Origin: a virus
Direction: 5' to 3' (one strand)
Virus record (IMG/VR): IMGVR_UViG_3300009182_000039
Location: 24,912-88,911 of that record
DNA length: 64,000 bases
Shown here: positions 1 to 64,000 of the stretch, piece by piece
Layout: every line of letters begins with the position of its first letter
Position numbering within the stretch: position 1 is the stretch's first letter
Notes under the pieces: generated by a model
Databases searched by the model: none
Seen by the model: the letters and a program-made list of their open reading frames with translations, nothing else
What the model was told of the DNA's origin: nothing
Position numbers and translations under genes: made by a program

Positions 1-2
1 AC

Positions 3-803
3 AATAATGGTGTACCTGTTGGCAAGAAAGATGTTTTAGATTTAATGGAAGCTGGTAAGATTCAAGTAAGTCAATTATATACAACTTGGTTAGCAGATCG
101 CTATTCTCGTACAATGAATGTTATCGACATGCCATTTTTGTTTAAAGATCATGATCATGCTGCTCGTGTATTCGACGGTGCTATCGGTGAAGAGCTTTTA
201 GGCAAACTAGAGTCCGAAGGCGGCGACAAGATCAAAGCATTAGCATTTACATACAGTGGTGGTTTCAGAACTATCCCTGCTACTAAGTCTATTGCTAGTG
301 TAGAAGATTTTAAAGGCGTTAAATTCCGTGTTAGTAGCGGTCCAGTTATCAAAGATACATTTGATGCGTTGGGTGCTGAAACTACATTCTTCCCAGTTGA
401 AGAATTAACAGAGCGTACATTGTCTGGCGAAGTAGAAGCCGGCGAATGTACATATACTCGTTACTATCCATTAAACCAAGACAAAGCGATGTCGTTTATT
501 AATGATATGGAACACAACATTTCTTGTACCAGTATCATTGTTAATCGCGAATTTTGGAATACTTTAACTGAAGAGCAACAAGCCGCTATGAAGGCTGCTG
601 GTGTAGCCAGTGCTAAGATTGAGCGTGTTGAAAGTGTTGAAGATGCTGTTCGTATTGAAGCAGAATGCCGCGAAAATGGTGTTACCATTACTAAGTGGGA
701 CGATACAGAAGTTGCTAAATTTAAAGCAATGATGACTCCAATCTATGACAAGTATACTACATACTTCTCGGATGATTTGGTTAATCGCATTAAAAATGCT
801 TAA
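3..803 (+). CDS. TRAP-type solute-binding protein, DctP family (5' truncated)
   Basis: This is the periplasmic receptor of a TRAP transporter, a family that binds organic acids and similar solutes. The reading frame is open from base 3 to the window edge, so the gene starts upstream; the ATG at 45 is internal and the signal peptide lies outside the window. Family features seen are the stretch around MPFLFKDHDHA, then GGFRTIP, DFKGVKFRV and a helix-rich C-terminus ending at a TAA. No TRAP membrane subunit (DctQ or DctM) follows. Instead comes a strong terminator and then a second, unrelated type of solute receptor. A phage-borne receptor without a permease would have to work with the host transporter, by analogy with phage PstS. 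Family call is secure; the ligand is unknown. Confidence 0.85.
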   Translation, partial: NNGVPVGKKDVLDLMEAGKIQVSQLYTTWLADRYSRTMNVIDMPFLFKDHDHAARVFDGAIGEELLGKLESEGGDKIKALAFTYSGGFRTIPATKSIASVEDFKGVKFRVSSGPVIKDTFDALGAETTFFPVEELTERTLSGEVEAGECTYTRYYPLNQDKAMSFINDMEHNISCTSIIVNREFWNTLTEEQQAAMKAAGVASAKIERVESVEDAVRIEAECRENGVTITKWDDTEVAKFKAMMTPIYDKYTTYFSDDLVNRIKNA

Positions 804-821
804 TTAACAAGTATTGAAATC

Positions 822-849
822 AAAGGACTCTTCGGAGTCCTTTTTTTTT
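822..849 (+). terminator. Rho-independent terminator after dctP-like gene
   Basis: A perfect stem GGACTC / GAGTCC closes a TTCG tetraloop, is extended by AAA/TTT, and is followed by nine T residues. It lies 19 nt after the stop codon. This is a textbook intrinsic terminator and separates the DctP-like gene from the following operon. Confidence 0.95.
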
Positions 850-901
850 GGTGAGCAATTTGTATGCTAAGTATTGAACTTATATAAAGAAAAACAGCAC
901 A

Positions 902-1780
902 ATGAAAAAAATATTATTAATATTAACATTACTCGTCGGCAATGCGTGGGCATCAACAGATACAACGACTATTACGGTAGGCTACGGGCCCGGTGGTACC
1001 GACACTATCATTCGAACACTAGCGGGCGATGCTGAGGCCTATACTGATTTTAAATTTACAGTAGAAAATAAAGTAGGTGCGAATGGTGTTATCGCATTAA
1101 AATATTATTTTGCTCTGCCAGTTGGCAATAAGAATGCGTTAGGAATATCAGGCGGGCAAGTACTATTTGAAGCTATTGCTAATCCTGAAAATAATTTTAT
1201 TCAACGATTAAAATTTGTTGGCCCGGTGTTGTCTAGTCCATTAGCAATTGGTGTTAGTAGCAAGAGTCAATTTAAAACCTTAGACAAATTGTTTAATAAA
1301 AATATACCACGCCAGCGTATTAATATTGGAGTGGCCGGCGAATCACATAATATGTTAGTCGAACAACTAAAAAAATATAGTCATCACGATATACAAGCTA
1401 TACGATTTAAGGGTAGTACCGAATCGTACACCGCATTATTAGGAGGCCATATAGATATGCAATCAGATGCTTATGGCTTTTTTAAACAAAAAGAAGGCGC
1501 TGTTCGTATTTTAGGTGTAGCCGATGCTGATTCTATTGACGGAGTGCCTAGTTTACACAAATATGCGCCTACCGCAAATTTAGTTAATTTTTTTGCTGTT
1601 GCGGTAAATCGAGATACCCCGGATAATCGTAATCTAGCAGATGCGTTGACTGTTGGATTTGTAAAAGCAAATAGATACGAATATTTTAAAAATCTAGGAT
1701 ATAATGTTGATATGAATCGCAAATCTGACTATGTAGAGCGAGTAGTAGTCCCAACTTATAAAAAATGGGCGACTAAATAG
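902..1780 (+). CDS. TctC/Bug-family solute-binding receptor
   Basis: This is a 292-residue periplasmic receptor of the tripartite tricarboxylate transporter (TctC/Bug) family. Residues 1-17 form a signal peptide with a hydrophobic core and an AWA cleavage site. The family's N-terminal ligand-binding loop is recognisable as VGYGPGGTDTIIR near residues 26-38, followed by the usual two alpha/beta lobes. TctA and TctB membrane partners are absent. It is the first gene of a compact operon; the amidohydrolase starts 4 nt after its stop. It is quite divergent from the second TctC-like protein at 8835-9758, so they are not a recent duplication. Receptors of this family bind carboxylates and aromatic acids; the ligand here cannot be told. 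Confidence 0.82.
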   Translation: MKKILLILTLLVGNAWASTDTTTITVGYGPGGTDTIIRTLAGDAEAYTDFKFTVENKVGANGVIALKYYFALPVGNKNALGISGGQVLFEAIANPENNFIQRLKFVGPVLSSPLAIGVSSKSQFKTLDKLFNKNIPRQRINIGVAGESHNMLVEQLKKYSHHDIQAIRFKGSTESYTALLGGHIDMQSDAYGFFKQKEGAVRILGVADADSIDGVPSLHKYAPTANLVNFFAVAVNRDTPDNRNLADALTVGFVKANRYEYFKNLGYNVDMNRKSDYVERVVVPTYKKWATK

Positions 1781-1784
1781 CTGC

Positions 1785-2849
1785 ATGCGAATCATCGACT
1801 GCGACAGTCATTTTTTAACTTGTGATATTTACAAAAATATTGAAGAACAATATCAACAGTTTCTTCCTAGATATGTTTTTGACTCACACAATCGTGTAAT
1901 CGATATACAATTTGATCAAGACCCTTGTGCCTTCGAGGACCCTACTAACAAATTTAATAATTATTGTGACGAAGCTGGAATTAACAATATTGATATAAGA
2001 TTAAACGATTTTAAAAAATTAAAAATAGATTTACAACTACTTGCTCCGCAAGAAAGAGCAATGCGATTTAATTACTCTGTAGAAAAAAATCTTGCGGCAG
2101 CAATGGCTCATAGTTATAATATAGAAATTAAAAAAATTGTTGATCAATATCCTGATAAATTTTTTGCTGTAGCTTTAGTGCCTTTACAAGATATAGAGCT
2201 TGCTCTTAAAGAAATAAAATGGATTATTTCTAACAATTTTAAAGCCATCTATATAGATTGTGTTTCATATAACCCAGCACAATTTGCCGGATGTCCAATA
2301 TCAAATCAAGAAAGAATAGATGAAATTTTTGCTATATGCGAAGAAAAAGAATTAATAATATATCAGCATCATTTTATGCATAAAATTACATCCAATGGCA
2401 ACAATACTATTAATGATGTATTAAACGGAAACCCAATTAGCAGAGTTAGAATATCTATCTACGATTGGATAACAAATGGTACTTTTGATAGGTTTCCTAA
2501 ACTTCGGGTAATATTCAGCGAAACTGCTGAAAAATTTATAAAACCTATATTTGAAAATTTAAAAAGTGCGTATAACGAAACTAAACTAATCTGTAAAGAA
2601 GATCCAATAGTATACTTTAAAAAAAACATATTCATTACTATAGAAGTAGAAAATAAAGACAATGTTTACTACTTAATAAACCAATTTGGCAGCGACCGTT
2701 TACTATTTAATACTGATTATCCGCACGTTGACCCAGCAGGGTCAAATAAATGGAACGATGTCGACGATTTATATAAATTAGAATTATCGCAAAAAGATTT
2801 AGAAAATATCGCATTTCGCAATGCTGAAAAGCTATTTAAACTAATATAA
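1785..2849 (+). CDS. Amidohydrolase-2 family metal-dependent hydrolase/decarboxylase
   Basis: This is a 354-residue TIM-barrel protein of the amidohydrolase-2 group, which includes aminocarboxymuconate- and resorcylate-type decarboxylases. The N-terminal metal motif reads DCDSH (residues 5-9), an expanded D-x-H. A histidine pair lies in YQHHFMH near residue 195, FSETAEKF near 244, and the catalytic Asp region is NTDYPHVDP near 308. It starts 4 nt after the TctC-like gene, so receptor and enzyme are co-transcribed, suggesting uptake and breakdown of an organic acid. The substrate is not predictable. Its stop codon overlaps a perfect TATAAATA box serving the next gene. Confidence 0.8.
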   Translation: MRIIDCDSHFLTCDIYKNIEEQYQQFLPRYVFDSHNRVIDIQFDQDPCAFEDPTNKFNNYCDEAGINNIDIRLNDFKKLKIDLQLLAPQERAMRFNYSVEKNLAAAMAHSYNIEIKKIVDQYPDKFFAVALVPLQDIELALKEIKWIISNNFKAIYIDCVSYNPAQFAGCPISNQERIDEIFAICEEKELIIYQHHFMHKITSNGNNTINDVLNGNPISRVRISIYDWITNGTFDRFPKLRVIFSETAEKFIKPIFENLKSAYNETKLICKEDPIVYFKKNIFITIEVENKDNVYYLINQFGSDRLLFNTDYPHVDPAGSNKWNDVDDLYKLELSQKDLENIAFRNAEKLFKLI

Positions 2850-2852
2850 ATA
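2845..2852 (+). promoter_or_regulatory. T4-type late promoter box TATAAATA
   Basis: Exact TATAAATA overlapping the stop codon of the amidohydrolase, 43 nt before the next start. A second near-match, GATAAATA, lies at 2867-2874. Either could drive the 101-residue gene at 2896, which also has a good Shine-Dalgarno sequence (AAGGAG, 2880-2885). Confidence 0.55.
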
Positions 2853-2895
2853 ATAACCGCTTCTTCGATAAATAGATTATAAGGAGCAGCACAAT

Positions 2896-3201
2896 ATGCT
2901 ACTAACATTCACATTAACAACAACTAAACCAGACGGTGTATTATGGTTTCCCGATTTTTCTGAAGAGAATCGGCAGATTGTTACTCGTATTAATACCTGG
3001 ACTAGTTTGCAACCAGGATTTATTAGACAAACTACCGTAGATATAGATGTAAATACCAGAGTTATGACTTTTGAATTTGATTCTGTAGAAAATTATGCTA
3101 ATTGGTTTTCATTAAGAAATCAACTACCGGAGCAAAGTATTCGATTTGCGTATATTAGAGCTAATGGCATGACCGTTACAACAAACGAAACTTTATCATA
3201 A
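2896..3201 (+). CDS. Small protein of unknown function (101 aa)
   Basis: Not recognised. The protein has alternating beta strands and helices and a size consistent with a small ferredoxin-like or ABM-type alpha/beta fold, but no motif proves it. The start is well supported by AAGGAG ten bases upstream. It follows the amidohydrolase in the same direction and may share its transcript or use the late-type boxes just upstream. No signal peptide or membrane segment is seen. Confidence 0.65.
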   Translation: MLLTFTLTTTKPDGVLWFPDFSEENRQIVTRINTWTSLQPGFIRQTTVDIDVNTRVMTFEFDSVENYANWFSLRNQLPEQSIRFAYIRANGMTVTTNETLS

Positions 3202-3224
3202 ATTAACCTAGTTCTTTTAATTTT

Positions 3225-3242
3225 TAGTATAGCACTATACTA
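3225..3242. repeat. Perfect inverted repeat between 2896-gene and PP-loop gene
   Basis: TAGTATAG and CTATACTA flank a CA dinucleotide, giving an 8-bp stem. No T-run follows, so it is a poor intrinsic terminator. The outer words CCTAGT (3207-3212) and ACTAGG (3239-3244) give a competing pairing. It could be an operator or an mRNA-end hairpin. The 108-nt gap contains nothing else that I recognise. Confidence 0.5.
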
Positions 3243-3309
3243 GGATATATACTTGTCTCAAAGATGAATAACTTCAAAATTTTTTGAGCAACTACACTAG
3301 GGTACTAAT

Positions 3310-4452
3310 ATGGATGCATTTGACAATTTTCCGCAAGGATATTGGTTAGTCAACAATCAAAAATTTATCAATAAGTACGAAGCATTACTTTATGCCACAA
3401 AACAAAATTTACCGGTACATTATAAATTTTTTAACGAGGTATGGGAATCGTTTGATAGATCGCAACTAGGAAATTTTAGTTTACAAGAAGTATATAAACA
3501 ACGAGCACAACAATTAAGAGACAAATACGATTATTTAATTTTATATTTTTCTGGCGGAGCAGATAGTTATAATGTGTTGCGCTCGTTTATCGATAATGGA
3601 ATTAAATTAGACGAAATATGCGTTAAGTGGTGTAATGATACATTAACAGCAAATTCAGTAATTTATAAACCAAATACAACAGAAAAATCAGCTCGTAACT
3701 ATTTGAGCGAATGGGATTACGCTATTAAGCCTGTACTCGATGATATTTCTAAAACTTATCCAGAAATTAAAATAGAAATAGTTGATTGGTTTAAAGATAG
3801 AAGTTTAATCGGTAGTGAAGAAATTTTTAAAATAGTTAATCACTGGCACGATGTTGAAGTTCCATCATTAGCTACTTGGTCTCCATCGGAATTAAAATTA
3901 ATTGACCAAGGTAAGCGAGTTGGTTCAATATATGGTATTGATAAACCTCAAATTTATTTTGAAGATGATGGGTCAGCTTATATGTTTTTTCTCGATTCTG
4001 CTACAACTATGGGTACTCCAAATCCATGTAATGTATACGGTACTGAATATTTTTACTGGGCGCCAAGTTTTCCGTTAATTACTTTTGAAACTGCTAGTGC
4101 GGCTATTGCTGCATTTAGAACTGACACTATTTTAAAATCTGCTGTGTTTGATAAAGAAGTTAAAACTAATTTAAGAAAATTTGTTGAACGAATACAAATA
4201 CAACAAAAAAATTTAAGAAGTGTACTGTATGATAATTGGACTAATCGATTTCAAGCATCAAAACCACTAGCTCTCAATCGTTCCGATAAACACTTTTGGA
4301 TTTACAGAAGTCCAGAATTAAAGAATTTTAAAAATAGTTACCAGGATATGATAAAGTTGCATACTAGCCAACTGAGACCCGATATGATTTATACTGGGCT
4401 TACTACAACTATGTATAAATTTATAGCATCTAAAAAATTTTTTATATCATGA
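3310..4452 (+). CDS. PP-loop ATP pyrophosphatase-like protein 1
   Basis: This 380-residue protein has a PP-loop (SGGADS, about residues 81-86) after a predicted beta strand LYF, the signature of N-type ATP pyrophosphatases (QueC, asparagine synthase C-domain, sugar amidotransferases). Such enzymes adenylate a carboxyl or carbonyl group before amide or amidine formation. It is longer than, and only distantly similar to, the other two PP-loop proteins here (12204-13130 and 14540-15460). No glutaminase domain is fused. Its stop overlaps the start of the aminotransferase-like gene (ATGA), so the two are translationally coupled and probably act on one substrate. The exact reaction is unknown. Confidence 0.72.
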   Translation: MDAFDNFPQGYWLVNNQKFINKYEALLYATKQNLPVHYKFFNEVWESFDRSQLGNFSLQEVYKQRAQQLRDKYDYLILYFSGGADSYNVLRSFIDNGIKLDEICVKWCNDTLTANSVIYKPNTTEKSARNYLSEWDYAIKPVLDDISKTYPEIKIEIVDWFKDRSLIGSEEIFKIVNHWHDVEVPSLATWSPSELKLIDQGKRVGSIYGIDKPQIYFEDDGSAYMFFLDSATTMGTPNPCNVYGTEYFYWAPSFPLITFETASAAIAAFRTDTILKSAVFDKEVKTNLRKFVERIQIQQKNLRSVLYDNWTNRFQASKPLALNRSDKHFWIYRSPELKNFKNSYQDMIKLHTSQLRPDMIYTGLTTTMYKFIASKKFFIS

Positions 4453-5354
4453 CACCACAAGAATTATTAAAATTAAAAAGTCTTCCGTATGGTAGCATTC
4501 ACGCAATTTCTGATCCTTATATGGAAGCAGAAGTTAATAAAATTATTACCAAAGTTACACGAGACGGATGCTTGAATAACCCTACTATACACACTAAATT
4601 TTTAAATAGATTCTACGACTGGATTTTAGAAACAAAGAACAACACAATTACAGGATTAGAAAACTTTACTGCTAAAGTAATTACTAACGGATCAACAGAA
4701 GCATTCGATAAGTTTTATTTAAAAAATAAAACTCGTAGACTACGCTATTTTAAAGGCGAGTATATGTATCATGCCGCCGCTAGTAAAAGTTATTTTGAAT
4801 TAGCACCGCATATAGACGATGCGCCAATAGATTCCAACGATGTTATAGTAATAAGTTTACCATTTGCCGACACAGGCGGCGAGCATACAAGAATGAATGA
4901 AATATTAACTACTTGTAGCAAGTTGGATGTGCCTGTATTAATAGATTGCTGTTATTACGGTGCGTGTGCCAACTTAACTATGAATTTTAATTATAGTTGT
5001 ATTACTGATATTACCTTTAGTCTAGCAAAAAGTTTTCCTGTAGGTTTTATGCGAGTGGGCATGCGTTTAACTCGAGAAGATAACAATGATCCATTATTTG
5101 TTTATAATAAGAATAACTATGTTAATCGTATTGCAGCCGCGGTAGGATTAGAATTGCTAAATGTGTATAGTCCTGATTATAACTACAATGCCTATCAGTA
5201 TGTACAAAAATATTTTTGTAAAGAGTTAGGAGTTGAGCCTTCTAAATGTGTATTTTTTGCTACGAGTAAAGACAAATTTCCAGAATATAATCGCGGAACA
5301 GATTCAAATCGGTTGTGCTTTTCAAAATACTTGTATCAGCAAAAACTGCCGTAA
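4449..5354 (+). CDS. PLP-dependent aminotransferase-like protein (fold type I)
   Basis: This 301-residue protein resembles aspartate-aminotransferase-fold enzymes. NGSTEAF near residue 79 fits the phosphate-binding turn. LIDCCYYG near 164-171 supplies the Asp that contacts the pyridine nitrogen. FSLAKSFPVG near 190-199 has the S-x-x-K type Schiff-base lysine, followed by RVG. It is shorter than typical family members (about 380-400 residues), with a reduced C-terminal domain. It overlaps the PP-loop gene by 4 nt. It converges on the oxygenase gene at 5357, leaving only 2 nt between stop codons. Amino-group transfer to a keto-sugar or keto-acid is plausible. Confidence 0.7.
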   Translation: MTPQELLKLKSLPYGSIHAISDPYMEAEVNKIITKVTRDGCLNNPTIHTKFLNRFYDWILETKNNTITGLENFTAKVITNGSTEAFDKFYLKNKTRRLRYFKGEYMYHAAASKSYFELAPHIDDAPIDSNDVIVISLPFADTGGEHTRMNEILTTCSKLDVPVLIDCCYYGACANLTMNFNYSCITDITFSLAKSFPVGFMRVGMRLTREDNNDPLFVYNKNNYVNRIAAAVGLELLNVYSPDYNYNAYQYVQKYFCKELGVEPSKCVFFATSKDKFPEYNRGTDSNRLCFSKYLYQQKLP

Positions 5355-5356
5355 AT

Positions 5357-6040
5357 TTATTTTTGTTTAGCATCATCTAAGTATTTTTCCCACAGTGGTA
5401 ACAAACAGTTGTCGTATGATTTTTTAACTCCGATTTCATCTAACCATTTGTATACTTCAGGTGTATTTGAATGTTCTTTAATCGTGACTGCCGTTTCGTT
5501 GGCCGGTAGCACATCAATAACAGCAGTATATATATTTGTAATACTATTATTTTGCGCCCAGTGAGGAATATATCCGTTAGTGTCATATACAACACCATCT
5601 TCAAAAATATACTGATCATCATCAAAGTACAAATAAGGAGTACTGTCGTGTATTATTGGCAGAACAATCCTACGGCAATATTTAAATATGTTATATGGGC
5701 CATCTGTATGTCTATGAACTTTATGCCCTGGCGGTAATCTTATGATGCAAGCCCGTACAGTAGAACCATTAATTATTTTTTCTACCTGATTTAATAAATT
5801 TACCCAACTGTTTTTAAATTCTTCATTTTCGCATATATTAATATTATTAATAGTATGTAGAAAATTGTCAAGAGTTTCGGTATGATTTTGTAGCCACAAA
5901 CTATGACAATCGCTAAAATTTTTATTGACTTTACGCCTGGAATCTTGAGCCCATACCATTTCAGGTAGTTCTAATAATGGTTTTTTAATATCAGTAACAT
6001 TAAGTTTTCCTAATATCTGAACTTTCCCGTCAAGATACAT
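5357..6040 (-). CDS. 2OG-Fe(II) oxygenase, aspartyl/asparaginyl beta-hydroxylase-like
   Basis: This 227-residue protein has the Fe(II) H-x-D motif in HRHTDGPYN (about residues 108-116), the family's downstream RRIVLPI strand, and the distal iron-binding His in GYIPHWAQN near 160. It is the last gene of a four-gene leftward operon (8818 to 5357) that also has two more oxygenase-like proteins and a B12-type radical SAM protein. It ends directly before the radical SAM gene's stop with no gap. The substrate could be a protein side chain, a free amino acid or a small molecule. Confidence 0.8.
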   Translation of the reverse strand: MYLDGKVQILGKLNVTDIKKPLLELPEMVWAQDSRRKVNKNFSDCHSLWLQNHTETLDNFLHTINNINICENEEFKNSWVNLLNQVEKIINGSTVRACIIRLPPGHKVHRHTDGPYNIFKYCRRIVLPIIHDSTPYLYFDDDQYIFEDGVVYDTNGYIPHWAQNNSITNIYTAVIDVLPANETAVTIKEHSNTPEVYKWLDEIGVKKSYDNCLLPLWEKYLDDAKQK

Positions 6041-7477
6041 TTAATACTCCATAGCTTTATCGTAATATTTACTAATCATTATATCTGTTAAATTTTGTTC
6101 TTTTCTTATTTTGTGTATTTTTTTGTAAGTAGAATTTAAAATAACATCGCGAGTAAACCCTAGATTTTTTAAAGACGAATAATTCCACACGCTTGGAATT
6201 CTGATTGATCTTGTTTGTTTACGATTATTTTCGCACCAAGCGTGAGCCTGTCTTTCTGTTACAAAATCTGTTTCCCAATCTGGTCCATTAAATCTGTAAC
6301 CATATTTTTCTGGTTCTTTTTCAAATTCGCTTAACCCTAATGTAGGCGCTATATACAATTTATTATAATGCCAGTCGTGTACTTTAGATTGTATTAACCA
6401 ATCGTTGGATTCTTCCCAATCTTGTTCTGTTTCTTTACCTAATCCAGCAATCATAGAAACATTAACAATAACATCATCTCCCCATGTTTCGCCAATGTAT
6501 GTTAAAAACTTTTTGTTATTCTTAGCTCCCCATCCCTTGCCAATCATAGTACACGAAAGCGGATCAAATGATTCAATTCCAAAATGACAACTAGACAATC
6601 CAGACTCAGGCAATATTTCAAGTTGCTCCGGCCATATACTTAATAAATCCATTCTAACATACCCAATAAATTCTATTTTAAACGGTAACTCTTTAGTCAT
6701 AGCATAGAATTGTTTAGTTCTTTCCCTGTGCGAGTTTAATGTATCATCTGTGATGTGATAAGCTGTGGTTCCAAATTTTTCGTAGTTAGATATAAGAGAA
6801 TCTCTAATGTTCGACATATCTTTGTTAAAATCATCTTTGTCTTTTCCAATATGTGGATACTGACAGAACTTACATTTAAAAATACAACCCCGACTAAATT
6901 CTAAAGGTAAAGATTCGCCTGGCAAAATAAAATCATTTTCAGCAAATGTCATATTACATGATTGAATATTGTATAAAGTAGTGGCGTTATAAATTTTGTT
7001 AAGTCCTGGTCCTAGCGTAAAAACAGGAGCTAGTGTGCCTTTAAAAATATAATTACAATATTCTAAAAAAGAATGTTCTGCTTCGCCATCAAATATCCCA
7101 TCTAATTTAAAATTAATTTTTTTATACCCCCCAGACATAAATCCCCTTACCCATTGGCCTCCGGCAACTATTTTAACCCAGGGAAAGTTATCCTTGATTT
7201 CATTAAGAATATCAAATATTGGTTGTTCACCTTTTGTCATTTGTTGCGGACTTTCTAGCATACAAAATGGAGAATATCCTATTACTTTTGTTTCGTGCGT
7301 TATAAACTTTTTAAACAATGTTAATCTTTGTTCACTAGTCATAAAATATAAGAACTCTAGTACTTGTGTTGAAAATCCATGTTGCCGTAGCCACCACGCA
7401 ATTTGGTATGGCCCTAAATATCTTACTTGTCGACCAGGGTCTGTATTAGTTGTTAGTATTACTACTTGCATTAGCAA
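6041..7477 (-). CDS. B12-binding-type radical SAM protein 1
   Basis: This 478-residue protein has an N-terminal Rossmann-like region of the B12-binding kind (residues 1-140, with an AGGQW turn and DGIFDGEAE). The radical SAM cluster is C-x3-C-x2-C in CIFKCKFC near 198-205. The order B12-domain then radical SAM, and the phrase EFSRGC before the cluster, match the family of cobalamin-dependent methylases and related enzymes. The cobalamin-binding D-x-H-x-x-G motif is not evident, so actual B12 use is uncertain. It is a clear paralogue of the protein at 9794-11335. It overlaps the upstream oxygenase gene by 32 nt. Confidence 0.85.
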   Translation of the reverse strand: MLMQVVILTTNTDPGRQVRYLGPYQIAWWLRQHGFSTQVLEFLYFMTSEQRLTLFKKFITHETKVIGYSPFCMLESPQQMTKGEQPIFDILNEIKDNFPWVKIVAGGQWVRGFMSGGYKKINFKLDGIFDGEAEHSFLEYCNYIFKGTLAPVFTLGPGLNKIYNATTLYNIQSCNMTFAENDFILPGESLPLEFSRGCIFKCKFCQYPHIGKDKDDFNKDMSNIRDSLISNYEKFGTTAYHITDDTLNSHRERTKQFYAMTKELPFKIEFIGYVRMDLLSIWPEQLEILPESGLSSCHFGIESFDPLSCTMIGKGWGAKNNKKFLTYIGETWGDDVIVNVSMIAGLGKETEQDWEESNDWLIQSKVHDWHYNKLYIAPTLGLSEFEKEPEKYGYRFNGPDWETDFVTERQAHAWCENNRKQTRSIRIPSVWNYSSLKNLGFTRDVILNSTYKKIHKIRKEQNLTDIMISKYYDKAMEY

Positions 7478-8057
7478 TTAATCCTTGTTGGTCCAAATCT
7501 GACACTAAATTATTATAAGATGTAAAATCAGCCGGACCACCTAACAATGTAGTTGTTGGTGTTTTACTAAATGCAGCAAGAGTTAATACATACCTATTTT
7601 TTTTACTATAGTTAATTGCCATATGTGGAATTTGAGCATTTAACAGATAAAAAGTCTGCGGTTCGTATTTTAAACGACTAAATCGCTGATAGGTAAATTG
7701 AGTAATATCCAAATTAATTTCTTTAGGATATTCATGAGCAAAAAGTGTTAGATAGTCATCGTCATCTGTTAATAACAAATTAAATGACCACATTCTCCAC
7801 GCATCTCGATGCCAGTTATATTGATGTTCTGACTCTATTAAAAATATTTTAGCCCCTAAATTATATTTTTTCATTAAATCGTAAATAGGTTCTCCCTTAA
7901 AATAATCTGCTGTCAAATTATGTCTAAGAAAAGTTCTATTACTATCATATAGCTTAACATCTACATGTTGGTAATTGTAATTTAAGTGATCCGTAAAAAT
8001 TGGATGATCTTTCGGAAGTGTGATATTTAATTTTTCAAAACAACTATTGTTATTCAT
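7446..8057 (-). CDS. 2OG-Fe(II) oxygenase-like protein
   Basis: This 203-residue protein has an H-x-D motif in NWHRDAW near residue 85, the strand SFNLLL after it, the distal His in AQIPHMAIN near 141, and an Arg in KKNRYVLTL about 11 residues later that would hold 2-oxoglutarate. This is the arrangement of aspartyl/asparaginyl hydroxylase-like small oxygenases. It overlaps the genes on both sides (4 nt upstream, 32 nt downstream), so it belongs to a tightly coupled operon. Confidence 0.75.
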   Translation of the reverse strand: MNNNSCFEKLNITLPKDHPIFTDHLNYNYQHVDVKLYDSNRTFLRHNLTADYFKGEPIYDLMKKYNLGAKIFLIESEHQYNWHRDAWRMWSFNLLLTDDDDYLTLFAHEYPKEINLDITQFTYQRFSRLKYEPQTFYLLNAQIPHMAINYSKKNRYVLTLAAFSKTPTTTLLGGPADFTSYNNLVSDLDQQGLIANASSNTNN

Positions 8058-8818
8058 AGTTTATACACAGAGGTAGGGGTGGCTTCTGCTAATCGCTTAT
8101 CTGTTTCAGCAGTCCGTAACCCAGTAATCGTTAAATTAGGTCTAGGTTTAGTACTAACATTGGCTGTACTATGCGGTACATTTAATGTATCAAAAATGTG
8201 TACATCGCCGGCGTGCCATTGATTGTGAAATAAATTGCCGTATGTTACATATTGGCCTGGTTCAAAATCATCTAAATTTACAATAATACGAACAATGCGT
8301 GATGGATCTCCTGGATTTCTATGCCATAGTTTATCGACGTGAACAGCAAAAAATTGACCGGGCCATTGTACATGAGCGCGGTAACTTACATTTTCTAAAC
8401 ACCAATAATCCACAATCTTTTTAATACTGGAAAACTGATCTAAATAATCTTCTAATACAACATTAGTGTATTCAATGTCCTTAAGACCGCGAACTTCTCT
8501 ATCGTGTTCTTCTTGACTAATCATCGGGCTAACACCACCCTTAAATCCTGGACGATTGCCTGACTTAGTAATGGCCGCCCAATCCAGTTCTTTAGATTTT
8601 TCTATAATTTTAGCAACATCAGCAGGATCTATACCTTCAAAATTTCCTAATAAATGAAACCAATCGCCAATTTGTTCTTCTTTAAATTTATCAAAATGAT
8701 AATTACTCAAAGTTTTACTATAATCCCAGGAGCTTTTAAATTTGGCACCATCTTGGTGATTAAAGTCTGCTGGTAGTTGTTTAAATTTAGTTCTATTAGC
8801 ATATTGATTGATGTCCAT
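8054..8818 (-). CDS. 2OG-Fe(II) oxygenase-like protein
   Basis: This 254-residue protein has a double-stranded beta-helix core: the H-x-D pair in AVHVDKLWH near 159-161, RIIVNLDDF, then GDVHIFD, distal His in NVPHSTANV near 217, and Arg downstream. It is the first gene of the 8818-to-5357 operon. A perfect TATAAATA box on the minus strand ends only 5 nt before the ATG and no Shine-Dalgarno sequence is present, so a transcript from that box would be leaderless. The next in-frame Met is far inside, so this start is likely right. Confidence 0.78.
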   Translation of the reverse strand: MDINQYANRTKFKQLPADFNHQDGAKFKSSWDYSKTLSNYHFDKFKEEQIGDWFHLLGNFEGIDPADVAKIIEKSKELDWAAITKSGNRPGFKGGVSPMISQEEHDREVRGLKDIEYTNVVLEDYLDQFSSIKKIVDYWCLENVSYRAHVQWPGQFFAVHVDKLWHRNPGDPSRIVRIIVNLDDFEPGQYVTYGNLFHNQWHAGDVHIFDTLNVPHSTANVSTKPRPNLTITGLRTAETDKRLAEATPTSVYKL

Positions 8819-8823
8819 AATAC

Positions 8824-8831
8824 TATTTATA
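8824..8831 (-). promoter_or_regulatory. T4-type late promoter box, leaderless spacing
   Basis: Exact TATAAATA on the minus strand, 5 nt before the ATG at 8818. In T4 late promoters this box spans about -13 to -6, so the start site would fall on the A of the ATG. No ribosome binding site is present. Confidence 0.65.
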
Positions 8832-8834
8832 CTC

Positions 8835-9758
8835 TTAATTTTTAATCTTAGCTAATTTTTGTTTACTAGCATTCACAGCTTCGATAAACGGCTGTGCGCC
8901 TGGAGTAGCTTTGATTGTAAAATCTTTTACAAATTCTTCTTGAACTTGTTTGTTACTGAGGTAATTGTTTAAATATTCGCCCCAAAATCTTACAGCAGAA
9001 GGATCTGTGTTTTTGTGTACAACAATACCAAACCCATCATATTCTTTCCACTTAGGAAATTTAGATTCTATTGTTGGAGCATTATATTCAGGAAGTTTAG
9101 CTCTTGTAGTAGCCAACAATCTAAGTTTACCAGCATCTACATGACCTTTCACTAAGGTAAAAGGAACTTGTGCTACATCAACTGTGCCGCTTAATAAATC
9201 GTTGATCACTGGACCGCCTCCCTTATAAGGAACTAATAAAGGTTTGTTTTTAGATTTAGCAAATACAAACAACTGTTCCAACAACATAAGTTGGCCTGGC
9301 GCACCGTAACCAAATTTTATATCGTCACCACGAGCTAATCCTTTAGTGAGATCGTCTATGGACATAATAGATGTTTTTGGATTAGTTACAAAAGCACCTA
9401 TACTGTCGCGGATGCCGCCGATTACTTGTACTTGTTCATTAGGATATTGTAGCGTATAGTTAGCTACTACTCCTACTGTAGTAACTGTAATAGTGTATCC
9501 GTCTGCGGATGCTGTTTGTAATTCGCGCATACTTACAATCCCGTCTGCTCCAGGTTTGTACACAGCAACTAATTCAATTCCTCTATCTATAGAATATTTT
9601 TGTAAATTTCTAAAAGTCATGTCTACACCACCACCTGGCGCAAACGGAATAATAACTGTAACTGGTTTTTTGTTAGGATAAAATCCAGCGGCATTTCCTG
9701 AAATAGAAACTGCCATAGCCAAAATAAACGCCAAGGTAAATCGATTTAAAAAATTCAT
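8835..9758 (-). CDS. TctC/Bug-family solute-binding receptor 2
   Basis: This 307-residue protein is a classic member of the family: a signal peptide (residues 1-24, GNAA cleavage region), then PVTVIIPFAPGGGVD (32-46). YGAPGQ near 150, VPYKGGGPVINDLLSG near 180-195 and the conserved C-terminal helices complete it. No TctA or TctB partner is nearby. The start has a good Shine-Dalgarno sequence (GGAG) behind an AT-rich promoter-like stretch. It lies just upstream of the oxygenase-radical SAM operon in the same direction. It is closer to bacterial TctC proteins than the one at 902-1780. Confidence 0.93.
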   Translation of the reverse strand: MNFLNRFTLAFILAMAVSISGNAAGFYPNKKPVTVIIPFAPGGGVDMTFRNLQKYSIDRGIELVAVYKPGADGIVSMRELQTASADGYTITVTTVGVVANYTLQYPNEQVQVIGGIRDSIGAFVTNPKTSIMSIDDLTKGLARGDDIKFGYGAPGQLMLLEQLFVFAKSKNKPLLVPYKGGGPVINDLLSGTVDVAQVPFTLVKGHVDAGKLRLLATTRAKLPEYNAPTIESKFPKWKEYDGFGIVVHKNTDPSAVRFWGEYLNNYLSNKQVQEEFVKDFTIKATPGAQPFIEAVNASKQKLAKIKN

Positions 9759-9793
9759 AATTTCTCCGAATAATAATTTATAATACAGTTTTT

Positions 9794-11335
9794 TTACAAC
9801 AAAGTCAAGTACTTTTGAAAGTGGTTTATATCTAATTGTTTGATATATTCTTCGGTTTCAGAAACGGTCATTCCATCAAATGGACGATTATTGATTACAG
9901 CCGGGAGTAATTGAGCTTTATACTGTTCTGGAAGTAATGATTTAACAAAGGCAAAATTATGTTTACCAATCTTACCTTTTGCTAATTTTAATTTATTATA
10001 CTTTTCATGAATTATGTCAGCATCGCGGGTCGCTTCGATAAAATTGTAAGTATCTGTTTGCCAAATTAAACAATCATCTTGAACTACCGTTCGTATTCTA
10101 TCACTAATAATTTTAAATTCACTAGTATCCATAATTCTATAACCACTTTCAGCATAATGTTCATCTAAATAGCTAATACCAGTAGTTGGCATAATATACA
10201 AAGGCTTAACAAAAAATGAATGTAATGTTTTGTTTTTGTATTGTTCTGCTAACCACGCATCAAGCTCGTGTGCTGTAGCTGGTGTATCATAACGCAAACC
10301 AAGAATAAAACTAGCATTAACAAATACATCATCTTTCCACACTTTGTGAATTTTGTTAAGTGTTTCTTCTATACGTTTTACTCCCAAGCCCTTACCTACT
10401 GCTTTACCGCTACGATCATTAATAGTTTCAAGTCCAAAGGAGCAAGCTTCTAAACCCATGTCTTTTAACTTTTGTGTCATACTAGGAAACTTCCATAGCA
10501 AGTCTAATCGTAAAAAGCCGCCGAATGTAGGTTTAAAAGGTAAGTTGCTAACGGCATCTAATAACATATCTACTTTTTCTTCACTATCGTTAATAGTTTC
10601 GTCGGCAACATAGTAATCAGTTGTGCCCCATTCGTTGTAATTGCGAATTAATTCTTCACGAATGAGATTTTTTTGTTTAGTATAGTCGCCCATCTTCTTA
10701 CCAATAAGGTCATACCCACAAAACTTACATTTAAAAATACAGCCGCGGGCTATTTCAATAGGCAAGCCTTCCCCGTGTTGGATTCCATCCTCGTTAGTAA
10801 AATAGTTAAATGTAGAATTAAAGTCATCAAAGGCATAAGTCTTATCTGTGATAATTCTAGGTTTAGTCACAGTATTAAATGTAATCTTTTCACCTTGTGT
10901 AATATGTTTAAGCAATTTTATAATAGCGGTTTCGCCCTGTCCTTTGACTGCGTAGTCAAAGTAATTAAAGTTTGCTAAAAACGCATCGTTTGCTCCAGTA
11001 ACTTGTGCTCCACCTAAACATAATTTTATGTGCGGAAATAGTTCTTTTAGTTGTGTGAAACGTTCGCGAGTTTTGTCATTTGTAATACCAAAGAACTGAG
11101 AGTCTTCTAAATTTGCTAGTACTGTGGCCCCAAGCCCGACTAATACTGTACTATCAGAGATAAATTGATTAGCCAATTCATAGAATTGTTCGTCGGATAA
11201 CTTTACATATCCGTGTATGACTTTTACAGTATAACCATTTTCTCTCAAATGATTTGCTAGACGGTATACTCCCATACCTTTACCGTGTAGCGGACGATAT
11301 ATATCGGAAAATAAAATAATGTTATAATTTGGCAT
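9794..11335 (-). CDS. B12-binding-type radical SAM protein 2
   Basis: This 513-residue protein is a paralogue of the one at 6041-7477. Its N-terminal Rossmann-like domain includes GMGVYRLANHLRENG and LGGAQVTG; then EIARGCIFKCKFCGYD carries the C-x3-C-x2-C cluster near 197-204. It shares the LRLDLL and FGLET/FGIES strand motifs of the partner. The C-terminal 100 residues are extra compared with the paralogue. It is monocistronic, between the TctC-like gene and the divergent Rieske gene. An AATAAATA box lies 4 nt before the ATG with no Shine-Dalgarno sequence. It is probably a cobalamin-type methylase or rearrangement enzyme; its substrate is unknown. Confidence 0.85.
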   Translation of the reverse strand: MPNYNIILFSDIYRPLHGKGMGVYRLANHLRENGYTVKVIHGYVKLSDEQFYELANQFISDSTVLVGLGATVLANLEDSQFFGITNDKTRERFTQLKELFPHIKLCLGGAQVTGANDAFLANFNYFDYAVKGQGETAIIKLLKHITQGEKITFNTVTKPRIITDKTYAFDDFNSTFNYFTNEDGIQHGEGLPIEIARGCIFKCKFCGYDLIGKKMGDYTKQKNLIREELIRNYNEWGTTDYYVADETINDSEEKVDMLLDAVSNLPFKPTFGGFLRLDLLWKFPSMTQKLKDMGLEACSFGLETINDRSGKAVGKGLGVKRIEETLNKIHKVWKDDVFVNASFILGLRYDTPATAHELDAWLAEQYKNKTLHSFFVKPLYIMPTTGISYLDEHYAESGYRIMDTSEFKIISDRIRTVVQDDCLIWQTDTYNFIEATRDADIIHEKYNKLKLAKGKIGKHNFAFVKSLLPEQYKAQLLPAVINNRPFDGMTVSETEEYIKQLDINHFQKYLTLL

Positions 11336-11339
11336 GATC

Positions 11340-11347
11340 TATTTATT
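11340..11347 (-). promoter_or_regulatory. Late-type promoter box AATAAATA, leaderless spacing
   Basis: AATAAATA on the minus strand ends 4 nt before the ATG at 11335. There is no Shine-Dalgarno sequence. It forms a divergent pair with the box at 11368. Confidence 0.5.
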
Positions 11348-11367
11348 TTAACATAAATTCACACTAA

Positions 11368-11375
11368 TGTAAATA
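11368..11375 (+). promoter_or_regulatory. Late-type promoter box TGTAAATA, leaderless spacing
   Basis: TGTAAATA ends 5 nt before the ATG of the Rieske gene at 11381. No ribosome binding site is present. One mismatch to TATAAATA. Confidence 0.45.
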
Positions 11376-11380
11376 CATTT

Positions 11381-12223
11381 ATGCTATTTGACAACCCTCC
11401 TAAAATACTATCACATATTTCAGCATTAGATTTTGGAAATTTCGTTGCTCCAGAATATATTCTTAATAAAGGCGATACCGATGTAAATTTATTTCACCGG
11501 TATTGTCCCCATCGTATGTATCCACTTGGCGAACCTGGAAAAATTGTAAATGAAATAGTTTGTAAATTTCATGGCTACAAGTGGGCTAAAGATGGAACTG
11601 CTGTCAATAATGATAAAAAATTATCATGCGGTGTTGCTGTAGTTGGTAAATCTGGATTAGTATTTAAAGATTTTGTAGAACCCGATCACTACTGGGTAGA
11701 AGATCTTGCTAAAGAAACTAATTTAGAATTTAGTCATATAGTAGAAGGTAAAAGTTCTGGTAGTTGGCTTTGGATGATGGAAATTCAAGCAGACTTATTA
11801 CATATACGCAAAGGCGATGATGTCGTACACCCTACTCTTGCCAAGGTAACAAACTTAGACAATGTTGGCATGGAGCAAGGCAATGGTTGGATACTCCAAA
11901 CGTGTAGTACCGGATGGTGGTTGTTTATCTATCCCTTTACATTTATTGAATATAGCCCAGGATGTTTATCGGTCAACTATACAATACCTAATGATACAGA
12001 TAATGAGTTTGGCTTTGATTGGATTACACAATTTTTCTACGACCCAGTAACTACAACCGACAAACGACATGACTTTGAAACATTAAGCGATGTATTTAAC
12101 GAAGATGTTAGCACAATCGAATTACAAAAAGGAAAATATTTTCCTTTGATGAAAACCGTTAATCACTTAGAAGATCACTGCATTCATTTCGGACAATGGG
12201 TTACTAAGAACCGATCTGCTTAA
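11381..12223 (+). CDS. Rieske [2Fe-2S] oxygenase-like protein
   Basis: This 280-residue protein has a Rieske cluster: C-x-H in RYCPHR near residues 42-44 and C-x2-H in CKFHGYKW near 60-63. The gap between the two halves is the usual 15-17 residues. The C-terminal part ends with EDVSTIELQKGK, a pattern seen in the catalytic alpha domain of ring-hydroxylating oxygenases. The protein is shorter than typical alpha subunits (about 350-450 residues), and the mononuclear iron His-x4-His motif is not obvious, so catalysis should be treated with caution. No reductase or ferredoxin is encoded nearby. Its end overlaps the convergent PP-loop gene by 20 nt. Confidence 0.8.
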   Translation: MLFDNPPKILSHISALDFGNFVAPEYILNKGDTDVNLFHRYCPHRMYPLGEPGKIVNEIVCKFHGYKWAKDGTAVNNDKKLSCGVAVVGKSGLVFKDFVEPDHYWVEDLAKETNLEFSHIVEGKSSGSWLWMMEIQADLLHIRKGDDVVHPTLAKVTNLDNVGMEQGNGWILQTCSTGWWLFIYPFTFIEYSPGCLSVNYTIPNDTDNEFGFDWITQFFYDPVTTTDKRHDFETLSDVFNEDVSTIELQKGKYFPLMKTVNHLEDHCIHFGQWVTKNRSA

Positions 12224-13130
12224 TTAATTCTTCTTGTGAAAAAATATAACTCTTGTCTGAAACTACCCCACGAATATATTTTTTTCCAAATTCTAGCATA
12301 AAGGGCTGTACCAACGATTTGGATTTATCTGGATGTTGCCCTTCGAACCCAACTAGCTTTTGTCGTAAATCTAAAGTGGGCCAATATTCTTGATGTACTT
12401 GACACTTTGTAGACTCATTAGATAGCTTACCAGAAATTTCATCATTTAATAATTGCCGAACAAAAGGCAAGTTAAAATATGATACCAGTAATTCTGGAGA
12501 ATATTCATACCAATCAGTTATACATGGACGATTTATGGTTTTATGATATATAGCCCAGTGATGACATTTCTCGTCTAGTTCAAATACCCAAGGATATTTC
12601 TTACTCATATCACGACTTCTGCGTCTAATGTATGGATTGCCACTTCCTAAAATAGGTAGTCCATCACAGTACTCTGTTAATTTCATATGCGGTAGCCAAC
12701 CAGATTCAGAAGCAAATACTTTTTGTTGTATATCGTATGCTTCATTTTCAAAAAACTTTTGCAAGTTAAAGTCTATAATCTTAGGAGTAACATTTAGATC
12801 CTTACAAGTTTTGAGTGCGTGTGTATATTCTGGAAGATTATAATTATTTTCGTATTTAAAAATGTAAACATTAATCGGGACGCCGAGGTCTTTATAGACT
12901 CGTAAGATAATTTCACTATCTACTCCGCCAGAAAATAATAAATCAAGCGGTCCAGAAAATGTATCTCTGATAATCCTGCCATTTTCAAGTAATTCTTCGT
13001 AGTAACTTTTTACAGGACGATCAATCGTATTTTTGAGTATTATTTTGAATTCTGCCTTGGGGTGTAACTTAGGGCCGTATTCAGGACCATTGTCATATGT
13101 CCACGAAAACCAATTATTTTTATAAAACAT
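12204..13130 (-). CDS. PP-loop ATP pyrophosphatase-like protein 2
   Basis: This 308-residue protein has LFSGGVDSEIILR near 65-77, the PP-loop with its following helix. KYENNYN near 95-101 and a C-terminal W-Y-x-Y-S-P-E-L motif are shared with the protein at 14540-15460 (RFENDYN, W-F-x-Y-T-P-E-M), so the two are paralogues. It is translated after, and overlaps by 11 nt, a GNAT-like gene. The matching paralogue is also next to a GNAT-like gene. Likely role: ATP-dependent activation of a carboxyl or carbonyl group for amide or amidine formation. Confidence 0.75.
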   Translation of the reverse strand: MFYKNNWFSWTYDNGPEYGPKLHPKAEFKIILKNTIDRPVKSYYEELLENGRIIRDTFSGPLDLLFSGGVDSEIILRVYKDLGVPINVYIFKYENNYNLPEYTHALKTCKDLNVTPKIIDFNLQKFFENEAYDIQQKVFASESGWLPHMKLTEYCDGLPILGSGNPYIRRRSRDMSKKYPWVFELDEKCHHWAIYHKTINRPCITDWYEYSPELLVSYFNLPFVRQLLNDEISGKLSNESTKCQVHQEYWPTLDLRQKLVGFEGQHPDKSKSLVQPFMLEFGKKYIRGVVSDKSYIFSQEELIKQIGS

Positions 13131-13698
13131 ATTTTTCCATATTCCTATTCCAGCACTCTTCGCCTTGATCTGTTAAATGATGTAGCATTACCCATTGTTT
13201 CATACTATTTGGATCTTCTATATAAGCAGGACCATTTATAGCATACTTGTTAGGTTTCATTGTAAAAATAGTATTACAATTAACTTCAATTAATTTTAAG
13301 TATTCTTCAAAGCCTGTTAAGTTATCTCCCCGACTAATAAACACACAATCTAACCCAATTAGCCTTGCTTTGGCTAACTGCAACGGTAAACAATATGTAG
13401 TATTCAGGAATTTTGACCCACTAGTAAATTTTCCTGAATGTCTGTAGTCTGGATGAATCCACATTCTTGTACTAACTCTACCAATACCAGAGCCCCACCA
13501 TTCGTTATTAATTTGTAACCCACTAAAGCATACAATTACATTGTTGATTATTACTACGGGAAATGAAACGTAATTACGAGGGTCTAGATCGATGTAATTA
13601 TATTTTAAATTATCCGTTGTTGTCATCACATATTGTTGAAATTGGTTCCAAAGTTTGCTATCAAAACTTGTGGCAAAGTCAACTATTTTTGTCATCAT
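13120..13698 (-). CDS. GNAT-like acyltransferase
   Basis: This 192-residue protein has the layout of a GNAT acetyltransferase: a beta-rich first half (VVIINNVIVCFSGLQ), then RVSTRMWIHPDYR, which resembles the strand-4/pyrophosphate-loop region. The canonical R/Q-x-x-G-x-G/A is degenerate, so the call rests on overall pattern. It is the promoter-proximal gene of a two-gene leftward operon with PP-loop protein 2. The start is either of two adjacent ATGs; an AGTAAATA box lies 4 nt upstream of the first. It could acylate the amine formed or used by its partner enzyme. Confidence 0.55.
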   Translation of the reverse strand: MMTKIVDFATSFDSKLWNQFQQYVMTTTDNLKYNYIDLDPRNYVSFPVVIINNVIVCFSGLQINNEWWGSGIGRVSTRMWIHPDYRHSGKFTSGSKFLNTTYCLPLQLAKARLIGLDCVFISRGDNLTGFEEYLKLIEVNCNTIFTMKPNKYAINGPAYIEDPNSMKQWVMLHHLTDQGEECWNRNMEKYVL

Positions 13699-13702
13699 CT
13701 CA

Positions 13703-13710
13703 TATTTACT
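13703..13710 (-). promoter_or_regulatory. Late-type promoter box AGTAAATA, leaderless spacing
   Basis: AGTAAATA on the minus strand ends 4 nt before the ATG at 13698; no Shine-Dalgarno sequence. It overlaps the oppositely oriented box at 13709-13716 by two bases. Confidence 0.4.
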
Positions 13711-13716
13711 TAAATA
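13709..13716 (+). promoter_or_regulatory. Late-type promoter box CTTAAATA, leaderless spacing
   Basis: CTTAAATA ends 5 nt before the ATG of the desaturase at 13722; no Shine-Dalgarno sequence. It is back to back with the minus-strand box at 13703. Confidence 0.4.
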
Positions 13717-13721
13717 GCAGC

Positions 13722-14540
13722 ATGCCTAAAACTAATTCTTTCCTTAACTATATCCTTTATCCTACTCACGCTATTGCTTGGTTGGGTACAATCCTTTATT
13801 TGATATTTTTTGATTTTACTTGGGTCAATTTTTTACAAGTATTAATTGGATGGATTATAATCGAAGGATTGGGCGTTGCTGTTATACTACACAGATATGT
13901 AAGCCACAGAGCCGTTGAATTACGCCCAGGATTAAAACCAATTTTACTTTGGATCAGCTGTTTGAGTTTACAAGGAAGTCCTTTGGGTTGGGCCGCTGTA
14001 CATCGAGGAAGCCATCATAGATATTCTGATACTGAAAAAGATGCTCATGCTCCTAGTAAAGGAAAATGGTATGCTTGGCATAGTTGGTTACATGACTGGG
14101 ACAAATATTTCAATCCTAAATATGCCATCGACTTGATTAAAGATCCAATGCACATGTGGTTTGCTAAAAATTATAATTGGATTATATTAGTTACTTACAC
14201 TATAGTCGGACTAATGTCATGGGAGTTACTATTATTTGGTTTTATGATACCAGCCGCCTTAAGTTTATATATGGAAAGTAATATCAATGTATTCTGTCAT
14301 ACGCCAGGCTATGGTTATAGAAACTTTGATACTAAAGATGATAGTCGTAATGTTCCGCTACTTGCTTGGATTACATGGGGACAGGGTTGGCATAACAATC
14401 ATCATTCTAAAGCAAGCGCCTACGATTTTGGGACTAGTGTTAGCGGTAAGAAATCTGAATGGGATTTTAGTTTAATATTTTTACCATTAATTGCTACTAA
14501 GGAAAGTAGAAAACAAATACTCGATGGACGCAAGGTTTAA
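13722..14540 (+). CDS. Fatty acyl desaturase (membrane di-iron)
   Basis: This is a membrane-bound delta-9-type acyl desaturase. The three histidine boxes are present: HRYVSH near residue 57, HRGSHH near 94, and HNNHH near 224. They are interleaved with hydrophobic membrane segments. The open frame runs back to 13563, but the ATG at 13722 gives a normal N-terminus (MPKTNSF) and has a late-type box just before it; the upstream part overlaps the divergent GNAT-like gene and is rejected. Its stop overlaps the start of PP-loop gene 3 (TAATG). It probably introduces a double bond into host phospholipid acyl chains or a lipid intermediate. Confidence 0.9.
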   Translation: MPKTNSFLNYILYPTHAIAWLGTILYLIFFDFTWVNFLQVLIGWIIIEGLGVAVILHRYVSHRAVELRPGLKPILLWISCLSLQGSPLGWAAVHRGSHHRYSDTEKDAHAPSKGKWYAWHSWLHDWDKYFNPKYAIDLIKDPMHMWFAKNYNWIILVTYTIVGLMSWELLLFGFMIPAALSLYMESNINVFCHTPGYGYRNFDTKDDSRNVPLLAWITWGQGWHNNHHSKASAYDFGTSVSGKKSEWDFSLIFLPLIATKESRKQILDGRKV

Positions 14541-15460
14541 TGAATTTTACCCATCAAAATCATCTAAAGTATTCTATAGGTGGCAGAGAATATGGATATC
14601 GAGAAACTCCTACTGAAAAATTTGAAGTTATTTTAGGCGCTGTAGATCCAGATCAATATAGAACTAGTTCATTTTCAAATGAAATGCACCGTACGGCGGA
14701 TTTAGTACATAAAGATTTAGGAAATGATCTTGTATTGTTTTTATCAGGTGGCACAGATAGTGAACTTGTATTAAGAAGTTTTATACATAACGGGGTTAAA
14801 CCTCAGTGCGCGGTAGTGAGATTTGAAAATGACTATAATGCCTCTGAAGTTGAGGAAGCAAAAAGTGTAGCTGAAGAATTAGATGTAAAATTAGAAATTT
14901 TAGATTTTAATGTAAAAGAATTTTATTATTCGGGCGAAGCTAAAGAATTTGGCGAGAGTGTACAAGGTACGCAAATAACTTATCTAACAATATTTAAAAA
15001 TATCTTAAAATTAGGTGCTCCAGCAGTCATGGGCGGCGAGGCTGGGCTTACAAGACAAGTTAATAAAACTGATAGTTTTTGGTATTATGCCTTTCGCGAA
15101 AACGAAGACGGTGGTGCTATGCGATTTTCTAACAAGTTTAATATCCCGCTAGTCAACGAATGGTTTTCTTATACACCAGAAATGTTGCTATATTATTTAG
15201 AATGCGAGAGTGTTAAAAAGTTAGTAACAGAAAAATTTAATTATAAACTTACCGCGGCCTCAAGTAAAAATAAAATTTTAAAAGAATTGTTTGATAATTT
15301 TAGGCAAAAATTTAAAAGACACGGATTCGAAAAATTAATCGCTTTTAATAGTGTTGCTTATGCTGGCATTGGTATCGATCAAGTTCCTAGATTAGAGTCC
15401 AGTTTAGACGGTATACCCTATGATGTCGCAGTCAAACAATTAAAGGGGCTAGTAGAATGA
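14540..15460 (+). CDS. PP-loop ATP pyrophosphatase-like protein 3
   Basis: This 306-residue protein has FLSGGTDSELVLR near 67-79, the PP-loop, and VRFENDYN near 95. It is a paralogue of the protein at 12204-13130. Start overlaps the desaturase stop and its own stop overlaps the GNAT-like gene start (ATGA), so it sits inside a six-gene rightward operon: desaturase, PP-loop, GNAT-like, two oxygenases and an unknown gene. Active-site SGGxDS is intact. Confidence 0.75.
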   Translation: MNFTHQNHLKYSIGGREYGYRETPTEKFEVILGAVDPDQYRTSSFSNEMHRTADLVHKDLGNDLVLFLSGGTDSELVLRSFIHNGVKPQCAVVRFENDYNASEVEEAKSVAEELDVKLEILDFNVKEFYYSGEAKEFGESVQGTQITYLTIFKNILKLGAPAVMGGEAGLTRQVNKTDSFWYYAFRENEDGGAMRFSNKFNIPLVNEWFSYTPEMLLYYLECESVKKLVTEKFNYKLTAASSKNKILKELFDNFRQKFKRHGFEKLIAFNSVAYAGIGIDQVPRLESSLDGIPYDVAVKQLKGLVE

Positions 15461-16056
15461 AACTTATAGAATTAAACGAAACGCATAAAGATGCTATCTT
15501 ACATTTGTTTTATACTAAAAACTATATGGGGGCAGATTTTCAAACTTATTTTGGGACCGGTGATCCCAACGATGGCGTTGAAAAAATTTATCATGCTGCT
15601 TTTTCAAATACCTATCTTACAGGATTAAAACAATATAAAGCATTAGGATTACAAGACGAAAATGGCGACATTCAAGGATTAATAGCATTTTATATTAGTT
15701 CAACAGAACCTTGTTGGTATGGTACTATGATTCGATCAGCTAAAAATAAAGATCATGTCAGATTATTATTAGATGCGGCTATAAATTTTCATGAACACGA
15801 GGGACGATATAAGTTTTACACATTGTGGTCAGTCAAACATGCTAAATTATTAAGAAGATTTGCGTTTAGTAACGATGCTAATAATCGATACGATTATTTT
15901 GACGAATGTATAGTCCCAACTAAAACTAGATGTATCTATCAAAATTTTTGGACTATCTTGTTTAATCGTGTATTGTTGCCTACCGATACTGTTGTACGTT
16001 GTACCTATCTTAAAAAGGAACATAGACCGAACACGCCGATTGGAGGTAATTTATGA
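15457..16056 (+). CDS. GNAT-like acyltransferase 2
   Basis: This 199-residue protein has an N-terminal MKLIELNETHKDAILHLF stretch typical of GNAT strand 1 and helix 1, a central beta hairpin ending in GLIAFYIS, and a helix-rich C-terminal half. The acyl-CoA loop is not canonical. It is coupled by ATGA overlaps to PP-loop protein 3 and the next oxygenase gene. The pairing of a GNAT-like and a PP-loop gene repeats that at 12204-13698. Confidence 0.5.
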   Translation: MKLIELNETHKDAILHLFYTKNYMGADFQTYFGTGDPNDGVEKIYHAAFSNTYLTGLKQYKALGLQDENGDIQGLIAFYISSTEPCWYGTMIRSAKNKDHVRLLLDAAINFHEHEGRYKFYTLWSVKHAKLLRRFAFSNDANNRYDYFDECIVPTKTRCIYQNFWTILFNRVLLPTDTVVRCTYLKKEHRPNTPIGGNL

Positions 16057-16661
16057 ATTGTTTAGTTAGTTCATTTAAATTATTTCAAGAAGATTTAAAT
16101 AGTTTTATAATAGACACAAATGTCGAATTAGGCGATGATCTACGAAAGTATTTTAAAGATTCTGAAAACAATTACTTATGGAAAATTAGTACGCATAGAC
16201 AAACTGTTACACAGGCATTAAGATTTACCGAATCAATACATTTGAGACATTTAAAAGATTTGCCACCAAAATCAAATACACTACAAGCTAATCAACACAT
16301 GAATGTAGTTCAGTCGAACATCGCTAATTTCCCTATATTTAAAAAATCCATCGAATGGGTTGAATTGGCACTAAAATCTAAAGGGGCAAAAAATGTTGAA
16401 TTTGGTAGAATTTTTGTAAGCAAACTAGCAGCTAATTCTAAAGTTGATCCACACACAGACAGTGGTAAATATTTTTCTTACTACGACCGATTTCATTTTA
16501 CAGTTACTGCCGCAAAAGAAAATATCTTTTCAATCAGAGATGAGAATTGTATTTTAGAAATGGATTCTTTATACTGGGTTAATAATCATGTGCCGCATTG
16601 GCTAGAAAATAGAAGTGACGAAGATAGGATTAACTTTATTATAGATGCAAGATTATCATGA
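16053..16661 (+). CDS. 2OG-Fe(II) oxygenase, aspartyl/asparaginyl hydroxylase-like
   Basis: This 202-residue protein has H-x-D in DPHTDSGKY near 134-136, the following RFHFTV strand, and the distal iron His in NNHVPHWLEN near 180, with a downstream Arg in DRINFII. This is the small jelly-roll oxygenase arrangement. It has the same HTD ... PHW pattern as the protein at 5357-6040, so they probably share ancestry. ATGA overlaps join it to its neighbours. Confidence 0.8.
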   Translation: MNCLVSSFKLFQEDLNSFIIDTNVELGDDLRKYFKDSENNYLWKISTHRQTVTQALRFTESIHLRHLKDLPPKSNTLQANQHMNVVQSNIANFPIFKKSIEWVELALKSKGAKNVEFGRIFVSKLAANSKVDPHTDSGKYFSYYDRFHFTVTAAKENIFSIRDENCILEMDSLYWVNNHVPHWLENRSDEDRINFIIDARLS

Positions 16662-17539
16662 ATATTACAAACATAAAAAACAACTGGGGTTCAGTAGTTG
16701 AGTTAGATTCGCCCGGCGAATTTTTTAGTTATAGCGCAGATTACTGGCGCAAGTTAGCTTACGAACGCGAAGTAATTTTTTTTAAAAAAGTTAAATTTAC
16801 AAAAGAACAATATTCAGAATTTAGTTTTTATTTTGGATCGCCTTGGAAGGGCGAAGACTATGTTTATTCTAGAGAGATTGTAGAAAAAGTAAAAACTAAA
16901 AACGGCGATCAAGTTATAAGTCCATTTAGTAATACCCTTATTAAGAGAATAGCCCCTAAACACATGCCATGGCATGCTGATATCCCTAACAGAGATTATA
17001 AACCGTATCCATTTAGAAGTTTATGGATTACTGATAATCCTAATCCAGAAAAATCAGGAAAAACTAGTTGGCTTAATTTAGAAGATGCGTATGATTATCT
17101 TACACCTGAAATGTTAGATTTAGTTAATCGGGTGACCGTAGTACAGCAAAGCTGGTATGAGCCGGGGGCCGACATTAAAGAATTTCCTTTGTTAAAAATA
17201 CATCCTATTACTGGTAAAAAATCATTAAGATTAAATCATTACAATTGGGGCAGTAACAAAGTTGCTTGGATTATTGATGTTAAAATTGACGGTGTATCGC
17301 AAGGGCATTGTTTTTTAATTAGACAATGGATTAATTTTTTAGAAAATATTCCTGAGCTAATATATGAACATCAATGGGATCTATATGATATTTCAATTTA
17401 TGATAATTACCCGTTTATACACTCGAGAAGTGCATTGAAACTCGATTCCAATGCCGCAACTAGACATTTTTACAGAATTAACATTGATCATTTAGACGAA
17501 CAAGAGTGGATTGAACACAAAAACAAATATTTTTTATGA
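16658..17539 (+). CDS. TauD/TfdA-family 2OG-Fe(II) dioxygenase
   Basis: This 293-residue protein has the family layout: EREVIFFKKV near residue 38 (edge strand), MPWHADIP near 103-110 with the H-x-D iron ligands, the distal His in FIHSRSAL near 254, and the 2-oxoglutarate Arg in RHFYRINIDH near 268. Length is typical. Family members hydroxylate taurine, chlorophenoxy acids, betaines or free amino acids. It overlaps both neighbours by 4 nt within the 13722-18138 operon. Confidence 0.88.
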   Translation: MNITNIKNNWGSVVELDSPGEFFSYSADYWRKLAYEREVIFFKKVKFTKEQYSEFSFYFGSPWKGEDYVYSREIVEKVKTKNGDQVISPFSNTLIKRIAPKHMPWHADIPNRDYKPYPFRSLWITDNPNPEKSGKTSWLNLEDAYDYLTPEMLDLVNRVTVVQQSWYEPGADIKEFPLLKIHPITGKKSLRLNHYNWGSNKVAWIIDVKIDGVSQGHCFLIRQWINFLENIPELIYEHQWDLYDISIYDNYPFIHSRSALKLDSNAATRHFYRINIDHLDEQEWIEHKNKYFL

Positions 17540-18138
17540 CAACACTAGTTATTCCTAAAAGAAATTACGGCGGTCGCGATGATCAAAAATTTCATCCACT
17601 AATTAGTCCCGACGACGATAACAACGGGTGGACTGTAAGATATCTATGGATCCAACATCGACATAACAACGATGCGTTTTATGAAAATTACTTCGACCCA
17701 ACAAAAAAACAAACTGGCATGAATGTAAGGAAACAAACTGTTGCGTTACAAAAAGACTGGACCGCTCATAATCAAATCTTCCACGATTCACACAAAAACG
17801 GAAATTTAGTATGGCGTCTTAAGGTAGGCAATCCTATTAGTCGTAGTATAGATTATATTGAAATCTGGCGCAATGCTGATATTATAACTCAATATTTTTC
17901 GCCGCAACCTATTACACAAATTAATGAAAATATTAGTTGGCCGAAAGAAGATAGACTTAACTTTAACAAAGAATTATATGATGCTGGGTTTGATATAAGA
18001 TCTTGGGTGCCGTATCGCAATATATCAAAGTTACACGCTATGAAAACTTATAAAAAATTTATAGACCTATATGAAAGCGGTTCTGGTAATATTATTTTTA
18101 ACTCTTGGTGGAAGCGAGAGCTTAATCCTTACCAATAA
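17536..18138 (+). CDS. Protein of unknown function (200 aa)
   Basis: Not recognised. Soluble, rich in Asn, Trp and aromatic residues, with no signal peptide or membrane helix. It is the last gene of the desaturase-to-oxygenase operon and overlaps the upstream gene by 4 nt, so it is likely real and functionally linked. Its last 17 nt overlap the end of the convergent oxygenase gene at 18122. Confidence 0.7.
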   Translation: MTTLVIPKRNYGGRDDQKFHPLISPDDDNNGWTVRYLWIQHRHNNDAFYENYFDPTKKQTGMNVRKQTVALQKDWTAHNQIFHDSHKNGNLVWRLKVGNPISRSIDYIEIWRNADIITQYFSPQPITQINENISWPKEDRLNFNKELYDAGFDIRSWVPYRNISKLHAMKTYKKFIDLYESGSGNIIFNSWWKRELNPYQ

Positions 18139-18886
18139 GTTTTGCTTTTATTTCTGGTTTAAATTTGCCGTCAATTCTAATAGAAAAACTAAAATGATCA
18201 ACTGGGTCAGTGCCGTGATAATCCATTTCATTCCACCATACAAACTTTTTAGTAGGATCAGGATAAACTTTTTCTAGTGTTTCACCGTCCATTACATATA
18301 TACCCTTAGAATTTGGTTTTGTTGAAAGCCATATAAAATCATCGTTGGGTTTTTCAGCTCGTTGTTCATCGTTAGCGACATCATAATGCGGAACTGTTTG
18401 ATTGTTGGCCTCTGTCATAAAAAACATTACACGACCTATACCTTCAAATGGCATTGATTCAATAAGTTTCACTAATGATGGAAATAATGTAGCAGTTGGA
18501 GTCCAAAAACAATCTTCAGGAGTAGCTTTGTTATATACTCCTGTTTTTTCAACTCTTTTATTCCATCTTAAAAATATAACCCAAAACGGGTGCGGGGTAT
18601 GAGTTAATGCGTTAAGGAATTTTATTTTTTCATCTGTTGAATTTAATGAAACAAAAATTTTCAATTGTTCTTCAGTTAATCTATTTTTTAAATCCATGAA
18701 TGTTGTGGTTATTTCTTTTTCCGCCCAATTTTTGTGGACGCCACTAGATACAAATTTTTTATTCCATTCGGCTTTAGCAATACCTAAGGATACTTCGTTG
18801 TGAAGTTTTTCCCAGTCTGGTGCCTCTATATATTCATCTAAATATTTAAAAGGAGTTTGGATCGAATCTAATCCGATTATTGCCAT
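18122..18886 (-). CDS. 2OG-Fe(II) oxygenase-like protein
   Basis: This 254-residue protein has a candidate H-x-D in TVPHYDVAND near 165-167, the strand DDFIWLST, and a distal His/Arg region in DYHGTDPVDHFSFSIRIDG near 222-240. The first half is helical and unlike other oxygenases here. It is monocistronic, divergent from the radical SAM gene at 18948. A perfect minus-strand TATAAATA box lies 27 nt upstream of its ATG. Confidence 0.65.
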   Translation of the reverse strand: MAIIGLDSIQTPFKYLDEYIEAPDWEKLHNEVSLGIAKAEWNKKFVSSGVHKNWAEKEITTTFMDLKNRLTEEQLKIFVSLNSTDEKIKFLNALTHTPHPFWVIFLRWNKRVEKTGVYNKATPEDCFWTPTATLFPSLVKLIESMPFEGIGRVMFFMTEANNQTVPHYDVANDEQRAEKPNDDFIWLSTKPNSKGIYVMDGETLEKVYPDPTKKFVWWNEMDYHGTDPVDHFSFSIRIDGKFKPEIKAKLIGKD

Positions 18887-18913
18887 CGTGAAGTGCCTTT
18901 ATTTGTACAGTAA

Positions 18914-18921
18914 TATTTATA
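18914..18921 (-). promoter_or_regulatory. T4-type late promoter box (divergent pair, left-facing)
   Basis: Exact TATAAATA on the minus strand, 27 nt before the oxygenase ATG at 18886. It lies 2 nt from an identical box facing the other way. Confidence 0.7.
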
Positions 18922-18923
18922 CC

Positions 18924-18931
18924 TATAAATA
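18924..18931 (+). promoter_or_regulatory. T4-type late promoter box (divergent pair, right-facing)
   Basis: Exact TATAAATA, 16 nt before the ATG at 18948, with a weak AAAGAG ribosome site between. Together with 18914-18921 it makes a back-to-back divergent late promoter. Confidence 0.7.
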
Positions 18932-18947
18932 TGACAAAGAGAAAAAC

Positions 18948-20000
18948 ATGGACTTTACACCTGGAAAACCAATCAGAACTTATGACGAAAATGGATCATG
19001 GAGAGATTGGAGTACCGACGAATTAGTTGGCGCTAAATTAAATTATTTGCCAGGATGGAAGTGTGGTGCTGGTGTCGATAGTCTGTATATCGACATGGAC
19101 GGTGGTGTGTGGACTGCTAGTTGTCGGGTAGGCGGCAAATTAGGCAATGTATGGGAAAAATTTAAAAGTCCTGAAGATTGGATTAACTGTACAAGAAATG
19201 TCTGTAGCTGCGGAGCTGACCTTTTTATTCCCAAAGTAAGTAAAATAGAATTTAAAAATTTACTTCGCAAAGGTCAAAATTTATCTCCCCAGAATGATTT
19301 GCGTGACAACGAGCAAACAGAGTTTATTGCGTTGGAAAGGACCCACGCTAGTACACAAAAACAAGTTTATTGGGAAATTGGTCGTAGATGTAACTACGAC
19401 TGCGGCTATTGTTGGCCTTGGATACATAATAACACAGATCCACATAAAACATTAGAAGAACTAATGAAAGCTACACATAATATTGAAGAAAATTTTACAC
19501 AAGGTGAAAGTGTAAACTTTATTATTAGTGGCGGTGAGCCTACTGTAAACAAACACTTTTTAGAGTGGTTGCGTTACTTGAATAGTTGCGGGCATCATGT
19601 TAGTTTACATAGTAATGGTTCTAGACTGCCTGAATATTACAAAGAAATTATTCATTTTGGAGATTTAAATTTAAGCGTACACTTTGAATTTTACGACAAG
19701 GAAAAATTTTTAAAAGTAGTAGAAGCTGTTACTGCTGAAAAAGTTGCTAATAAAAACCGAGGAGTTGGGCATCTAGAAATTAAGTTTATGATGCCTCCGC
19801 ATAATCGTGAAGAAGCATTAGAATTAGAAGCAGAACTTAAAAATATTCCTGAATTTATCAACTACTGTACTTGGGCTATCGTGCCTATTCGTGGTAGTTT
19901 AGATAATAATAAGATTACTGATATGACTCGTGGTGCTGGCAGCGAAATTATGACGGGATATACTAAAGAAGATTATTTGTTATTTGGCGACCGTAAGTAA
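18948..20000 (+). CDS. Radical SAM protein with N-terminal SPASM-like Cys domain
   Basis: This protein of 350 residues has a Cys-rich domain first (about residues 36-90: WKCGAG, SCRVGGKLGN, NCTRNVCSC), then the radical SAM core with CNYDCGYC near 148-155 and SGGEPT near 190. The ORF opens 20 codons earlier at 18888, but that segment covers the late promoter, so the ATG at 18948 is the better start. The Cys domain resembles that at the C-terminus of the radical SAM protein at 22083-23039; here it is at the opposite end. Such domains bind auxiliary Fe-S clusters in SPASM/twitch enzymes acting on peptides or sugars. It converges on, and overlaps by 21 nt, the next radical SAM gene. Confidence 0.82.
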   Translation: MDFTPGKPIRTYDENGSWRDWSTDELVGAKLNYLPGWKCGAGVDSLYIDMDGGVWTASCRVGGKLGNVWEKFKSPEDWINCTRNVCSCGADLFIPKVSKIEFKNLLRKGQNLSPQNDLRDNEQTEFIALERTHASTQKQVYWEIGRRCNYDCGYCWPWIHNNTDPHKTLEELMKATHNIEENFTQGESVNFIISGGEPTVNKHFLEWLRYLNSCGHHVSLHSNGSRLPEYYKEIIHFGDLNLSVHFEFYDKEKFLKVVEAVTAEKVANKNRGVGHLEIKFMMPPHNREEALELEAELKNIPEFINYCTWAIVPIRGSLDNNKITDMTRGAGSEIMTGYTKEDYLLFGDRK

Positions 20001-21371
20001 TTTACATTCGTTATAAAAATCAACCATTTCAGGAAATGTAGCAGCAAAATTTAAATTTCTTCTTGCTGTAAGTTTATCAATATTTTCCGCAAACTCTTTC
20101 TTAGCTTGATCATTTTTATCAGGATTTAGAATACCATTTTTAATTGTTTTAAGAAATTCTACATAAGCTGGCCATGGTCCGTATGGCGAATATTTAGAAT
20201 GATCGTTAATTGCGACCATTTCTTTCTTTAATATTTCGATGCTTTCATCAATGTATCTGGCATACTCGGGCGGCAAGATATAAGGATCTAACCATTGCGG
20301 ATAAACAATTTGGTTGGGTCTAAGATGAACCCTGCGTCCTGTCTTTTTCTGTAGTTCAATGACAAATTTAAAAAAGTTAGGTAAATCACTAATACACAAT
20401 GCGTTTAACGCTATTTGAAAATTAAAAATAACTCTAAATTGTGCTGGGTCGTGTTCTTGTAAAAATACTAAAAACTTATCTATGTTAGCTGTCATTAATT
20501 GCCAATCGGTGCCGGTCCTAATAAATTCAGCACGATCGCCAATTGCTTCACAACTAACATTAAAATCTAATTTCAATTGCTTTGAACTTGCAATCTTCTT
20601 GACTGTATCTAGAAATCTATTGTAAAATTTAATTGGCGTATTAAAATTACTTACAATGCTTATGTTACGCCAATAGTCGGTTGTATTTGTGTTATAAAAA
20701 TCTATTATTCTGTTGCTATACAAATAAAATTTTTCAATAATTAGTGGTTCACCACCGATAAAGTTAATTGCCGATGCGGTTGGCCCGGCACTATTGTCAA
20801 ACCATGCCCACCATAAATCTTCATAAACAGTATCTGTAATTTTTGGAAGCTCGCGTTCAACGTCTTGTATACGAATTTCGCCATATTTTAAATTTTCGGC
20901 TGCCCATTGACTACTATAATGATGATGGCAGTACATACATTTTAAATCACATGTATTACCTAAAGAAATTTCTATCATCCTAACAGATTCTAAATTTACG
21001 AGAGTGTCTATTTCTTCAGGGGTAAGAGATTTTAATTTTTCTTTTAACTGTTCTTTAGATAAGCCAGGCCATACTTGATTTTTATTTACAAAATTAACAA
21101 AACTATCCATTCGCGACCGTGGACCACGACCGCCGCTTGCTTCAATACTCCAACAAGAATTGCAATCCTTATGTTGTACTCCTGTAAGTAAACTACGTCT
21201 AACATCTACTATTGGAATAAATTTATTGAATAATTCTATCCCTGTTTTAAAATCTTCTTCTGCTAATGTATTCGATCTGGCTCTACAACAATACCGTAAC
21301 TCGTTTCGAGATAGATTTAATACAGGATAGTCCCAAGCAAAAATACAAATAGTATCTTCAATATTATTCAT
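19980..21371 (-). CDS. Radical SAM protein, twitch/SPASM-like
   Basis: This 463-residue protein has an N-terminal Cys region (YCCRARS near residue 28, CNSCWS near 70), then the radical SAM core with SLGNTCDLKCMYC near 136-148 and FIGGEP near 205. The helix-rich C-terminal 150 residues are without recognisable Cys clusters. It is the last gene of a ten-gene leftward operon (26911 to 19980) that includes glycosyltransferase-like, methyltransferase and sulfotransferase genes. The substrate is unknown; the context suggests a sugar or peptide on a surface structure. Confidence 0.82.
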   Translation of the reverse strand: MNNIEDTICIFAWDYPVLNLSRNELRYCCRARSNTLAEEDFKTGIELFNKFIPIVDVRRSLLTGVQHKDCNSCWSIEASGGRGPRSRMDSFVNFVNKNQVWPGLSKEQLKEKLKSLTPEEIDTLVNLESVRMIEISLGNTCDLKCMYCHHHYSSQWAAENLKYGEIRIQDVERELPKITDTVYEDLWWAWFDNSAGPTASAINFIGGEPLIIEKFYLYSNRIIDFYNTNTTDYWRNISIVSNFNTPIKFYNRFLDTVKKIASSKQLKLDFNVSCEAIGDRAEFIRTGTDWQLMTANIDKFLVFLQEHDPAQFRVIFNFQIALNALCISDLPNFFKFVIELQKKTGRRVHLRPNQIVYPQWLDPYILPPEYARYIDESIEILKKEMVAINDHSKYSPYGPWPAYVEFLKTIKNGILNPDKNDQAKKEFAENIDKLTARRNLNFAATFPEMVDFYNECKLLTVAK

Positions 21372-22096
21372 TGTGTTAATTTTGTTATAAAATTCTTTAC
21401 TTCTTCGGCATTAATTATAAATTGATAAGTATCAACTGGAAGCTGTTTCTGTACCGTTACATCTAGAATACTTATAGGCATCTGTAATATCTTAGACAAA
21501 TCTTCTATTGCTGTTTCATAATGAATCACTGGTAAATTTGTTAAATTAAATATTCTTAATATACCGTCAAATCCTTTCAAATTCATGTACGCCCAATAAA
21601 TTGTTCTGAATCCCTCTCCATCGATCATCACCGAAGAATTTAGTATACCGTTTCCGTAAAAACTATTCCAATTGTGTGTTTTATGTGCTACAGCATGACT
21701 TAATAGTTGTTTTTTTATATCATTTCGTTTAAGTATCATAAATTCAAAACCACAATCATGTAATACTTTTAATATTTTATCTAAATGGGGTAACAAATAA
21801 TCGTAAGGAAATAATTTAACTACAAGAGGTTGTTCTGGATCACCTTCCATAAGAACAGATATTACATTGTTTATACGATCAGTTAACAACAGATTTCCGT
21901 CTACCTGCTCAGAGTGTTGTATGGCTTTATCATTAGTTAATATGGGTTTGTAAGGTTGATTCTCAGTAAATGGTTCAAGCATATCATAAACATGACAGTT
22001 TACATATTGTTTAATTGTTCCTGCAATAATTTGTGCTACGTATTGACTGCCAGACCGAGGGGTTCCTATAATACACCATCGATTATTCATCAACAA
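21368..22096 (-). CDS. Sulfotransferase-like protein
   Basis: This 242-residue protein has a P-loop-like CIIGTPRSGSQY at residues 8-19, which is the 5'-phosphosulfate-binding loop of PAPS-dependent sulfotransferases (GTxRSGS form). A second region, VVKLFPYDYLL and then FMILKRNDIKKQLLS near 125, fits the family's 3'-phosphate-binding R-x(n)-S motif. It overlaps the genes on both sides (4 nt and 14 nt). It would transfer sulfate from PAPS to a hydroxyl or amine, plausibly a glycan made by the same operon. Confidence 0.75.
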   Translation of the reverse strand: MLMNNRWCIIGTPRSGSQYVAQIIAGTIKQYVNCHVYDMLEPFTENQPYKPILTNDKAIQHSEQVDGNLLLTDRINNVISVLMEGDPEQPLVVKLFPYDYLLPHLDKILKVLHDCGFEFMILKRNDIKKQLLSHAVAHKTHNWNSFYGNGILNSSVMIDGEGFRTIYWAYMNLKGFDGILRIFNLTNLPVIHYETAIEDLSKILQMPISILDVTVQKQLPVDTYQFIINAEEVKNFITKLTQ

Positions 22097-23039
22097 ATTC
22101 CTTTGTGCTCATAATATCAAAATTGCAATGGCACATTTTTTTAGTACACCGCACAGGTTGTGTAGGTAAACTTAAATCTGGGTCAACAATATTACCTAGC
22201 AAGCCGCCTTCTTTACACCAACCTCGAAAGATGGCTCCGCGTTGATCCACAATTAATTGTTCGACGCCAGCATAACAATCCCACCCTGACCAGTCATTTG
22301 CTTTTTCATTGATAAACCTATGGGCACTTGCTACCAAAGAAGTATCATTTGGATACAACATTTTCATAGCGCCTCTGTAATAATCAAATGACTTATCAAA
22401 TTTTATATATTTGCTAATTAATTCGTGCTGGCGATCGATAATTTGTTTTTGTTCTGGTGTGTAGTCATATAACACTTCGCCAAAATCGTGTATTAGAGGC
22501 TGGAGGGCCATGGAAATGTTACCAAGAAGTTTTATTTTGTCTGCTATTTCATAGCAGTAGTCAAATTTTTCAGGACTCATCATAATATTAACATGAGTTC
22601 TTACAGTCTTGTTCAATATTTTTACAACTTCAATGAAATGTTCTGAATCTCCAAATTCTGGATGGAAACTTAAACATACATGATCAAAATACTGTTTGTT
22701 TTCTTCCCAATATCTTAAAGTTCTGGATCCGTTAGAAATTAAACCTACTCTAACTCCTTGTTCTGTACAAAACTGACAAATATCAATAAAATGTTTGTAC
22801 AATGTAACTTCGCCGCCAGTAAATTCAAAATAAAGTTTTTTATTGGGGTGTGTTTCTTTAACTTTTAAGATAAAATTTTTAATAGTCTCTGGAGTCGGCC
22901 ACGGATTAGACCCATCGTGTAAATTTGCTGGACAATAACTGCAGCTAAAATTACAAGTATTACCCAAACACCAGTTAACTACAAACCAGTCTGTATTAGT
23001 TTCTTGAGCGTGCACTAATTTAAAATATTTTTTCTTCAT
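22083..23039 (-). CDS. Radical SAM protein with C-terminal SPASM-like Cys domain
   Basis: This 318-residue protein has CNFSCSYC at 29-36 and FTGGEVT near 77, the radical SAM core. It then has a C-terminal Cys-rich domain (WDCYAG, WCKEGGLLGN, RCTKKMCHC) over the last 60 residues. The latter resembles the N-terminal domain of the protein at 18948-20000 residue by residue around the cysteines. The gene overlaps the sulfotransferase gene by 14 nt and follows the methyltransferase gene by 8 nt. Confidence 0.85.
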   Translation of the reverse strand: MKKKYFKLVHAQETNTDWFVVNWCLGNTCNFSCSYCPANLHDGSNPWPTPETIKNFILKVKETHPNKKLYFEFTGGEVTLYKHFIDICQFCTEQGVRVGLISNGSRTLRYWEENKQYFDHVCLSFHPEFGDSEHFIEVVKILNKTVRTHVNIMMSPEKFDYCYEIADKIKLLGNISMALQPLIHDFGEVLYDYTPEQKQIIDRQHELISKYIKFDKSFDYYRGAMKMLYPNDTSLVASAHRFINEKANDWSGWDCYAGVEQLIVDQRGAIFRGWCKEGGLLGNIVDPDLSLPTQPVRCTKKMCHCNFDIMSTKEFVDE

Positions 23040-23047
23040 TATAATTT

Positions 23048-23596
23048 TTATTTAATTCCGATTAACATATATCTGGTAAATTTCCATTCTGGATACACAA
23101 AGCGTAATTCGCCTCGGTAAACAATTTCCGACAACGGATAATGATTTGCAAAATCGGATATAGTTGTAGAATGTACAACATGGTCATCGTGCGGCATATT
23201 ATTGCCTTGTAGTATAACTCTAGTACCTTTAGGGATACAGTCAAACCATTCCATGCTTTCAAAATGTTCTGTACTAGTATTTATAATTAAATCTGGTGTG
23301 CCCTTTACACCTTGATTACAATCTAATGTAAAGGCTTTGAACTGCCATTCTTTAATTACCCAATTTTCATTAATCACATCAGCAATCGCTTCGCATGACG
23401 GATCAATGTCAAAACTTTCTATACGGTCAACTTTAAATCGTTCTCTACTAAGCAATAAAAATCCTAATACACCGTACCACCCACCGTAGATATGTGTTAG
23501 TTCACTAGTCCAGCCGAGTTTTTCTAATTCTTGGCACAACCAAAGTTTGCTATCAATTTGTCCATTAGAAAACGCATCTTTATTGAACATTACCAC
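23048..23596 (-). CDS. Class I SAM methyltransferase-like protein
   Basis: This 182-residue protein has a Rossmann-like pattern: HIYGGWYGVLGF for motif I, ESFDIDPSC with an acidic residue ending strand 2, and PDLIINTSTEHF as motif IV. It lacks a strict GxGxG, so the call is by overall pattern. It lies within the leftward glycosyltransferase operon and overlaps the upstream gene by 7 nt. A methyl cap on a glycan or lipid is plausible. Confidence 0.6.
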   Translation of the reverse strand: MVMFNKDAFSNGQIDSKLWLCQELEKLGWTSELTHIYGGWYGVLGFLLLSRERFKVDRIESFDIDPSCEAIADVINENWVIKEWQFKAFTLDCNQGVKGTPDLIINTSTEHFESMEWFDCIPKGTRVILQGNNMPHDDHVVHSTTISDFANHYPLSEIVYRGELRFVYPEWKFTRYMLIGIK

Positions 23597-24528
23597 CCCT
23601 CTAACTGACGGATAACATCAATTTCTCGAACCATAATACCTTTATTATGCCAGTCGTTTCGATAATGTGCTTTAAAAAATTTACTTGCTGTTTCATCTAA
23701 CATGGTAATAGGTAAGTCTAACTGAGTCAATAAATCTGCGGCTATTCTGCCGGCAATTTGTTCTGGATTGTGTCCGTCGATGGTGTCGTATATTGTTTTA
23801 AGCGCATCAAAGTTTTGAACTTCTTTGTAATCCCAAGTAGGATTAAGCATTAACATATAAGTACCCATTCGTGCGCCTAATATAGCCCAAACCCCATTTT
23901 CTACATCACGGCCAACATTTTGCCAGATGGTTAAATGATCAAGATTTCGACTGTTCACTTTATTTTTAAATTCTGTAACACTTGGTTTAACTCCGCGGTT
24001 TAAACACATCTTTACGCCTTCTCTAAATCCCGACCGCCATGCTTGATAGGGAGTAGCATTAGGATAAGTGGTACTATAACAATCGTACATAGCAATATAG
24101 TTAGGATAGAAACAAAACTCTACATCATTTGCCGCTGTGCCATCGCTGTTTTCGTGAGTTTTCATATTGTAAATAAAATCTTTAGTCCAACAACTTAGTC
24201 CGCCATTGCCATACATTAATCCGTTAATGATATTACGAGCTCGCCACCGGAAAACGCAATCTTTATCGTTATCATCGATAGAAAGAGCAAGGTCAAAAAA
24301 GTTATCGTCAGGAACATTGTCGCCATCGATCAATACAAATCGATCTGTAATAGCAGCATCGGCGGCGGCTTTATGTGCTGCATCTGAACCTTTAACTCCG
24401 TCAACACGCATTGCCCAAGGCACCATATTTTTAATTTTAACCCAATTTTCTTCTTTATTGGGTTCATCATATGTCAAGTATATGCAGTCTAATTCTGCTA
24501 TATCTATTTTGTTCACCTTAAACTCCAT
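23590..24528 (-). CDS. Glycosyltransferase-like protein (GT-A type)
   Basis: This 312-residue protein has a strand followed by FVLIDGDNVPDDN near residue 64-76; the D-G-D motif after a hydrophobic strand is the metal- and nucleotide-sugar-binding site of GT-A glycosyltransferases. VFRWRARNIINGLMYGNGG further on is typical of acceptor-side loops. The C-terminal third is helical. It is embedded in the leftward operon and overlaps its neighbours on both sides. Confidence 0.6.
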   Translation of the reverse strand: MEFKVNKIDIAELDCIYLTYDEPNKEENWVKIKNMVPWAMRVDGVKGSDAAHKAAADAAITDRFVLIDGDNVPDDNFFDLALSIDDNDKDCVFRWRARNIINGLMYGNGGLSCWTKDFIYNMKTHENSDGTAANDVEFCFYPNYIAMYDCYSTTYPNATPYQAWRSGFREGVKMCLNRGVKPSVTEFKNKVNSRNLDHLTIWQNVGRDVENGVWAILGARMGTYMLMLNPTWDYKEVQNFDALKTIYDTIDGHNPEQIAGRIAADLLTQLDLPITMLDETASKFFKAHYRNDWHNKGIMVREIDVIRQLEGW

Positions 24529-24830
24529 TTAATATTTGGTTCCGTTTTTTTAACTACTATACTGACATCGGTGGGATGACACGGAATACCAGTTTTGGCA
24601 GGGTACAATCTTTTTACTATCGATGTATCGAGCACAACTATGTTATTATCAACTACTCTTATGTGTGTAGGAGGATTAACATATACTTCTCTAGTAATGT
24701 CTATATAATTACCTGGCAAATCCTCTTGGCTATAAAAAAGTGGCTGGCCTTGATCATCATAATACAGCCTATATAGAATAGGTTTTGGTTCTGCGGGTGT
24801 TAATGCCGCCCAAAATTCTTGTTCATTCAT
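24513..24830 (-). CDS. Small protein of unknown function (105 aa)
   Basis: Not recognised. Beta-rich, with a tyrosine- and proline-containing N-terminal half (ILYRLYYDDQGQPLFYS). No membrane segment. It overlaps its neighbours by 16 and 8 nt in the leftward operon, which supports its reality. Confidence 0.65.
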   Translation of the reverse strand: MNEQEFWAALTPAEPKPILYRLYYDDQGQPLFYSQEDLPGNYIDITREVYVNPPTHIRVVDNNIVVLDTSIVKRLYPAKTGIPCHPTDVSIVVKKTEPNIKWSLR

Positions 24831-25110
24831 CGTGTAAGCCGTGATGTGGTCGGTCGATATCTTGGAATAAGCGTTTTTCCTGTGCTGTTAGTTTATCTTT
24901 TCCTTTGGCCGTTTCGTTATGCCGAGGATTAGAGCACATAGGACAATGCGGGATGCCGCAATCCATAGCATGATGTTTAGCCAAGCGATGCGGTTCCTCG
25001 ATTGGTTTAGTAAGCCCATGAGACTTAGCAATTCTTAATTGTTTTTTAATTGCGGTCCAGGCTTTGTGTAAACGCTTACTATGTTTAATCTTATCTTCAT
25101 CTTTACTCAT
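24823..25110 (-). CDS. Small His/Cys-rich protein (95 aa), possible zinc binder
   Basis: Not recognised as a family. It is highly basic and helical in the first half. The central segment HHAMDCGIPHCPMCSNPRH has Cys and His spaced as a possible zinc site, and more His residues follow near the C-terminus. It overlaps genes on both sides by 8 nt. It could be a nucleic-acid-binding or adaptor protein. Confidence 0.65.
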   Translation of the reverse strand: MSKDEDKIKHSKRLHKAWTAIKKQLRIAKSHGLTKPIEEPHRLAKHHAMDCGIPHCPMCSNPRHNETAKGKDKLTAQEKRLFQDIDRPHHGLHDE

Positions 25111-25825
25111 TTACTAGATCCTTTATATGATAATGTACTAAACCCCACTGTGCTACTGTGTTAATTCTAACTCCAGGATTAGTATGTTCGCATACTAATT
25201 CCCTACTCCAATCTTCTGAAATAATAGGTATCATATGTTTTTTCATATGAACTATAGTCGGCCCTGCTGGTAAGGTAACTTGTTCAACGCCTATAATAAC
25301 TGAAGCTAATCCATAAACTACATCAGTAGTAGGTATTTCGTCTGGGAATTTTAATAATGTTTTATAACTTTTCCAATTTTCAAATATATTACGAACCAAT
25401 GTAAAAAATTCTTTAGCTAAGTCACTCGCTTCCCAATATGTGATGGCATTGTAAACATCCGGCAAGTTATTGTTATCAAATATTTTACGATAGACCCTTG
25501 ATTTACCAGGTTGATCATAAAAATCTCTACACCCTTGGCTGATGACTACATTGCGATTGGAAAATAATTCCCACCAATGATCGATAGGACTAGCGCACCA
25601 CATATCAGCTTCTAACTTAATAGTTTTTTTATAAGGGCTTGCCTCGTAACATTGCCAGTCATTGGCAAAACCTTTAAGTTTTCCATAGGGCAACATATCT
25701 TCTGTTAAAATTGTAATATTAGCACTAGGATGCCACGCTAATATACTATCCGCTAATTGTTTAGCACATTTAACATAGACATCGCCTATAGCTGGAATTA
25801 AATAACCTTGATCAACTAGCAACAA
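25103..25825 (-). CDS. Glycosyltransferase-like protein (GT-A type)
   Basis: This 240-residue protein begins with an IGDVYVKCAKQLADSI helix, as in glycogenin-like or GT8-like transferases. A hydrophobic strand then leads to KLEADMWCASP near 70-80, a D-x-D-like site (E-A-D). It overlaps its neighbours (14 nt and 8 nt). It probably acts with the adjacent GT-like protein on the same glycan. Confidence 0.55.
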   Translation of the reverse strand: MLLVDQGYLIPAIGDVYVKCAKQLADSILAWHPSANITILTEDMLPYGKLKGFANDWQCYEASPYKKTIKLEADMWCASPIDHWWELFSNRNVVISQGCRDFYDQPGKSRVYRKIFDNNNLPDVYNAITYWEASDLAKEFFTLVRNIFENWKSYKTLLKFPDEIPTTDVVYGLASVIIGVEQVTLPAGPTIVHMKKHMIPIISEDWSRELVCEHTNPGVRINTVAQWGLVHYHIKDLVNE

Positions 25826-26606
25826 TATCTCCTAAATGCTTTTTACCCATGGCATGAAAATCTTGTGCCAAAGTTATATAGCGTGGTTTTAGATCAGGAG
25901 TTAAAAAATCTACGCGATAGTTATCTTCGCTAACTTTTGTTAATTTATGTGCCGGAGTAACTGATGCTAAACCCCAAGGAATATCAGTGTAATTAAGTAT
26001 GTGTCCGTTAACAATGCCTAACGCTATACTTAACGCAAAATCGTTGCGATATGTTGGTCTATTAACACCATATAAATTTTTAAAGTGTTGCCAATTATTT
26101 TTTATCATAGCCATACAATCAAAAATCATTTTAGCTTCTGTAGAACGTCTAAACATCATTACAGTTGCCCACCACATAGGCATATTATAATTTCCAAAAT
26201 TGTTAAGCTCGTCAAAATTATCTTGCTTGACTACATCGTACGCTGTTTTGTGTGCTACAAAATTTTCTTTTATATTTAAAATTTTTTTTAATTCGCTACT
26301 GGCTACAACATAATCAGCATCTAACACCAAAGTTTGACCCCACGGCGTTAACTCATATGCGTTAACTCGATTGCCGTTATACCATGTTACATTTTCTGCT
26401 TGATCTTCAAATTTTCTAGAATAGTTGCCTTCGGGAATAGCCGGGATTACCTGTTCAAAAAAATAGTTATGAGGAATTGTTTGATCTGTTACTACTGCTA
26501 CTGGTAATTGTAAATGTCTGCGGATATTTTTAGCTGACCAATTAGCCATGGCAAGATAATCTATATGTTCATTATTAAAAGCAAATATTAATACACCAGT
26601 TGTCAT
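25812..26606 (-). CDS. Glycosyltransferase-like protein (GT-A type)
   Basis: This 264-residue protein starts with a nucleotide-binding-like strand GVLIFAFNN and has TLVLDADYVVAS near 93-104, the D-x-D metal site of GT-A enzymes. WWATVMMFRRS near 148 is compatible with the acceptor loop. It is similar in plan to the protein at 25103-25825 and overlaps it by 14 nt. Confidence 0.65.
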   Translation of the reverse strand: MTTGVLIFAFNNEHIDYLAMANWSAKNIRRHLQLPVAVVTDQTIPHNYFFEQVIPAIPEGNYSRKFEDQAENVTWYNGNRVNAYELTPWGQTLVLDADYVVASSELKKILNIKENFVAHKTAYDVVKQDNFDELNNFGNYNMPMWWATVMMFRRSTEAKMIFDCMAMIKNNWQHFKNLYGVNRPTYRNDFALSIALGIVNGHILNYTDIPWGLASVTPAHKLTKVSEDNYRVDFLTPDLKPRYITLAQDFHAMGKKHLGDIVAS

Positions 26607-26911
26607 CTATTTTTGCTAAGTTGTTCGTGTTCTTCAAACCATAACTTCATAGTTTCTTGCCAGCGGGTTTTTGCTAAATTTAATAATTCTTTATAATCAA
26701 CTATAACTGGAGTTTCATACAAATCAAATAAGTATAATACTTGTTGACCTTCTGATGCTTTAAGTATGTTAATCAATTCGGGCCCAGCTTTAAACATTCC
26801 ACCATTATAAGCAAAAATAAGTTTGCTTTGATATTTTTCTTTGAGTGTCCGTTTGGCTGCCGCATGTTCAAAACGACTACGGCCGTGAGCAACTAAATTA
26901 TCAGTATCCAT
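26603..26911 (-). CDS. Small conserved-type phage protein (102 aa), unknown function
   Basis: No function known to me. The opening NLVAHGRSRFEHAAAKRTLKEKY is a pattern I associate with short hypothetical proteins of T4-like marine phages. It is the first gene of the ten-gene leftward operon. A TATAATAA element ends 4 nt before the ATG and there is no Shine-Dalgarno sequence, so this too may be leaderless. Confidence 0.7.
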   Translation of the reverse strand: MDTDNLVAHGRSRFEHAAAKRTLKEKYQSKLIFAYNGGMFKAGPELINILKASEGQQVLYLFDLYETPVIVDYKELLNLAKTRWQETMKLWFEEHEQLSKNR

Positions 26912-26915
26912 GTGT

Positions 26916-26923
26916 TTATTATA
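26916..26923 (-). promoter_or_regulatory. Promoter-like TATAATAA before the glycan operon
   Basis: TATAATAA on the minus strand, 4 nt before the ATG at 26911. It matches a sigma-70 -10 box (TATAAT) or a degenerate late box. It follows the terminator at 26944, so the operon starts here. Confidence 0.45.
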
Positions 26924-26943
26924 CTACGAAAAGGGACAAAAGT

Positions 26944-26962
26944 AAAGGGGCTATACCCCTTT
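26944..26962 (-). terminator. Terminator of the tail-fibre operon
   Basis: AAAGGGG and CCCCTTT pair around a 5-nt loop. Read leftward, the stem is followed by a T-rich stretch (TTTACTTTT). It lies just past the end of the gene at 26980 and separates the structural genes from the metabolic region. Confidence 0.8.
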
Positions 26963-26979
26963 TGGTAAAAATAAAACGA

Positions 26980-27927
26980 TTAAACTACGCCAACGGTTGA
27001 CGCAACACTTGGAGTGCCCCAAGTATTTGTCAAATAGGTTGTTGCTGGTGGGAAATAGGTTACAACAGTAGCCGGCGCTGTGCCGAAAGCTATACCGGTA
27101 GTAGCAGTTCCGCCAGCAATAGCGGCGTTGATGTCATCGCCGTTACTATACCATGTTGTAACTAAAGTAAGATTAGTGGATCCATTCCATGCTGCAGTAA
27201 CTTGAACATAATTACTGGAATAAGCCGCGCCAGAATCAAATTGTTTGTAAATGATTGTAGGGCTTGATATAAGTTGAGCAAACCCTGTGCTTGTGGTTAA
27301 AATAGTCGGAGTTCCCGTACCACCAATTTTAGTAGTACCTGTATAAGTTACACCATTAATACTTTTACTAGCACCAGTACTTGACAAATAAATTGCGCCG
27401 CAGGTTGTACCAATAAAGCTATTCCATTCAGTATCAACCCCTGTACCTGTGGATGTTTTACTAAATTGAATTTTAACTGTTGCTCCAGAATTAAAGAAAT
27501 TACTTGCTGCTGTAGCATTGGCAAAGGTAACGGTATCAGTAAATGTTATTGTCCAAGACGCAGTTCCAGAGCCAGCGCCCGAAGTAGCACTGGCAGATCC
27601 AGTCCATCCAGTAAATTGTGTGCCTTGTGTTGACGCATTATACTTATTGGTATTAATGCTAGTAATATCAGTACTTAAATTATTTAAAACTGAGATTACA
27701 TTACCTGTTTGAGGATTAGTTCTTGTTGTAATACTTGTGCCTTGATGACTGGCAGCACTACTAACCGTTGTATTTAAATTTGCCCAAGAATTAGCGTTAA
27801 CTGTATCTCCAGCTGATATATTGGCAGCAACTGATTGACCGTAGCTCGCATTCCAAACAGCATTAACATTGCCATTAAAGCCATTATAATCTGATGCTTG
27901 TATCAGGCCACCGGTTACATACGTCAT
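26980..27927 (-). CDS. Tail fibre or virion surface protein
   Basis: This 315-residue protein is rich in Thr, Ser, Gly, Ala and Asn, with almost no charged residues in long stretches, typical of phage tail-fibre and decoration proteins. An N-terminal MTYVTGGLIQASDYNGFNGN resembles the start of many phage fibre proteins with a trimer-forming head. Repeated TGTxxxG patterns suggest beta structure. It is last in the leftward structural region, 15 nt after the gene at 27943. Confidence 0.65.
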   Translation of the reverse strand: MTYVTGGLIQASDYNGFNGNVNAVWNASYGQSVAANISAGDTVNANSWANLNTTVSSAASHQGTSITTRTNPQTGNVISVLNNLSTDITSINTNKYNASTQGTQFTGWTGSASATSGAGSGTASWTITFTDTVTFANATAASNFFNSGATVKIQFSKTSTGTGVDTEWNSFIGTTCGAIYLSSTGASKSINGVTYTGTTKIGGTGTPTILTTSTGFAQLISSPTIIYKQFDSGAAYSSNYVQVTAAWNGSTNLTLVTTWYSNGDDINAAIAGGTATTGIAFGTAPATVVTYFPPATTYLTNTWGTPSVASTVGVV

Positions 27928-27942
27928 TGTTGTTCCTAATTT

Positions 27943-29229
27943 TTATTTGATGGTTACAATAGCTTCAACGGTACCAATACCAGAATCTAATTTATTTACA
28001 AGTGATCGACCAATAACATTAAATGCCGTTGCTTCGCCTGCTTTAGCTGCTCTTGCCATACCAGCGCCTGCGGAAACTAAACGGTCACCTTTGTTGACTA
28101 CACCTGTAACTTGAACTGGCACACGACCTGTCATAGCCACCGGCGGGTGGGTTAAATCATTACCGGCTCCGTTATTCATCAAGTAAGCAGCGTTTGTACT
28201 GATAACTCCAAATACAGATTCACTTAGTTCTGTATTAGATTGAGTAATTTCAGCAATACCGCCTAGCTCAACTACTGTACCTGGAGCATATTCTGTATCG
28301 GCTTCAAAGCGTTCTGCCACGTCGGCATAATTAGCTGTAATTCCAAATTGACTACTTACAATGCCAGTGGAGCCATTAATTGTCAATGCTGTCGAAGGAG
28401 TACTTGCTTTATTAACGCTAAAATTAATATTACCATTTAAATCAGCATTACTTAAAGTAACTGTTGTACCCGAAACTCCTACAGCAAAATCATTACCAGC
28501 ACCTACAGATAAACCTGTGTTGTTAACTACTCTTAATGTTCCTGTTGTTGATGTATTAGCATCTGAACGCATAAATGAATTGCCATACACACCATTTAAT
28601 TGTAGTGCGTTGGTTGCTGTACCTGTGAACAACGGAACTTGTGAGTTAATTGTTGAAGCAAGCGTGATGCCTGGATAAACTTGTGTAAATCCTGGAATAG
28701 CTGTTTGCGGAGTAAACGCAGCATCTTCAGAAATAAATCCAATAATAGCATTATTAACATACAGTTCAACAACAACGTGAGATGTTGCTGTATTATCAAG
28801 GATTGTGGCAGGAATAGCACCAGTAATACCTGTAGTTGAATTGTAAATTGGGCCCACTAATAACCACGCTGTGCCGGTCCATACATTAAGTTGTTGTGTT
28901 GTAGTATTATACCACAAATCACCAGTAGAATTATTAGTTGGTGCTGAACTAGCTGACTGAGCTCCGCCTAATGATTTCCATCCAACGCCGTTATAAACTT
29001 GTAATACAGATGTAGTGGTATTAAACCATAACTGGCCTTTTAACGGAGTTGAAGGTGATGTGCTATTGGCGGCATTTTCTAATAAATGTACAAAATTGTC
29101 GTCTAAAAACTGACCGTATCCTGCGTAATTTTTACCAACCAATGTTTGCGAACAAGCTGTAGTGTTGATAGTTCCATCTGGTATTGTAGTTAAAACATTA
29201 CCATTTGTTAGATTAATTGTGTATGACAT
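27943..29229 (-). CDS. Tail fibre protein with C-terminal self-cleavage-type domain
   Basis: This 428-residue protein begins with two copies of a short module ending in G-x-L-W-[FY]-N-T-T followed by L-x-V-[YW]-[NT]-G (near residues 66 and 106), as seen in fibres of marine T4-like phages. Near 305 it has YADVAERFEADTEYAPGTVV, a pattern typical of the Peptidase_G2/fibre-chaperone domain that ends some fibres. A late-type box (CATAAATA) and a good GGACGGAG ribosome site precede the start. Confidence 0.75.
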   Translation of the reverse strand: MSYTINLTNGNVLTTIPDGTINTTACSQTLVGKNYAGYGQFLDDNFVHLLENAANSTSPSTPLKGQLWFNTTTSVLQVYNGVGWKSLGGAQSASSAPTNNSTGDLWYNTTTQQLNVWTGTAWLLVGPIYNSTTGITGAIPATILDNTATSHVVVELYVNNAIIGFISEDAAFTPQTAIPGFTQVYPGITLASTINSQVPLFTGTATNALQLNGVYGNSFMRSDANTSTTGTLRVVNNTGLSVGAGNDFAVGVSGTTVTLSNADLNGNINFSVNKASTPSTALTINGSTGIVSSQFGITANYADVAERFEADTEYAPGTVVELGGIAEITQSNTELSESVFGVISTNAAYLMNNGAGNDLTHPPVAMTGRVPVQVTGVVNKGDRLVSAGAGMARAAKAGEATAFNVIGRSLVNKLDSGIGTVEAIVTIK

Positions 29230-29252
29230 TTAGTTTACTCCGTCCTTTTTAT

Positions 29253-29260
29253 TATTTATG
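29253..29260 (-). promoter_or_regulatory. Late-type promoter box CATAAATA
   Basis: CATAAATA on the minus strand, 23 nt before the ATG at 29229, with a Shine-Dalgarno sequence GGACGGAG in the leader. This is the leadered type. Confidence 0.55.
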
Positions 29261-29278
29261 GCCATTTAATATACATAT

Positions 29279-29887
29279 TTATGCGGCGCTTAAATTTGTT
29301 AATGTCTGTATTCTAAGGGTATAATCTATCTGAATTTGGCGATTTAAACTCTTTTGTACAGGATGAAAAATAACATGGGTAATTAGGAATAAATCAGTGG
29401 CTGAACCGTTCCAGCATTGTAATCCTAACTCATCAAAAACATATTCTCCATTAAAATTGGTGCTATTATCGAACGCTTGCTGGCCAGCAGGCTGTCCGTA
29501 GTCTAATAAACATGAAACTAGTATGTCTGTATATGGATTTCCTGAAGTGTGCAACACCGTCATATTGTTATTAGCGGGATCTAAATTATCAGCAGAATTG
29601 CCATCCACTACTTGAACGTATGTTTCGTTGTATAAACTAGCATTTTGTCCGGTGACATTAGGCGGCAAATATGTGATAACTCCTGTGGGATCTACAGCTG
29701 ATCCACCATTACCAAAAGCCATGGAATAAATCCAACCTTTACCTTGATCACTGAGTGTATTAGCCATAGCAATGCTAATATTTTCATAATTAATGGCGTT
29801 CTTTTTATCTACCAAAACTTCCCCAGTTGTGGGGTCGGTAATTTTAATAAATCCTTCTATCTTTGCTAAACCTGGCTGAATAATCAT
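29279..29887 (-). CDS. Virion structural protein (202 aa)
   Basis: Function not known precisely; size, composition and position fit a baseplate or tail structural protein of marine T4-like phages. The N-terminus carries GFIKITDPTTGEVLVDKKNA (residues 12-31), then a beta-rich body with FGNGG near 66 and a C-terminal NRQIQIDYTLRIQTL strand pair. The same N-terminal motif recurs in the tiny gene immediately upstream, with which it overlaps by 4 nt (ATGA). Confidence 0.65.
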   Translation of the reverse strand: MIIQPGLAKIEGFIKITDPTTGEVLVDKKNAINYENISIAMANTLSDQGKGWIYSMAFGNGGSAVDPTGVITYLPPNVTGQNASLYNETYVQVVDGNSADNLDPANNNMTVLHTSGNPYTDILVSCLLDYGQPAGQQAFDNSTNFNGEYVFDELGLQCWNGSATDLFLITHVIFHPVQKSLNRQIQIDYTLRIQTLTNLSAA

Positions 29888-30024
29888 GCTTTCTGCTCCA
29901 CAAATACTTTATGGGTCTGTGGATCAAAAATCTTCACAAAACCATCGACTGTTACAGAGCCCGTATCATTCGGACGCTTTTCAGGTTGAACTTGTTGCTG
30001 TTGTGTTGGTGTTTTATTTTCCAT
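29884..30024 (-). CDS. 46-aa protein duplicating the N-terminal motif of the next gene
   Basis: A short gene not long enough for usual gene callers. It starts with MENKTPTQQQQ, and residues 25-45 (GSVTVDGFVKIFDPQTHKVF and onward) align with IEGFIKITDPTTGEVLV of the 202-residue protein that follows. Its TGA overlaps the downstream ATG. An AATAAATA box ends 7 nt before the ATG. It may be a partner or competitor of the downstream structural protein, or a split-off domain. Confidence 0.7.
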   Translation of the reverse strand: MENKTPTQQQQVQPEKRPNDTGSVTVDGFVKIFDPQTHKVFVEQKA

Positions 30025-30031
30025 CGTTCTT

Positions 30032-30039
30032 TATTTATT
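30032..30039 (-). promoter_or_regulatory. Late-type promoter box AATAAATA, short leader
   Basis: AATAAATA on the minus strand ends 7 nt before the ATG at 30024. The intervening AAGAACG is a poor Shine-Dalgarno sequence. Confidence 0.45.
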
Positions 30040-30077
30040 ATGATTTATATCCATGTCAAACCTTATAGATATTTACC

Positions 30078-33000
30078 TTAATTTAGACCCCTTAAAAATA
30101 GCGCCGCAGGGTTATTGGTTTGCTGTAGCGGAACCCCATCGGATGCTGTCCCAACTCCTGGATTATACCAACTGACTCCGCGACGAACTATGATAGTAAC
30201 TTCAACCCCATCTGCTGGCGGAGTAGCAAAAGATACAATTATCGGAGTTAAGTTTGTTACTCCATACCCGCTAGTTTGTAACGCTCCGCCAAGATATACC
30301 TCTACAGTTTCTATATTACTACCCATACCTACGTCATAATTTCCATCACCTTCTGGATATGAATAATTTGTACTGTCATAAGGAATAGATCCAGTCCAAT
30401 CATTAGCATTATTAACAGTAATATCTGTAGTAAAGTTAGTAGTTGTGCCGTTGCCTAAGAAAGAATTAGTTTCAATATAATTTTGGAACTGTTCCGGCAT
30501 TAAATTGCCTCGGCCCATATTGTATACATAAGCACCAACGGCATGAGAATCTGCTCCGGTACCAGCTGTGCCACGCAATAAGCTACTAATAGTATTAGCT
30601 TCTATATCAATTTCACGATACATAATGCGCTCGCCGTTGATACTTACTACACCCCATATATTGGCAGCAAACTCAGGAATACTCAATGCGCCAGCGTTGA
30701 CTACATGAATGATATCATCGGTTGCTGTGACTGCTTCTGTCACTGTTGTAGTAGTAGAAGGGGTCATGCGATATGTAGCTTGCACACCGCGCATATCTTG
30801 GAATATTCTAAATTCCATAGATTCTGGAACTACTGAATTTGTAACGTTTGTTATTATAATAACATCAGTTGGACCAATTACTCCATTATTTAATGTTAAT
30901 GTGTTATCAACAATAGTATAATCTGTATAAGCTGTTAAGACTCTTCCATTTCTGGATACCCACGGCCGAGATATATCTGTATATGATTGATATAGTGTAA
31001 AGTCATTAAAATAAATTGTATCGCCTACTGTGGCATCAAATAATCCAGGATCAGCCGACGGAGCACCAGGAGGATTATCATATAAAGTTGAGTCATATTT
31101 TTCATAAATTGAAATACCTTGACTTACTGGCCCAACAAATATTTGTTGGGATAATCGTTGTTCGCGAGTATCATTAAATGTAGTAACTGAAATTATATCG
31201 CCTGCGTGTGGGACAATACCTGTTCCAGAAATAATTGTTAATGTATATGCCATTGGATCAATAATATATTGAGCCGTTACATCAACCGCAACATATACTT
31301 CAGCACCGTCAGCTGGAGCAGTATCTAACACTATATCAGGATAAGCGAATATATATGTAGCTGGCTCTTGTAGTATGCCATCGACATAAACACTTAAATT
31401 ATCTTTAATAATAGTAGTTGGATCAACTCCTAATCTAGTAGGTAACGCAAATGCATCATTTGTGCCATCACCTACACTAGGTTTTCCTGCACTGCCACTA
31501 GCAGTAATGCCACCAATAGTAACTATAGCAGTTACTGGATTTGTATATTCTAAACTAATTGTTGGATCTAAATCATACTCTAGTTGTCCCGTTGTAGGAA
31601 CTGTTATAGTTTGAGTTACTGGTATACTCCAGCTATAATTTGTAGTAACGCTATCAATTGTAGTAGGGCTAATGGCTACTAAACTAATAAAATCATCCGA
31701 AGCATAAGTAGAATCAAAAGTTAACGTTGTAGTATTAAAGGCTGTGCCGGCTTCGTATGAATATTCTGTAGTTGGTACGCAACTTCCATTTACGAAAATA
31801 ACAAATTCTTGTATCAAACTATACTGTACTGGTACTGTTAAAGAATTTCCAACATCGGCACCGTTGTATATATTTTTGTAAAGCTGATTCCCGCCACCAA
31901 CTTGATATACATAAATGCCTAATTGATCGCCGTTAGCAACCAACGACGAGGAATTTAAAATAGTAAATGTTTGATTTACCCAATTGACTGTATAATCAGT
32001 ACCTTCATTTAAATTATAACCTTGTGTTACATCTGTAATTTCTAAATCTGCTGGGAACGATTGTAATCCATCAAAACTTATAGTTGGATTTACACTATCG
32101 TATATAACTTGTAGTGTTCCTTGTGCAAACCCGTGTCCTAATCCTTGCCAGTCGGCCCCAGGAGTAGTATAAACTCGAAGATCTAAAGTGTCAAACTCGA
32201 TACCAGGAACTAATTCTTCTGGTGCGTGGCTTTCGTAGGCATCAACATACTTACCGCCATCAATATTAATGTCGGATGGCCGAGTACCCAAGTATGGATC
32301 AAGATAACTACTTTGGAATATAGTATCAAGTATACCCAAATCGTATGTAGGTTGGCCGTTTGGATCTAATGAAATGTTATCGAATGGGTTAATATCAAAA
32401 TTACCGCGGTCAAAACCAGTGTCTTGGTCAAATCTTACAGCAGCAACTTGTACACCTGGGTAATCAATGCCGTCAATCAGTAATGGCAACGACAATCCAG
32501 GAGTATTAACTGTACTTACATAAAAACCCATTGTGCGATCAGCACCACTTAATACACCAGCATCAACTTGTAACCATTCTGCTGGATCAAACACAGAATT
32601 TGTTACTGATCCACTAGTGCTATCGGCGGCCCAGACCAGATTATCGTAGCGAACTTGTGTTCCATTTTCATATGTTATGTTGGCTTCCCAGTCGATAATA
32701 GTCGATTGATATTCGCAACGGTCATATTTAATTGTAGTATTGAAAGAACGAACTAACGAGTTGTTCATAATAGTTACTGCTTGAGCAATTTGTCCTACAA
32801 ATGTCAATTCCGCTGTTCCATTAACTTCAGTAGCTGTGCCAATTGGTTCTACATTACCTAAAATGCCGGCAGTATCAACTACATAAATGTTATTCCATGA
32901 TGTAATAATATTTTCATTCTCTACAACCGATATTCCTGCAGCCCACGGTGTAGGATCGCCAGGTAATCCACCGCCACTAATGGTAATAATTGCATCCGTA

Positions 33001-36000
33001 CTATAACCTGATCCTGGATTTACAACAATAATTTCAATTACTTGTCCAGCAGGATTAATAATAGCTGTCATAGTAGCTTGTGTGATACAAGTTCCTGTTA
33101 CAGTAACTACTGGTACCGAGGTATAGCCAGAACCACTATTAACAATACTAACAGCTTGAATGCTTAATAAATAATTTTCAAACCATTGACTATACAAACT
33201 TGGCAATTGCCATATTTGAGCATTGGGAGCAGTATTACTAGCATTTGAATGATAAGCAGTAATAGCTTCTGTGTATGGGGTTAGTATCGGACTTACAAAT
33301 TGCGATACTGGCAGCGATGAATTCCAATAAGCTGGCAAATCATAATCGGTAATATCGCCTAAGAAGTCATCTTCTCCAGTATAAATTAAATTAAATTGGC
33401 GCACTTGTACGTGATACGGTTTAATTTCTTGAAAATAATTTATAACAAAGTCTTGGTTATCGGCAAGATATGTTTGATAGGGTTTTAATGAACGAATTTC
33501 GTGATTTACATCAACATAACTAGTTTTAACTAACCAAGAGGGATCAGTAAATTCACTATAAACATAATTAAAGATTAAAATTAAACTGCTATTTCTTTCA
33601 AATAATAAATCGCCAATATAAATTTCTTCATTCAACGCACGAAGAATGTAACGTGTTTCAGTTTGCGGAGTTTCATCAAAATATAATGAATCAAATACTT
33701 GAGCATCAAATCCAAAATTTCCAACAGTATAGTTCCATAATTCTTCTTTAAATGCAATGGTGCCATCTTCTAACCCAACACGAGTCCAATCCTTAACTAA
33801 GTCAATGCCTGTTCTTAAATATATTTCCCATTTGCCGGCACCATTACTTATAACTCGCACAGAAGAACCCACTGGTACTGTTTCATAACTTAATGTTGCC
33901 AATTGAGAATAATTTTGAACAGCCGCTACTGGTGAAAGTGTAGAATTATAACCTGGTAAGTACCAATTAATATAATACCAATATTCGGGTGTGTCGTAAC
34001 TTTGGACGCGAATTAACGCTAATGTTTGTCCTGTTTGAACTTCATAAATTGTCCAGCGGCCAAATTGACTACTGTCCGACAATACAAGATATTTGTAGCC
34101 TACTGGAACTATACTGAGATTTTGATAGCCTAAAATTTCTAAATTGGCTACTTTATAATCCCATGCGCCACTATTTGCTTGTGGAATTGATTCAGCGGCA
34201 TTTAATAAATTAAAACTTCGAGTTTCAGAAATTGGGTATTGTGCTAATATTGTATTTGCCCGGCCTAAATAATTTTCCAAAGCTGTAAATCTATCAGTCA
34301 CCATACTTTGACGGGGTCGGAATTGCACTCCATAACGCATACCAAAACTTAAATTAGGATCCGGCACAGCACTACCTGCAGTGTCAACCCCGCATAAACT
34401 ATCTAAAAATTTACGATATAGGTTTGAATTTAAGAACGATTTAGCTACACCATCTTTAATAATTTGATATTCTTGATGGATTACTGCGTCGTTAAGTTTA
34501 CGGTCAAACCCAATACTTAAAATAGTATTTGTTGCGTTTAATAAACTTTGTGCGTTGTAAATAGCAATGGTACTAGCATTAAGTCCAGCAATATATGGTA
34601 ATCCACTGCTACGAGGATCGGTAATATAGCTAGCCACACCACTAGGACTTAATGTTTTTCCGGCACCAGTAGAAATAGTTGTAATTCCTCTTACCCAGAA
34701 ATAATAAAATGTAGTAAAAATATTATTTGTGCCTAGCTGCGAAGTTACACAATAACTTGTGGTACTAAGTGGTGTACCTTGTCCAGTATAGCCAGCTGGT
34801 GGATTAGAACTTTCTACCCATTGATAAATGTCCACTCTACTTCCTGGGAATATTGATCCCCAACGGCGACTAGCATATACTATATCATCTTGATTTGGAT
34901 CAATAAATCTTACAGTATCAGTATCCCACCACATTTGTCCAATACGTTCACGACCCCAAGATTGACCATTATTATGGACTGATCCTTGATTATATTGAGC
35001 TGGATCTACGGCACCAATATAATTAATGTTGCTTCGAGCTACTCCTAATATTTTACCTTGTAGTGGATCAAAGAAATCAAAATATGTTTGTGCTTGCCCA
35101 GTAACCGTAGTGTTAACTCCGGCCGCTTGTTCTCCGTTATAAGAAAATACTCCGTCGATAGCGTAGACATCAACTACAGGTTGTTGTACTCTTATCGGAG
35201 CCCAAGCTGGCGTATCATTTAAATTTTTAAATATTGTAACATAACCCGAGTTTGTTGTTTCATAAATCGTACCGCCAGTTGCCCCGACCATTAATTTGCC
35301 ACTTGTATAATTTACTGCGGTTCCAAAAAAGTTACCAGATTGTACTTTGCTATTATAAATTTGTTGCCCAAACGCAAATTGTCCAGGATTTTTAATACTA
35401 CTTTGACTACTTGGGAAATAATCAAAAGTATATGCTACTCCACCATTGTTAACTGGATTAAAGAATGTTGTGCTATGTTCATCAAAATATGTTTGGCCGG
35501 CATCAAAAGTTGTTGGTTCATAAACGTCGCCGTTCGGAGACCCGACAATTAGATTAACTGCGCTAGTGTCAATGCTTAAACTTGCTCCAAATTGTCCATT
35601 GAATGCTGGCAGCGGGCTTAATATTTGTTGAGTAAACACAAGAGTATTAAATCCTAGTTGGTTGAAAACAGAGGCTACTGTCCCGGGCAGTACTGTAATT
35701 AAATTATACGGTGTACCGGCATCAATATTTTTTACAGATAATGTTAATCTTCCTGATACAACAGTTATAATTCTCCCAGTTGTCGGGGCATAAACAAAAT
35801 AAATGTTTTCTGTGACAGGATCATAAGAATAATCAGTACCGGCGATTTGTAATATGTTGTCTAGGTATACTACAGTTGTGTAAGAACTAGCATCAGAATA
35901 TAAAGTTCCAATATTAAAAATTTTAGTGATGCCATCTGCTACAAATTCTAAATCAGAAGTTAATGTGGCTAAAACATTTGGTATATTAGCAGAGTTAATT

Positions 36001-39000
36001 GCAGCAACAAACCCGGCTATTGTATTATTCAAGCCAGTAGGAACCGATACCTGTGTATCATTAATACGCAATGTTCCATTAGCAGTGAGCGTTGGATTGG
36101 CAATTGTAGAGGTTGTGATTCCGTAAACTCTTGATTGATTAATTTGATAATCTACCGATCCAGATAAATCAGTATAGGTACTATCAAATGGAGCTCCGAC
36201 GTATAAACTGCAATTTAATGGACATGAATCAACAGCAAATCCATATTGTGCGTTTTCGTTAACTGTATTACTAGTTAAAGTTTGAATTTGACTTATTTGA
36301 TTTGTTTCAATTTCAATTATATCACCGTAGTTGAATATTATATTAGAAAATACAATATCATTACCATCTACAGTAAATTGTCCGCTTGGCGATTGCTCAA
36401 TAGTTAATAAGAAAATTCCATTTACACTTACAGCGACTGGTCCAGTAACATTTCCAGGAACAATATATGTTGTTTGTGATGGAGTTGATACTACATAACG
36501 TAGAACACTTCTATCAAACACATATACAGTTCCAGTTTCTGTTAAACTATTAGTATCGGTTTTTGGGGCGCCGATCATTATTTGTCTGCCATCGGTAGTG
36601 GCTGCTATACTAGCACCAAAATTATCTCCAGACATCGAATCAGGAGTAGTAATACTTAAAACATATTGCCAATAAGTTGAAGTAGACGCAATAATTTTTG
36701 CGCCGGCGGGTGGTATTGTTATAAATGTTAAAACTGTAGTATTTGAATTGAATGTATAATCTAAATAAGGGCGTTGTACTACATCATTTACTCTAATAAC
36801 GACATTGTTAATAGATGTAGCATTATACAAATATTGATTTAATGTAAAATTATTTGTATTACTAATTCCAGAGCCAGAATAAGAAAATCCAATTATTTGA
36901 CCTAGTATATTAATACCTGTTACAGTTATAACTAAATTATTAGCAGGAGTTGCCCCGCCTATTTGCGAACCGTTGATTGTAAGTGTATTGCCCACCGCAT
37001 AATTTTGGCCGCCAAATTCTAATGTGGGATAATATACTCCTCTTATAACTTCAACTGTGAAGAGTGCCCCGGTTCCTACACCAGTTGCTGTATTTTGATG
37101 AATAGTATAATAAAAATACTCATCTAATTGTTTAGCTAGGTTACGAGCTATTACTAATGTTTGGCCGTTTACGGGAGGATTAGTGAATATTAAATTATTT
37201 TGATTTAATGTATAATCTACCCCATAAGTTAATCTAGTTTTGTTAAGAGTAACTATTAACTGATTAGGATAGGTATAGTCAATCTGTATTGCGTTAGAAT
37301 ATTCATATATTGATGCGCTATCGGCTGTGGTATATTCAATAGCTTGTGTTTCTACCATTACTTTTTCGTAAGCATATACAGTATTAGCGCCAGGAGCGCC
37401 TATGTACATCCAGTTTTCATCAAGACTAACTATACCCGATGTGCCAAAGCCAATAGGGTCAAAATTTTGGTCAGGTGGTACTAATAACTGTGATATAGTA
37501 ATAGTATTTGTGCCGGCTTCTCTATAAATTACTGCAGCATATCCCATACCAGACAGACTAGTATTAGCACCGACTACTGCCCAATTTGATTTACCAAACG
37601 ATATCATATTACCAAAGTTACTAGTATCACTAACGCCTAAACTTATAGTTCTACTAAATTGATAATCACTCAATGGATCTTTAAAATATGCTAGTACTGT
37701 TCCTACCCCGTTCGCGCCGTTTGGTGCTCCAACTAACGCAAAAAGATTGTTTTGTGTTTGTGCTACACTTGCGCCAAACTGATTGTTTGCTGATAACCCA
37801 GGAGTAATGGTTGAACTTGTAATAAACGGAGCTTGTTTTTGGACCGTCTCCCAGTGGCCGTTGCCATCGTTATCTACCCAAGCAATGGCACCGGGCACTA
37901 AACTGTTTACATATGGCAATGTTGAAATATCGCTTGCTTGACTTACTCTAGCACTTTGCAAATCAAGTACTAATCCTGTGCCAGTAACCGTTGTTATATT
38001 TGTATTTGTAAAACTATACGAAATAGTAATAGTAGTCGGCGAGGGGCTTGATAAAACACGATAGACACCATTAACAGCATCATTAAAATATTTAATAATA
38101 ATTAAAGCGCCTGCTGACAAATTGTGTGCGGCACTAAACTGAACAATACTTGTACCATTTAAATTATCAGTAAGTTGAGTCATTTGACCGTTTACAGCCG
38201 TACAGCGATATACTCCCCAATTATAAGGATTAATTTTAGCAATCCAGATGTAAGTACCAATACCTATACTATTAATCTTAGCATCAATTGCAGTAGGATC
38301 GTCAAGACTGAATACAGTAACGTCAACATCATCTAAACATACATAACCAGCAGAAGGTAATGCAGTTGGAATATTACTGCCTTCGTAGGTAGTAGGTAAA
38401 ATTTCAGTAGATGTAATGTTGTAACTTTCTCTCCATAAATTTTTTAAATAAATTTGTTGGTTAGCTTGACTTGTTTCTCCAGGATTAATAATTTGTATTG
38501 TTGATGGGTTATACGACAATAACGATGCGTCCAATTGAATATCAAAATAACTCTTATTAGCTTGAGCGCCGTATGTTCCTGCTAAGACTCCCCAGTTTTC
38601 ATAGACATTATAGGCTCCACTTTCTTTGCCGCCTAATAGTGTAGAGTTAAATATTTCTGCTGCTTGTAATGTCCCTTTAGTTCCAATAAATTGTTGATAA
38701 AGCTGTACCTGGGTTACTCCGTTTAGATTCATCTCGCTCATATATTGTCGAGGACGGAATCCAATTAGTCCAAATGCAAACAAATCATTATCAGAAGTTA
38801 AATTTGCTTGGTAAACATCATAAGATGTAGTTAATTGATCAGCTTTATTAGCTAGGTTAGGTAATAATCCCTTGTCAATTGCTTGAAAATCGCTCTTGAC
38901 CCAGTCGTTATAATTAAATGTTTCTTGCGGTTCACTAATTGTAATAGCTTGCCAATATGTATTTTTATATAATACAATTTCACCTTTAGTGTATTTGGTA

Positions 39001-42000
39001 TAGGCTTTCCATTGCTCAACATTGTTTAAATTAAGAATAAATCCTTGGGCGTTAAGTTGACCGTCCCATTCTGTTGTAGTGGAGGCTATTAGACTTAATC
39101 GAATTTGTCGTGCGGCTGTAACCGGATCATAAATTAAATCGTTAAACTGTGTTGTGTTATCTAGCACAATCATATCTTCATAGTTTGTAAACTTTAATGT
39201 AAGATAATTAATTGTTTGATTGTTGGTGGTAGTAATTGAAAATTCATTTCCGTTTCGATATACAATTAAATTTTTAACATCCAATACCGATTGGTTCTGG
39301 TCTAATAACATATTTTCTGGAGTTATACTAGCGACAGTATCAACAATACTAATTGGTTGTGCGGCTGTAATAGTTGTGGCGCAAGGATTTAAATTAATTA
39401 TAGTGCCGTCGTCCCAGCCCTGAGTAGCAAAATTTAAAAATTCTGCTGCCATTTGTTTCCAATTTAAAGTGTATCCATTGTAAACATTATTAAAAATTAG
39501 TCCTTGACTTGATAACCAAGCCCCGTAACTTAATAAAAAGTCGCATACACTAGCAGTAGTTGTGAATACATAACCATAAGGTATTTGTCTTGTTTTATCA
39601 GTGTACTGCGAAGGAATTTGTACTGTGGCATTGCCTGCTGTAACAGTTTCATATAACCCAACTGGGCTACTTACTAAAATTTCAAAATAAGGTTGGACAT
39701 TGCTATATCCAAATACAGAATATCCTACTCCGCCAGAACTTAATTGTTGTACTTGCACAATTACAGAACTATATGTAATTTGATTAAACGGTTGATTTTT
39801 ATAAAATAGTAAATTATAACTTGTAGACGGAATTACTAATCCATTATTAGTAGAATTAGGTCCGGCTCGATCAGTAGATATTTGTACATACACTGGATCA
39901 GAAAATGATGCCATACGATAACACAATCTAACATCTAAATTAGCCAAGTCGGCAGTTAATTCCGAGGTGCTATTAACTCCAGATTGCTGATTGTAATCTA
40001 CAATCCAGTTAATATAAGATGCTTTACTTACACCATTACCGTATACTTGAACGCCCGACGCATCTAAACGATAGCGGTTGTTTAGTAAATATTGGCCTAA
40101 TGTAGTGTTATATCTGTATAAATCTCTGTCGGCATATAATGAGAAAAATTGTGCGGGTTTAGTTAATACCAGCATACGCATAATAGCAAATGGGTAAGAA
40201 CTACTATTCCACCAAGATGCTTGAACTGGGCCACCGTCACCGGCTACCCAAGATTGTTGGAATCCATACGGGTCATTTCGACCCATTATACATTCATCTG
40301 GCGGCAATAATTCGCCTTCTGAGCCAGCTGGAATAATTTTGCTTAATCCTGGACGAATATATTCAGGAAGAATATATGGACCAGCAGGATCTCCAACAAT
40401 ACCAGCTTCTAAATCGTCCCATAAAACAGTATTACCGGAAGTATATGGAGACGGGCCGTAACGCAACACCCACCAGGCTGGTTCTTCCGTAAACCCAACC
40501 ATTTCCCACGGTGTAGAATTAGGGGTTTCTGTGTCATAAAAATAACGATAGATTCCGCGCCAGTTACCTTGGAGGAAAGAATCTTGATTAATACGATTGG
40601 CAGCATTAATATAATTCCATGTAAAGGGATTGTTTGCTACATAATTTTGTTGTGTATAATCTACTCGATTCTGCCCAACCCAGCTTAAAAAATCTTCGTT
40701 CATTATCTCATTGACTTCTGAGTAAGTGTAAGGCGTTTTACGGAAAAAGCCTGGCAATAATGCTGTAGTTTGTGCTGGGTAAAATAATGGATCAACTTCA
40801 TCAGTAGACAACGGAATTGGATTGTCGTCTACTTTAATATTATCATATATACGTTTTTCAAATTCAAGTAATACTTGGTCGCGAACGTCGCCGAAGGCAA
40901 TAGTAATACTACCATCGTGCCCTTGAATTACTGGGGTTGGTTCAGAATAAGTATCGTCGATAAAAATACTCGGAGTATATTTTGGATACAGACCCATCTT
41001 ACTCGGTGTATTAGGACACCAGCTAGCTAATGTTGTAGGATATTCGGTAATAGTGACAACATCATTAACATTTAATGGAATTAAAATTCTTAATTTAAGT
41101 GCATCTACAGACACAACATACTGACTTCCACGAACTAATAATACATTGTTTACATAAACTAACAATCCAAGATAATTTGATGATGTAAAATCATATGATT
41201 GTGTTGTATTAAAAACTGAAGTTGTAATAGGATTTACTACCGTTGTAGTTGATGTATAATTAGTGCCTACCGGTAGCATGTCTGACCAATAAAATGGATC
41301 AATGTTTGTTAAACTCTGGGTAATATTGTTTATACTTAAATCAAGTATTTGTGCTACTGTTTCTGACCCGTTAAGATCTAATTGTGTAACCGCAGTTAAT
41401 AATTTATTTTTATATTTAATATATTCCCGACTATTATATTGTAGTGCAGCAAAAATATTATAATTTGGTGCTCGTAAAAAATATCCTGCTAATGTTAAGG
41501 GCGAAGATTGTTGTAATATCAATTGGCCATAGGGAATAATATTCCCTAAATCGCGAGTGTTATTTCTTCCGTTTATAGGACCTTGAAGCTTAGTTAAATT
41601 TTCACAAATTGTAGTATAATGAGTACGAACTGTACCTAAACTAAATTGCGGAGAATTTCCGTTAAACGGATTATTTTCAAGGTTAATTGGAACTTCGTAA
41701 AAACCTTGTGCGCTGATTTGTTCGCTATAAACTAATACTTCAATAACGTCACCGATAACATATCCTGTACCATTTAATGTAATCGTCGATGTGTTTGTAG
41801 TAGAATTAACCGAAAGTGTATATGTCGACGGAGTTTGGTATACATTATTAATAAAAACTTGAGCTGGAGGAACATCCAACACAGTTTCAATTAATACATC
41901 AAATTGTAATGGTGTGCCTGAATATGTAAATTGAAATTGTTGACGAGCTAACGATGGTATAGCCGCTGTTTGCCAACCAATCTCTCGGTTAAATGTGATG

Positions 42001-44837
42001 CGATCACTATACTGACGCACAAATCCAGAACTAACTTCAACAGTTGTTCCTGTACCGCCTGTTGGTGTATAGATAAACGAATCGGTATATAAATTATTGT
42101 CAAATAATATATCGCCAATATTATCAATACTAAAAAATGCTAAAGGAAATCCTAATACTGAGTCAACGGGGTTATCTGGATTTTCCGAGTAGCTTAATAA
42201 CTTACACCCTGTAAAATTTGTACTTGGGTAATAAGTTTGGTCGCCAAAACTTATGCTATTAGAATCATATACATCAAACAACGGTGCTTGGTTAACAGCC
42301 GTTTTTTGTTGAGCACTAATCCATTCCTCGCCAGTATAATAAAAACTTTCTCCAGTTAAAGTATTACCGCTAATACAAACTGTAGTTTGATTGGCTAGTA
42401 CTGGATTATAACTTGTAGGAATTAAATCAATAATAGGTACAGTAGATGTTGCTGCATCTGTATCTATAAAATTAACTTCGTATACTTGATTACGCACATC
42501 CGGATTTTCGTCAGCAGCAAAAATAATTAAACTACCTTGAACTAGAGTATAACCATCAACTCCATAACCAGCTTGACCATTAACATTTAGTAGAGCATTT
42601 GTTTGCGTAAAATCAATAACATTAACCGCAGGGATACCTTGTGTGCCAAAATTAAATAATTTTGTGCCAGCACGGAATTCTAAAATAGGACGGTTTGCTC
42701 TTTGAGCATTAATATATGTAGGTTGGATGTCGTTGTATGTCGCAGCGGCGTTGATAACATCAACATGGAACCAGCGATTACTTCTGGTCCACGGATTCAA
42801 ATCAGGACTTGCTAAATTAATTGTTAAATAATCTGGTTTAATTGGCTCGCCATTAATTTTAGTTTCTAAAGCATAAGTTTCTGGCACTACTAAACTATTG
42901 GCATCTACTAAAACAATGCTCGAGCCCACCCCTTGAACATAATACGTGTTACCAATATAGGATGTTGGGTATACATTCCCTTGAAATATAATTTTAAGTC
43001 CGTTGGTAAATGTTACTCCGTTTGGACTTATGTAATTTGTTTGTCCTAATATTTCAGTGTCTATGTTAATATAAGCATTAACACTAATTGAATTAATAGT
43101 ACCGCTACTAACATAAGCGGCCGTCTCGGGACTAGCATAAGTTACAGTTGTCGTAGTACAATCAGTTACTACATAAGTTCCATTATATACAGGTGGATTA
43201 ATTTCTGAAACAATAATAGAACTTCCAACAGAATACGGGGCGGATAATTGTGTAGCAAAACTTAATGTTACAGAGCTTCCTGTACTAGCAACACCACTTA
43301 CCGATAACGGCGGAACAGCATCGCCGGTAGTTTCAGTGATAAATTTAATTTGTCCAAATATTGTTGGATCCTCGCTATCCTGATAATAAACATAGGGCAA
43401 TGCCGCTGTTAATAATGGCATTTGTATATAGTTGCCTGACGAATTTTTATACCATTGTGTATTAACAAACTCTGTACCGAATGAAATGGAAAATTGTGTT
43501 TGATCGGCTATTGTTAAAATACTATTAAGTTGAATATATCCATCAACATATTGAATTTGCCATAAACTAGCTTGTACCAATGGTTCAAAATCATTAGTAA
43601 ATACCAATGTACGAGAATTAAGATTTGTGATACCATCGATACCGTCAGGATTTTCAGACAAAAAGGTGTCTACTGCTACACCGTTTAACTGGTCAAATGT
43701 AAAAGTTGAACAAATTAAATCAACGATGCCAATTCCTGTAGTTGGATAATTAATAAATGGTAAAGTATAATAAAAATCTTGTGCTGTAGAACTAGGTACA
43801 TTAAATCCTACAGTTCCTAGATCGATTCCGTTATTGGTAACACCCAGCACATTACGATCACTTATATTAGGAGACCACGGTAATCTGCCATCGATTCCAG
43901 GTTGCGTCTGAATCCAAAATTGCGGACCCGACCCACTGGTAGCATCAATAACATTTAGTTGGCCGCGAAGATTGTAATGTATATCATTGCAGTAATATAA
44001 TACATCTGGCGCATCTTGCGGAACTGTAAATGTAACTAATCCTTCAGTGCCACCATTGTTAGTTACGCCTTCGCTCCATAAATTAGTTGTACCAAACGAT
44101 GCTTCTGTTTTGATAAAAAAAGCGTATGGTGCGTTTTGTACTAAGTTCCAGGTATATGTATTACCACGAACCAATGTTAATGTAGGATTTGCTATTTGAT
44201 TAATTGCCCAACTACTTGTTCCATTATTAATAACACGATATTCAACCGAAGTAGCAGTATTTTGTGCTACAACAAAATTGTAACTACCATTACGCACTAA
44301 CGTCAATGTTGGGTTTGCGCCTTCATAACCACTAAAAGTATAAGCGCCGTTAGTACGAGTAACTGTAAATGTTTGTTCTGTTGATATAGCAGTAGGCGCC
44401 ACTGTAACTAAATCTGGACCGTCAGGTAACCAGTAATACTGGGCGTAATTATTAAACTTGTCAAAATCTACAAATGGATCCCACGAATAATATTCACTTT
44501 CAAATAATCTATCAGCTTGATCAACAATACCACCTTGTGTGCTTAACGCATCAAGAATTCCAGGATAAGTGATAACATCATCAATTTTTAAATTTATTGG
44601 ATTAAGAGAAACAACGCCTGGCTCGAGTTGATAATCATCACGAACTTTAGTAGGTTCAATTACATAATTGTCATTGGCATTAACTCCAGGCCCAACTTTA
44701 CGACCAATATAACCCTGTGTTTGTTTATAAGCTGGTTCCTGAATTAACTGGTCAAGAGTAGCATTTAGAAATTGCGTGTTTACCGGAGTTTGAAATATTT
44801 CTGGTAGAAAATCAACTGAACGAATTTTTGTGGCCAT
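30078..44837 (-). CDS. Giant tail/baseplate protein (4,919 aa) with FG-GAP-like propeller
   Basis: A single uninterrupted 14.8-kb frame after the gp6-like gene, where T4 has gp7; a gp7-type wedge role is suggested by position only. The N-terminus (FLPEIFQTPVNTQFL ... QLEPGVV, residues 10-75) is a pattern seen in structural proteins of marine T4-like phages. A cupredoxin-like segment follows (RGNTYTWNL ... DAPDVLYYCND, about 200-290). Between about 2350 and 3210 there are seven FG-GAP-like repeats (for example NFGASIA plus IMIGAPKTD), as in an integrin-type seven-bladed propeller. A short beta module (V-x-V-[ND]-G/N-x-x-Q ... Y ... F-x-x-x-P-x-x-G) recurs at least nine times, some copies between blades. 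Near 3800, IKPYHVQVRQFNLIYTG, and near 3900, paired GSGYTSVP-like repeats. It overlaps the gp6-like gene by one base (TAATG). Confidence 0.85.
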   Translation of the reverse strand: MATKIRSVDFLPEIFQTPVNTQFLNATLDQLIQEPAYKQTQGYIGRKVGPGVNANDNYVIEPTKVRDDYQLEPGVVSLNPINLKIDDVITYPGILDALSTQGGIVDQADRLFESEYYSWDPFVDFDKFNNYAQYYWLPDGPDLVTVAPTAISTEQTFTVTRTNGAYTFSGYEGANPTLTLVRNGSYNFVVAQNTATSVEYRVINNGTSSWAINQIANPTLTLVRGNTYTWNLVQNAPYAFFIKTEASFGTTNLWSEGVTNNGGTEGLVTFTVPQDAPDVLYYCNDIHYNLRGQLNVIDATSGSGPQFWIQTQPGIDGRLPWSPNISDRNVLGVTNNGIDLGTVGFNVPSSTAQDFYYTLPFINYPTTGIGIVDLICSTFTFDQLNGVAVDTFLSENPDGIDGITNLNSRTLVFTNDFEPLVQASLWQIQYVDGYIQLNSILTIADQTQFSISFGTEFVNTQWYKNSSGNYIQMPLLTAALPYVYYQDSEDPTIFGQIKFITETTGDAVPPLSVSGVASTGSSVTLSFATQLSAPYSVGSSIIVSEINPPVYNGTYVVTDCTTTTVTYASPETAAYVSSGTINSISVNAYINIDTEILGQTNYISPNGVTFTNGLKIIFQGNVYPTSYIGNTYYVQGVGSSIVLVDANSLVVPETYALETKINGEPIKPDYLTINLASPDLNPWTRSNRWFHVDVINAAATYNDIQPTYINAQRANRPILEFRAGTKLFNFGTQGIPAVNVIDFTQTNALLNVNGQAGYGVDGYTLVQGSLIIFAADENPDVRNQVYEVNFIDTDAATSTVPIIDLIPTSYNPVLANQTTVCISGNTLTGESFYYTGEEWISAQQKTAVNQAPLFDVYDSNSISFGDQTYYPSTNFTGCKLLSYSENPDNPVDSVLGFPLAFFSIDNIGDILFDNNLYTDSFIYTPTGGTGTTVEVSSGFVRQYSDRITFNREIGWQTAAIPSLARQQFQFTYSGTPLQFDVLIETVLDVPPAQVFINNVYQTPSTYTLSVNSTTNTSTITLNGTGYVIGDVIEVLVYSEQISAQGFYEVPINLENNPFNGNSPQFSLGTVRTHYTTICENLTKLQGPINGRNNTRDLGNIIPYGQLILQQSSPLTLAGYFLRAPNYNIFAALQYNSREYIKYKNKLLTAVTQLDLNGSETVAQILDLSINNITQSLTNIDPFYWSDMLPVGTNYTSTTTVVNPITTSVFNTTQSYDFTSSNYLGLLVYVNNVLLVRGSQYVVSVDALKLRILIPLNVNDVVTITEYPTTLASWCPNTPSKMGLYPKYTPSIFIDDTYSEPTPVIQGHDGSITIAFGDVRDQVLLEFEKRIYDNIKVDDNPIPLSTDEVDPLFYPAQTTALLPGFFRKTPYTYSEVNEIMNEDFLSWVGQNRVDYTQQNYVANNPFTWNYINAANRINQDSFLQGNWRGIYRYFYDTETPNSTPWEMVGFTEEPAWWVLRYGPSPYTSGNTVLWDDLEAGIVGDPAGPYILPEYIRPGLSKIIPAGSEGELLPPDECIMGRNDPYGFQQSWVAGDGGPVQASWWNSSSYPFAIMRMLVLTKPAQFFSLYADRDLYRYNTTLGQYLLNNRYRLDASGVQVYGNGVSKASYINWIVDYNQQSGVNSTSELTADLANLDVRLCYRMASFSDPVYVQISTDRAGPNSTNNGLVIPSTSYNLLFYKNQPFNQITYSSVIVQVQQLSSGGVGYSVFGYSNVQPYFEILVSSPVGLYETVTAGNATVQIPSQYTDKTRQIPYGYVFTTTASVCDFLLSYGAWLSSQGLIFNNVYNGYTLNWKQMAAEFLNFATQGWDDGTIINLNPCATTITAAQPISIVDTVASITPENMLLDQNQSVLDVKNLIVYRNGNEFSITTTNNQTINYLTLKFTNYEDMIVLDNTTQFNDLIYDPVTAARQIRLSLIASTTTEWDGQLNAQGFILNLNNVEQWKAYTKYTKGEIVLYKNTYWQAITISEPQETFNYNDWVKSDFQAIDKGLLPNLANKADQLTTSYDVYQANLTSDNDLFAFGLIGFRPRQYMSEMNLNGVTQVQLYQQFIGTKGTLQAAEIFNSTLLGGKESGAYNVYENWGVLAGTYGAQANKSYFDIQLDASLLSYNPSTIQIINPGETSQANQQIYLKNLWRESYNITSTEILPTTYEGSNIPTALPSAGYVCLDDVDVTVFSLDDPTAIDAKINSIGIGTYIWIAKINPYNWGVYRCTAVNGQMTQLTDNLNGTSIVQFSAAHNLSAGALIIIKYFNDAVNGVYRVLSSPSPTTITISYSFTNTNITTVTGTGLVLDLQSARVSQASDISTLPYVNSLVPGAIAWVDNDGNGHWETVQKQAPFITSSTITPGLSANNQFGASVAQTQNNLFALVGAPNGANGVGTVLAYFKDPLSDYQFSRTISLGVSDTSNFGNMISFGKSNWAVVGANTSLSGMGYAAVIYREAGTNTITISQLLVPPDQNFDPIGFGTSGIVSLDENWMYIGAPGANTVYAYEKVMVETQAIEYTTADSASIYEYSNAIQIDYTYPNQLIVTLNKTRLTYGVDYTLNQNNLIFTNPPVNGQTLVIARNLAKQLDEYFYYTIHQNTATGVGTGALFTVEVIRGVYYPTLEFGGQNYAVGNTLTINGSQIGGATPANNLVITVTGINILGQIIGFSYSGSGISNTNNFTLNQYLYNATSINNVVIRVNDVVQRPYLDYTFNSNTTVLTFITIPPAGAKIIASTSTYWQYVLSITTPDSMSGDNFGASIAATTDGRQIMIGAPKTDTNSLTETGTVYVFDRSVLRYVVSTPSQTTYIVPGNVTGPVAVSVNGIFLLTIEQSPSGQFTVDGNDIVFSNIIFNYGDIIEIETNQISQIQTLTSNTVNENAQYGFAVDSCPLNCSLYVGAPFDSTYTDLSGSVDYQINQSRVYGITTSTIANPTLTANGTLRINDTQVSVPTGLNNTIAGFVAAINSANIPNVLATLTSDLEFVADGITKIFNIGTLYSDASSYTTVVYLDNILQIAGTDYSYDPVTENIYFVYAPTTGRIITVVSGRLTLSVKNIDAGTPYNLITVLPGTVASVFNQLGFNTLVFTQQILSPLPAFNGQFGASLSIDTSAVNLIVGSPNGDVYEPTTFDAGQTYFDEHSTTFFNPVNNGGVAYTFDYFPSSQSSIKNPGQFAFGQQIYNSKVQSGNFFGTAVNYTSGKLMVGATGGTIYETTNSGYVTIFKNLNDTPAWAPIRVQQPVVDVYAIDGVFSYNGEQAAGVNTTVTGQAQTYFDFFDPLQGKILGVARSNINYIGAVDPAQYNQGSVHNNGQSWGRERIGQMWWDTDTVRFIDPNQDDIVYASRRWGSIFPGSRVDIYQWVESSNPPAGYTGQGTPLSTTSYCVTSQLGTNNIFTTFYYFWVRGITTISTGAGKTLSPSGVASYITDPRSSGLPYIAGLNASTIAIYNAQSLLNATNTILSIGFDRKLNDAVIHQEYQIIKDGVAKSFLNSNLYRKFLDSLCGVDTAGSAVPDPNLSFGMRYGVQFRPRQSMVTDRFTALENYLGRANTILAQYPISETRSFNLLNAAESIPQANSGAWDYKVANLEILGYQNLSIVPVGYKYLVLSDSSQFGRWTIYEVQTGQTLALIRVQSYDTPEYWYYINWYLPGYNSTLSPVAAVQNYSQLATLSYETVPVGSSVRVISNGAGKWEIYLRTGIDLVKDWTRVGLEDGTIAFKEELWNYTVGNFGFDAQVFDSLYFDETPQTETRYILRALNEEIYIGDLLFERNSSLILIFNYVYSEFTDPSWLVKTSYVDVNHEIRSLKPYQTYLADNQDFVINYFQEIKPYHVQVRQFNLIYTGEDDFLGDITDYDLPAYWNSSLPVSQFVSPILTPYTEAITAYHSNASNTAPNAQIWQLPSLYSQWFENYLLSIQAVSIVNSGSGYTSVPVVTVTGTCITQATMTAIINPAGQVIEIIVVNPGSGYSTDAIITISGGGLPGDPTPWAAGISVVENENIITSWNNIYVVDTAGILGNVEPIGTATEVNGTAELTFVGQIAQAVTIMNNSLVRSFNTTIKYDRCEYQSTIIDWEANITYENGTQVRYDNLVWAADSTSGSVTNSVFDPAEWLQVDAGVLSGADRTMGFYVSTVNTPGLSLPLLIDGIDYPGVQVAAVRFDQDTGFDRGNFDINPFDNISLDPNGQPTYDLGILDTIFQSSYLDPYLGTRPSDINIDGGKYVDAYESHAPEELVPGIEFDTLDLRVYTTPGADWQGLGHGFAQGTLQVIYDSVNPTISFDGLQSFPADLEITDVTQGYNLNEGTDYTVNWVNQTFTILNSSSLVANGDQLGIYVYQVGGGNQLYKNIYNGADVGNSLTVPVQYSLIQEFVIFVNGSCVPTTEYSYEAGTAFNTTTLTFDSTYASDDFISLVAISPTTIDSVTTNYSWSIPVTQTITVPTTGQLEYDLDPTISLEYTNPVTAIVTIGGITASGSAGKPSVGDGTNDAFALPTRLGVDPTTIIKDNLSVYVDGILQEPATYIFAYPDIVLDTAPADGAEVYVAVDVTAQYIIDPMAYTLTIISGTGIVPHAGDIISVTTFNDTREQRLSQQIFVGPVSQGISIYEKYDSTLYDNPPGAPSADPGLFDATVGDTIYFNDFTLYQSYTDISRPWVSRNGRVLTAYTDYTIVDNTLTLNNGVIGPTDVIIITNVTNSVVPESMEFRIFQDMRGVQATYRMTPSTTTTVTEAVTATDDIIHVVNAGALSIPEFAANIWGVVSINGERIMYREIDIEANTISSLLRGTAGTGADSHAVGAYVYNMGRGNLMPEQFQNYIETNSFLGNGTTTNFTTDITVNNANDWTGSIPYDSTNYSYPEGDGNYDVGMGSNIETVEVYLGGALQTSGYGVTNLTPIIVSFATPPADGVEVTIIVRRGVSWYNPGVGTASDGVPLQQTNNPAALFLRGLN

Positions 44838-47800
44838 TAAATCGCTCCACTTCCTGGCGCTGTTTGTAAATTAGTACTTGTTAATGAATTTATTACTTCG
44901 ATATCATTTACTGTAGCACCATTTACAAAAATTTGATATGGAGCGCATTGTATTTCATATAAGTCGCCAAAACTCTTTTGTGGATTTAACGGGACTAAAA
45001 CTACAGAAGCTACATAAGTGCCTATTTGTGAGTGAATATACGCTGCTAATTCACTAAAGTAAAATGTATCGCCAAAATTCCAATTAGCAATATCGAAGTA
45101 TGCGTTCATAGTAGCCAATACAAGATTACGAATTTGATTGTTACTAGCATTAGTGTTAGCCGCTGGGATAACTTTTATAATTGCTCTTAATGTTTCTGGC
45201 GCTTTGCTACCAAATAATGGTAAAAATTCTACACTATTAAGAATCATGTTATCACTAATCATTTTATAATTTTGCAACTTAGCGTATGCCGCTGTTAATT
45301 CATCAATAGTTGGTGGCAACGGCTGAGCAAGTGTATTTGTAGTATCTTGTATCCACTTTGAATATGCTGTATAGTATTCTAATGTTACAACATATAGATC
45401 AATAATATTTGTACTACCAGGATCAATTAAATTAGTTAATGCGCTATTATGTCTGTACTGGAAATAAAGACTTTGGCGGCCTGTTTCTGCTACCCACCCG
45501 CTGGTTGAAGTTATTACTCTAGTTCCTGAAAGCGTTATTGTTAATGTATAAAATGAATCTTCATTGTATGCGTAAAATATTTGCCCTGTTGGATATTGCT
45601 CTTTGACTTGCTCTATCTCTGCTAATGTTGGCCAATCGGTCTCAACAACGCCAGCTGGTTGTAATATGTATCTTTCTAAATTGTCAAAATCTGTAGTAAG
45701 TTGGAAAAACACATAGGGCTGTGGAGTAGTTGTATCTGCTGGTGAAACCCCAACAATTTCTTGGAAAAAATCTGGATCTACCGGAATGCCTGTGTTATTA
45801 TCTTCATACCCAACTAATACTTGATAATCATCGACTAGTCCATCAGTCTGTACAGGTTGTCCAATAATTTTAAGAGTAAGGTCTTCTAATAATGGAGAAT
45901 TACTATATGGTTGACTATTTGTCCTTAATACTTTAGTAAAATCTGAAATAACTGTGCCGGTTCGACTGTCATAAATTGCTTGGTCAGTATCAAAGAAAAA
46001 GCGTACCTCTAGTACACTACCAAAATAATAATCAAGGCTACGAGATACTACTGTATATTGGCTACCGTCAAATGTAGCTTGAATTAACCAGCTAGCATCA
46101 AGCATACTACCAGAAGTATTGCCCGCATAAGTCTGGCTCCAAACTGCGCCAGTATCAAGATTTGCGGCCGTAATTAAATACCATGTATATGGAGTTCCTG
46201 TAATTGTGCCGGTGCTATCATATCCTAATCCAAAATTTGCTTTCAAATATATTTGATTAACAATTGATTCTTTTAACGCAGTAGAAAACGACGACGCAAA
46301 CAATGGGATAACTTGAACTGCTATAGCGCCAGTTGGAACATAAGTGTTTAACACTACTGGTCCTGTACCATTAGTTAAATTACCAAGGCCACCGTTAGTA
46401 CCGTTGCCGTAAATTGCTGTTGGTGAAGCCCATATTACTAAATGATCGTTGTCAGCTGTTGGTATGCCTGGTTTTAATTCATTAGTAGCACTGAAATAAT
46501 ATCCTGTTGGAGGTATAAATTTAACCAAAGAAGTTTCTGTGATAAACTTTGCGTTGTTACTTACTGTTGGTCCAACTGGTACTGGTGTCCCACTACTGTT
46601 TTCAAAATATCCAGTAGTTTCATTTACAACTGTAGTACTCTCTTGCCAAATATAATTTAATGTCAGTAAACTTGGACGCGGGAAATATGCGTAATAAAAT
46701 TGTCTTAATGTAGCTTGAATTAACAGTGGAGTGATATCGTTCGTAATAACGTTGTTAATATCATTGGTTGTTTGATACGTAAAAGTAAATGCTGGTGTGT
46801 TATTAACATACCACAATGCCCCATCACTACCAAACACATTTGTCGAGGAGTACTTACCTGTTGGATCAACTAGATCTAAATATCGGCTGGTTCCAATGGA
46901 ACTACGATTAAGTGCTGAACTTTTAACAATGGAATTATAAGTTGTAAACGGAAAATTTGTATAATCTTCGCCGTTGACCATACGATTCTGTGTATAGTAA
47001 CGAGCCGGTGCTCGTTGTTTAATCTGTTCAATAGTTTCGCGAGGGGCGGCATTAGTTACAGGCGCGGTAATACCACAATTAAATGTAATAGTTTCAATGG
47101 TGCCAGCACGACTAACATAAGAAATAGGTATTGAAACAGATTGCATATTTTCTGGATTAATAATATATTGTAATCCATTAGATGCGCGAACATAATTTCT
47201 AAATTGACCTACTGGGATCGCTGAAAATACATTATCACCAAATACTAATGTAATTTGATCATTAGTGCGACTTGTTACAGAGTAAACTGTTCTTAAATTT
47301 GGTGTCATTTGTTCAACAGCCGCAGCAAACACTGACTGGACCAACGTCCAAATTTGTTTAACATTGCCAACGTTATCAAGTTGATATAACCATACATCAG
47401 TATTGTTGACACCTTCAATATTAATATCGACTGTACGATTAGAAATACTTTCTGCTAAATTAAAATCTTGATTTTGTAATACACCTTGTTTAAAATAAAA
47501 GAAATAACCAGTGTTAGCACTTGAATAACCTAATTGATCATTACGGAATAGGACATTAAATTGTCCATTAGGCAATGGCGGTGGTTCATAGATATAAGTT
47601 TCTCCCAATGAAGTCGCATTTACTGCTTCAAATGGCATGTTAACACCGTTGATAGTAGCAGTATATGGAATTACTGGAATATAACCAGGAACTAAGTTAA
47701 TTGTATATTCTTGTGTGTCTACGCCAAGAATGTTTTGATTATTACCAGGAGAACCTACATATTGTGTGTCAACCAATGACGCATTAATGATAGCTGTAAA

Positions 47801-48265
47801 TTGTTCTTGCCAATCAAAATTACTAGGATCGGCCCAATTAATTGTAATGTTAGCAAGGTCTACCCCGTTATAATCAGTAACATTTTCTGTAGTTTGGACT
47901 GAAAATACTTTAAGATAGCCGTTAGCTTCTGTATTTCTTTGTGGTGTATAACTTACTAAATTAGCAAGTTTAATAACACTATCACGACGTTCTGCTGTAT
48001 CAATATAGTTTTCGCGAGTGTTTAAATCTGTGCGGAATGCTAATGCTTGACCCATAAAAGCCATGACATCTAATAAGGCAATAAATTCCGACGATTCAAT
48101 ATAATCGTTAAATGTTTCTGGGTAATACTGGCGCAAATAATCTATAAAAGTCTTGCGTAAAGTTTCAAAGTCGTAACTTTGAAAATCACCTTCGCTATAG
48201 GTTTGATAGATTCTTTTCCAATCTTCAACTCCAAATAGTACGGTTTGTCTTGTTGTTTTCGCCAT
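44837..48265 (-). CDS. Baseplate wedge protein gp6-like
   Basis: This 1,142-residue protein matches T4 gp6-type wedge proteins (baseplate J family). The N-terminal DFETLRKTFIDYLRQYYPETFNDYIESSE region and FIALLDVMAFMGQALAFR are the conserved start. RDSVIKLANLVSYTPQR and later PRETIEQIKQRAPARYYTQNRMVNGEDY are family hallmarks. It lies between gp25-like and the giant gene, the T4 order. It is longer than T4 gp6 (660 residues), with an insertion-rich C-terminal half. A perfect late box lies 20 nt upstream. Confidence 0.9.
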   Translation of the reverse strand: MAKTTRQTVLFGVEDWKRIYQTYSEGDFQSYDFETLRKTFIDYLRQYYPETFNDYIESSEFIALLDVMAFMGQALAFRTDLNTRENYIDTAERRDSVIKLANLVSYTPQRNTEANGYLKVFSVQTTENVTDYNGVDLANITINWADPSNFDWQEQFTAIINASLVDTQYVGSPGNNQNILGVDTQEYTINLVPGYIPVIPYTATINGVNMPFEAVNATSLGETYIYEPPPLPNGQFNVLFRNDQLGYSSANTGYFFYFKQGVLQNQDFNLAESISNRTVDINIEGVNNTDVWLYQLDNVGNVKQIWTLVQSVFAAAVEQMTPNLRTVYSVTSRTNDQITLVFGDNVFSAIPVGQFRNYVRASNGLQYIINPENMQSVSIPISYVSRAGTIETITFNCGITAPVTNAAPRETIEQIKQRAPARYYTQNRMVNGEDYTNFPFTTYNSIVKSSALNRSSIGTSRYLDLVDPTGKYSSTNVFGSDGALWYVNNTPAFTFTYQTTNDINNVITNDITPLLIQATLRQFYYAYFPRPSLLTLNYIWQESTTVVNETTGYFENSSGTPVPVGPTVSNNAKFITETSLVKFIPPTGYYFSATNELKPGIPTADNDHLVIWASPTAIYGNGTNGGLGNLTNGTGPVVLNTYVPTGAIAVQVIPLFASSFSTALKESIVNQIYLKANFGLGYDSTGTITGTPYTWYLITAANLDTGAVWSQTYAGNTSGSMLDASWLIQATFDGSQYTVVSRSLDYYFGSVLEVRFFFDTDQAIYDSRTGTVISDFTKVLRTNSQPYSNSPLLEDLTLKIIGQPVQTDGLVDDYQVLVGYEDNNTGIPVDPDFFQEIVGVSPADTTTPQPYVFFQLTTDFDNLERYILQPAGVVETDWPTLAEIEQVKEQYPTGQIFYAYNEDSFYTLTITLSGTRVITSTSGWVAETGRQSLYFQYRHNSALTNLIDPGSTNIIDLYVVTLEYYTAYSKWIQDTTNTLAQPLPPTIDELTAAYAKLQNYKMISDNMILNSVEFLPLFGSKAPETLRAIIKVIPAANTNASNNQIRNLVLATMNAYFDIANWNFGDTFYFSELAAYIHSQIGTYVASVVLVPLNPQKSFGDLYEIQCAPYQIFVNGATVNDIEVINSLTSTNLQTAPGSGAI

Positions 48266-48285
48266 GGTCGTTCCAATGTTACAAG

Positions 48286-48293
48286 TATTTATA
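48286..48293 (-). promoter_or_regulatory. T4-type late promoter box before gp6-like gene
   Basis: Exact TATAAATA on the minus strand, 20 nt before the ATG at 48265. The leader has a weak ribosome site (GGAACG). Confidence 0.7.
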
Positions 48294-48318
48294 CAAAAAT
48301 TAAACTGGGTAGTTTAAG

Positions 48319-48693
48319 TTAAACGTAACTTGCAGAACGTTGTTGCTCATTAAAAAATATAGATAGAATTTGAGCTGACGTGGTTGCTACTGTTTGCAAT
48401 TCTAATTCTAATAATATGCCGTTTTGTTGGGGGTACATATTGACATTATTAAGATATAGCCTAGGATCTGCGCCAATAACTCGTTGGACTTCTTGATATA
48501 CAGCCGTTTGGAGTTCTGGGGTTTGATTTTCAAACAAATAAGCCCATAAAATAGTGCCGTATCCTGGGCGGCCGACTACTTCGCCCTGCCTAATGTTAAA
48601 GGCGTTTAGTAAATCTTGTTTTATCAATTCATAATCAACAAGTGTAAATGTTTTATTTTGATTGATTGTATTAAATCCGATGAAGGTTGCCAT
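48319..48693 (-). CDS. Baseplate wedge protein gp25-like
   Basis: This 124-residue protein matches the gp25/GpW family of baseplate wedge proteins: helical NTF-like start, LVDYELIKQDLLNAFNIRQGEVVGRPGYG and then the conserved ILWAYLFE, with the IxADPRL region after. In T4 gp25 joins the wedge to the sheath. The late-type box AATAAATA ends 6 nt before its ATG and there is no Shine-Dalgarno sequence, so it may be translated from a leaderless message. Confidence 0.9.
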   Translation of the reverse strand: MATFIGFNTINQNKTFTLVDYELIKQDLLNAFNIRQGEVVGRPGYGTILWAYLFENQTPELQTAVYQEVQRVIGADPRLYLNNVNMYPQQNGILLELELQTVATTSAQILSIFFNEQQRSASYV

Positions 48694-48699
48694 ATATTA

Positions 48700-48707
48700 T
48701 ATTTATT
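48700..48707 (-). promoter_or_regulatory. Late-type promoter box before gp25-like gene, leaderless spacing
   Basis: AATAAATA on the minus strand ends 6 nt before the ATG at 48693 and directly abuts the stop codon of the upstream gene. Confidence 0.55.
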
Positions 48708-50453
48708 CTACCTAATATTAACAGCTTTAGACAGGATATTTTGCCCAGCCGCTTGAGCTTGAGCTAATATATTGTTAGATTGATTTAAAACATTAGACAC
48801 AATGCCTTGTCCGGTCGCTTGAGCTTGAGCCAATAAACTCTTAGCTTGATCAATATCTGCTGTAACACCTAACGAAGCTGGCGAAGGGAATTCATACACT
48901 GGTGGCGAAATTAATGGAGATCCTATCACTCGGTTTACAGCAGCATCAAGGACCGCTCGATCTACTGTATTTGTAAACGCAGGAGCTGACTGAACGCCAG
49001 CAACTAAACTACTTAAAGAAAAATCACTAAAATTAACACTAAATTGTGATGCCTTACCTAATGAATCCAGTGCACTAGTTAAACTTGTTTGTGCTGAATT
49101 GAAAGCAGTTTGGGCTGAATCAGTAATACCCGATGCTAGCGATCCTAAATTAGAGCCAATACTTGTTAACGCAGAAGTTGCACTACCAGCCCATGCTGTA
49201 GCTAGTTCTGTTCCGTACTTACTACCATTTGTAATTAGTGCTCCTATGTCACCACTGAGTGTAGACGATATTGAAGCGATTGTTCCAGATACATTTCCAC
49301 CTGTTAGCCCTGCTGCTAGACCAGAAATTTGTGACACCGCCGACCCAGCAGATGCTGTCAAGTTGTTTAGTGTGCCGGTATCAAAACCAACTGCGCCAGT
49401 TGATAAACTTGATAATGCTGAACTATATGACGCAATAGCATCTGCGCCAAGACGTTGAATATCTGCTGGTATATCACCAAGATTTAAACTACTTAGACTT
49501 GAAAAAGCGTTGCTAATTGAACTACCTACACTTCCTAATGTACCTACCACATCGTTATATAACGCCGTAGTTGATGATCCAGATAAGAATCCATTTATAC
49601 CGCCGTTTAGGCCAACAGATAATAATGCCAATGCCGATGTTGTTGCTAATGTGCCAGCAGTATCGTATACTTGGCCGTCGTTGACTGTAGCGGCCGGAGT
49701 AGCCGATGCTGGCGGAACAATAGTTCCGTTAGATACCAATTGGCTGTAACTTTGTTGAAATAATTTGTCCTGGATAGTATTTTGCAAATCTCGATTTCCT
49801 AGTATGTCATTAACACTAGTTATTCCGTGTAAGCCAGTCCACGGGGCTGGCGATTTCATAACTTCAACAAAATTATCAGGATTAGTTCCTGTATTTGGAT
49901 CTATTCGACAATATCTTTGAGCATACCCTGGCTTCCACACACCAGCTTGTTCAAGTTGTTGTGCATTTAAAGCATATACACCAATACCATCTTGCGATAA
50001 AGTATCGGCACTAGCATTTGGATTTTGATTGGCAGTTGTTGCTAATAATGCTTGAACTTGGGTAGGAGATAATGACCCAATACCCGATGGTCCTAACCCT
50101 ACTCGACCAGTAGGACTACTAGTTACCTGAATATAATCAGTTTGGTCGATTGGATTTTTAACAGGAACTTGTGCTAGAGTAGACGGTAATGTTGCTACAA
50201 TCGGCAGCCCTGAAATAACTGCCAGCAATGTTTTATCATCTACTCCGGCTGTGCCCCTTTTTAATCGAGATATTCCAAATTCGTTAAGTACATCTTGTGG
50301 ATGTGTAAGTCTGTCGCCTTTTTTATATCCAACAAAGGTACCAGCAGCCACTTGTTCATAAAAGATTTTATCTGCTTGTAGTTGTGTTGTACCTGTGGCC
50401 GCATTTACTTGATATTGCGAGCCTGACGGAAGTGTATATTTAAATATTGCCAT
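48708..50453 (-). CDS. Virion structural protein, Ser/Ala-rich (581 aa)
   Basis: Not recognised as a family. The first 60 residues (IFKYTLPSGSQYQVNAATGTT) look like a folded head. The centre is a long low-complexity Ser-Ala-Gly-Leu repeat region likely to form coiled coil or helical fibre, and a repeated motif (ILAQAQAAGQNIL and SLLAQAQATGQGIV) ends the protein. It is placed between the gp5-like and gp25-like genes, so it is probably a hub- or needle-associated protein. One base separates it from the upstream gene. Confidence 0.65.
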   Translation of the reverse strand: MAIFKYTLPSGSQYQVNAATGTTQLQADKIFYEQVAAGTFVGYKKGDRLTHPQDVLNEFGISRLKRGTAGVDDKTLLAVISGLPIVATLPSTLAQVPVKNPIDQTDYIQVTSSPTGRVGLGPSGIGSLSPTQVQALLATTANQNPNASADTLSQDGIGVYALNAQQLEQAGVWKPGYAQRYCRIDPNTGTNPDNFVEVMKSPAPWTGLHGITSVNDILGNRDLQNTIQDKLFQQSYSQLVSNGTIVPPASATPAATVNDGQVYDTAGTLATTSALALLSVGLNGGINGFLSGSSTTALYNDVVGTLGSVGSSISNAFSSLSSLNLGDIPADIQRLGADAIASYSSALSSLSTGAVGFDTGTLNNLTASAGSAVSQISGLAAGLTGGNVSGTIASISSTLSGDIGALITNGSKYGTELATAWAGSATSALTSIGSNLGSLASGITDSAQTAFNSAQTSLTSALDSLGKASQFSVNFSDFSLSSLVAGVQSAPAFTNTVDRAVLDAAVNRVIGSPLISPPVYEFPSPASLGVTADIDQAKSLLAQAQATGQGIVSNVLNQSNNILAQAQAAGQNILSKAVNIR

Positions 50454-50454
50454 G

Positions 50455-51969
50455 TTAATTTGTTTTAGTAATAGTAGTACCAGCTGGAATACTAGGTGCT
50501 CCAGGCGGAATTGTATTTGGGCCGTCTGCTAAATTAACATCATTTTTTACTCCTCGGTTATGATACGGCCAAGGTTCGTGCGTAGGAGCTCGAGTAACAA
50601 TACTTTTTAATTTGCTTGAGCCTACATTCCAGCCACTGCTAGCTTTAAATGTGCTATCCGGCATAGTATATTCAGTTAGTGGCGTGGGGACTTCAGCAGT
50701 AGGAGCAGATCCAGGATTTAACTCTATAGTAGACCCTTGTAGTGTCAATTGACCAGCTGAATTCCATGATCCACCAACACTATCTAAAACTAATTGGCCA
50801 TTACTTTTAACATTAATTTTTGCTTGACTAAACAATGTTAGCGCAGCTTTGCTTGAACAAGTAAATGTTTCTTCGGCTTCAAATGTAATTCCTTTTTTAC
50901 TTTTTATGTTAATATTTTCACCAGCAAAAATATTAAAATCTTTGTCTGCATGTAAATTTATAGTACCTTGTGTTCTTAAATTAATAGAATTTGTTGTATA
51001 AACATCCAATGTACCTTCTTGACCAAACTCCAGCCATACCTGTCCATTAGCATGAGCAATATAAAAACAGTTTCCATCATCTGACATTGTGATCTGATGA
51101 CCTTTAGCTGATCGAATTCGTACTAACGAATTTTTTCCACCAATATCTCCATCGTCCATTACAAAAGAATGGCCGCCTTTTCTGCCAACAACATTAACTG
51201 CTTCCGGCGGAACCGATCCAGATGCTACTTGTTGTTGAATAGTCGAGTCTTTTAACCCGCCTTGATATACCGGGCGACCAGGTGTACTAAAACCAAAAGT
51301 ATTACTAGGACTTTCCCGTTGACTAGATGAGCTTATTGATCCGCGAATTGGGTCATCAACTGTGCCTGCTTGAAACAATACGCCAGCTACATAACTATGA
51401 ACTGGTTTTTTCTGATTAAAAAATTGTGGATTTTCGTTGATGGCTGTGTTCTGTTCTGCATTATTAATCTCAGTCACAGGAAGTTTAGGGCTTTTTCCAA
51501 AGTATGTTGATTGATTTTCGTTTTGTGTAGCTGCTTCAGGAGCCGCCCCAATGGCCGGTACCATATGATTTACACCTTGCGGTGGCACAACACCTACATA
51601 AAAACCTTGATTGGGATCACCTGCGACAAAGAAGCACAATACTTGGACTCCGATGTCAGGTGGACTAAAACTCATGCCATAACTTTGTTGATTATTAGTG
51701 GATCCGTAAGTACCTACGCCAGCCGATGTACTTGTTTTTGGTGTCGCTCCACCAAAAGGTGGTATGTAACTAACTGTGCGCCACAATGTTTTATTTGTTT
51801 TATCCCCACCACCAAACTGTTCAATATAAACTTGTACACGACCACTACGAGTTGGGTCAACGTTGTTTACTATTTCACCAATGAAGGGACCAAAATCCGT
51901 AGGAGTGCCTCCGCGGTCAAATTTATACGGAGCTGATCTTCCTGTTGTTCTTTGTACGTTAAGTGCCAT
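50455..51969 (-). CDS. Baseplate hub/needle protein gp5-like, no lysozyme domain
   Basis: This 504-residue protein has an OB-fold-like N-terminus (GEIVNNVDPTRSGRVQVYIEQFGG) as in gp5/VgrG. A central linker follows (FGFSTPGRPV), then a C-terminal repetitive beta-helix (GTINLHADKDFNIFAGENIN, about 300-430), the needle. T4 gp5 carries a lysozyme domain between these parts; here no lysozyme motif is seen. The downstream start overlaps the upstream stop by one base (TAATG). Confidence 0.85.
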   Translation of the reverse strand: MALNVQRTTGRSAPYKFDRGGTPTDFGPFIGEIVNNVDPTRSGRVQVYIEQFGGGDKTNKTLWRTVSYIPPFGGATPKTSTSAGVGTYGSTNNQQSYGMSFSPPDIGVQVLCFFVAGDPNQGFYVGVVPPQGVNHMVPAIGAAPEAATQNENQSTYFGKSPKLPVTEINNAEQNTAINENPQFFNQKKPVHSYVAGVLFQAGTVDDPIRGSISSSSQRESPSNTFGFSTPGRPVYQGGLKDSTIQQQVASGSVPPEAVNVVGRKGGHSFVMDDGDIGGKNSLVRIRSAKGHQITMSDDGNCFYIAHANGQVWLEFGQEGTLDVYTTNSINLRTQGTINLHADKDFNIFAGENINIKSKKGITFEAEETFTCSSKAALTLFSQAKINVKSNGQLVLDSVGGSWNSAGQLTLQGSTIELNPGSAPTAEVPTPLTEYTMPDSTFKASSGWNVGSSKLKSIVTRAPTHEPWPYHNRGVKNDVNLADGPNTIPPGAPSIPAGTTITKTN

Positions 51970-53786
51970 TATGCGTCCTTAGCTGCCATCGATTGTGTTT
52001 CTGTAGTTATCCGTGTTCCACTCTCAGTAAAAACAACTGTTTGTCCGTTTCTTAATGCTTGTGATGTGGCACTTGCAATAGCTATTGTCGATCCAGTGTC
52101 TCCAAATACTTTCACTGCCGCTGCCGCATTTTGTGGCGGAGTAAATCCGCTTGTACCAGCTAATCCAGCAAAATAATCAAGGCCGCCGTTACTTGTTGGC
52201 GCTTCAGCAGGAGTTGCTGGTTGTATTGGCGGTGTTCCAACTGATGTAGCAGAGTTAGGGGCTGCCACTGGAGTATTATTAGGCTCGCTGTTCCATAAAT
52301 TTGGATTAAGTTGATCTGCTAAACTAATACTACTACCGTTATTATCAGTGGCTAAATCAGGTAATCGTACACCTCCTTGCGGTTGATTTTCTGCTGGTTG
52401 TTTAGTATTACTAGATCCAGATGGCCTACCAGTTACACTAGCTAGCTGTGTTGGATTTAAATTCTTTAAAGCATTACCTTTTAATTCTTGCGTGAACTTG
52501 CCTTTAGAGAATGTACTTTTTACTTGAGTCGCTGTATATGCCGCACTAGCCTGTGTAGGAGAATTTGCTAAATTATTATTGTTACCTTGTGTACTCGAAG
52601 CATTTACTTCCATTAACCCTGTTCCACTGTAAGGGCCACTCGTTCCGTTACTATAGTCACTAGGAGCATTCCAATTGACAGCAAATACTACTTGTTGAAC
52701 TTCGGGGTTTACAGTACCGTCTGCATAAAATCCGCCAAATTCAAAAGCCTTAGCGGTAATACCTTTGGGTTCGCCTTGCACTAACCAAGCTGGATCTCCA
52801 ATAATTTGTAAGGTTATTTCACTTTGGTCATCAAAACTATACAAATAATCAGCTAGTGTACTAGCTGGATTGTTTGCTCCATTTTCTGCCTGCTGATCAC
52901 TTTGTGCTGATCTAGGAGATGGTACATTTTTTGGCAATCCTATCCCATATCCCACAGAGTTTGCTAATTGATTACCAACAGTTTGTTTTCCTTGGGTTCG
53001 AGTTTTATTACTTAATACATTTATATATTGATTATTATAGTTTTGCTCGTAACCTAATACTTGAGTATTTTGTCCTGTAAACCAATAGTTATAAACTTTT
53101 TGTACCCCGCGGAATTGTGCTTCGGGAAAATATTGACTTTGTGCGTCGTTTAACGCATAAGTTGATATTGTATATGTAATTTTATAAGCATAATCGTTTC
53201 GTTTTTTATCTATCTTAGGACTATTAGGTACCGCATTAACTGTTATTTTAAACCAAGTAGTTGTTTTATTAGTTGTAGTAGAAGTACTTGGTATCGAATT
53301 ACCAGTAACTTGGTCTTGTGTTACATTTAATTGATCCGTAATGTAACGACTATTACGCATAGTTAATTCAATGAATTGTATAATTTGTGTACCTTGGGAT
53401 ACTGCTATATTTTTACCTTTGGTATTAAAAGTATTAGTTTCTGGAAGTACTTTACCTTTAGCTGTATCAGTTTGTTGGCTTGGTGCTAATTTTTTATCAC
53501 TAGTGCCGGGCAACACAATTCCAGAACTGGCAAGACTTGCCGGGGCAAATTCTATTACATATTCATTAGCATACTCCACTGTACCTGCTTTAACTAAACT
53601 TTTTTCATAGGCATTTAATGCGTCACATAAACCAGTATATGTAAATTTGTTGTTTCCAGTAGGCGCGGCAGTAGCTTTTTCCGGGGCGGCTGATTTATTA
53701 GCATCTAGGCTGCCAGCAGACCGTACACCAGGACCAAGACCATCTTCACCAGCATAATTTCCAAACGCATCTAATATTGTTCCCAT
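51969..53786 (-). CDS. Baseplate/tail structural protein (605 aa)
   Basis: Not recognised as a named family. It has a folded middle region (FAPASLASSG, IIQFIELTMRNSRYITDQL, and YKITYTISTYALND near 230) and a low-complexity Asn/Ser/Pro-rich C-terminal third. It lies just upstream of the gp5-like gene in the leftward operon, with a one-base overlap, so it is likely part of the baseplate hub. It may share ancestry with the next upstream gene, since both have the FYVMVVKFYG/ITYTISTY-type beta domain. Confidence 0.65.
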   Translation of the reverse strand: MGTILDAFGNYAGEDGLGPGVRSAGSLDANKSAAPEKATAAPTGNNKFTYTGLCDALNAYEKSLVKAGTVEYANEYVIEFAPASLASSGIVLPGTSDKKLAPSQQTDTAKGKVLPETNTFNTKGKNIAVSQGTQIIQFIELTMRNSRYITDQLNVTQDQVTGNSIPSTSTTTNKTTTWFKITVNAVPNSPKIDKKRNDYAYKITYTISTYALNDAQSQYFPEAQFRGVQKVYNYWFTGQNTQVLGYEQNYNNQYINVLSNKTRTQGKQTVGNQLANSVGYGIGLPKNVPSPRSAQSDQQAENGANNPASTLADYLYSFDDQSEITLQIIGDPAWLVQGEPKGITAKAFEFGGFYADGTVNPEVQQVVFAVNWNAPSDYSNGTSGPYSGTGLMEVNASSTQGNNNNLANSPTQASAAYTATQVKSTFSKGKFTQELKGNALKNLNPTQLASVTGRPSGSSNTKQPAENQPQGGVRLPDLATDNNGSSISLADQLNPNLWNSEPNNTPVAAPNSATSVGTPPIQPATPAEAPTSNGGLDYFAGLAGTSGFTPPQNAAAAVKVFGDTGSTIAIASATSQALRNGQTVVFTESGTRITTETQSMAAKDA

Positions 53787-53792
53787 TTATTT

Positions 53793-55091
53793 TTATCCGC
53801 TTAATAAATTAAACGCCATTCCTTCTTCGGTAGTTAAATTAATATCAGCTCCAGTTGCCATGAGGGCTGTAGGACTAACTTGAGATTTTATCGACGGTTG
53901 ATTAGTTGATTCTCTGCCGGTATCGACATCAGGAACTGCAGACACACCAGTACCAGCTAATACATCACTAACTGTTTCGCCAGTAAGTTCTATATTATAC
54001 GGAATACTAGCAGTTCCTGAAGATTGACCGTATTGAAAATGTTGCGGCATACCTTTAATTTGATATTCGATTGCTCTATTTGCCATTTTAAAATGAAATT
54101 CTGATATTCCAAATGGGTAATATCTTGTTATTGCCGCGTTAGTTATACCAGGTGTCGCGCCCGGTGTGCCTGTATTTTTTGTTGGATCTGTAATTAAATG
54201 TCCGTTAATATCCCATCCATAAAATTTAACTACCATAACATAAAATGCTAGATTATTAGCCGCTGTGGTTTCTTGGTACAAATCACGCACAGCATTAGTA
54301 AGATTTGGCAGAAGCGTTAGTCCATTTGGTTCTGTTACCTTAAATGAAATTTCAGTAAGTGTAGATGGGCCTCCCCCGCCCAATACTGAAGTAACTTCAA
54401 AATCATCTATGTAGTAATCCAATGTAAAATATTTGTTACGACCAGAAACGGCCGAAGATTGTTGATTGGTTAAATTACCTTGCGGTGATACTCCGGCTTG
54501 TTGTGCAGCCGCGCCACCACTTTGAACTAATAACGACCATTGACTAATATCAAGTTTAGACACATTTGTAATTTCTTCAAATTGTGTTGGCTTTAACAAA
54601 TACCAGCCTAAGTTATATGTATAACTAGCATATTGATCTAATATGTTTGGTTGTGGCGTAATTAAACTTCCAGGATTTGTTCCAGCATTTAATAATGCAG
54701 TAGTTCCCGAGGTGGTGTTGGATAAGCCAAAGTTATCATCGTTAGGAGCTGCCGCTCCAGGTTGTGTTGCTGCTGTTAAATTTTGAACAGTGGATCTACC
54801 GGTTCCTGTTATCCCAGCAACAATATTGGCATTAAATCCATTATTAGGATTATTGACATCAAACCCTAGACTTGTGCCTATGGTCTGATTTGGGGCAAAT
54901 AATTGAGAAGGCGTTGATTGCGTTTGTTCTGTGGTTCCAACCTTTGGATTTTCAGCTTGCCATGCATTTAATTGATTTGGGCTTGGTGAAGTGTCTGATA
55001 AAATAAAATCGCCGGTAGCTTCATTAAAATATCTATACTGTCCGGTAACGGTGTCTGGTCCTACATAACGACCAAGATTATAATTAGCCAT
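53793..55091 (-). CDS. Baseplate/tail structural protein (432 aa)
   Basis: Not recognised as a named family. The N-terminus is YNLGRYVGPDTVTGQYRYFN; the middle has low-complexity Gly/Thr/Asn; the second half is a beta-rich domain (KYFTLDYYIDDFEVTSVLGG, FYVMVVKFYGWDI near 290). It lies between gp53-like and the 605-residue gene, 6 nt from the latter, in the leftward baseplate operon. Confidence 0.65.
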   Translation of the reverse strand: MANYNLGRYVGPDTVTGQYRYFNEATGDFILSDTSPSPNQLNAWQAENPKVGTTEQTQSTPSQLFAPNQTIGTSLGFDVNNPNNGFNANIVAGITGTGRSTVQNLTAATQPGAAAPNDDNFGLSNTTSGTTALLNAGTNPGSLITPQPNILDQYASYTYNLGWYLLKPTQFEEITNVSKLDISQWSLLVQSGGAAAQQAGVSPQGNLTNQQSSAVSGRNKYFTLDYYIDDFEVTSVLGGGGPSTLTEISFKVTEPNGLTLLPNLTNAVRDLYQETTAANNLAFYVMVVKFYGWDINGHLITDPTKNTGTPGATPGITNAAITRYYPFGISEFHFKMANRAIEYQIKGMPQHFQYGQSSGTASIPYNIELTGETVSDVLAGTGVSAVPDVDTGRESTNQPSIKSQVSPTALMATGADINLTTEEGMAFNLLSG

Positions 55092-55092
55092 T

Positions 55093-55395
55093 TTATAAAC
55101 CTAACGCAGATTTAAGTGTAGTAATTTTTGGCAAATAAATTTGAGTGCCTGCTTTAAAATCTAAGGGAGGTGCTGTTAATGTATTTGGATTGCGCTGGTA
55201 AAATACCCACCATAGATTACTATTATCATATAAGTCGTGTGCTAACAAATCTGGTCTGTATTGATATGTCGCATTTATTGTAAAATATTGATCGTCAACT
55301 AATTTTGGAATAGGACGATTAACCATTACATCCAAAAAATACTGGCTATACTGAGTCGTATAGTATGGACTAGTTTGATTATAAGAGGCTGACAT
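55093..55395 (-). CDS. Baseplate wedge protein gp53-like with LysM-type tail
   Basis: This 100-residue protein has the family core Y-R-P-D-L-L-A-H-D-L-Y-D-N-S-N-L-W-W-V-F (about 47-66), then QRNPNTL and FKAGTQIYLP, a LysM-like end. This matches gp53-type wedge proteins and the short baseplate proteins of other myoviruses. It overlaps the upstream gene by one base (TAATG). Confidence 0.85.
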   Translation of the reverse strand: MSASYNQTSPYYTTQYSQYFLDVMVNRPIPKLVDDQYFTINATYQYRPDLLAHDLYDNSNLWWVFYQRNPNTLTAPPLDFKAGTQIYLPKITTLKSALGL

Positions 55396-56555
55396 TACCA
55401 GAACCCTCCTTTAAGTTGATTTCCATTAGCAAATTCTCTGAGGCTAAATTGCTGACTTACTTGTTGGCGAGTATTTACTGGTAACAATCTAATGGTCATG
55501 TCCATTTTAGTTGGTACATAAGTCGGAGAGCCTTGTGCTAAATTTGGCACATTTGTTGAACCAAACGGAGTATTAGGTATAGCACCTTTAGTAGTAAATG
55601 CGTTTGCTAGTCTTTGTATACTAGAAAAAATATTATTAGTCGATACACTTTGCTGTACATTGTTCTGCGATGTTAAATTAAGACCAACTTGATTAGCAAC
55701 TTGAGCTCGAATATAGTCTACATCTTCAGGAAGGTTATAACTAAAATCAGCAATTAAACAAGGATGGCGATTAAATTGATATTGCCCCAGTCCTGATAAA
55801 AATACTAATGGCGGAGGACTACCTCGTTGAGCATCTTGACCGTAAAACATTTTTGTAGCACTACGGAAAAAATGAATTACCGCTAGCAAATAATTTGCTT
55901 GTTGTGTATCTTGTGCAGTAAAATGTGCTGTAATGCCAATATCGCCTACTTGACTATTTTGATAAAAATAACCTCTAAAATTAGCGTGTGTTAAATCATA
56001 AGTTGAATAGTTTGCTTTATAACTAATATCAATTTTAGGAGTGTAGGGGAATATAATGCCATTAGTAACTTTTAATGGTTGCAATATTCCTGGTTGTGGA
56101 GCATTATACAAATAAGTTGCTCCTTGTGCTAGACTTAATTTAACTCGCCAGTCACCGCTACCCGATTCTTGCCCTAATTGTACTGCTCGCACTGGTTGTG
56201 CTCTAGCATTATCAATACCGCGTTGAATGGTTGATGCTAACGGACTACCAGAAGATGTACCTTCGCCTTCATCTACTTCAGCTGCTCTATACAATACCCC
56301 GTCTTTAAATGTATTACCCAAACTATCAGTAGTAAACCCAGGTTCGCTATCATCATGATCAGGAGCTTGGGGAGCTCTATTAATTTCACTTTCAGGTACT
56401 ATTGTTTCGCCTTGAGCTAAACTAGCTTCTGGGTCTACAGTGGGACTAACTGGAGTCTTTTTGGCTAAAAAATTATCAACCCAGACATTGTATTCAGCCT
56501 GAGTGACTTCTATTGATGGGCCGGTGGGGTTATTAGGGTCTGGTATGAACGGCAT
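55395..56555 (-). CDS. Baseplate/tail-tube-associated structural protein (386 aa)
   Basis: This protein resembles structural proteins of marine T4-like phages near gp48/gp54 by position. Its core has IIFPYTPKIDISYKANY, HANFRGYFYQNSQVGDIGITAHF, IHFFRSATKMFYGQ and FNRHPCLIADFSYNLPEDVDYI. The frame opens six codons earlier with a TTG at 56573, but the ATG at 56555 has an AGGA ribosome site and a late-type box upstream, so I chose the ATG. It begins the leftward baseplate operon. Confidence 0.7.
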   Translation of the reverse strand: MPFIPDPNNPTGPSIEVTQAEYNVWVDNFLAKKTPVSPTVDPEASLAQGETIVPESEINRAPQAPDHDDSEPGFTTDSLGNTFKDGVLYRAAEVDEGEGTSSGSPLASTIQRGIDNARAQPVRAVQLGQESGSGDWRVKLSLAQGATYLYNAPQPGILQPLKVTNGIIFPYTPKIDISYKANYSTYDLTHANFRGYFYQNSQVGDIGITAHFTAQDTQQANYLLAVIHFFRSATKMFYGQDAQRGSPPPLVFLSGLGQYQFNRHPCLIADFSYNLPEDVDYIRAQVANQVGLNLTSQNNVQQSVSTNNIFSSIQRLANAFTTKGAIPNTPFGSTNVPNLAQGSPTYVPTKMDMTIRLLPVNTRQQVSQQFSLREFANGNQLKGGFW

Positions 56556-56573
56556 TATTATTATCCTGTACAA

Positions 56574-56581
56574 TATTTATG
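56574..56581 (-). promoter_or_regulatory. Late-type promoter box CATAAATA before the baseplate operon
   Basis: CATAAATA on the minus strand, 18 nt before the ATG at 56555. It faces away from the sigma-70 promoter of gp55, giving a divergent early/late switch point. Confidence 0.6.
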
Positions 56582-56609
56582 GTTTAGATAATGTGCCCAT
56601 ATTATGTTA

Positions 56610-56643
56610 AATAGGTTGACAATAGGTTGACTTATGTTATAAT
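56610..56643 (+). promoter_or_regulatory. Sigma-70-type promoter of the late sigma gene, with tandem 11-bp repeat
   Basis: TTGACA at 56616-56621 and TATAAT at 56638-56643 with a 16-nt spacer make a near-consensus host-type promoter. The 11-bp word AATAGGTTGAC occurs twice in direct tandem (56610-56620 and 56621-56631), one helical turn apart, across the -35 region. An AATAAATA late-type box overlaps just downstream (56641-56648). Confidence 0.75.
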
Positions 56644-56668
56644 AAATAATCACTCAGGAGATCATTTA

Positions 56669-57595
56669 GTGGCCACAGCACCCGTAGTATCACAAAGAAA
56701 AGTCATTTATCTCAATAATAGAGATATCCTAAAGCAAATACACCTAAGCAAAAATACATATTGTACATACCTAGATCCCGTAAACGATCATCAATATGAC
56801 ATTATTTTGCCCACGGTAGAGAAGATTAATCAGCGCACAGTAGCAGAAGCTAGACGAAATCGCGCAGATCGTATTAAAAAAGAAACAGGTGTAGTTACTG
56901 ATCCTAAGAAGATTCCTAATACAGATTTAGTGTTTAGAATTACTTGTTGGGAACATATACCCATGGCTCCTAAAAAAATACCAAAATCTGCTACTACAAA
57001 AAAGAAAAAATTAGACGATATTTTTGAGCTTAATTTAATAGAAGAAGATCCAGTATTAGATCTTCCTATCCCAGAAGATGCAGATTCTGCCACAGCAAAA
57101 TATGTTAGACTTCCATTCCCGCCATTTTATCATTATCGATTAGATGATAAAAAACAACCGTTTCTCGTGGGTAAAAGTCATTGGATGGGCGATTTGAAAA
57201 AAGGCGAGTTCAGCAAGGATCACGGTAATATGACACGCACTCTTGCTAATATGTTTATTAAATTATGCGATAGATATGCTACCCGTAGTAACTGGCGCGG
57301 TTATACTTATAACGAAGAAATGCGTGGAGCGGCACTTGTACAATTAAGTCAAATTGGGTTACGGTTTGATGAAAGTAAATCACAGAATCCATTTGCTTAC
57401 TATACTGCCGCTATCACTAACTCGTTTACTCATGTACTAAATTCTGAAAAGAAAAATCAAAACATCCGTGACGATATGTTAGAAATGAACGGGCTTAACC
57501 CAAGTTGGACTAGACAAGCCGCTGGTAAAAAAGATCCAAATCTTAATTCAGTTGTTACCAATATTGACGTTTCTGAGTACAATACTGAAGAATAA
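56669..57595 (+). CDS. Late-transcription sigma factor gp55-like
   Basis: This 308-residue protein resembles T4 gp55. The diagnostic region is QNPFAYYTAAITNSFTHVLN near residue 239-258, preceded by MRGAALVQLSQIG, as in sigma region 2. The ATG at 56627 is inside the promoter, whereas the GTG at 56669 has CAGGAG 8 nt upstream, so I chose GTG (product starts MATAPVV). gp55 binds RNA polymerase core and reads TATAAATA late promoters, which fits the boxes throughout this window. The N-terminal 130 residues are much longer than in T4 (gp55 is 185 residues). Confidence 0.85.
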   Translation: MATAPVVSQRKVIYLNNRDILKQIHLSKNTYCTYLDPVNDHQYDIILPTVEKINQRTVAEARRNRADRIKKETGVVTDPKKIPNTDLVFRITCWEHIPMAPKKIPKSATTKKKKLDDIFELNLIEEDPVLDLPIPEDADSATAKYVRLPFPPFYHYRLDDKKQPFLVGKSHWMGDLKKGEFSKDHGNMTRTLANMFIKLCDRYATRSNWRGYTYNEEMRGAALVQLSQIGLRFDESKSQNPFAYYTAAITNSFTHVLNSEKKNQNIRDDMLEMNGLNPSWTRQAAGKKDPNLNSVVTNIDVSEYNTEE

Positions 57596-57604
57596 CCAGT
57601 TTAG

Positions 57605-57633
57605 TTGTAATCTACAATCTAGAAGTGTATAAT
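57605..57633 (+). promoter_or_regulatory. Sigma-70-like promoter before gp47-like gene
   Basis: TTGTAA (57605-57610), a 17-nt spacer and TATAAT (57628-57633). The ATG at 57641 is only 7 nt after the -10, so a transcript from here would be leaderless. AAGGAT is too close to the ATG to act as a normal ribosome site. Confidence 0.55.
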
Positions 57634-57640
57634 CAAGGAT

Positions 57641-58657
57641 ATGACAAATCTATTCCGTAAAGTAGCAGTTTGTACTGACCTCCACTGGGGATTAAAGTCC
57701 AATAGTCTAGTACATAATCGTGATTGCGCAGCATTTATTGATTGGTTTATTGCCAAAGCTAAAGAAGAAGGTTGCGAAACCGGTATGTTCTTAGGCGATT
57801 GGCACAATCATCGTGCTAGTATCAATTTACAAACATTACAATTTAGTGTTCAAGCATTAGAAAAACTATCAAAAGCATTTGATAAGTTTTATTTTATCCC
57901 AGGTAATCACGATTTATACTATCGTGATAAACGGGATATCCACGGTGCTGAGTGGGCCAAACATATCCCAAACATTATTATTGTTAACGATTGGTTCAAA
58001 GAAGGAGATGTTGTTATTGCTCCTTGGCTAGTAGGCGACGATCATAAAAAATTACAAAAAATGTCAGCCAAATATATGTTTGGGCATTTTGAATTGCCAC
58101 ATTTTAAAATGAATGCCATGGTGGAAATGCCCGATCACGGAGAAATTAGTATAGACAGTTTTGGTGGAGTTGAAAGTGTATATTCTGGGCATTTTCATTT
58201 GCGTCAACAAAAGAAAAATATTACATATATTGGAAATTGTTTCCCGCACAATTTTGCCGATGCTGGCGATAGTGATCGTGGCATGATGATTAAAGAATGG
58301 GGCAAAGAAGACCAGTACTTTGCTTGGCCTGGCCAGCCGTTGTACCGTGTTATGAAGTTAAGCGACGCCATCGACAACGGTGCTAATATATTTGTACCTA
58401 ATATGCATGTTCGTGTTGAATTAGACATTGATATTAGTTACGAAGAAGCTAACTTTATTAAAGAAACATTTATTAAAGATTATAATTTGCGTGAGATGGC
58501 GTTAATACCTAGTAAGAAGACTGATATTAACACTGATTTAGCTCCAGGAGATGTTAAGTTTGAATCTGTGGATCAAATTGTAACCGATCAGCTGACTAAT
58601 ATAGCATCAGAGTTTTATGACAACAAGTTATTACTAAAAATTTATCAAAATCTATGA
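57641..58657 (+). CDS. Recombination endonuclease subunit gp47-like (Mre11-type)
   Basis: This 338-residue protein is a calcineurin-type metallophosphoesterase: CTDLHWG near 11, GDWHNH near 49, GNHDLYY near 88 and GHFHLRQ near 185 carry the metal ligands. With gp46 it forms the Mre11-Rad50-type complex that resects ends for recombination-dependent replication. Length equals T4 gp47 (339). Its stop overlaps the gp46 start (ATGA). Confidence 0.95.
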   Translation: MTNLFRKVAVCTDLHWGLKSNSLVHNRDCAAFIDWFIAKAKEEGCETGMFLGDWHNHRASINLQTLQFSVQALEKLSKAFDKFYFIPGNHDLYYRDKRDIHGAEWAKHIPNIIIVNDWFKEGDVVIAPWLVGDDHKKLQKMSAKYMFGHFELPHFKMNAMVEMPDHGEISIDSFGGVESVYSGHFHLRQQKKNITYIGNCFPHNFADAGDSDRGMMIKEWGKEDQYFAWPGQPLYRVMKLSDAIDNGANIFVPNMHVRVELDIDISYEEANFIKETFIKDYNLREMALIPSKKTDINTDLAPGDVKFESVDQIVTDQLTNIASEFYDNKLLLKIYQNL

Positions 58658-60417
58658 TACAAATAAAAAATTTAAGTGTTAAAAATTTCATGAGTGTGGG
58701 TAATGCTACACAAGGAATTAACTTTGATCGACAAGACTTAACCTTAGTTCTAGGCGAAAATATGGATTTAGGTGGAGATGGTAGCAGAAATGGTACTGGT
58801 AAGACCACTATTATCAATGCGTTAAGCTATGCTATGTATGGCACAGCATTAAGCAATATCCGCAAAGATAACTTAGTTAATAAAACTAACGGTAAAAATA
58901 TGTTAGTATCGTTAGAGTTTACTGTTGGCAATCAAGACTATAAAATTGAACGAGGGCGTAAACCTAACTTCTTAAAATTTTATATTAATAATAAAGAAAC
59001 CGAAGCAGACGACAATGCCCAAGGCGATAGTCGCGAAACACAAGATGCTATTGAAAATATTTTAGGTATGAGTCACGATATGTTCAAGCATATCATGGCG
59101 TTGAACACTTATACCGAACCGTTTTTATCATTAAAATCTAATGATCAGCGTACTATTATCGAACAGCTACTTGGTATTACCATGCTATCTGAGCGGGCTG
59201 AAAAAATTAAAGAATTAAATCGCACTACCAAAGAAGATATCACTAAGGAAGAGTTTAGAATCCGTGCTGTACAGGATGCTAACAAGCGCATACAGGAACA
59301 AATTGAATCTTTAAAGCGCAGACAAGGATTATGGGTAACCAAACATGAAGAAGATATCAAAGAACTTGAGAAAGCACTATCGTCGCTCCAGAAAATTAAT
59401 ATTGAACAAGAGATACAGGCACACAAGGACCACAAAGCCTGGGATCAAAAAAGGAAGGATATCAACGATTTATCTAGTCAGATCAGTCGCACGAAAATGG
59501 ATGTTACACGGGAAGACAAAACGATTTCCAAGGTATCTAAAGAAATTGAGACTCTTGAAAAGCATGAATGTCACACATGCGGGCAGGCCTTCCACGACGG
59601 TAAGCACGAATCAGTTTTGGCGAGCAAACAGAAAGATTTGGCAACAGCTCGACAGAATTTCGACGAACATACACAGCTCTTATCAGAATTGGAGGCTGCC
59701 CATGAAGCCTTGGGCGTGTTAGGCAAGCCTCCCAAGATGTTCTATGACACCGAAGAGCAAGCAATACAACATCGCAGTACTATTGAAGGATTAGTAACAC
59801 AAATAACTGGTAAAAAAGCAGAAGTTGATCCTTATGATGACCAAATTGATGAAATGACTAATCAAGCATTAGAAGAAGTATCTTACGATGCGCTAAACGA
59901 TTTAACAAAATTACAGGAACATCAAGACTTTTTGCTTAAACTATTAACAAGTAAAGATAGTTTTATTCGTAAAAAGATTATTGAACAAAACTTATCCTAC
60001 TTAAATGCTCGATTAACACACTATTTAGATCGTATTGGTTTGCCACATACTGTTGTATTCCAAAATGACTTAACTGTTAGTATCGAAGAACTAGGCCGTG
60101 AGCTAGACTTTGATAATTTAAGTCGTGGCGAACGCAACAGACTTATATTAAGTATGGCATGGGCGTTCCGTGATGTATTTGAGTCACTTTACACACCAAT
60201 TAATGTATTGTTTATCGATGAAATGATCGATAACGGATTAGATACACAAGGTGTGGAGTCGGCACTAGCCTTATTGAAACAAATGTCGCGGGAACGACAC
60301 AAAAGTATTTGGTTAGTAAGTCACAGAGACGAGTTAGCAGGGCGAGTAGAAAACATTCTTAAAGTAGTTAAAGAAGGCGGATTTACTAGTTATAACACAG
60401 ATATTGAAACAGCATGA
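58654..60417 (+). CDS. Recombination endonuclease subunit gp46-like (Rad50-type)
   Basis: This 587-residue SMC/Rad50-type ATPase has a Walker A region RNGTGKTTI near 47-55. A coiled coil (about 180-420) is broken by the zinc hook CHTCGQAF near 304. The signature LSRGERN is near 488, Walker B VLFIDEM near 518, and H-loop VSHRDEL near 554. Length fits T4 gp46 (560). The coiled-coil part (about 59260-59760) is visibly richer in G and C than the flanks, suggesting mosaic exchange. Confidence 0.95.
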   Translation: MIQIKNLSVKNFMSVGNATQGINFDRQDLTLVLGENMDLGGDGSRNGTGKTTIINALSYAMYGTALSNIRKDNLVNKTNGKNMLVSLEFTVGNQDYKIERGRKPNFLKFYINNKETEADDNAQGDSRETQDAIENILGMSHDMFKHIMALNTYTEPFLSLKSNDQRTIIEQLLGITMLSERAEKIKELNRTTKEDITKEEFRIRAVQDANKRIQEQIESLKRRQGLWVTKHEEDIKELEKALSSLQKINIEQEIQAHKDHKAWDQKRKDINDLSSQISRTKMDVTREDKTISKVSKEIETLEKHECHTCGQAFHDGKHESVLASKQKDLATARQNFDEHTQLLSELEAAHEALGVLGKPPKMFYDTEEQAIQHRSTIEGLVTQITGKKAEVDPYDDQIDEMTNQALEEVSYDALNDLTKLQEHQDFLLKLLTSKDSFIRKKIIEQNLSYLNARLTHYLDRIGLPHTVVFQNDLTVSIEELGRELDFDNLSRGERNRLILSMAWAFRDVFESLYTPINVLFIDEMIDNGLDTQGVESALALLKQMSRERHKSIWLVSHRDELAGRVENILKVVKEGGFTSYNTDIETA

Positions 60418-60460
60418 TGAAATTTTTAAGTACCACAATATCAGCGATAACTATTAGTCC

Positions 60461-60889
60461 ATGTCTTGGCTTTATGAAAATCAAACTATCGAAGTATTAC
60501 CAGAAGACTGTATTGGGTTCGTTTACTTAATTACAAATACACTTTCTGGCCGGAAATATGTAGGAAAAAAATTAGCAAAATTTAGTAAAACAACATATAA
60601 AGTAGTAAAACTTAAAAACGGTAAAAAGAAACGCAAGAAAATCAAAAGTAAAATAGATTCAGACTGGCAACAATATTATGGCAGCAATATAGAGTTAAAC
60701 AAAGACATCAAACAACTAGGCAGCGAAAATTTTACAAGAGAAATATTATACTACTGTAGGTCCAAGGCTGAATGTAGTTATATTGAAGCTCGTGAGCAAT
60801 TTAATAGAAAAGTACTAGAAACTAAAGACTATTATAACGGACATATACAAGTTCGTGTACATGGTAGTCATATAATCAACAAAATTTAA
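60461..60889 (+). CDS. GIY-YIG endonuclease-like protein
   Basis: This 142-residue protein has GFVYLITNTLSGRKYVGKK (19-37), the GIY-YIG core in its FVY ... YVG form. A lysine-rich stretch follows, then YYGSNIELNKDI and a catalytic-type Glu in ARE. It is a small single-domain nuclease of the kind common in T4-like phages (Seg-like or intron-type). It follows gp46 by 43 nt and is followed by the unusual noncoding block at 60890. Whether it is a homing enzyme for that block is open. Confidence 0.85.
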   Translation: MSWLYENQTIEVLPEDCIGFVYLITNTLSGRKYVGKKLAKFSKTTYKVVKLKNGKKKRKKIKSKIDSDWQQYYGSNIELNKDIKQLGSENFTREILYYCRSKAECSYIEAREQFNRKVLETKDYYNGHIQVRVHGSHIINKI

Positions 60890-61313
60890 TCATCATTGTA
60901 AGGCATCATTAAGACAATGTTTGGTCGAGGTAGCTCGACTCGCAAGGAGGAACGGTGAGATACCCGGTCTGGATGAGCTTGTGTGTCAAAGGCAAATGCT
61001 AACTTAAGGCATCAAATGGTTTGGGCAACGTGAAACAGATACGACCCATGCTTATAGGACTTGGATTTATTATTGGGTCACTAGGGTTCCGTTGATATGT
61101 GAAGCTAGAGTAAGGGGTACCGGTCAACCGCCTCTGCGTCGTAAGACAATCTCTTTATAATAAATGACTGTGCAACTCAGATGAAGTTTGTAACAATCAT
61201 GTTTGCCGTTTATACGGTGAATTGTGACCGATTAATCTAGATGAAGTATTCAAAAACAAAAATAAGACGAGCTGTTAAGCGAGTCTTAGATTAGCTACGC
61301 TAATCTTTCAATG
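60890..61313 (+). other. 424-nt block: candidate structured RNA and/or micro-ORF chain
   Basis: There is no gene of normal size. Perfect or near-perfect hairpins are seen at 60894-60919 (CATTGT/ACAATG), 60924-60939 (GTCGAG/CTCGAC), 61022-61048 (TGGG, CGT / ACG, CCCA), 61205-61218 and 61288-61306. The word GACCCA (61043-61048) can pair with TGGG at 61022 or with TGGGTC at 61074, so two structures compete. The block is visibly GC-richer than its surroundings. It also holds micro-ORFs, the best being GTG at 60955 (15 codons) behind AAGGAGG. I do not recognise a known RNA class (not tRNA, tmRNA, RNase P or group I/II intron by signature). Confidence 0.4.
61288..61306 (+). terminator. Hairpin at the end of the 60.9-61.3 kb block
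   Basis: AGATTAGC and GCTAATCT pair perfectly around TAC; the following run is only TTTCA, so it is a weak intrinsic terminator for rightward transcripts. It lies just before the convergent gp51-like gene ends at 61314. Confidence 0.55.
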
Positions 61314-61526
61314 TTAGAAGAACGGCATGCCCGACTTCTTAGTTGTTTCCATATTGTCTTTAATAATTTGTCCAATAAGTCTTCGTTCTGAAATACTTAA
61401 ATGTAATGCTTGGTCGTAGAGTAATCCACCACGCATATACCAAGACATTCGTAACGCCTCTGCTCTAATCTCGTTTATTTCTTCATCCATGCCGTCAACA
61501 TATTTGGCGACACCGTCAGAGTCCAA
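61314..61526 (-). CDS. Baseplate hub assembly protein gp51-like (small)
   Basis: This 70-residue protein carries MSWYMRGGLLYDQALHLSIS and ends with ETTKKSGMPFF, a C-terminus I associate with short gp51-type proteins of marine T4-like phages; T4 gp51 itself is much longer. The frame starts at a TTG (61526) 2 nt after the gp26 stop; the first ATG is at 61490. Coupled translation from gp26 makes TTG possible. Confidence 0.6.
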   Translation of the reverse strand: MDSDGVAKYVDGMDEEINEIRAEALRMSWYMRGGLLYDQALHLSISERRLIGQIIKDNMETTKKSGMPFF

Positions 61527-61528
61527 GG

Positions 61529-62368
61529 TTAGGAGGCGGGCCCGAAAAAACTTGTCATATCCAATGTAATATTTTGTTTATATTCATTTTCACATTGCCC
61601 ACATTTGATATTAACAGGCTGCATTTCTGCTTGAGTTTTGTGCCCAATTACATATTCTTGAATACGATTAAACAGTCCACGGTCGCAGTTTTTCATAAAT
61701 TCAGAAATATACTCAGGTTCACTTACCATAGCTTGTGGAGTCTTAATTGTAAGTATACTTTGCGACAACGCCATAACTGTCATTTCAGTCATCTTTTTAA
61801 GGGCTTGTGACATAGCAGCAATTTGCTGTGTGTCTACATTACCGTCAGTTGGTATAGACTGAAAAATTCGTTGTTCATCAAATTGTATTTTATTATTATC
61901 TGACAAATTTTTATAAGTCATTGGTTTAAAATAAATTTCAATATCACCTTGTTTAATAGCTTCGCTGTAATCAGGAGATTTAATTTTATCAATAACTGAA
62001 CGCAAATCAACAGCATAATCATCGGTGGTATTACATTTTGGACATTGGGTAGCAAACTCCATGTCGTGTCCGTAACTGGCAATGCGAATAGCTACTAAAA
62101 TAGTATCAATATCGATAGAAGGGATAGCCCACGCATCTTTGATGTTTGGTACACAACTTTGAATAACATTGATAACAGCTTGTCCACTGAACAATGCATC
62201 TGGTGTGCGATAAGTGATTTCATCGATGGCAGTCATGGGTAAAACCGGCAATTCCCCATTTTGGGGCATTTCCAATGCGCCAGGTGGGTAATAATTACCT
62301 TGGCTAGGCAATTTAATATAAATTGCCGGTTGTCTAAAATATTGGCTTAACGGGTTGTTCGAAATCAT
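61529..62368 (-). CDS. Baseplate hub protein gp26-like
   Basis: This 279-residue protein matches gp26-type hub proteins of T4-like phages: IYIKLPSQGNYYPPG near 17-31, EITYRTPDALFSGQAV, and two Cys pairs (CPKC near 110 and CGQC near 256) that could bind zinc. It is coupled to gp51-like. An AAGGAAAAA ribosome site precedes the ATG. It is divergent from the tape-measure-like gene. Confidence 0.82.
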   Translation of the reverse strand: MISNNPLSQYFRQPAIYIKLPSQGNYYPPGALEMPQNGELPVLPMTAIDEITYRTPDALFSGQAVINVIQSCVPNIKDAWAIPSIDIDTILVAIRIASYGHDMEFATQCPKCNTTDDYAVDLRSVIDKIKSPDYSEAIKQGDIEIYFKPMTYKNLSDNNKIQFDEQRIFQSIPTDGNVDTQQIAAMSQALKKMTEMTVMALSQSILTIKTPQAMVSEPEYISEFMKNCDRGLFNRIQEYVIGHKTQAEMQPVNIKCGQCENEYKQNITLDMTSFFGPAS

Positions 62369-62381
62369 GTATTTTTCCTTG

Positions 62382-62389
62382 TATAAATA
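62382..62389 (+). promoter_or_regulatory. T4-type late promoter box, leaderless spacing
   Basis: Exact TATAAATA ending 6 nt before the ATG at 62396. No Shine-Dalgarno sequence is present. The box lies between divergent gp26-like and tape-measure-like genes. Confidence 0.65.
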
Positions 62390-62395
62390 TTAATT

Positions 62396-64000
62396 ATGGC
62401 AGATCAACTCGACCCAAAAGATATTCAAGACATTGTCGACACTTATACTGAGCACTTAGCCCAAGGTATTCCAATTTCTGAAGAACTTGCTCAAAAAATG
62501 AAAGATGCTTCTACGGGCATCAAAGATTATACTAAAAATTTAAAAGCCAGCAAAGAAGCTTTGATGGGCAGTTTGAAATCCCTTGGTATGTCCATGGTCA
62601 ATGGCGAATCTGGGGCCGCAGTTTACAACAATGCTATTAATGCTGGTGCTAAAACTTTTAGTAGTTGGGCAAAGAAAATTCCTATTGTTGGTAATGCTCT
62701 AGGTAAGGTAGCAGAAGCAGCAGCCACTTATGAAAATGCTGTTGCTGAACAAGCAGATGCATTATTTAAAAGTTATCAAGACATAAGTCGTTCTGGTATT
62801 GCTACCGGAATGCAAGATGCGTTTAAAAATTTACAAGACGCTGGATATACAATGAAAGAAATTGGCCAATACGGTCAATTAATGAAAGAAAATTCTGCAG
62901 TACTTGCGACCATGGGTGGCACCACTGCTCAAGGAGCAGCAGAGTTTGCTAAAGTATCAAAAAACATTAAAAATTCTCAATTAGAAACACAGTTCATGCG
63001 TATGGGTATGACTGTTAATGATATCAACAGTGGTATAGCAAACTATGTAAAAATACAGCAATTAAGTGGGTCAACATTACAACAAAATGACAAACAAATT
63101 GCAGCCAGTGCCGCTGAATATATTTTAGAACAAGATAAAGTAACTAAAGTAACAGGCCTTACAGCTGATCAACAAAATAAAATTTATGAAGGCGCTCTAG
63201 CTCAGGAACAATTTGCGGCTAAAACATTTCAATTACAGCAAGCGGCGGCAGCAGGTGACGAACAAGCAAAAGCTGAACTATCAAGAAATAGACAGTTAGT
63301 TGAATTTGCCATGGCCAAAGGCGGGCCCGAAGCAGCTAAACAAGCTCAGCTATACATAGCTGGAGCTGTCAATACAAAAGGTTATCAACAATTCCAAAGA
63401 AGTTTTGCTCAAACTGCCGACTACATAGATAAAGGCGGCACCGATGTAGGTAAAGCACAAAATTTATTAGTTAATGATGCTAAAGTGTTAGTCAAAGATC
63501 AAGCAAGATTAGGTCAATTTGGAGCATTCAATACCACATACACTCCAATACAAGAAGCAGGAAAATTAGCGGCAGCTTCGGTAAAAGATTATGCCGTAGC
63601 TAATAAAGATGCCGCTGAGCAACAGCAAAAACAAATAAAAGCTACCGACGAAGCTACTGGCGCCATGGTTGATACGACTATGGATCAACGGGACATAACT
63701 CAATCGGCTGATCATGTAATTAACAAAGGTGTCCCAGCAGTTACTAAAGGATTATCTGGATTATCTAGTGTCACACAACAATTAACCAGTGTGTTTGGAC
63801 AGTTAGCTGGCAAACAAGGACAAATTGGTGGAGGTACAACACTACTGAATAAAATTGGTATAGGCGGAGCAGCTGCTCCGTCCGCAGCAGGTGGAGCGGC
63901 AGCAGGTGGAGCGGCAGCAGGTGGAGCGGCAGCAGGCGGAGCGGCAGCAGGCGGAGCGGCAGCAGGCGGAGCGGCAGCAGGCGGAGCGGCAGCAGGCGGA
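62396..64000 (+). CDS. Tape-measure/tail structural protein (3' end outside window)
   Basis: An open frame of 535 codons with no stop before the window edge. The product starts MADQLDPKDIQDIVD. It is Ala-, Gln- and Lys-rich and strongly helical, with a hydrophobic segment near 80-110 (KIPIVGNALGKVAEAAATYEN), typical of tape-measure or baseplate-hub-assembly proteins. Beyond residue 498 it becomes a GGAAA repeat. Position next to gp26/gp51 fits a hub or tape-measure role (gp29-like by context only). Translation starts 6 nt after a perfect late box. Confidence 0.65.
   Translation, partial: MADQLDPKDIQDIVDTYTEHLAQGIPISEELAQKMKDASTGIKDYTKNLKASKEALMGSLKSLGMSMVNGESGAAVYNNAINAGAKTFSSWAKKIPIVGNALGKVAEAAATYENAVAEQADALFKSYQDISRSGIATGMQDAFKNLQDAGYTMKEIGQYGQLMKENSAVLATMGGTTAQGAAEFAKVSKNIKNSQLETQFMRMGMTVNDINSGIANYVKIQQLSGSTLQQNDKQIAASAAEYILEQDKVTKVTGLTADQQNKIYEGALAQEQFAAKTFQLQQAAAAGDEQAKAELSRNRQLVEFAMAKGGPEAAKQAQLYIAGAVNTKGYQQFQRSFAQTADYIDKGGTDVGKAQNLLVNDAKVLVKDQARLGQFGAFNTTYTPIQEAGKLAAASVKDYAVANKDAAEQQQKQIKATDEATGAMVDTTMDQRDITQSADHVINKGVPAVTKGLSGLSSVTQQLTSVFGQLAGKQGQIGGGTTLLNKIGIGGAAAPSAAGGAAAGGAAAGGAAAGGAAAGGAAAGGAAAGGAAAGG
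63890..64000 (+). repeat. 15-bp tandem repeat coding GGAAA
   Basis: Seven full copies plus 6 nt of a 15-bp unit (GG[T/C]GGAGCGGCAGCA) that encodes Gly-Gly-Ala-Ala-Ala, in frame with the tape-measure-like gene. The first three copies use GGT, the rest GGC. The array runs off the window, so copy number is unknown. It is far more GC-rich than the rest of the genome. Confidence 0.95.

Follow-up and report, generated by a model that had tools for sequence, protein, structure and literature searches.

The window analysed here is a 64-kb stretch of an 88,911-base IMG/VR virus record, whose first 27 kb hold an island with dozens of enzyme genes. The island is followed on the minus strand by virion genes encoding fibre-like proteins, a 4919-aa protein, baseplate wedge and hub, and structural proteins (26980..56573, PHROGs), and the adjacency of enzyme and virion genes described in the original prediction is confirmed by these annotations. 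A gp55-like late sigma factor is encoded further on (56627..57595, plus strand; PHROGs 12791 and 234), and gp46- and gp47-like recombination proteins also belong to the record. The baseplate wedge protein of the window is about 35% identical to that of phages such as 121Q, PBECO4, GAP32 and Phosso, whose genomes measure roughly 310-470 kb. A wedge of the same kind, 37-51% identical, occurs in all six tested records of at least 200 kb that carry the cassette described below, module 2 or a related PLP gene. Taken together, the wedge relatives and the T4-type core genes identify the window as part of a T4-like, jumbo-type phage.

The enzyme repertoire of the island is broad. Six products carry the HxD...H triad of 2OG-oxygenase-like proteins (5357, 7446, 8054, 16053, 16658 and 18122); Pfam backs the assignment of 5357, 16053 and 16658, while the other three are assigned by motif alone, and in the 8054 product H160, D162 and H216 are kept in three phages. 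Five are radical SAM proteins, recognised by Pfam (6041, 9794, 18888 and 22083) or as a twitch-type member by NCBIfam (19980), and three are PP-loop ATPases (3310, 12204 and 14540), the first of them assigned through its similarity to the 14540 product. These are the numbers originally given for the three families. PADLOC hits pointing to viperin among the radical SAM proteins were rejected, as the match covers part of the profile only. The island further encodes a desaturase (13722), a Rieske protein (11381), an amidohydrolase (1785) and two TctC-type solute-binding proteins with signal-peptide-like N-termini, which are putatively exported. A PLP-like protein (4449), a sulfotransferase-like protein (21368) and glycosyltransferase-like proteins were named by their sequence features; none of them matched a family. 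The open reading frame at 45-803 represents the 3′ portion of a longer DctP gene, whose start lies upstream of the window (L002:11720-12715) and whose product shows no signal peptide. Beyond the upstream end of the window, the island also includes two further PP-loop paralogues, an NAD-epimerase and additional proteins of the HxD type.

Three multi-gene operons had been proposed, and their junctions do overlap or abut: in 13722-18138, each of the five junctions is an overlap of 1-4 bases, and the majority of those in 8818-5357 and 26911-19980 are overlapping or abutting. The operon 8818-5357 belongs to a group of genes referred to here as module 2 and its neighbours (5357..11335, minus strand), which comprises, from Pfam and gene grouping, an AspH-type oxygenase (5357), a B12-type radical SAM protein (6041), two 2OG-oxygenase-like proteins (7446 and 8054), a TctC protein (8835) and a second B12-type radical SAM protein (9794). 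Genes 6041, 7446, 8054 and the TctC gene are grouped in relatives. On the other strand, module 2 includes a PP-loop protein similar to the others (3310) and a PLP-fold enzyme (4449) within 3310..5354, plus strand, an adjacent pair in L104 and L106. The set 3310, 4449, 6041, 7446, 8054 and 8835 is whole or largely grouped in L004, L005-L007 and L011/L106, and a smaller part of it is grouped in L104, L105 and L110-L111; rescanning with the 6041 family profile gave no additional loci. Module 3 is the minus-strand operon 19980..26911, with the twitch radical SAM gene 19980, the sulfotransferase-like 21368, the radical SAM gene 22083, 23048, the glycosyltransferase-like 23590, 25103 and 25812, and small genes; genes 22083-26606 are syntenic in L189 and L190. 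With the cassette, at least three modules are thus kept together in relatives, contrary to the refuting outcome named with the original prediction, an absence of these genes from relatives in any conserved combination.

The proposal that the island is expressed late is partly supported and applies to some units only. The exact box TATAAATA occurs in seven copies on both strands, four of which are placed 5-60 bp ahead of a gene; for permuted motifs, the share at that distance is 4.4% (p about 1e-4). The form NATAAATA, with its first base free, has 16 copies, ten of them 5-60 bp before genes; this degenerate form was picked after a first look, which makes its p-value optimistic. Late-type box sites precede the virion genes 29229, 48265, 48693 and 56573 as well as the enzyme units 2896, 8818, 11335 and 18886. 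Exact copies on the minus strand are found before the 8818-5357 operon (8824..8831), before 18886 (18914..18921) and before the baseplate wedge gene (48286..48293). No late-type box lies before 13722 or before 26911, so the sharing of a late signal holds for one of the three named operons and fails for the other two. The box is also rare at the start of the cassette operon in 34 relatives. A terminator-like hairpin lies between 26911 and the fibre genes; sigma-70 and terminator scans gave counts not above those of shuffles.

The operon at 13722-18138 contains the core of a small biosynthesis-like cassette. It begins on the plus strand with a predicted membrane fatty-acid desaturase (13722..14540), followed by a PP-loop ATPase with an asparagine-synthetase-like fold (14540..15460), hereafter the ligase, and by a GNAT-fold acyltransferase, GNAT2 (15457..16056), which is kept beside the PP-loop gene. 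The core is extended in the window by an Asp/Asn-hydroxylase-type 2OG oxygenase (16053..16661, Pfam Asp_Arg_Hydrox), which follows GNAT2 in most relatives of the window type, and by a TauD-type 2OG oxygenase in a conserved position (16658..17539, Pfam TauD; PDB relatives PlaO1 and AtsK). The last gene (17536..18138) is kept in several relatives; its product has no match in Pfam or PHROG and no assigned function. Divergent to the cassette, on the minus strand, a GNAT-like protein (13120..13698) keeps its position in window-type relatives, and beyond it lies a second PP-loop protein (12204..13130, minus strand), a paralogue 26% identical to the 14540 product and adjacent in several relatives. 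On the other side are a 2OG-oxygenase-like protein with an HYD...H motif (18122..18886, minus strand), whose family is also represented close to the cassette of relatives, and a radical SAM protein (18888..20000, plus strand; Pfam Radical_SAM) with a SPASM-like part ahead of its core.

Searching viral contigs with the ligase retrieved 34 loci, nearly all with tandem PP-loop, GNAT and desaturase genes. Directly upstream in relatives lies a gene whose small product bears the acyl-carrier motif DSLD (ACP), itself preceded by a second GNAT-like gene (GNAT1). An HMM census found 22 loci with all five genes in the order GNAT1-ACP-PPloop-GNAT2-desaturase; loci without the full set are in some cases cut by a contig end and in others devoid of GNAT1 or ACP, and in L041 GNAT1 and ACP form a single ORF. 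A profile search raised the total to 78 viral loci, one of them on a 525-kb contig. PP-loop, GNAT2 and desaturase genes occur together in nearly all of these (about 75), many of which add the second GNAT and the ACP. Among the 75 loci in which the ligase gene is nearly complete, the ACP layout accounts for 33, GNAT1 without ACP for 20 and the window layout (desaturase-PPloop-GNAT2) for 18; one is mixed (GNAT1-ACP-desaturase-PPloop-GNAT2) and three are unclassed. The ACP is missing nearby in about half of the loci, including the window, whose layout is therefore the ACP-less one, extended by two 2OG oxygenases. The 12 window-layout loci listed, some of which are near-duplicates, show the divergent GNAT-like gene (13120), desaturase, PP-loop, GNAT2, AspH and TauD. 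Family HMM and Pfam searches of the 88.9-kb window record found neither ACP nor GNAT1. The 13120 family nevertheless matches the GNAT1 family in a profile comparison (E 3.7e-5, probability 71%), and GNAT1 may therefore be present in the window in another orientation, 13120 being its probable homologue.

The cassette behaves as a unit. Across 25 non-redundant loci, with ligase identities from 49% (median 61%), the commonest family at positions -2, -1, +1 and +2 of the ligase is found in 64, 76, 100 and 91% of loci, while families three or more positions away never exceed 14%. The pairwise distances of the five cassette proteins correlate (r 0.42-0.82), and none of 2000 permutations reached such values; a common history of the phages would produce some of this correlation, but not so sharp an edge of conservation. 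For ligase, GNAT2 and desaturase, the median dN/dS lies at 0.06-0.07, and the flanks of the cassette differ in gene content between loci. Together, the sharp edge and the low dN/dS show a selected unit in shifting surroundings, and it is well supported that the cassette is a conserved unit under purifying selection.

The folds of its proteins place them in broad superfamilies. The model of the PP-loop protein (pLDDT 87) matches asparagine synthetase, beta-lactam synthetase, MnmA and LarE in Foldseek, with modest TM-scores of 0.3-0.5 that name the superfamily and not the reaction. The motif SGGTDSE, of the SGGxDS type, is invariant in the family alignment, no cysteine is invariant among its 25 sequences, and the 306-aa window protein has no N-terminal glutaminase domain. 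Scores against the AsnB family TIGR01536 (15.8 bits, cut-off 267) and the QueC family TIGR00364 (20.7 bits, cut-off 150) are far too low for membership. A QueC or tRNA modification role was rejected on such scores, and a CtaC-type thioamide synthetase role on the lack of conserved cysteines in the 25 sequences; HIV gp120 chains among the weak PDB matches of the profile are due to chance. The GNAT2 model (pLDDT 83) matches SpeG-type GNATs and has the GNAT fold. The desaturase passes the Pfam FA_desaturase cut-off, its histidine boxes are invariant, and its family profile aligns across the domain with stearoyl-CoA desaturase 1 (SCD1, an acyl-CoA desaturase; E 2.4e-22). It is thus a predicted member of the acyl-CoA/fatty-acid-desaturase family, a superfamily that includes hydroxylases as well. 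Most ACPs of relatives score above the Pfam PP-binding cut-off, and the DSL of the phosphopantetheine site is invariant.

Beyond these loci, a tblastn search of 50,697 annotated phage records gave no match for the ligase, for GNAT2 or for the ACP, and the ligase has no match in plasmids. A desaturase match in 'Acinetobacter phage MD-2021a' was not counted, the surrounding accD, trpA and baeS genes looking bacterial. Among bacteria, a pattern scan detected the ligase in MAGs of the Bdellovibrionales alone, in 24 of 144 genomes of the class. One chromosomal contig (L048) carries, in order, AspH, B12-type radical SAM, PP-loop, desaturase, membrane protein, GNAT2-like, ACP and desaturase genes, and the remaining bacterial loci hold only part of this set. 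The L048 cluster resembles the phage cassette in its AspH, B12-type radical SAM, PP-loop, desaturase, GNAT2-like and ACP components, but differs in gene order and shares only about 27% identity with it. In the tree, the viral ligases form one clade joined to the bacterial ones by a long branch, and the window groups with its window-layout relatives.

T4-like aquatic phages are already known to carry variable islands rich in enzyme genes next to their tail fibres. In pelagimyophages, a hypervariable host-recognition island combines tail fibres with glycosyltransferases and radical SAM cassettes (PMC7029224), and in Pelagibacter phage Mosig (MT647606) the tail fibres are accompanied by AspH, FA desaturase, aminotransferase, TauD, GNAT and MoaA-like genes. 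The window shares with pelagimyophage and cyanomyophage islands a T4-like core (gp55, gp46, gp47 and baseplate wedge in the same record), an island followed by fibre-like and baseplate genes, glycosyltransferase, radical SAM, AspH, desaturase and GNAT genes, and a gene content that varies among relatives. It differs in being of jumbo type, and tblastn of annotated phages found no ACP-PPloop-GNAT-desaturase unit in those islands; the known island is bounded by VrlC and the neck gene gp14, and the window record is a fragment. What is new by comparison is the PP-loop ligase-GNAT-desaturase cassette as a conserved unit, of which no report was found in the open-access literature searched, and possibly a new pathway with it. 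Among characterised enzymes, the GNATs FeeM, SbzC and SbzI use carrier proteins as their source of acyl groups (PMC6331615). The phage GNATs share their fold and, in relatives, an adjacent and once fused ACP gene, but the likeness is at fold level, and the window record has no ACP. CtaC, of closthioamide biosynthesis, is a PP-loop enzyme working on a carrier-bound substrate (PMC6772006); like the phage ligase, it belongs to the PP-loop/AANH superfamily and has a small carrier protein as partner, but it requires Fe-S cysteines that have no invariant counterpart in the phage family. Asparagine and beta-lactam synthetases share the PP-loop fold and SGGxDS motif with the phage ligase, which lacks their N-terminal glutaminase domain and scores far under the AsnB cut-off.

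Carrier-dependent GNATs, the CtaC precedent and a neighbouring acyl desaturase make an unsaturated acyl-amide the simplest candidate product. We therefore tentatively favour, at somewhat less than an even chance, a model in which the cassette is a transferable biosynthetic unit that makes, in the infected cell, an unsaturated molecule of N-acyl or amide type, the product, substrates, reaction order and purpose all being inferred. In this model, an acyl chain held on an ACP, phage-encoded or, in the ACP-less type of the window, supplied by the host, would be desaturated by the membrane desaturase. The PP-loop ligase would activate a carboxylate with ATP to form an amide, and acyl transfer to an amine would be the task of the GNATs. 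In the window version, the two 2OG oxygenases could afterwards hydroxylate the product, which might modify the host envelope or serve as a signal or toxin. Activation of the ACP would require the host AcpS, because none of 20 records contains a phosphopantetheinyl transferase gene. The acyl-amide model is supported by gene linkage, the distance correlation, dN/dS, the ACP DSL site and GNAT1-ACP fusion, the folds and the L048 grouping. It is weakened by the absence of the ACP near about half of the loci, the modest ligase TM-scores, the hydroxylases of the FA_desaturase superfamily, the lack of an encoded phosphopantetheinyl transferase and that of a late box on the cassette operon. A more far-reaching version, which we regard as possible though somewhat less probable, is that a widespread jumbo T4-like lineage has a self-contained, carrier-protein-based pathway to a new unsaturated acyl-amide made during infection, parallel to the Bdellovibrionales cluster; lytic-type phages would then possess a natural-product or lipid pathway. 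The 'surface glycan, lipid or peptide' of the original prediction was too broad: the gene content of the cassette, the most conserved unit, suggests acyl-chain and amide chemistry, and that of 26911-19980 glycosylation and radical SAM chemistry. The auxiliary genes of phages are usually interpreted individually; here they are kept as a unit across very different flanks, and ligase, acyltransferases, desaturase, oxygenases and often a carrier protein have the anatomy of a biosynthetic pathway. Should a lipid or small molecule be made, phages would have machinery of their own for altering the membrane chemistry of the host or for releasing compounds. With three to five genes, the cassette is directly testable in a laboratory host.

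The island could also be one of the hypervariable host-recognition regions typical of the T4 superfamily, in which envelope- and sugar-modifying genes acquired one by one are loosely collected and linked locally without forming a single pathway. The pelagimyophage islands, the similar enzyme genes of phage Mosig and the changing genes around the cassette all speak for this reading, which we nonetheless consider rather unlikely, given the sharp conservation edge and purifying selection of the cassette and the conservation of modules 2 and 3. The proximity of fibre genes and of the 4919-aa virion-region gene, and the late box common to several units, would instead fit a modification of virion proteins, with the giant fibre and other tail proteins as targets of the 2OG oxygenases, radical SAM proteins, PP-loop ligases and glycosyltransferases. 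The hydroxylation of proteins by AspH-type enzymes elsewhere counts in its favour. A membrane desaturase and an ACP are nevertheless ill-suited to protein modification, and the cassette moves among different flanks, which renders this explanation improbable. Least credible by far is the production of modified DNA or tRNA nucleobases by the PP-loop and radical SAM proteins through QueC-like chemistry, against which stand the low QueC score, the lack of an invariant cysteine and the company of a desaturase and an ACP; it draws on the weak QueC, LarE and MnmA matches and on a separate QueC-like gene located at L001:7887-8507.

The phage carries further candidate 2OG-oxygenase-type genes upstream of the window, where five small proteins with an HxD motif are encoded at L001:2648-3253, 7249-7890, 9136-9669, 9804-10415 and 11877-12473 (L001 being a stretch of the same record), and a possible sixth, with HxH instead, at L001:5245-5835. 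Because of these five, possibly six, additional genes, the motif-based total comes to about a dozen such proteins in 88.9 kb.

Two related radical SAM proteins of the window differ in domain order: the SPASM-like cysteine part precedes the core in the product of 18888-20000, whereas it follows the core in that of 22083-23039. The permuted order seen in the former is also found in L189 and L190, two viral loci syntenic with module 3, and in two further loci, L191 and L262. The family of the PLP-like enzyme 4449 (module 2) is represented at about 60 viral loci (L112-L164), at many of which the neighbours differ from those in the window.

The same phage encodes two TctC-type binding proteins, both with a signal-peptide-like start (window 902-1780 and 8835-9758), and one DctP-type protein without such a start (L002:11720-12715, beginning before the window); related phages, too, encode relatives of TctC_b and of DctP. 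In the viewed part of the record named Acinetobacter phage MD-2021a (L185, CAKLQH020000002.1) every gene looks bacterial, and the record is probably a bacterial contig under a wrong label. The tRNA-Ile (aat) called by ARAGORN on the plus strand at window 24767-24840, within two overlapping minus-strand genes, is probably a false positive. One ORF of the tail region is 4919 codons long (window 30078-44837).

Follow-up and report, generated by a model that had tools for sequence, protein, structure and literature searches.

A predicted seven-bladed integrin-alpha-type FG-GAP propeller within a giant, probable baseplate protein of a freshwater jumbo phage lineage

We analysed a window of 64,000 nucleotides from an IMG/VR virus record of 88.9 kb. 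One ORF in it, of 4,919 amino acids, almost certainly encodes a protein into which a complete seven-bladed FG-GAP beta-propeller of the integrin-alpha type has been inserted, according to profile matches and predicted structures. The ORF starts with ATG and is read on the minus strand (44837..30078). Relatives of 4,184-5,356 amino acids are encoded on other contigs, and the ORF is therefore not an assembly artefact; as those contigs reach 347 kb, the window record most probably covers part of a jumbo phage genome. The profile of PHROG_10938, a virion structural protein family, scored 946.8 bits against the giant protein and covers its core on both sides of the propeller. We regard it as a tail protein of a jumbo phage from fresh water, and probably as part of the baseplate.

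Seven repeats of the form FG...G[A/S][P/N/T] lie within residues 2300-3259, starting at residues 2354, 2408, 2464, 2740, 2865, 3083 and 3171, which bears out a sequence-only reading that had counted seven FG-GAP-like repeats at about residues 2350-3210 and had proposed a search with FG-GAP profiles. Six of the seven matched a relaxed regular expression that had no match in the rest of the giant protein; the one outside it is blade 6, with GSP in place of GAP. When the propeller region was shuffled 2,000 times, the mean number of motif matches was 0.04 and the maximum was one. Pfam FG-GAP_2 (PF14312) matched with an E-value of 5.4e-11 in the whole giant protein (43 bits; the cut-off is 23) and of 1.2e-16 in the propeller segment by itself, and it was found in 26/26 aligned family members. 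In the window protein, FG-GAP_2 by itself passes for just two stretches (two of the seven blades), the other blades having diverged. Profile comparison of blade with blade gave 60-97% probability for most pairs, whereas blade with insert gave about 10% or lower; the profile of blade 2 matched only blade 1.

Structure prediction, also proposed in that reading, gave a closed ring in two AlphaFold models. The first, an AlphaFold2 model of the window protein from an alignment of 26 sequences, had a pLDDT of 84 and a pTM of 0.83. The second, of a relative (L247) with its flanks, about 30% identical to the window protein and without the insert in blade 3, had a pLDDT of 81. The best 50 solved entries listed by VIA-align 2 for the window-protein model were all integrin alpha chains (Z 34-38, rmsd 2.5-2.9 A, about 343-371 residues aligned), the alignment spanning model residues 37-916; the best 50 listed for the L247 model were likewise all integrin alpha, at Z 37-39. 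Over both models, the best Z against integrin-alpha heads was 38-39, with an rmsd of 2.5-3.0 A over about 345-370 residues. In both predicted models, seven four-stranded blades form the ring, each beginning with strand A, which holds the FG motif, followed by B, which has GAP at its end, C and D, and a strand N-terminal to blade 1 completes blade 7. Because of this strand order and the integrin alignment, the models indicate that the strand is strand D of blade 7, closing the ring as in integrin alpha. The giant protein is rich in small beta modules, the propeller region included, and an array of such modules (immunoglobulin-like or similar) with no closed propeller might be imagined in its place, but two independent models and the fold searches lead to a full integrin-type ring with N-terminal closure and make an open array extremely improbable. 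FG-GAP_2, the two models and the fold searches thus lend strong support to the proposal that a phage tail protein holds an integrin-alpha-type propeller, and the outcome that the reading had named as refuting it, HMMs without a hit and a fold other than a closed propeller, did not come about. The first PDB row returned by Foldseek for the first model, a cyanophage A4 tail chain (9k09_U), had a TM-score of 0.11, and we did not count it as a relative.

Three of the blades are enlarged by inserts (Table 1). The sequence-only reading had put extra modules between blades 3-4, 4-5 and 5-6; in the model they instead interrupt blades 3, 4 and 5 themselves, each time after strand C and before strand D. 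For blade 3 the comparison with L247 agrees: there strand C runs directly into strand D, so that the insert sits in the C-D connection. The inserts of blades 4 and 5 would likewise lie in C-D connections, judging by the strand order of the model. In the blade-3 insert a GG-type module is flanked by two beta modules that are related to each other; L247, L236 and L241 lack the entire insert, and some relatives lack its middle module, which 151 of 196 aligned sequences have. The middle module of the blade-5 insert (about residues 2963-3027) is present in 134 and missing in 62 of the same number of aligned sequences. The inserts of blades 3 and 5 share related modules (97% probability), which also bear a weak likeness to DUF2460 and to modules of T7 tail fibres. 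Blades 3-5 carry phage-tail modules in their C-D connections.

Table 1. Positions in the window and in the giant protein of the propeller, its parts and the neighbouring baseplate genes.
Feature	Residues	Window position	Strand	Basis or remark
Giant ORF, virion structural protein (PHROG_10938), 4,919 aa		30078..44837	-	directly downstream of gp6-like wedge gene
Right strand of core hairpin, WAPIRV	3212-3217	35187..35204	-	MIJ3 alignment of joined flanks
Seven-bladed FG-GAP beta-propeller with inserts (predicted)	2339-3206	35220..37823	-	FG-GAP_2, model, motif scan
Blade 7, strands A-C	3173-3204	35226..35321	-	model, blade profiles
Blade 6, with long conserved B-C loop	3086-3160	35358..35582	-	model, profiles, conservation
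Blade 5 with insert	2868-3072	35622..36236	-	model, blade profiles
Insert in blade-5 C-D connection	2899-3065	35643..36143	-	alignment, blade profiles
Blade 4 with insert	2743-2854	36276..36611	-	Pfam, model, blade profiles
Insert in blade-4 C-D connection	2778-2844	36306..36506	-	model, comparison with relatives
Blade 3 with insert	2467-2729	36651..37439	-	model, blade profiles, motif scan
Insert in blade-3 C-D connection	2494-2721	36675..37358	-	alignment, profiles, comparison with L247
Blade 2	2412-2452	37482..37604	-	model, blade profiles, motif scan
Blade 1	2357-2398	37644..37769	-	model, blade profiles, motif scan
N-terminal strand, probable strand D of blade 7	2339-2344	37806..37823	-	inferred from integrin alignment
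Left strand of interrupted core hairpin, WETVQK	2329-2334	37836..37853	-	MIJ3 alignment of joined flanks
gp6-like baseplate wedge subunit, 1,142 aa		44837..48265	-	phrog_10646, phrog_219
gp25-like baseplate wedge subunit		48319..48693	-	phrog_43
Baseplate hub subunit, gp5-like		50455..51969	-	phrog_13211

The integrin alpha head and the phage propeller have in common the seven FG-GAP blades, the strand order and the N-terminal strand closure (Z 34-39 over about 345-370 residues), although the identity in the structural alignments is just 16-23%. In blades 4-7 of integrins, the loop joining strand A to strand B binds calcium through a D-x-D/N-x-D-G motif. The A-B loops of the phage propeller (TQNNL, GKSN, SLDEN, TTDGR, CPLNC, DTSAV and SG) contain no such motif, and hence we regard it as integrin-like in fold and not as an integrin. 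An integrin alpha subunit also pairs with a beta subunit and has thigh and calf domains and a membrane anchor, features that one would not look for in a virion protein of a phage. In both systems the remaining protein attaches at the lower face of the propeller. The I domain of integrins follows blade 2 and precedes blade 3, whereas the phage inserts are in the C-D connections of blades 3-5, and the phage propeller is nested within its protein, unlike that of integrin alpha. The CPLNC of blade 5 (window 36210-36224, residues 2872-2876) has cysteines that are nearly invariant in 26 aligned sequences, and could be a disulfide or metal site.

The site at which the propeller entered the protein can be seen by comparison with the core family, which is common to RaK2-, PA5oct- and Atu_ph07-like jumbo phages. 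PHROG_10938 members (RaK2 ORF070, MIJ3_00389, 121Q_582 and Atu_ph07 gp180) are 23-38% identical to the flanks and have the same gene order. A blastp comparison with the giant proteins of MIJ3, RaK2, SCTP-2, Phosso and Vibrio phage 2.275 found the flanks conserved up to about residues 2120-2250 and again from about 3160-3250, and no match in these five for the segment between. With the window flanks joined, MIJ3 aligned as one HSP with no gap at the junction (VWID...DWAVAVVSGSTITNIRSRQ), and SCTP-2 likewise aligned in one piece; the propeller therefore replaces the turn of a core beta-hairpin, which in MIJ3 and SCTP-2 is uninterrupted, an empty site. An FG-GAP_2 search of the RaK2, MIJ3, SCTP-2 and Vibrio 2.275 genomes gave no match. 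Unlike the window protein, the giants of these four phages are without a propeller, and that of Phosso has another long insert. This Phosso insert, 1.47 kaa without FG-GAP at the propeller site (residues about 1723-3195 of the gp7-position giant), leads us to think that the site may be an insertion hot spot. In Phosso, a Sinorhizobium phage (PV764938), 42 FG-GAP_2 matches were seen elsewhere, at 48338-68978 and at 92-94.5 kb of the record; most fall in two giant genes side by side (3,162 and 3,692 amino acids), and shorter ORFs near 92-94 kb hold others; these are possibly strings of propellers outside the gp7-position gene.

Within the sampled clade the propeller is nearly universal. Its profile matched in 221 of 232 ORFs holding both flanks, a count that takes in overlapping loci of the same contigs and comes from searches that favour close relatives. 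The 11 others are MIJ3, RaK2, SCTP-2, Phosso, Vibrio 2.275 and six IMG/VR loci; two of the six have FG-GAP motifs at the same place (one with a Pfam E-value of 9.5e-7), and the remaining four have inserts of similar length. The homologues amount to 113 distinct sequences at 85%, and in all of them the propeller occupies one fixed place. A pattern-based scan of bacterial and archaeal genomes gave no propeller relative, and thus no host or source genome was found. Searching 50,697 phage records by tblastn with the propeller gave no match at 1e-5 and, at relaxed E, weak matches of insert modules only, and a sequence search of solved structures returned nothing convincing for propeller or core.

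Where the protein sits in the virion is suggested by its genes and by an orthologue. The gene order in the window, all on the minus strand, is hub, gp25, gp6 and then the giant protein gene. Core family genes elsewhere also follow gp25 and gp6 genes, directly after the gp6-like wedge gene in MIJ3, RaK2, Phosso, Atu_ph07 and 121Q; in Vibrio 2.275 the gene is in the same neighbourhood, and in SCTP-2 its neighbours are without functional annotation. The 121Q orthologue has a calculated mass of 381.87 kDa. In phAPEC6, which is 98.9% identical to 121Q and of the same species, mass spectrometry of the virion identified gp245 (381.88 kDa), whose gene neighbours that of the wedge protein gp244 (PMC7247149). 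Because of the gene order and the mass spectrometry of this core orthologue, we consider a baseplate location highly probable, in line with the earlier suggestion of a baseplate or tail position. The same reading had spoken of a T4-like wedge protein, and here position and sequence part company: the gene directly follows gene 6 in the tail cluster, but T4 gp7 and S-SSM7 gp7 compared with the core profiles gave no match, so that membership of gp7 is argued from gene order only. In the cyanophage S-SSM7, gp7 genes of about 3,000 amino acids also come after gp25-gp6; two are annotated as gp7, with one gene between them. The first of these encodes a GG-type module like that of the blade-3 insert (giant residues 2605-2679, 37% identity), its sole resemblance.

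Phage propellers as such are already known. The receptor-binding protein of phage phi11 carries a baseplate propeller that was proposed as a receptor-binding domain and glycan recognition site, but it is trimeric, has five blades instead of the seven seen here, and belongs to a siphophage (PMC4901313). A propeller in PRD1 P2 is mentioned in the same source, as is phiKZ gp131C (PDB 4GBF), a seven-bladed propeller at the periphery of a jumbo-phage baseplate with a proposed receptor-binding role (PMC4901313). The gp131C propeller is the C-terminal domain of another protein; 4GBF was not among the best 50 structural entries listed, which says nothing on relation. The T7 nozzle protein gp12 has a seven-bladed propeller and further domains at the tail tip, but it is a structural gate of a podovirus and is not described as FG-GAP (PMC6702177). 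Some uncultured phage proteins are already named FG-GAP repeat, and a 393-aa 'hemagglutinin' of Agrobacterium phage Atu_ph07 (BFVD A0A2L0UZX4) has a propeller-like fold (Foldseek E 3.3e-11, TM 0.65 on target). In the open-access literature we met no account of an FG-GAP propeller of the integrin type set within a protein at the baseplate wedge position, and nothing joining FG-GAP, phage and baseplate; papers with FG-GAP and phage or bacteriophage were, judging by their titles, not on phage tails. Heads of the integrin type are familiar above all from the adhesion of animal cells. A complete one in the hairpin turn of a probable phage baseplate protein, together with the empty site in relatives, is a clear instance of a contractile injection machine having captured a domain.

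As to what the propeller does, the account that best explains the whole, for which we see an even case, is an adhesive head built into a baseplate protein. The giant protein would be present in several copies in the wedge or at the baseplate rim, with the propeller standing on the core by its lower face, the side on which strand order and the integrin alignment place the three inserts and also the C7-D7 gap, its point of attachment. With the lower face so occupied, the upper face, formed by the D-A and B-C loops that make up the ligand face of integrins, would point outward and is probably free. Such a head could engage a widespread ligand of the host surface, probably a glycan, in a multivalent way, either ahead of baseplate attachment or in the course of it. 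The putative adhesive function itself we propose tentatively; receptor or glycan binding is plausible, and the propeller may help the virus to hold its host or to hold its fibres.

Sequence divergence bears on this proposal from more than one side. The propeller diverges faster than its flanks (mean identity 47%, against 58% and 63%), which counts for adhesion. However, its pairwise identities co-vary with those of the C-flank (r 0.83), and it changes at about the rate of a downstream ORF and of the giant protein's own C-terminal part. Its near-universal presence in the sampled clade and the lack of calcium motifs in its A-B loops also count against adhesion. A hypervariable tip, or frequent swapping among close relatives, is usual but not obligatory in phage receptor-binding proteins. 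No sign of domain swapping was seen among the propeller homologues, and no face-specific hypervariability was found in them, which makes the propeller unlike typical host-range tips. Taken together, the fixed location, the co-variation with the flank and the absence of a hypervariable face neither prove nor exclude receptor or glycan binding; they agree better with a docking platform, or with an adhesive head whose ligand is common, than with a host-range tip.

The pattern of conservation would be accounted for nearly as well by a structural or fibre-docking role as by receptor or glycan binding. The propeller could be a structural hub, a rigid docking platform for tail fibres or neighbouring wedge subunits that makes no contact with the host. 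Its fixed position in all sampled close relatives, the co-variation and the lack of a hypervariable face would agree with this, as would the conservation seen near blade 6 and the attachment hairpin, and the propellers of T7 gp12 give the strongest inter-subunit contacts (PMC6702177). Against it, RaK2, MIJ3 and Vibrio 2.275, which are relatives in the core, build their tails with no propeller, and the propeller diverges faster than the flanks; we hold this role possible, though somewhat doubtful. Many propellers are carbohydrate-active enzymes, and a CBM_5_12-like stretch with a sub-threshold score occurs elsewhere in the giant protein, but a glycosidase, depolymerase or other carbohydrate-active fold trimming the host surface is very unlikely here, as the fold matches non-enzymatic integrin heads and no Pfam enzyme family was matched.

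Returning to the adhesive head, we would add as an unlikely extension that a widespread freshwater jumbo-phage lineage captured an integrin-type head and made it permanent in the wedge, so that the wedge itself, and not the fibres alone, senses the host. If this were true, binding at the upper face could be passed via the hairpin to the core and help to trigger contraction. Residues about 2325-3225 form a defined, expressible fragment for adhesion tests in a large group of uncultured jumbo phages.

Two minor observations concern other parts of the window. A single tRNA was found in it, a tRNA-Ile (anticodon aat) at 24767-24840 on the plus strand. At window 43908-44345 (giant residues about 165-310), two similar NPTLTLVR stretches are followed by LYYCNDIHYNLRGQLNV; the region lies in a stretch that does not align to MIJ3 and is reminiscent of a cupredoxin-like domain.
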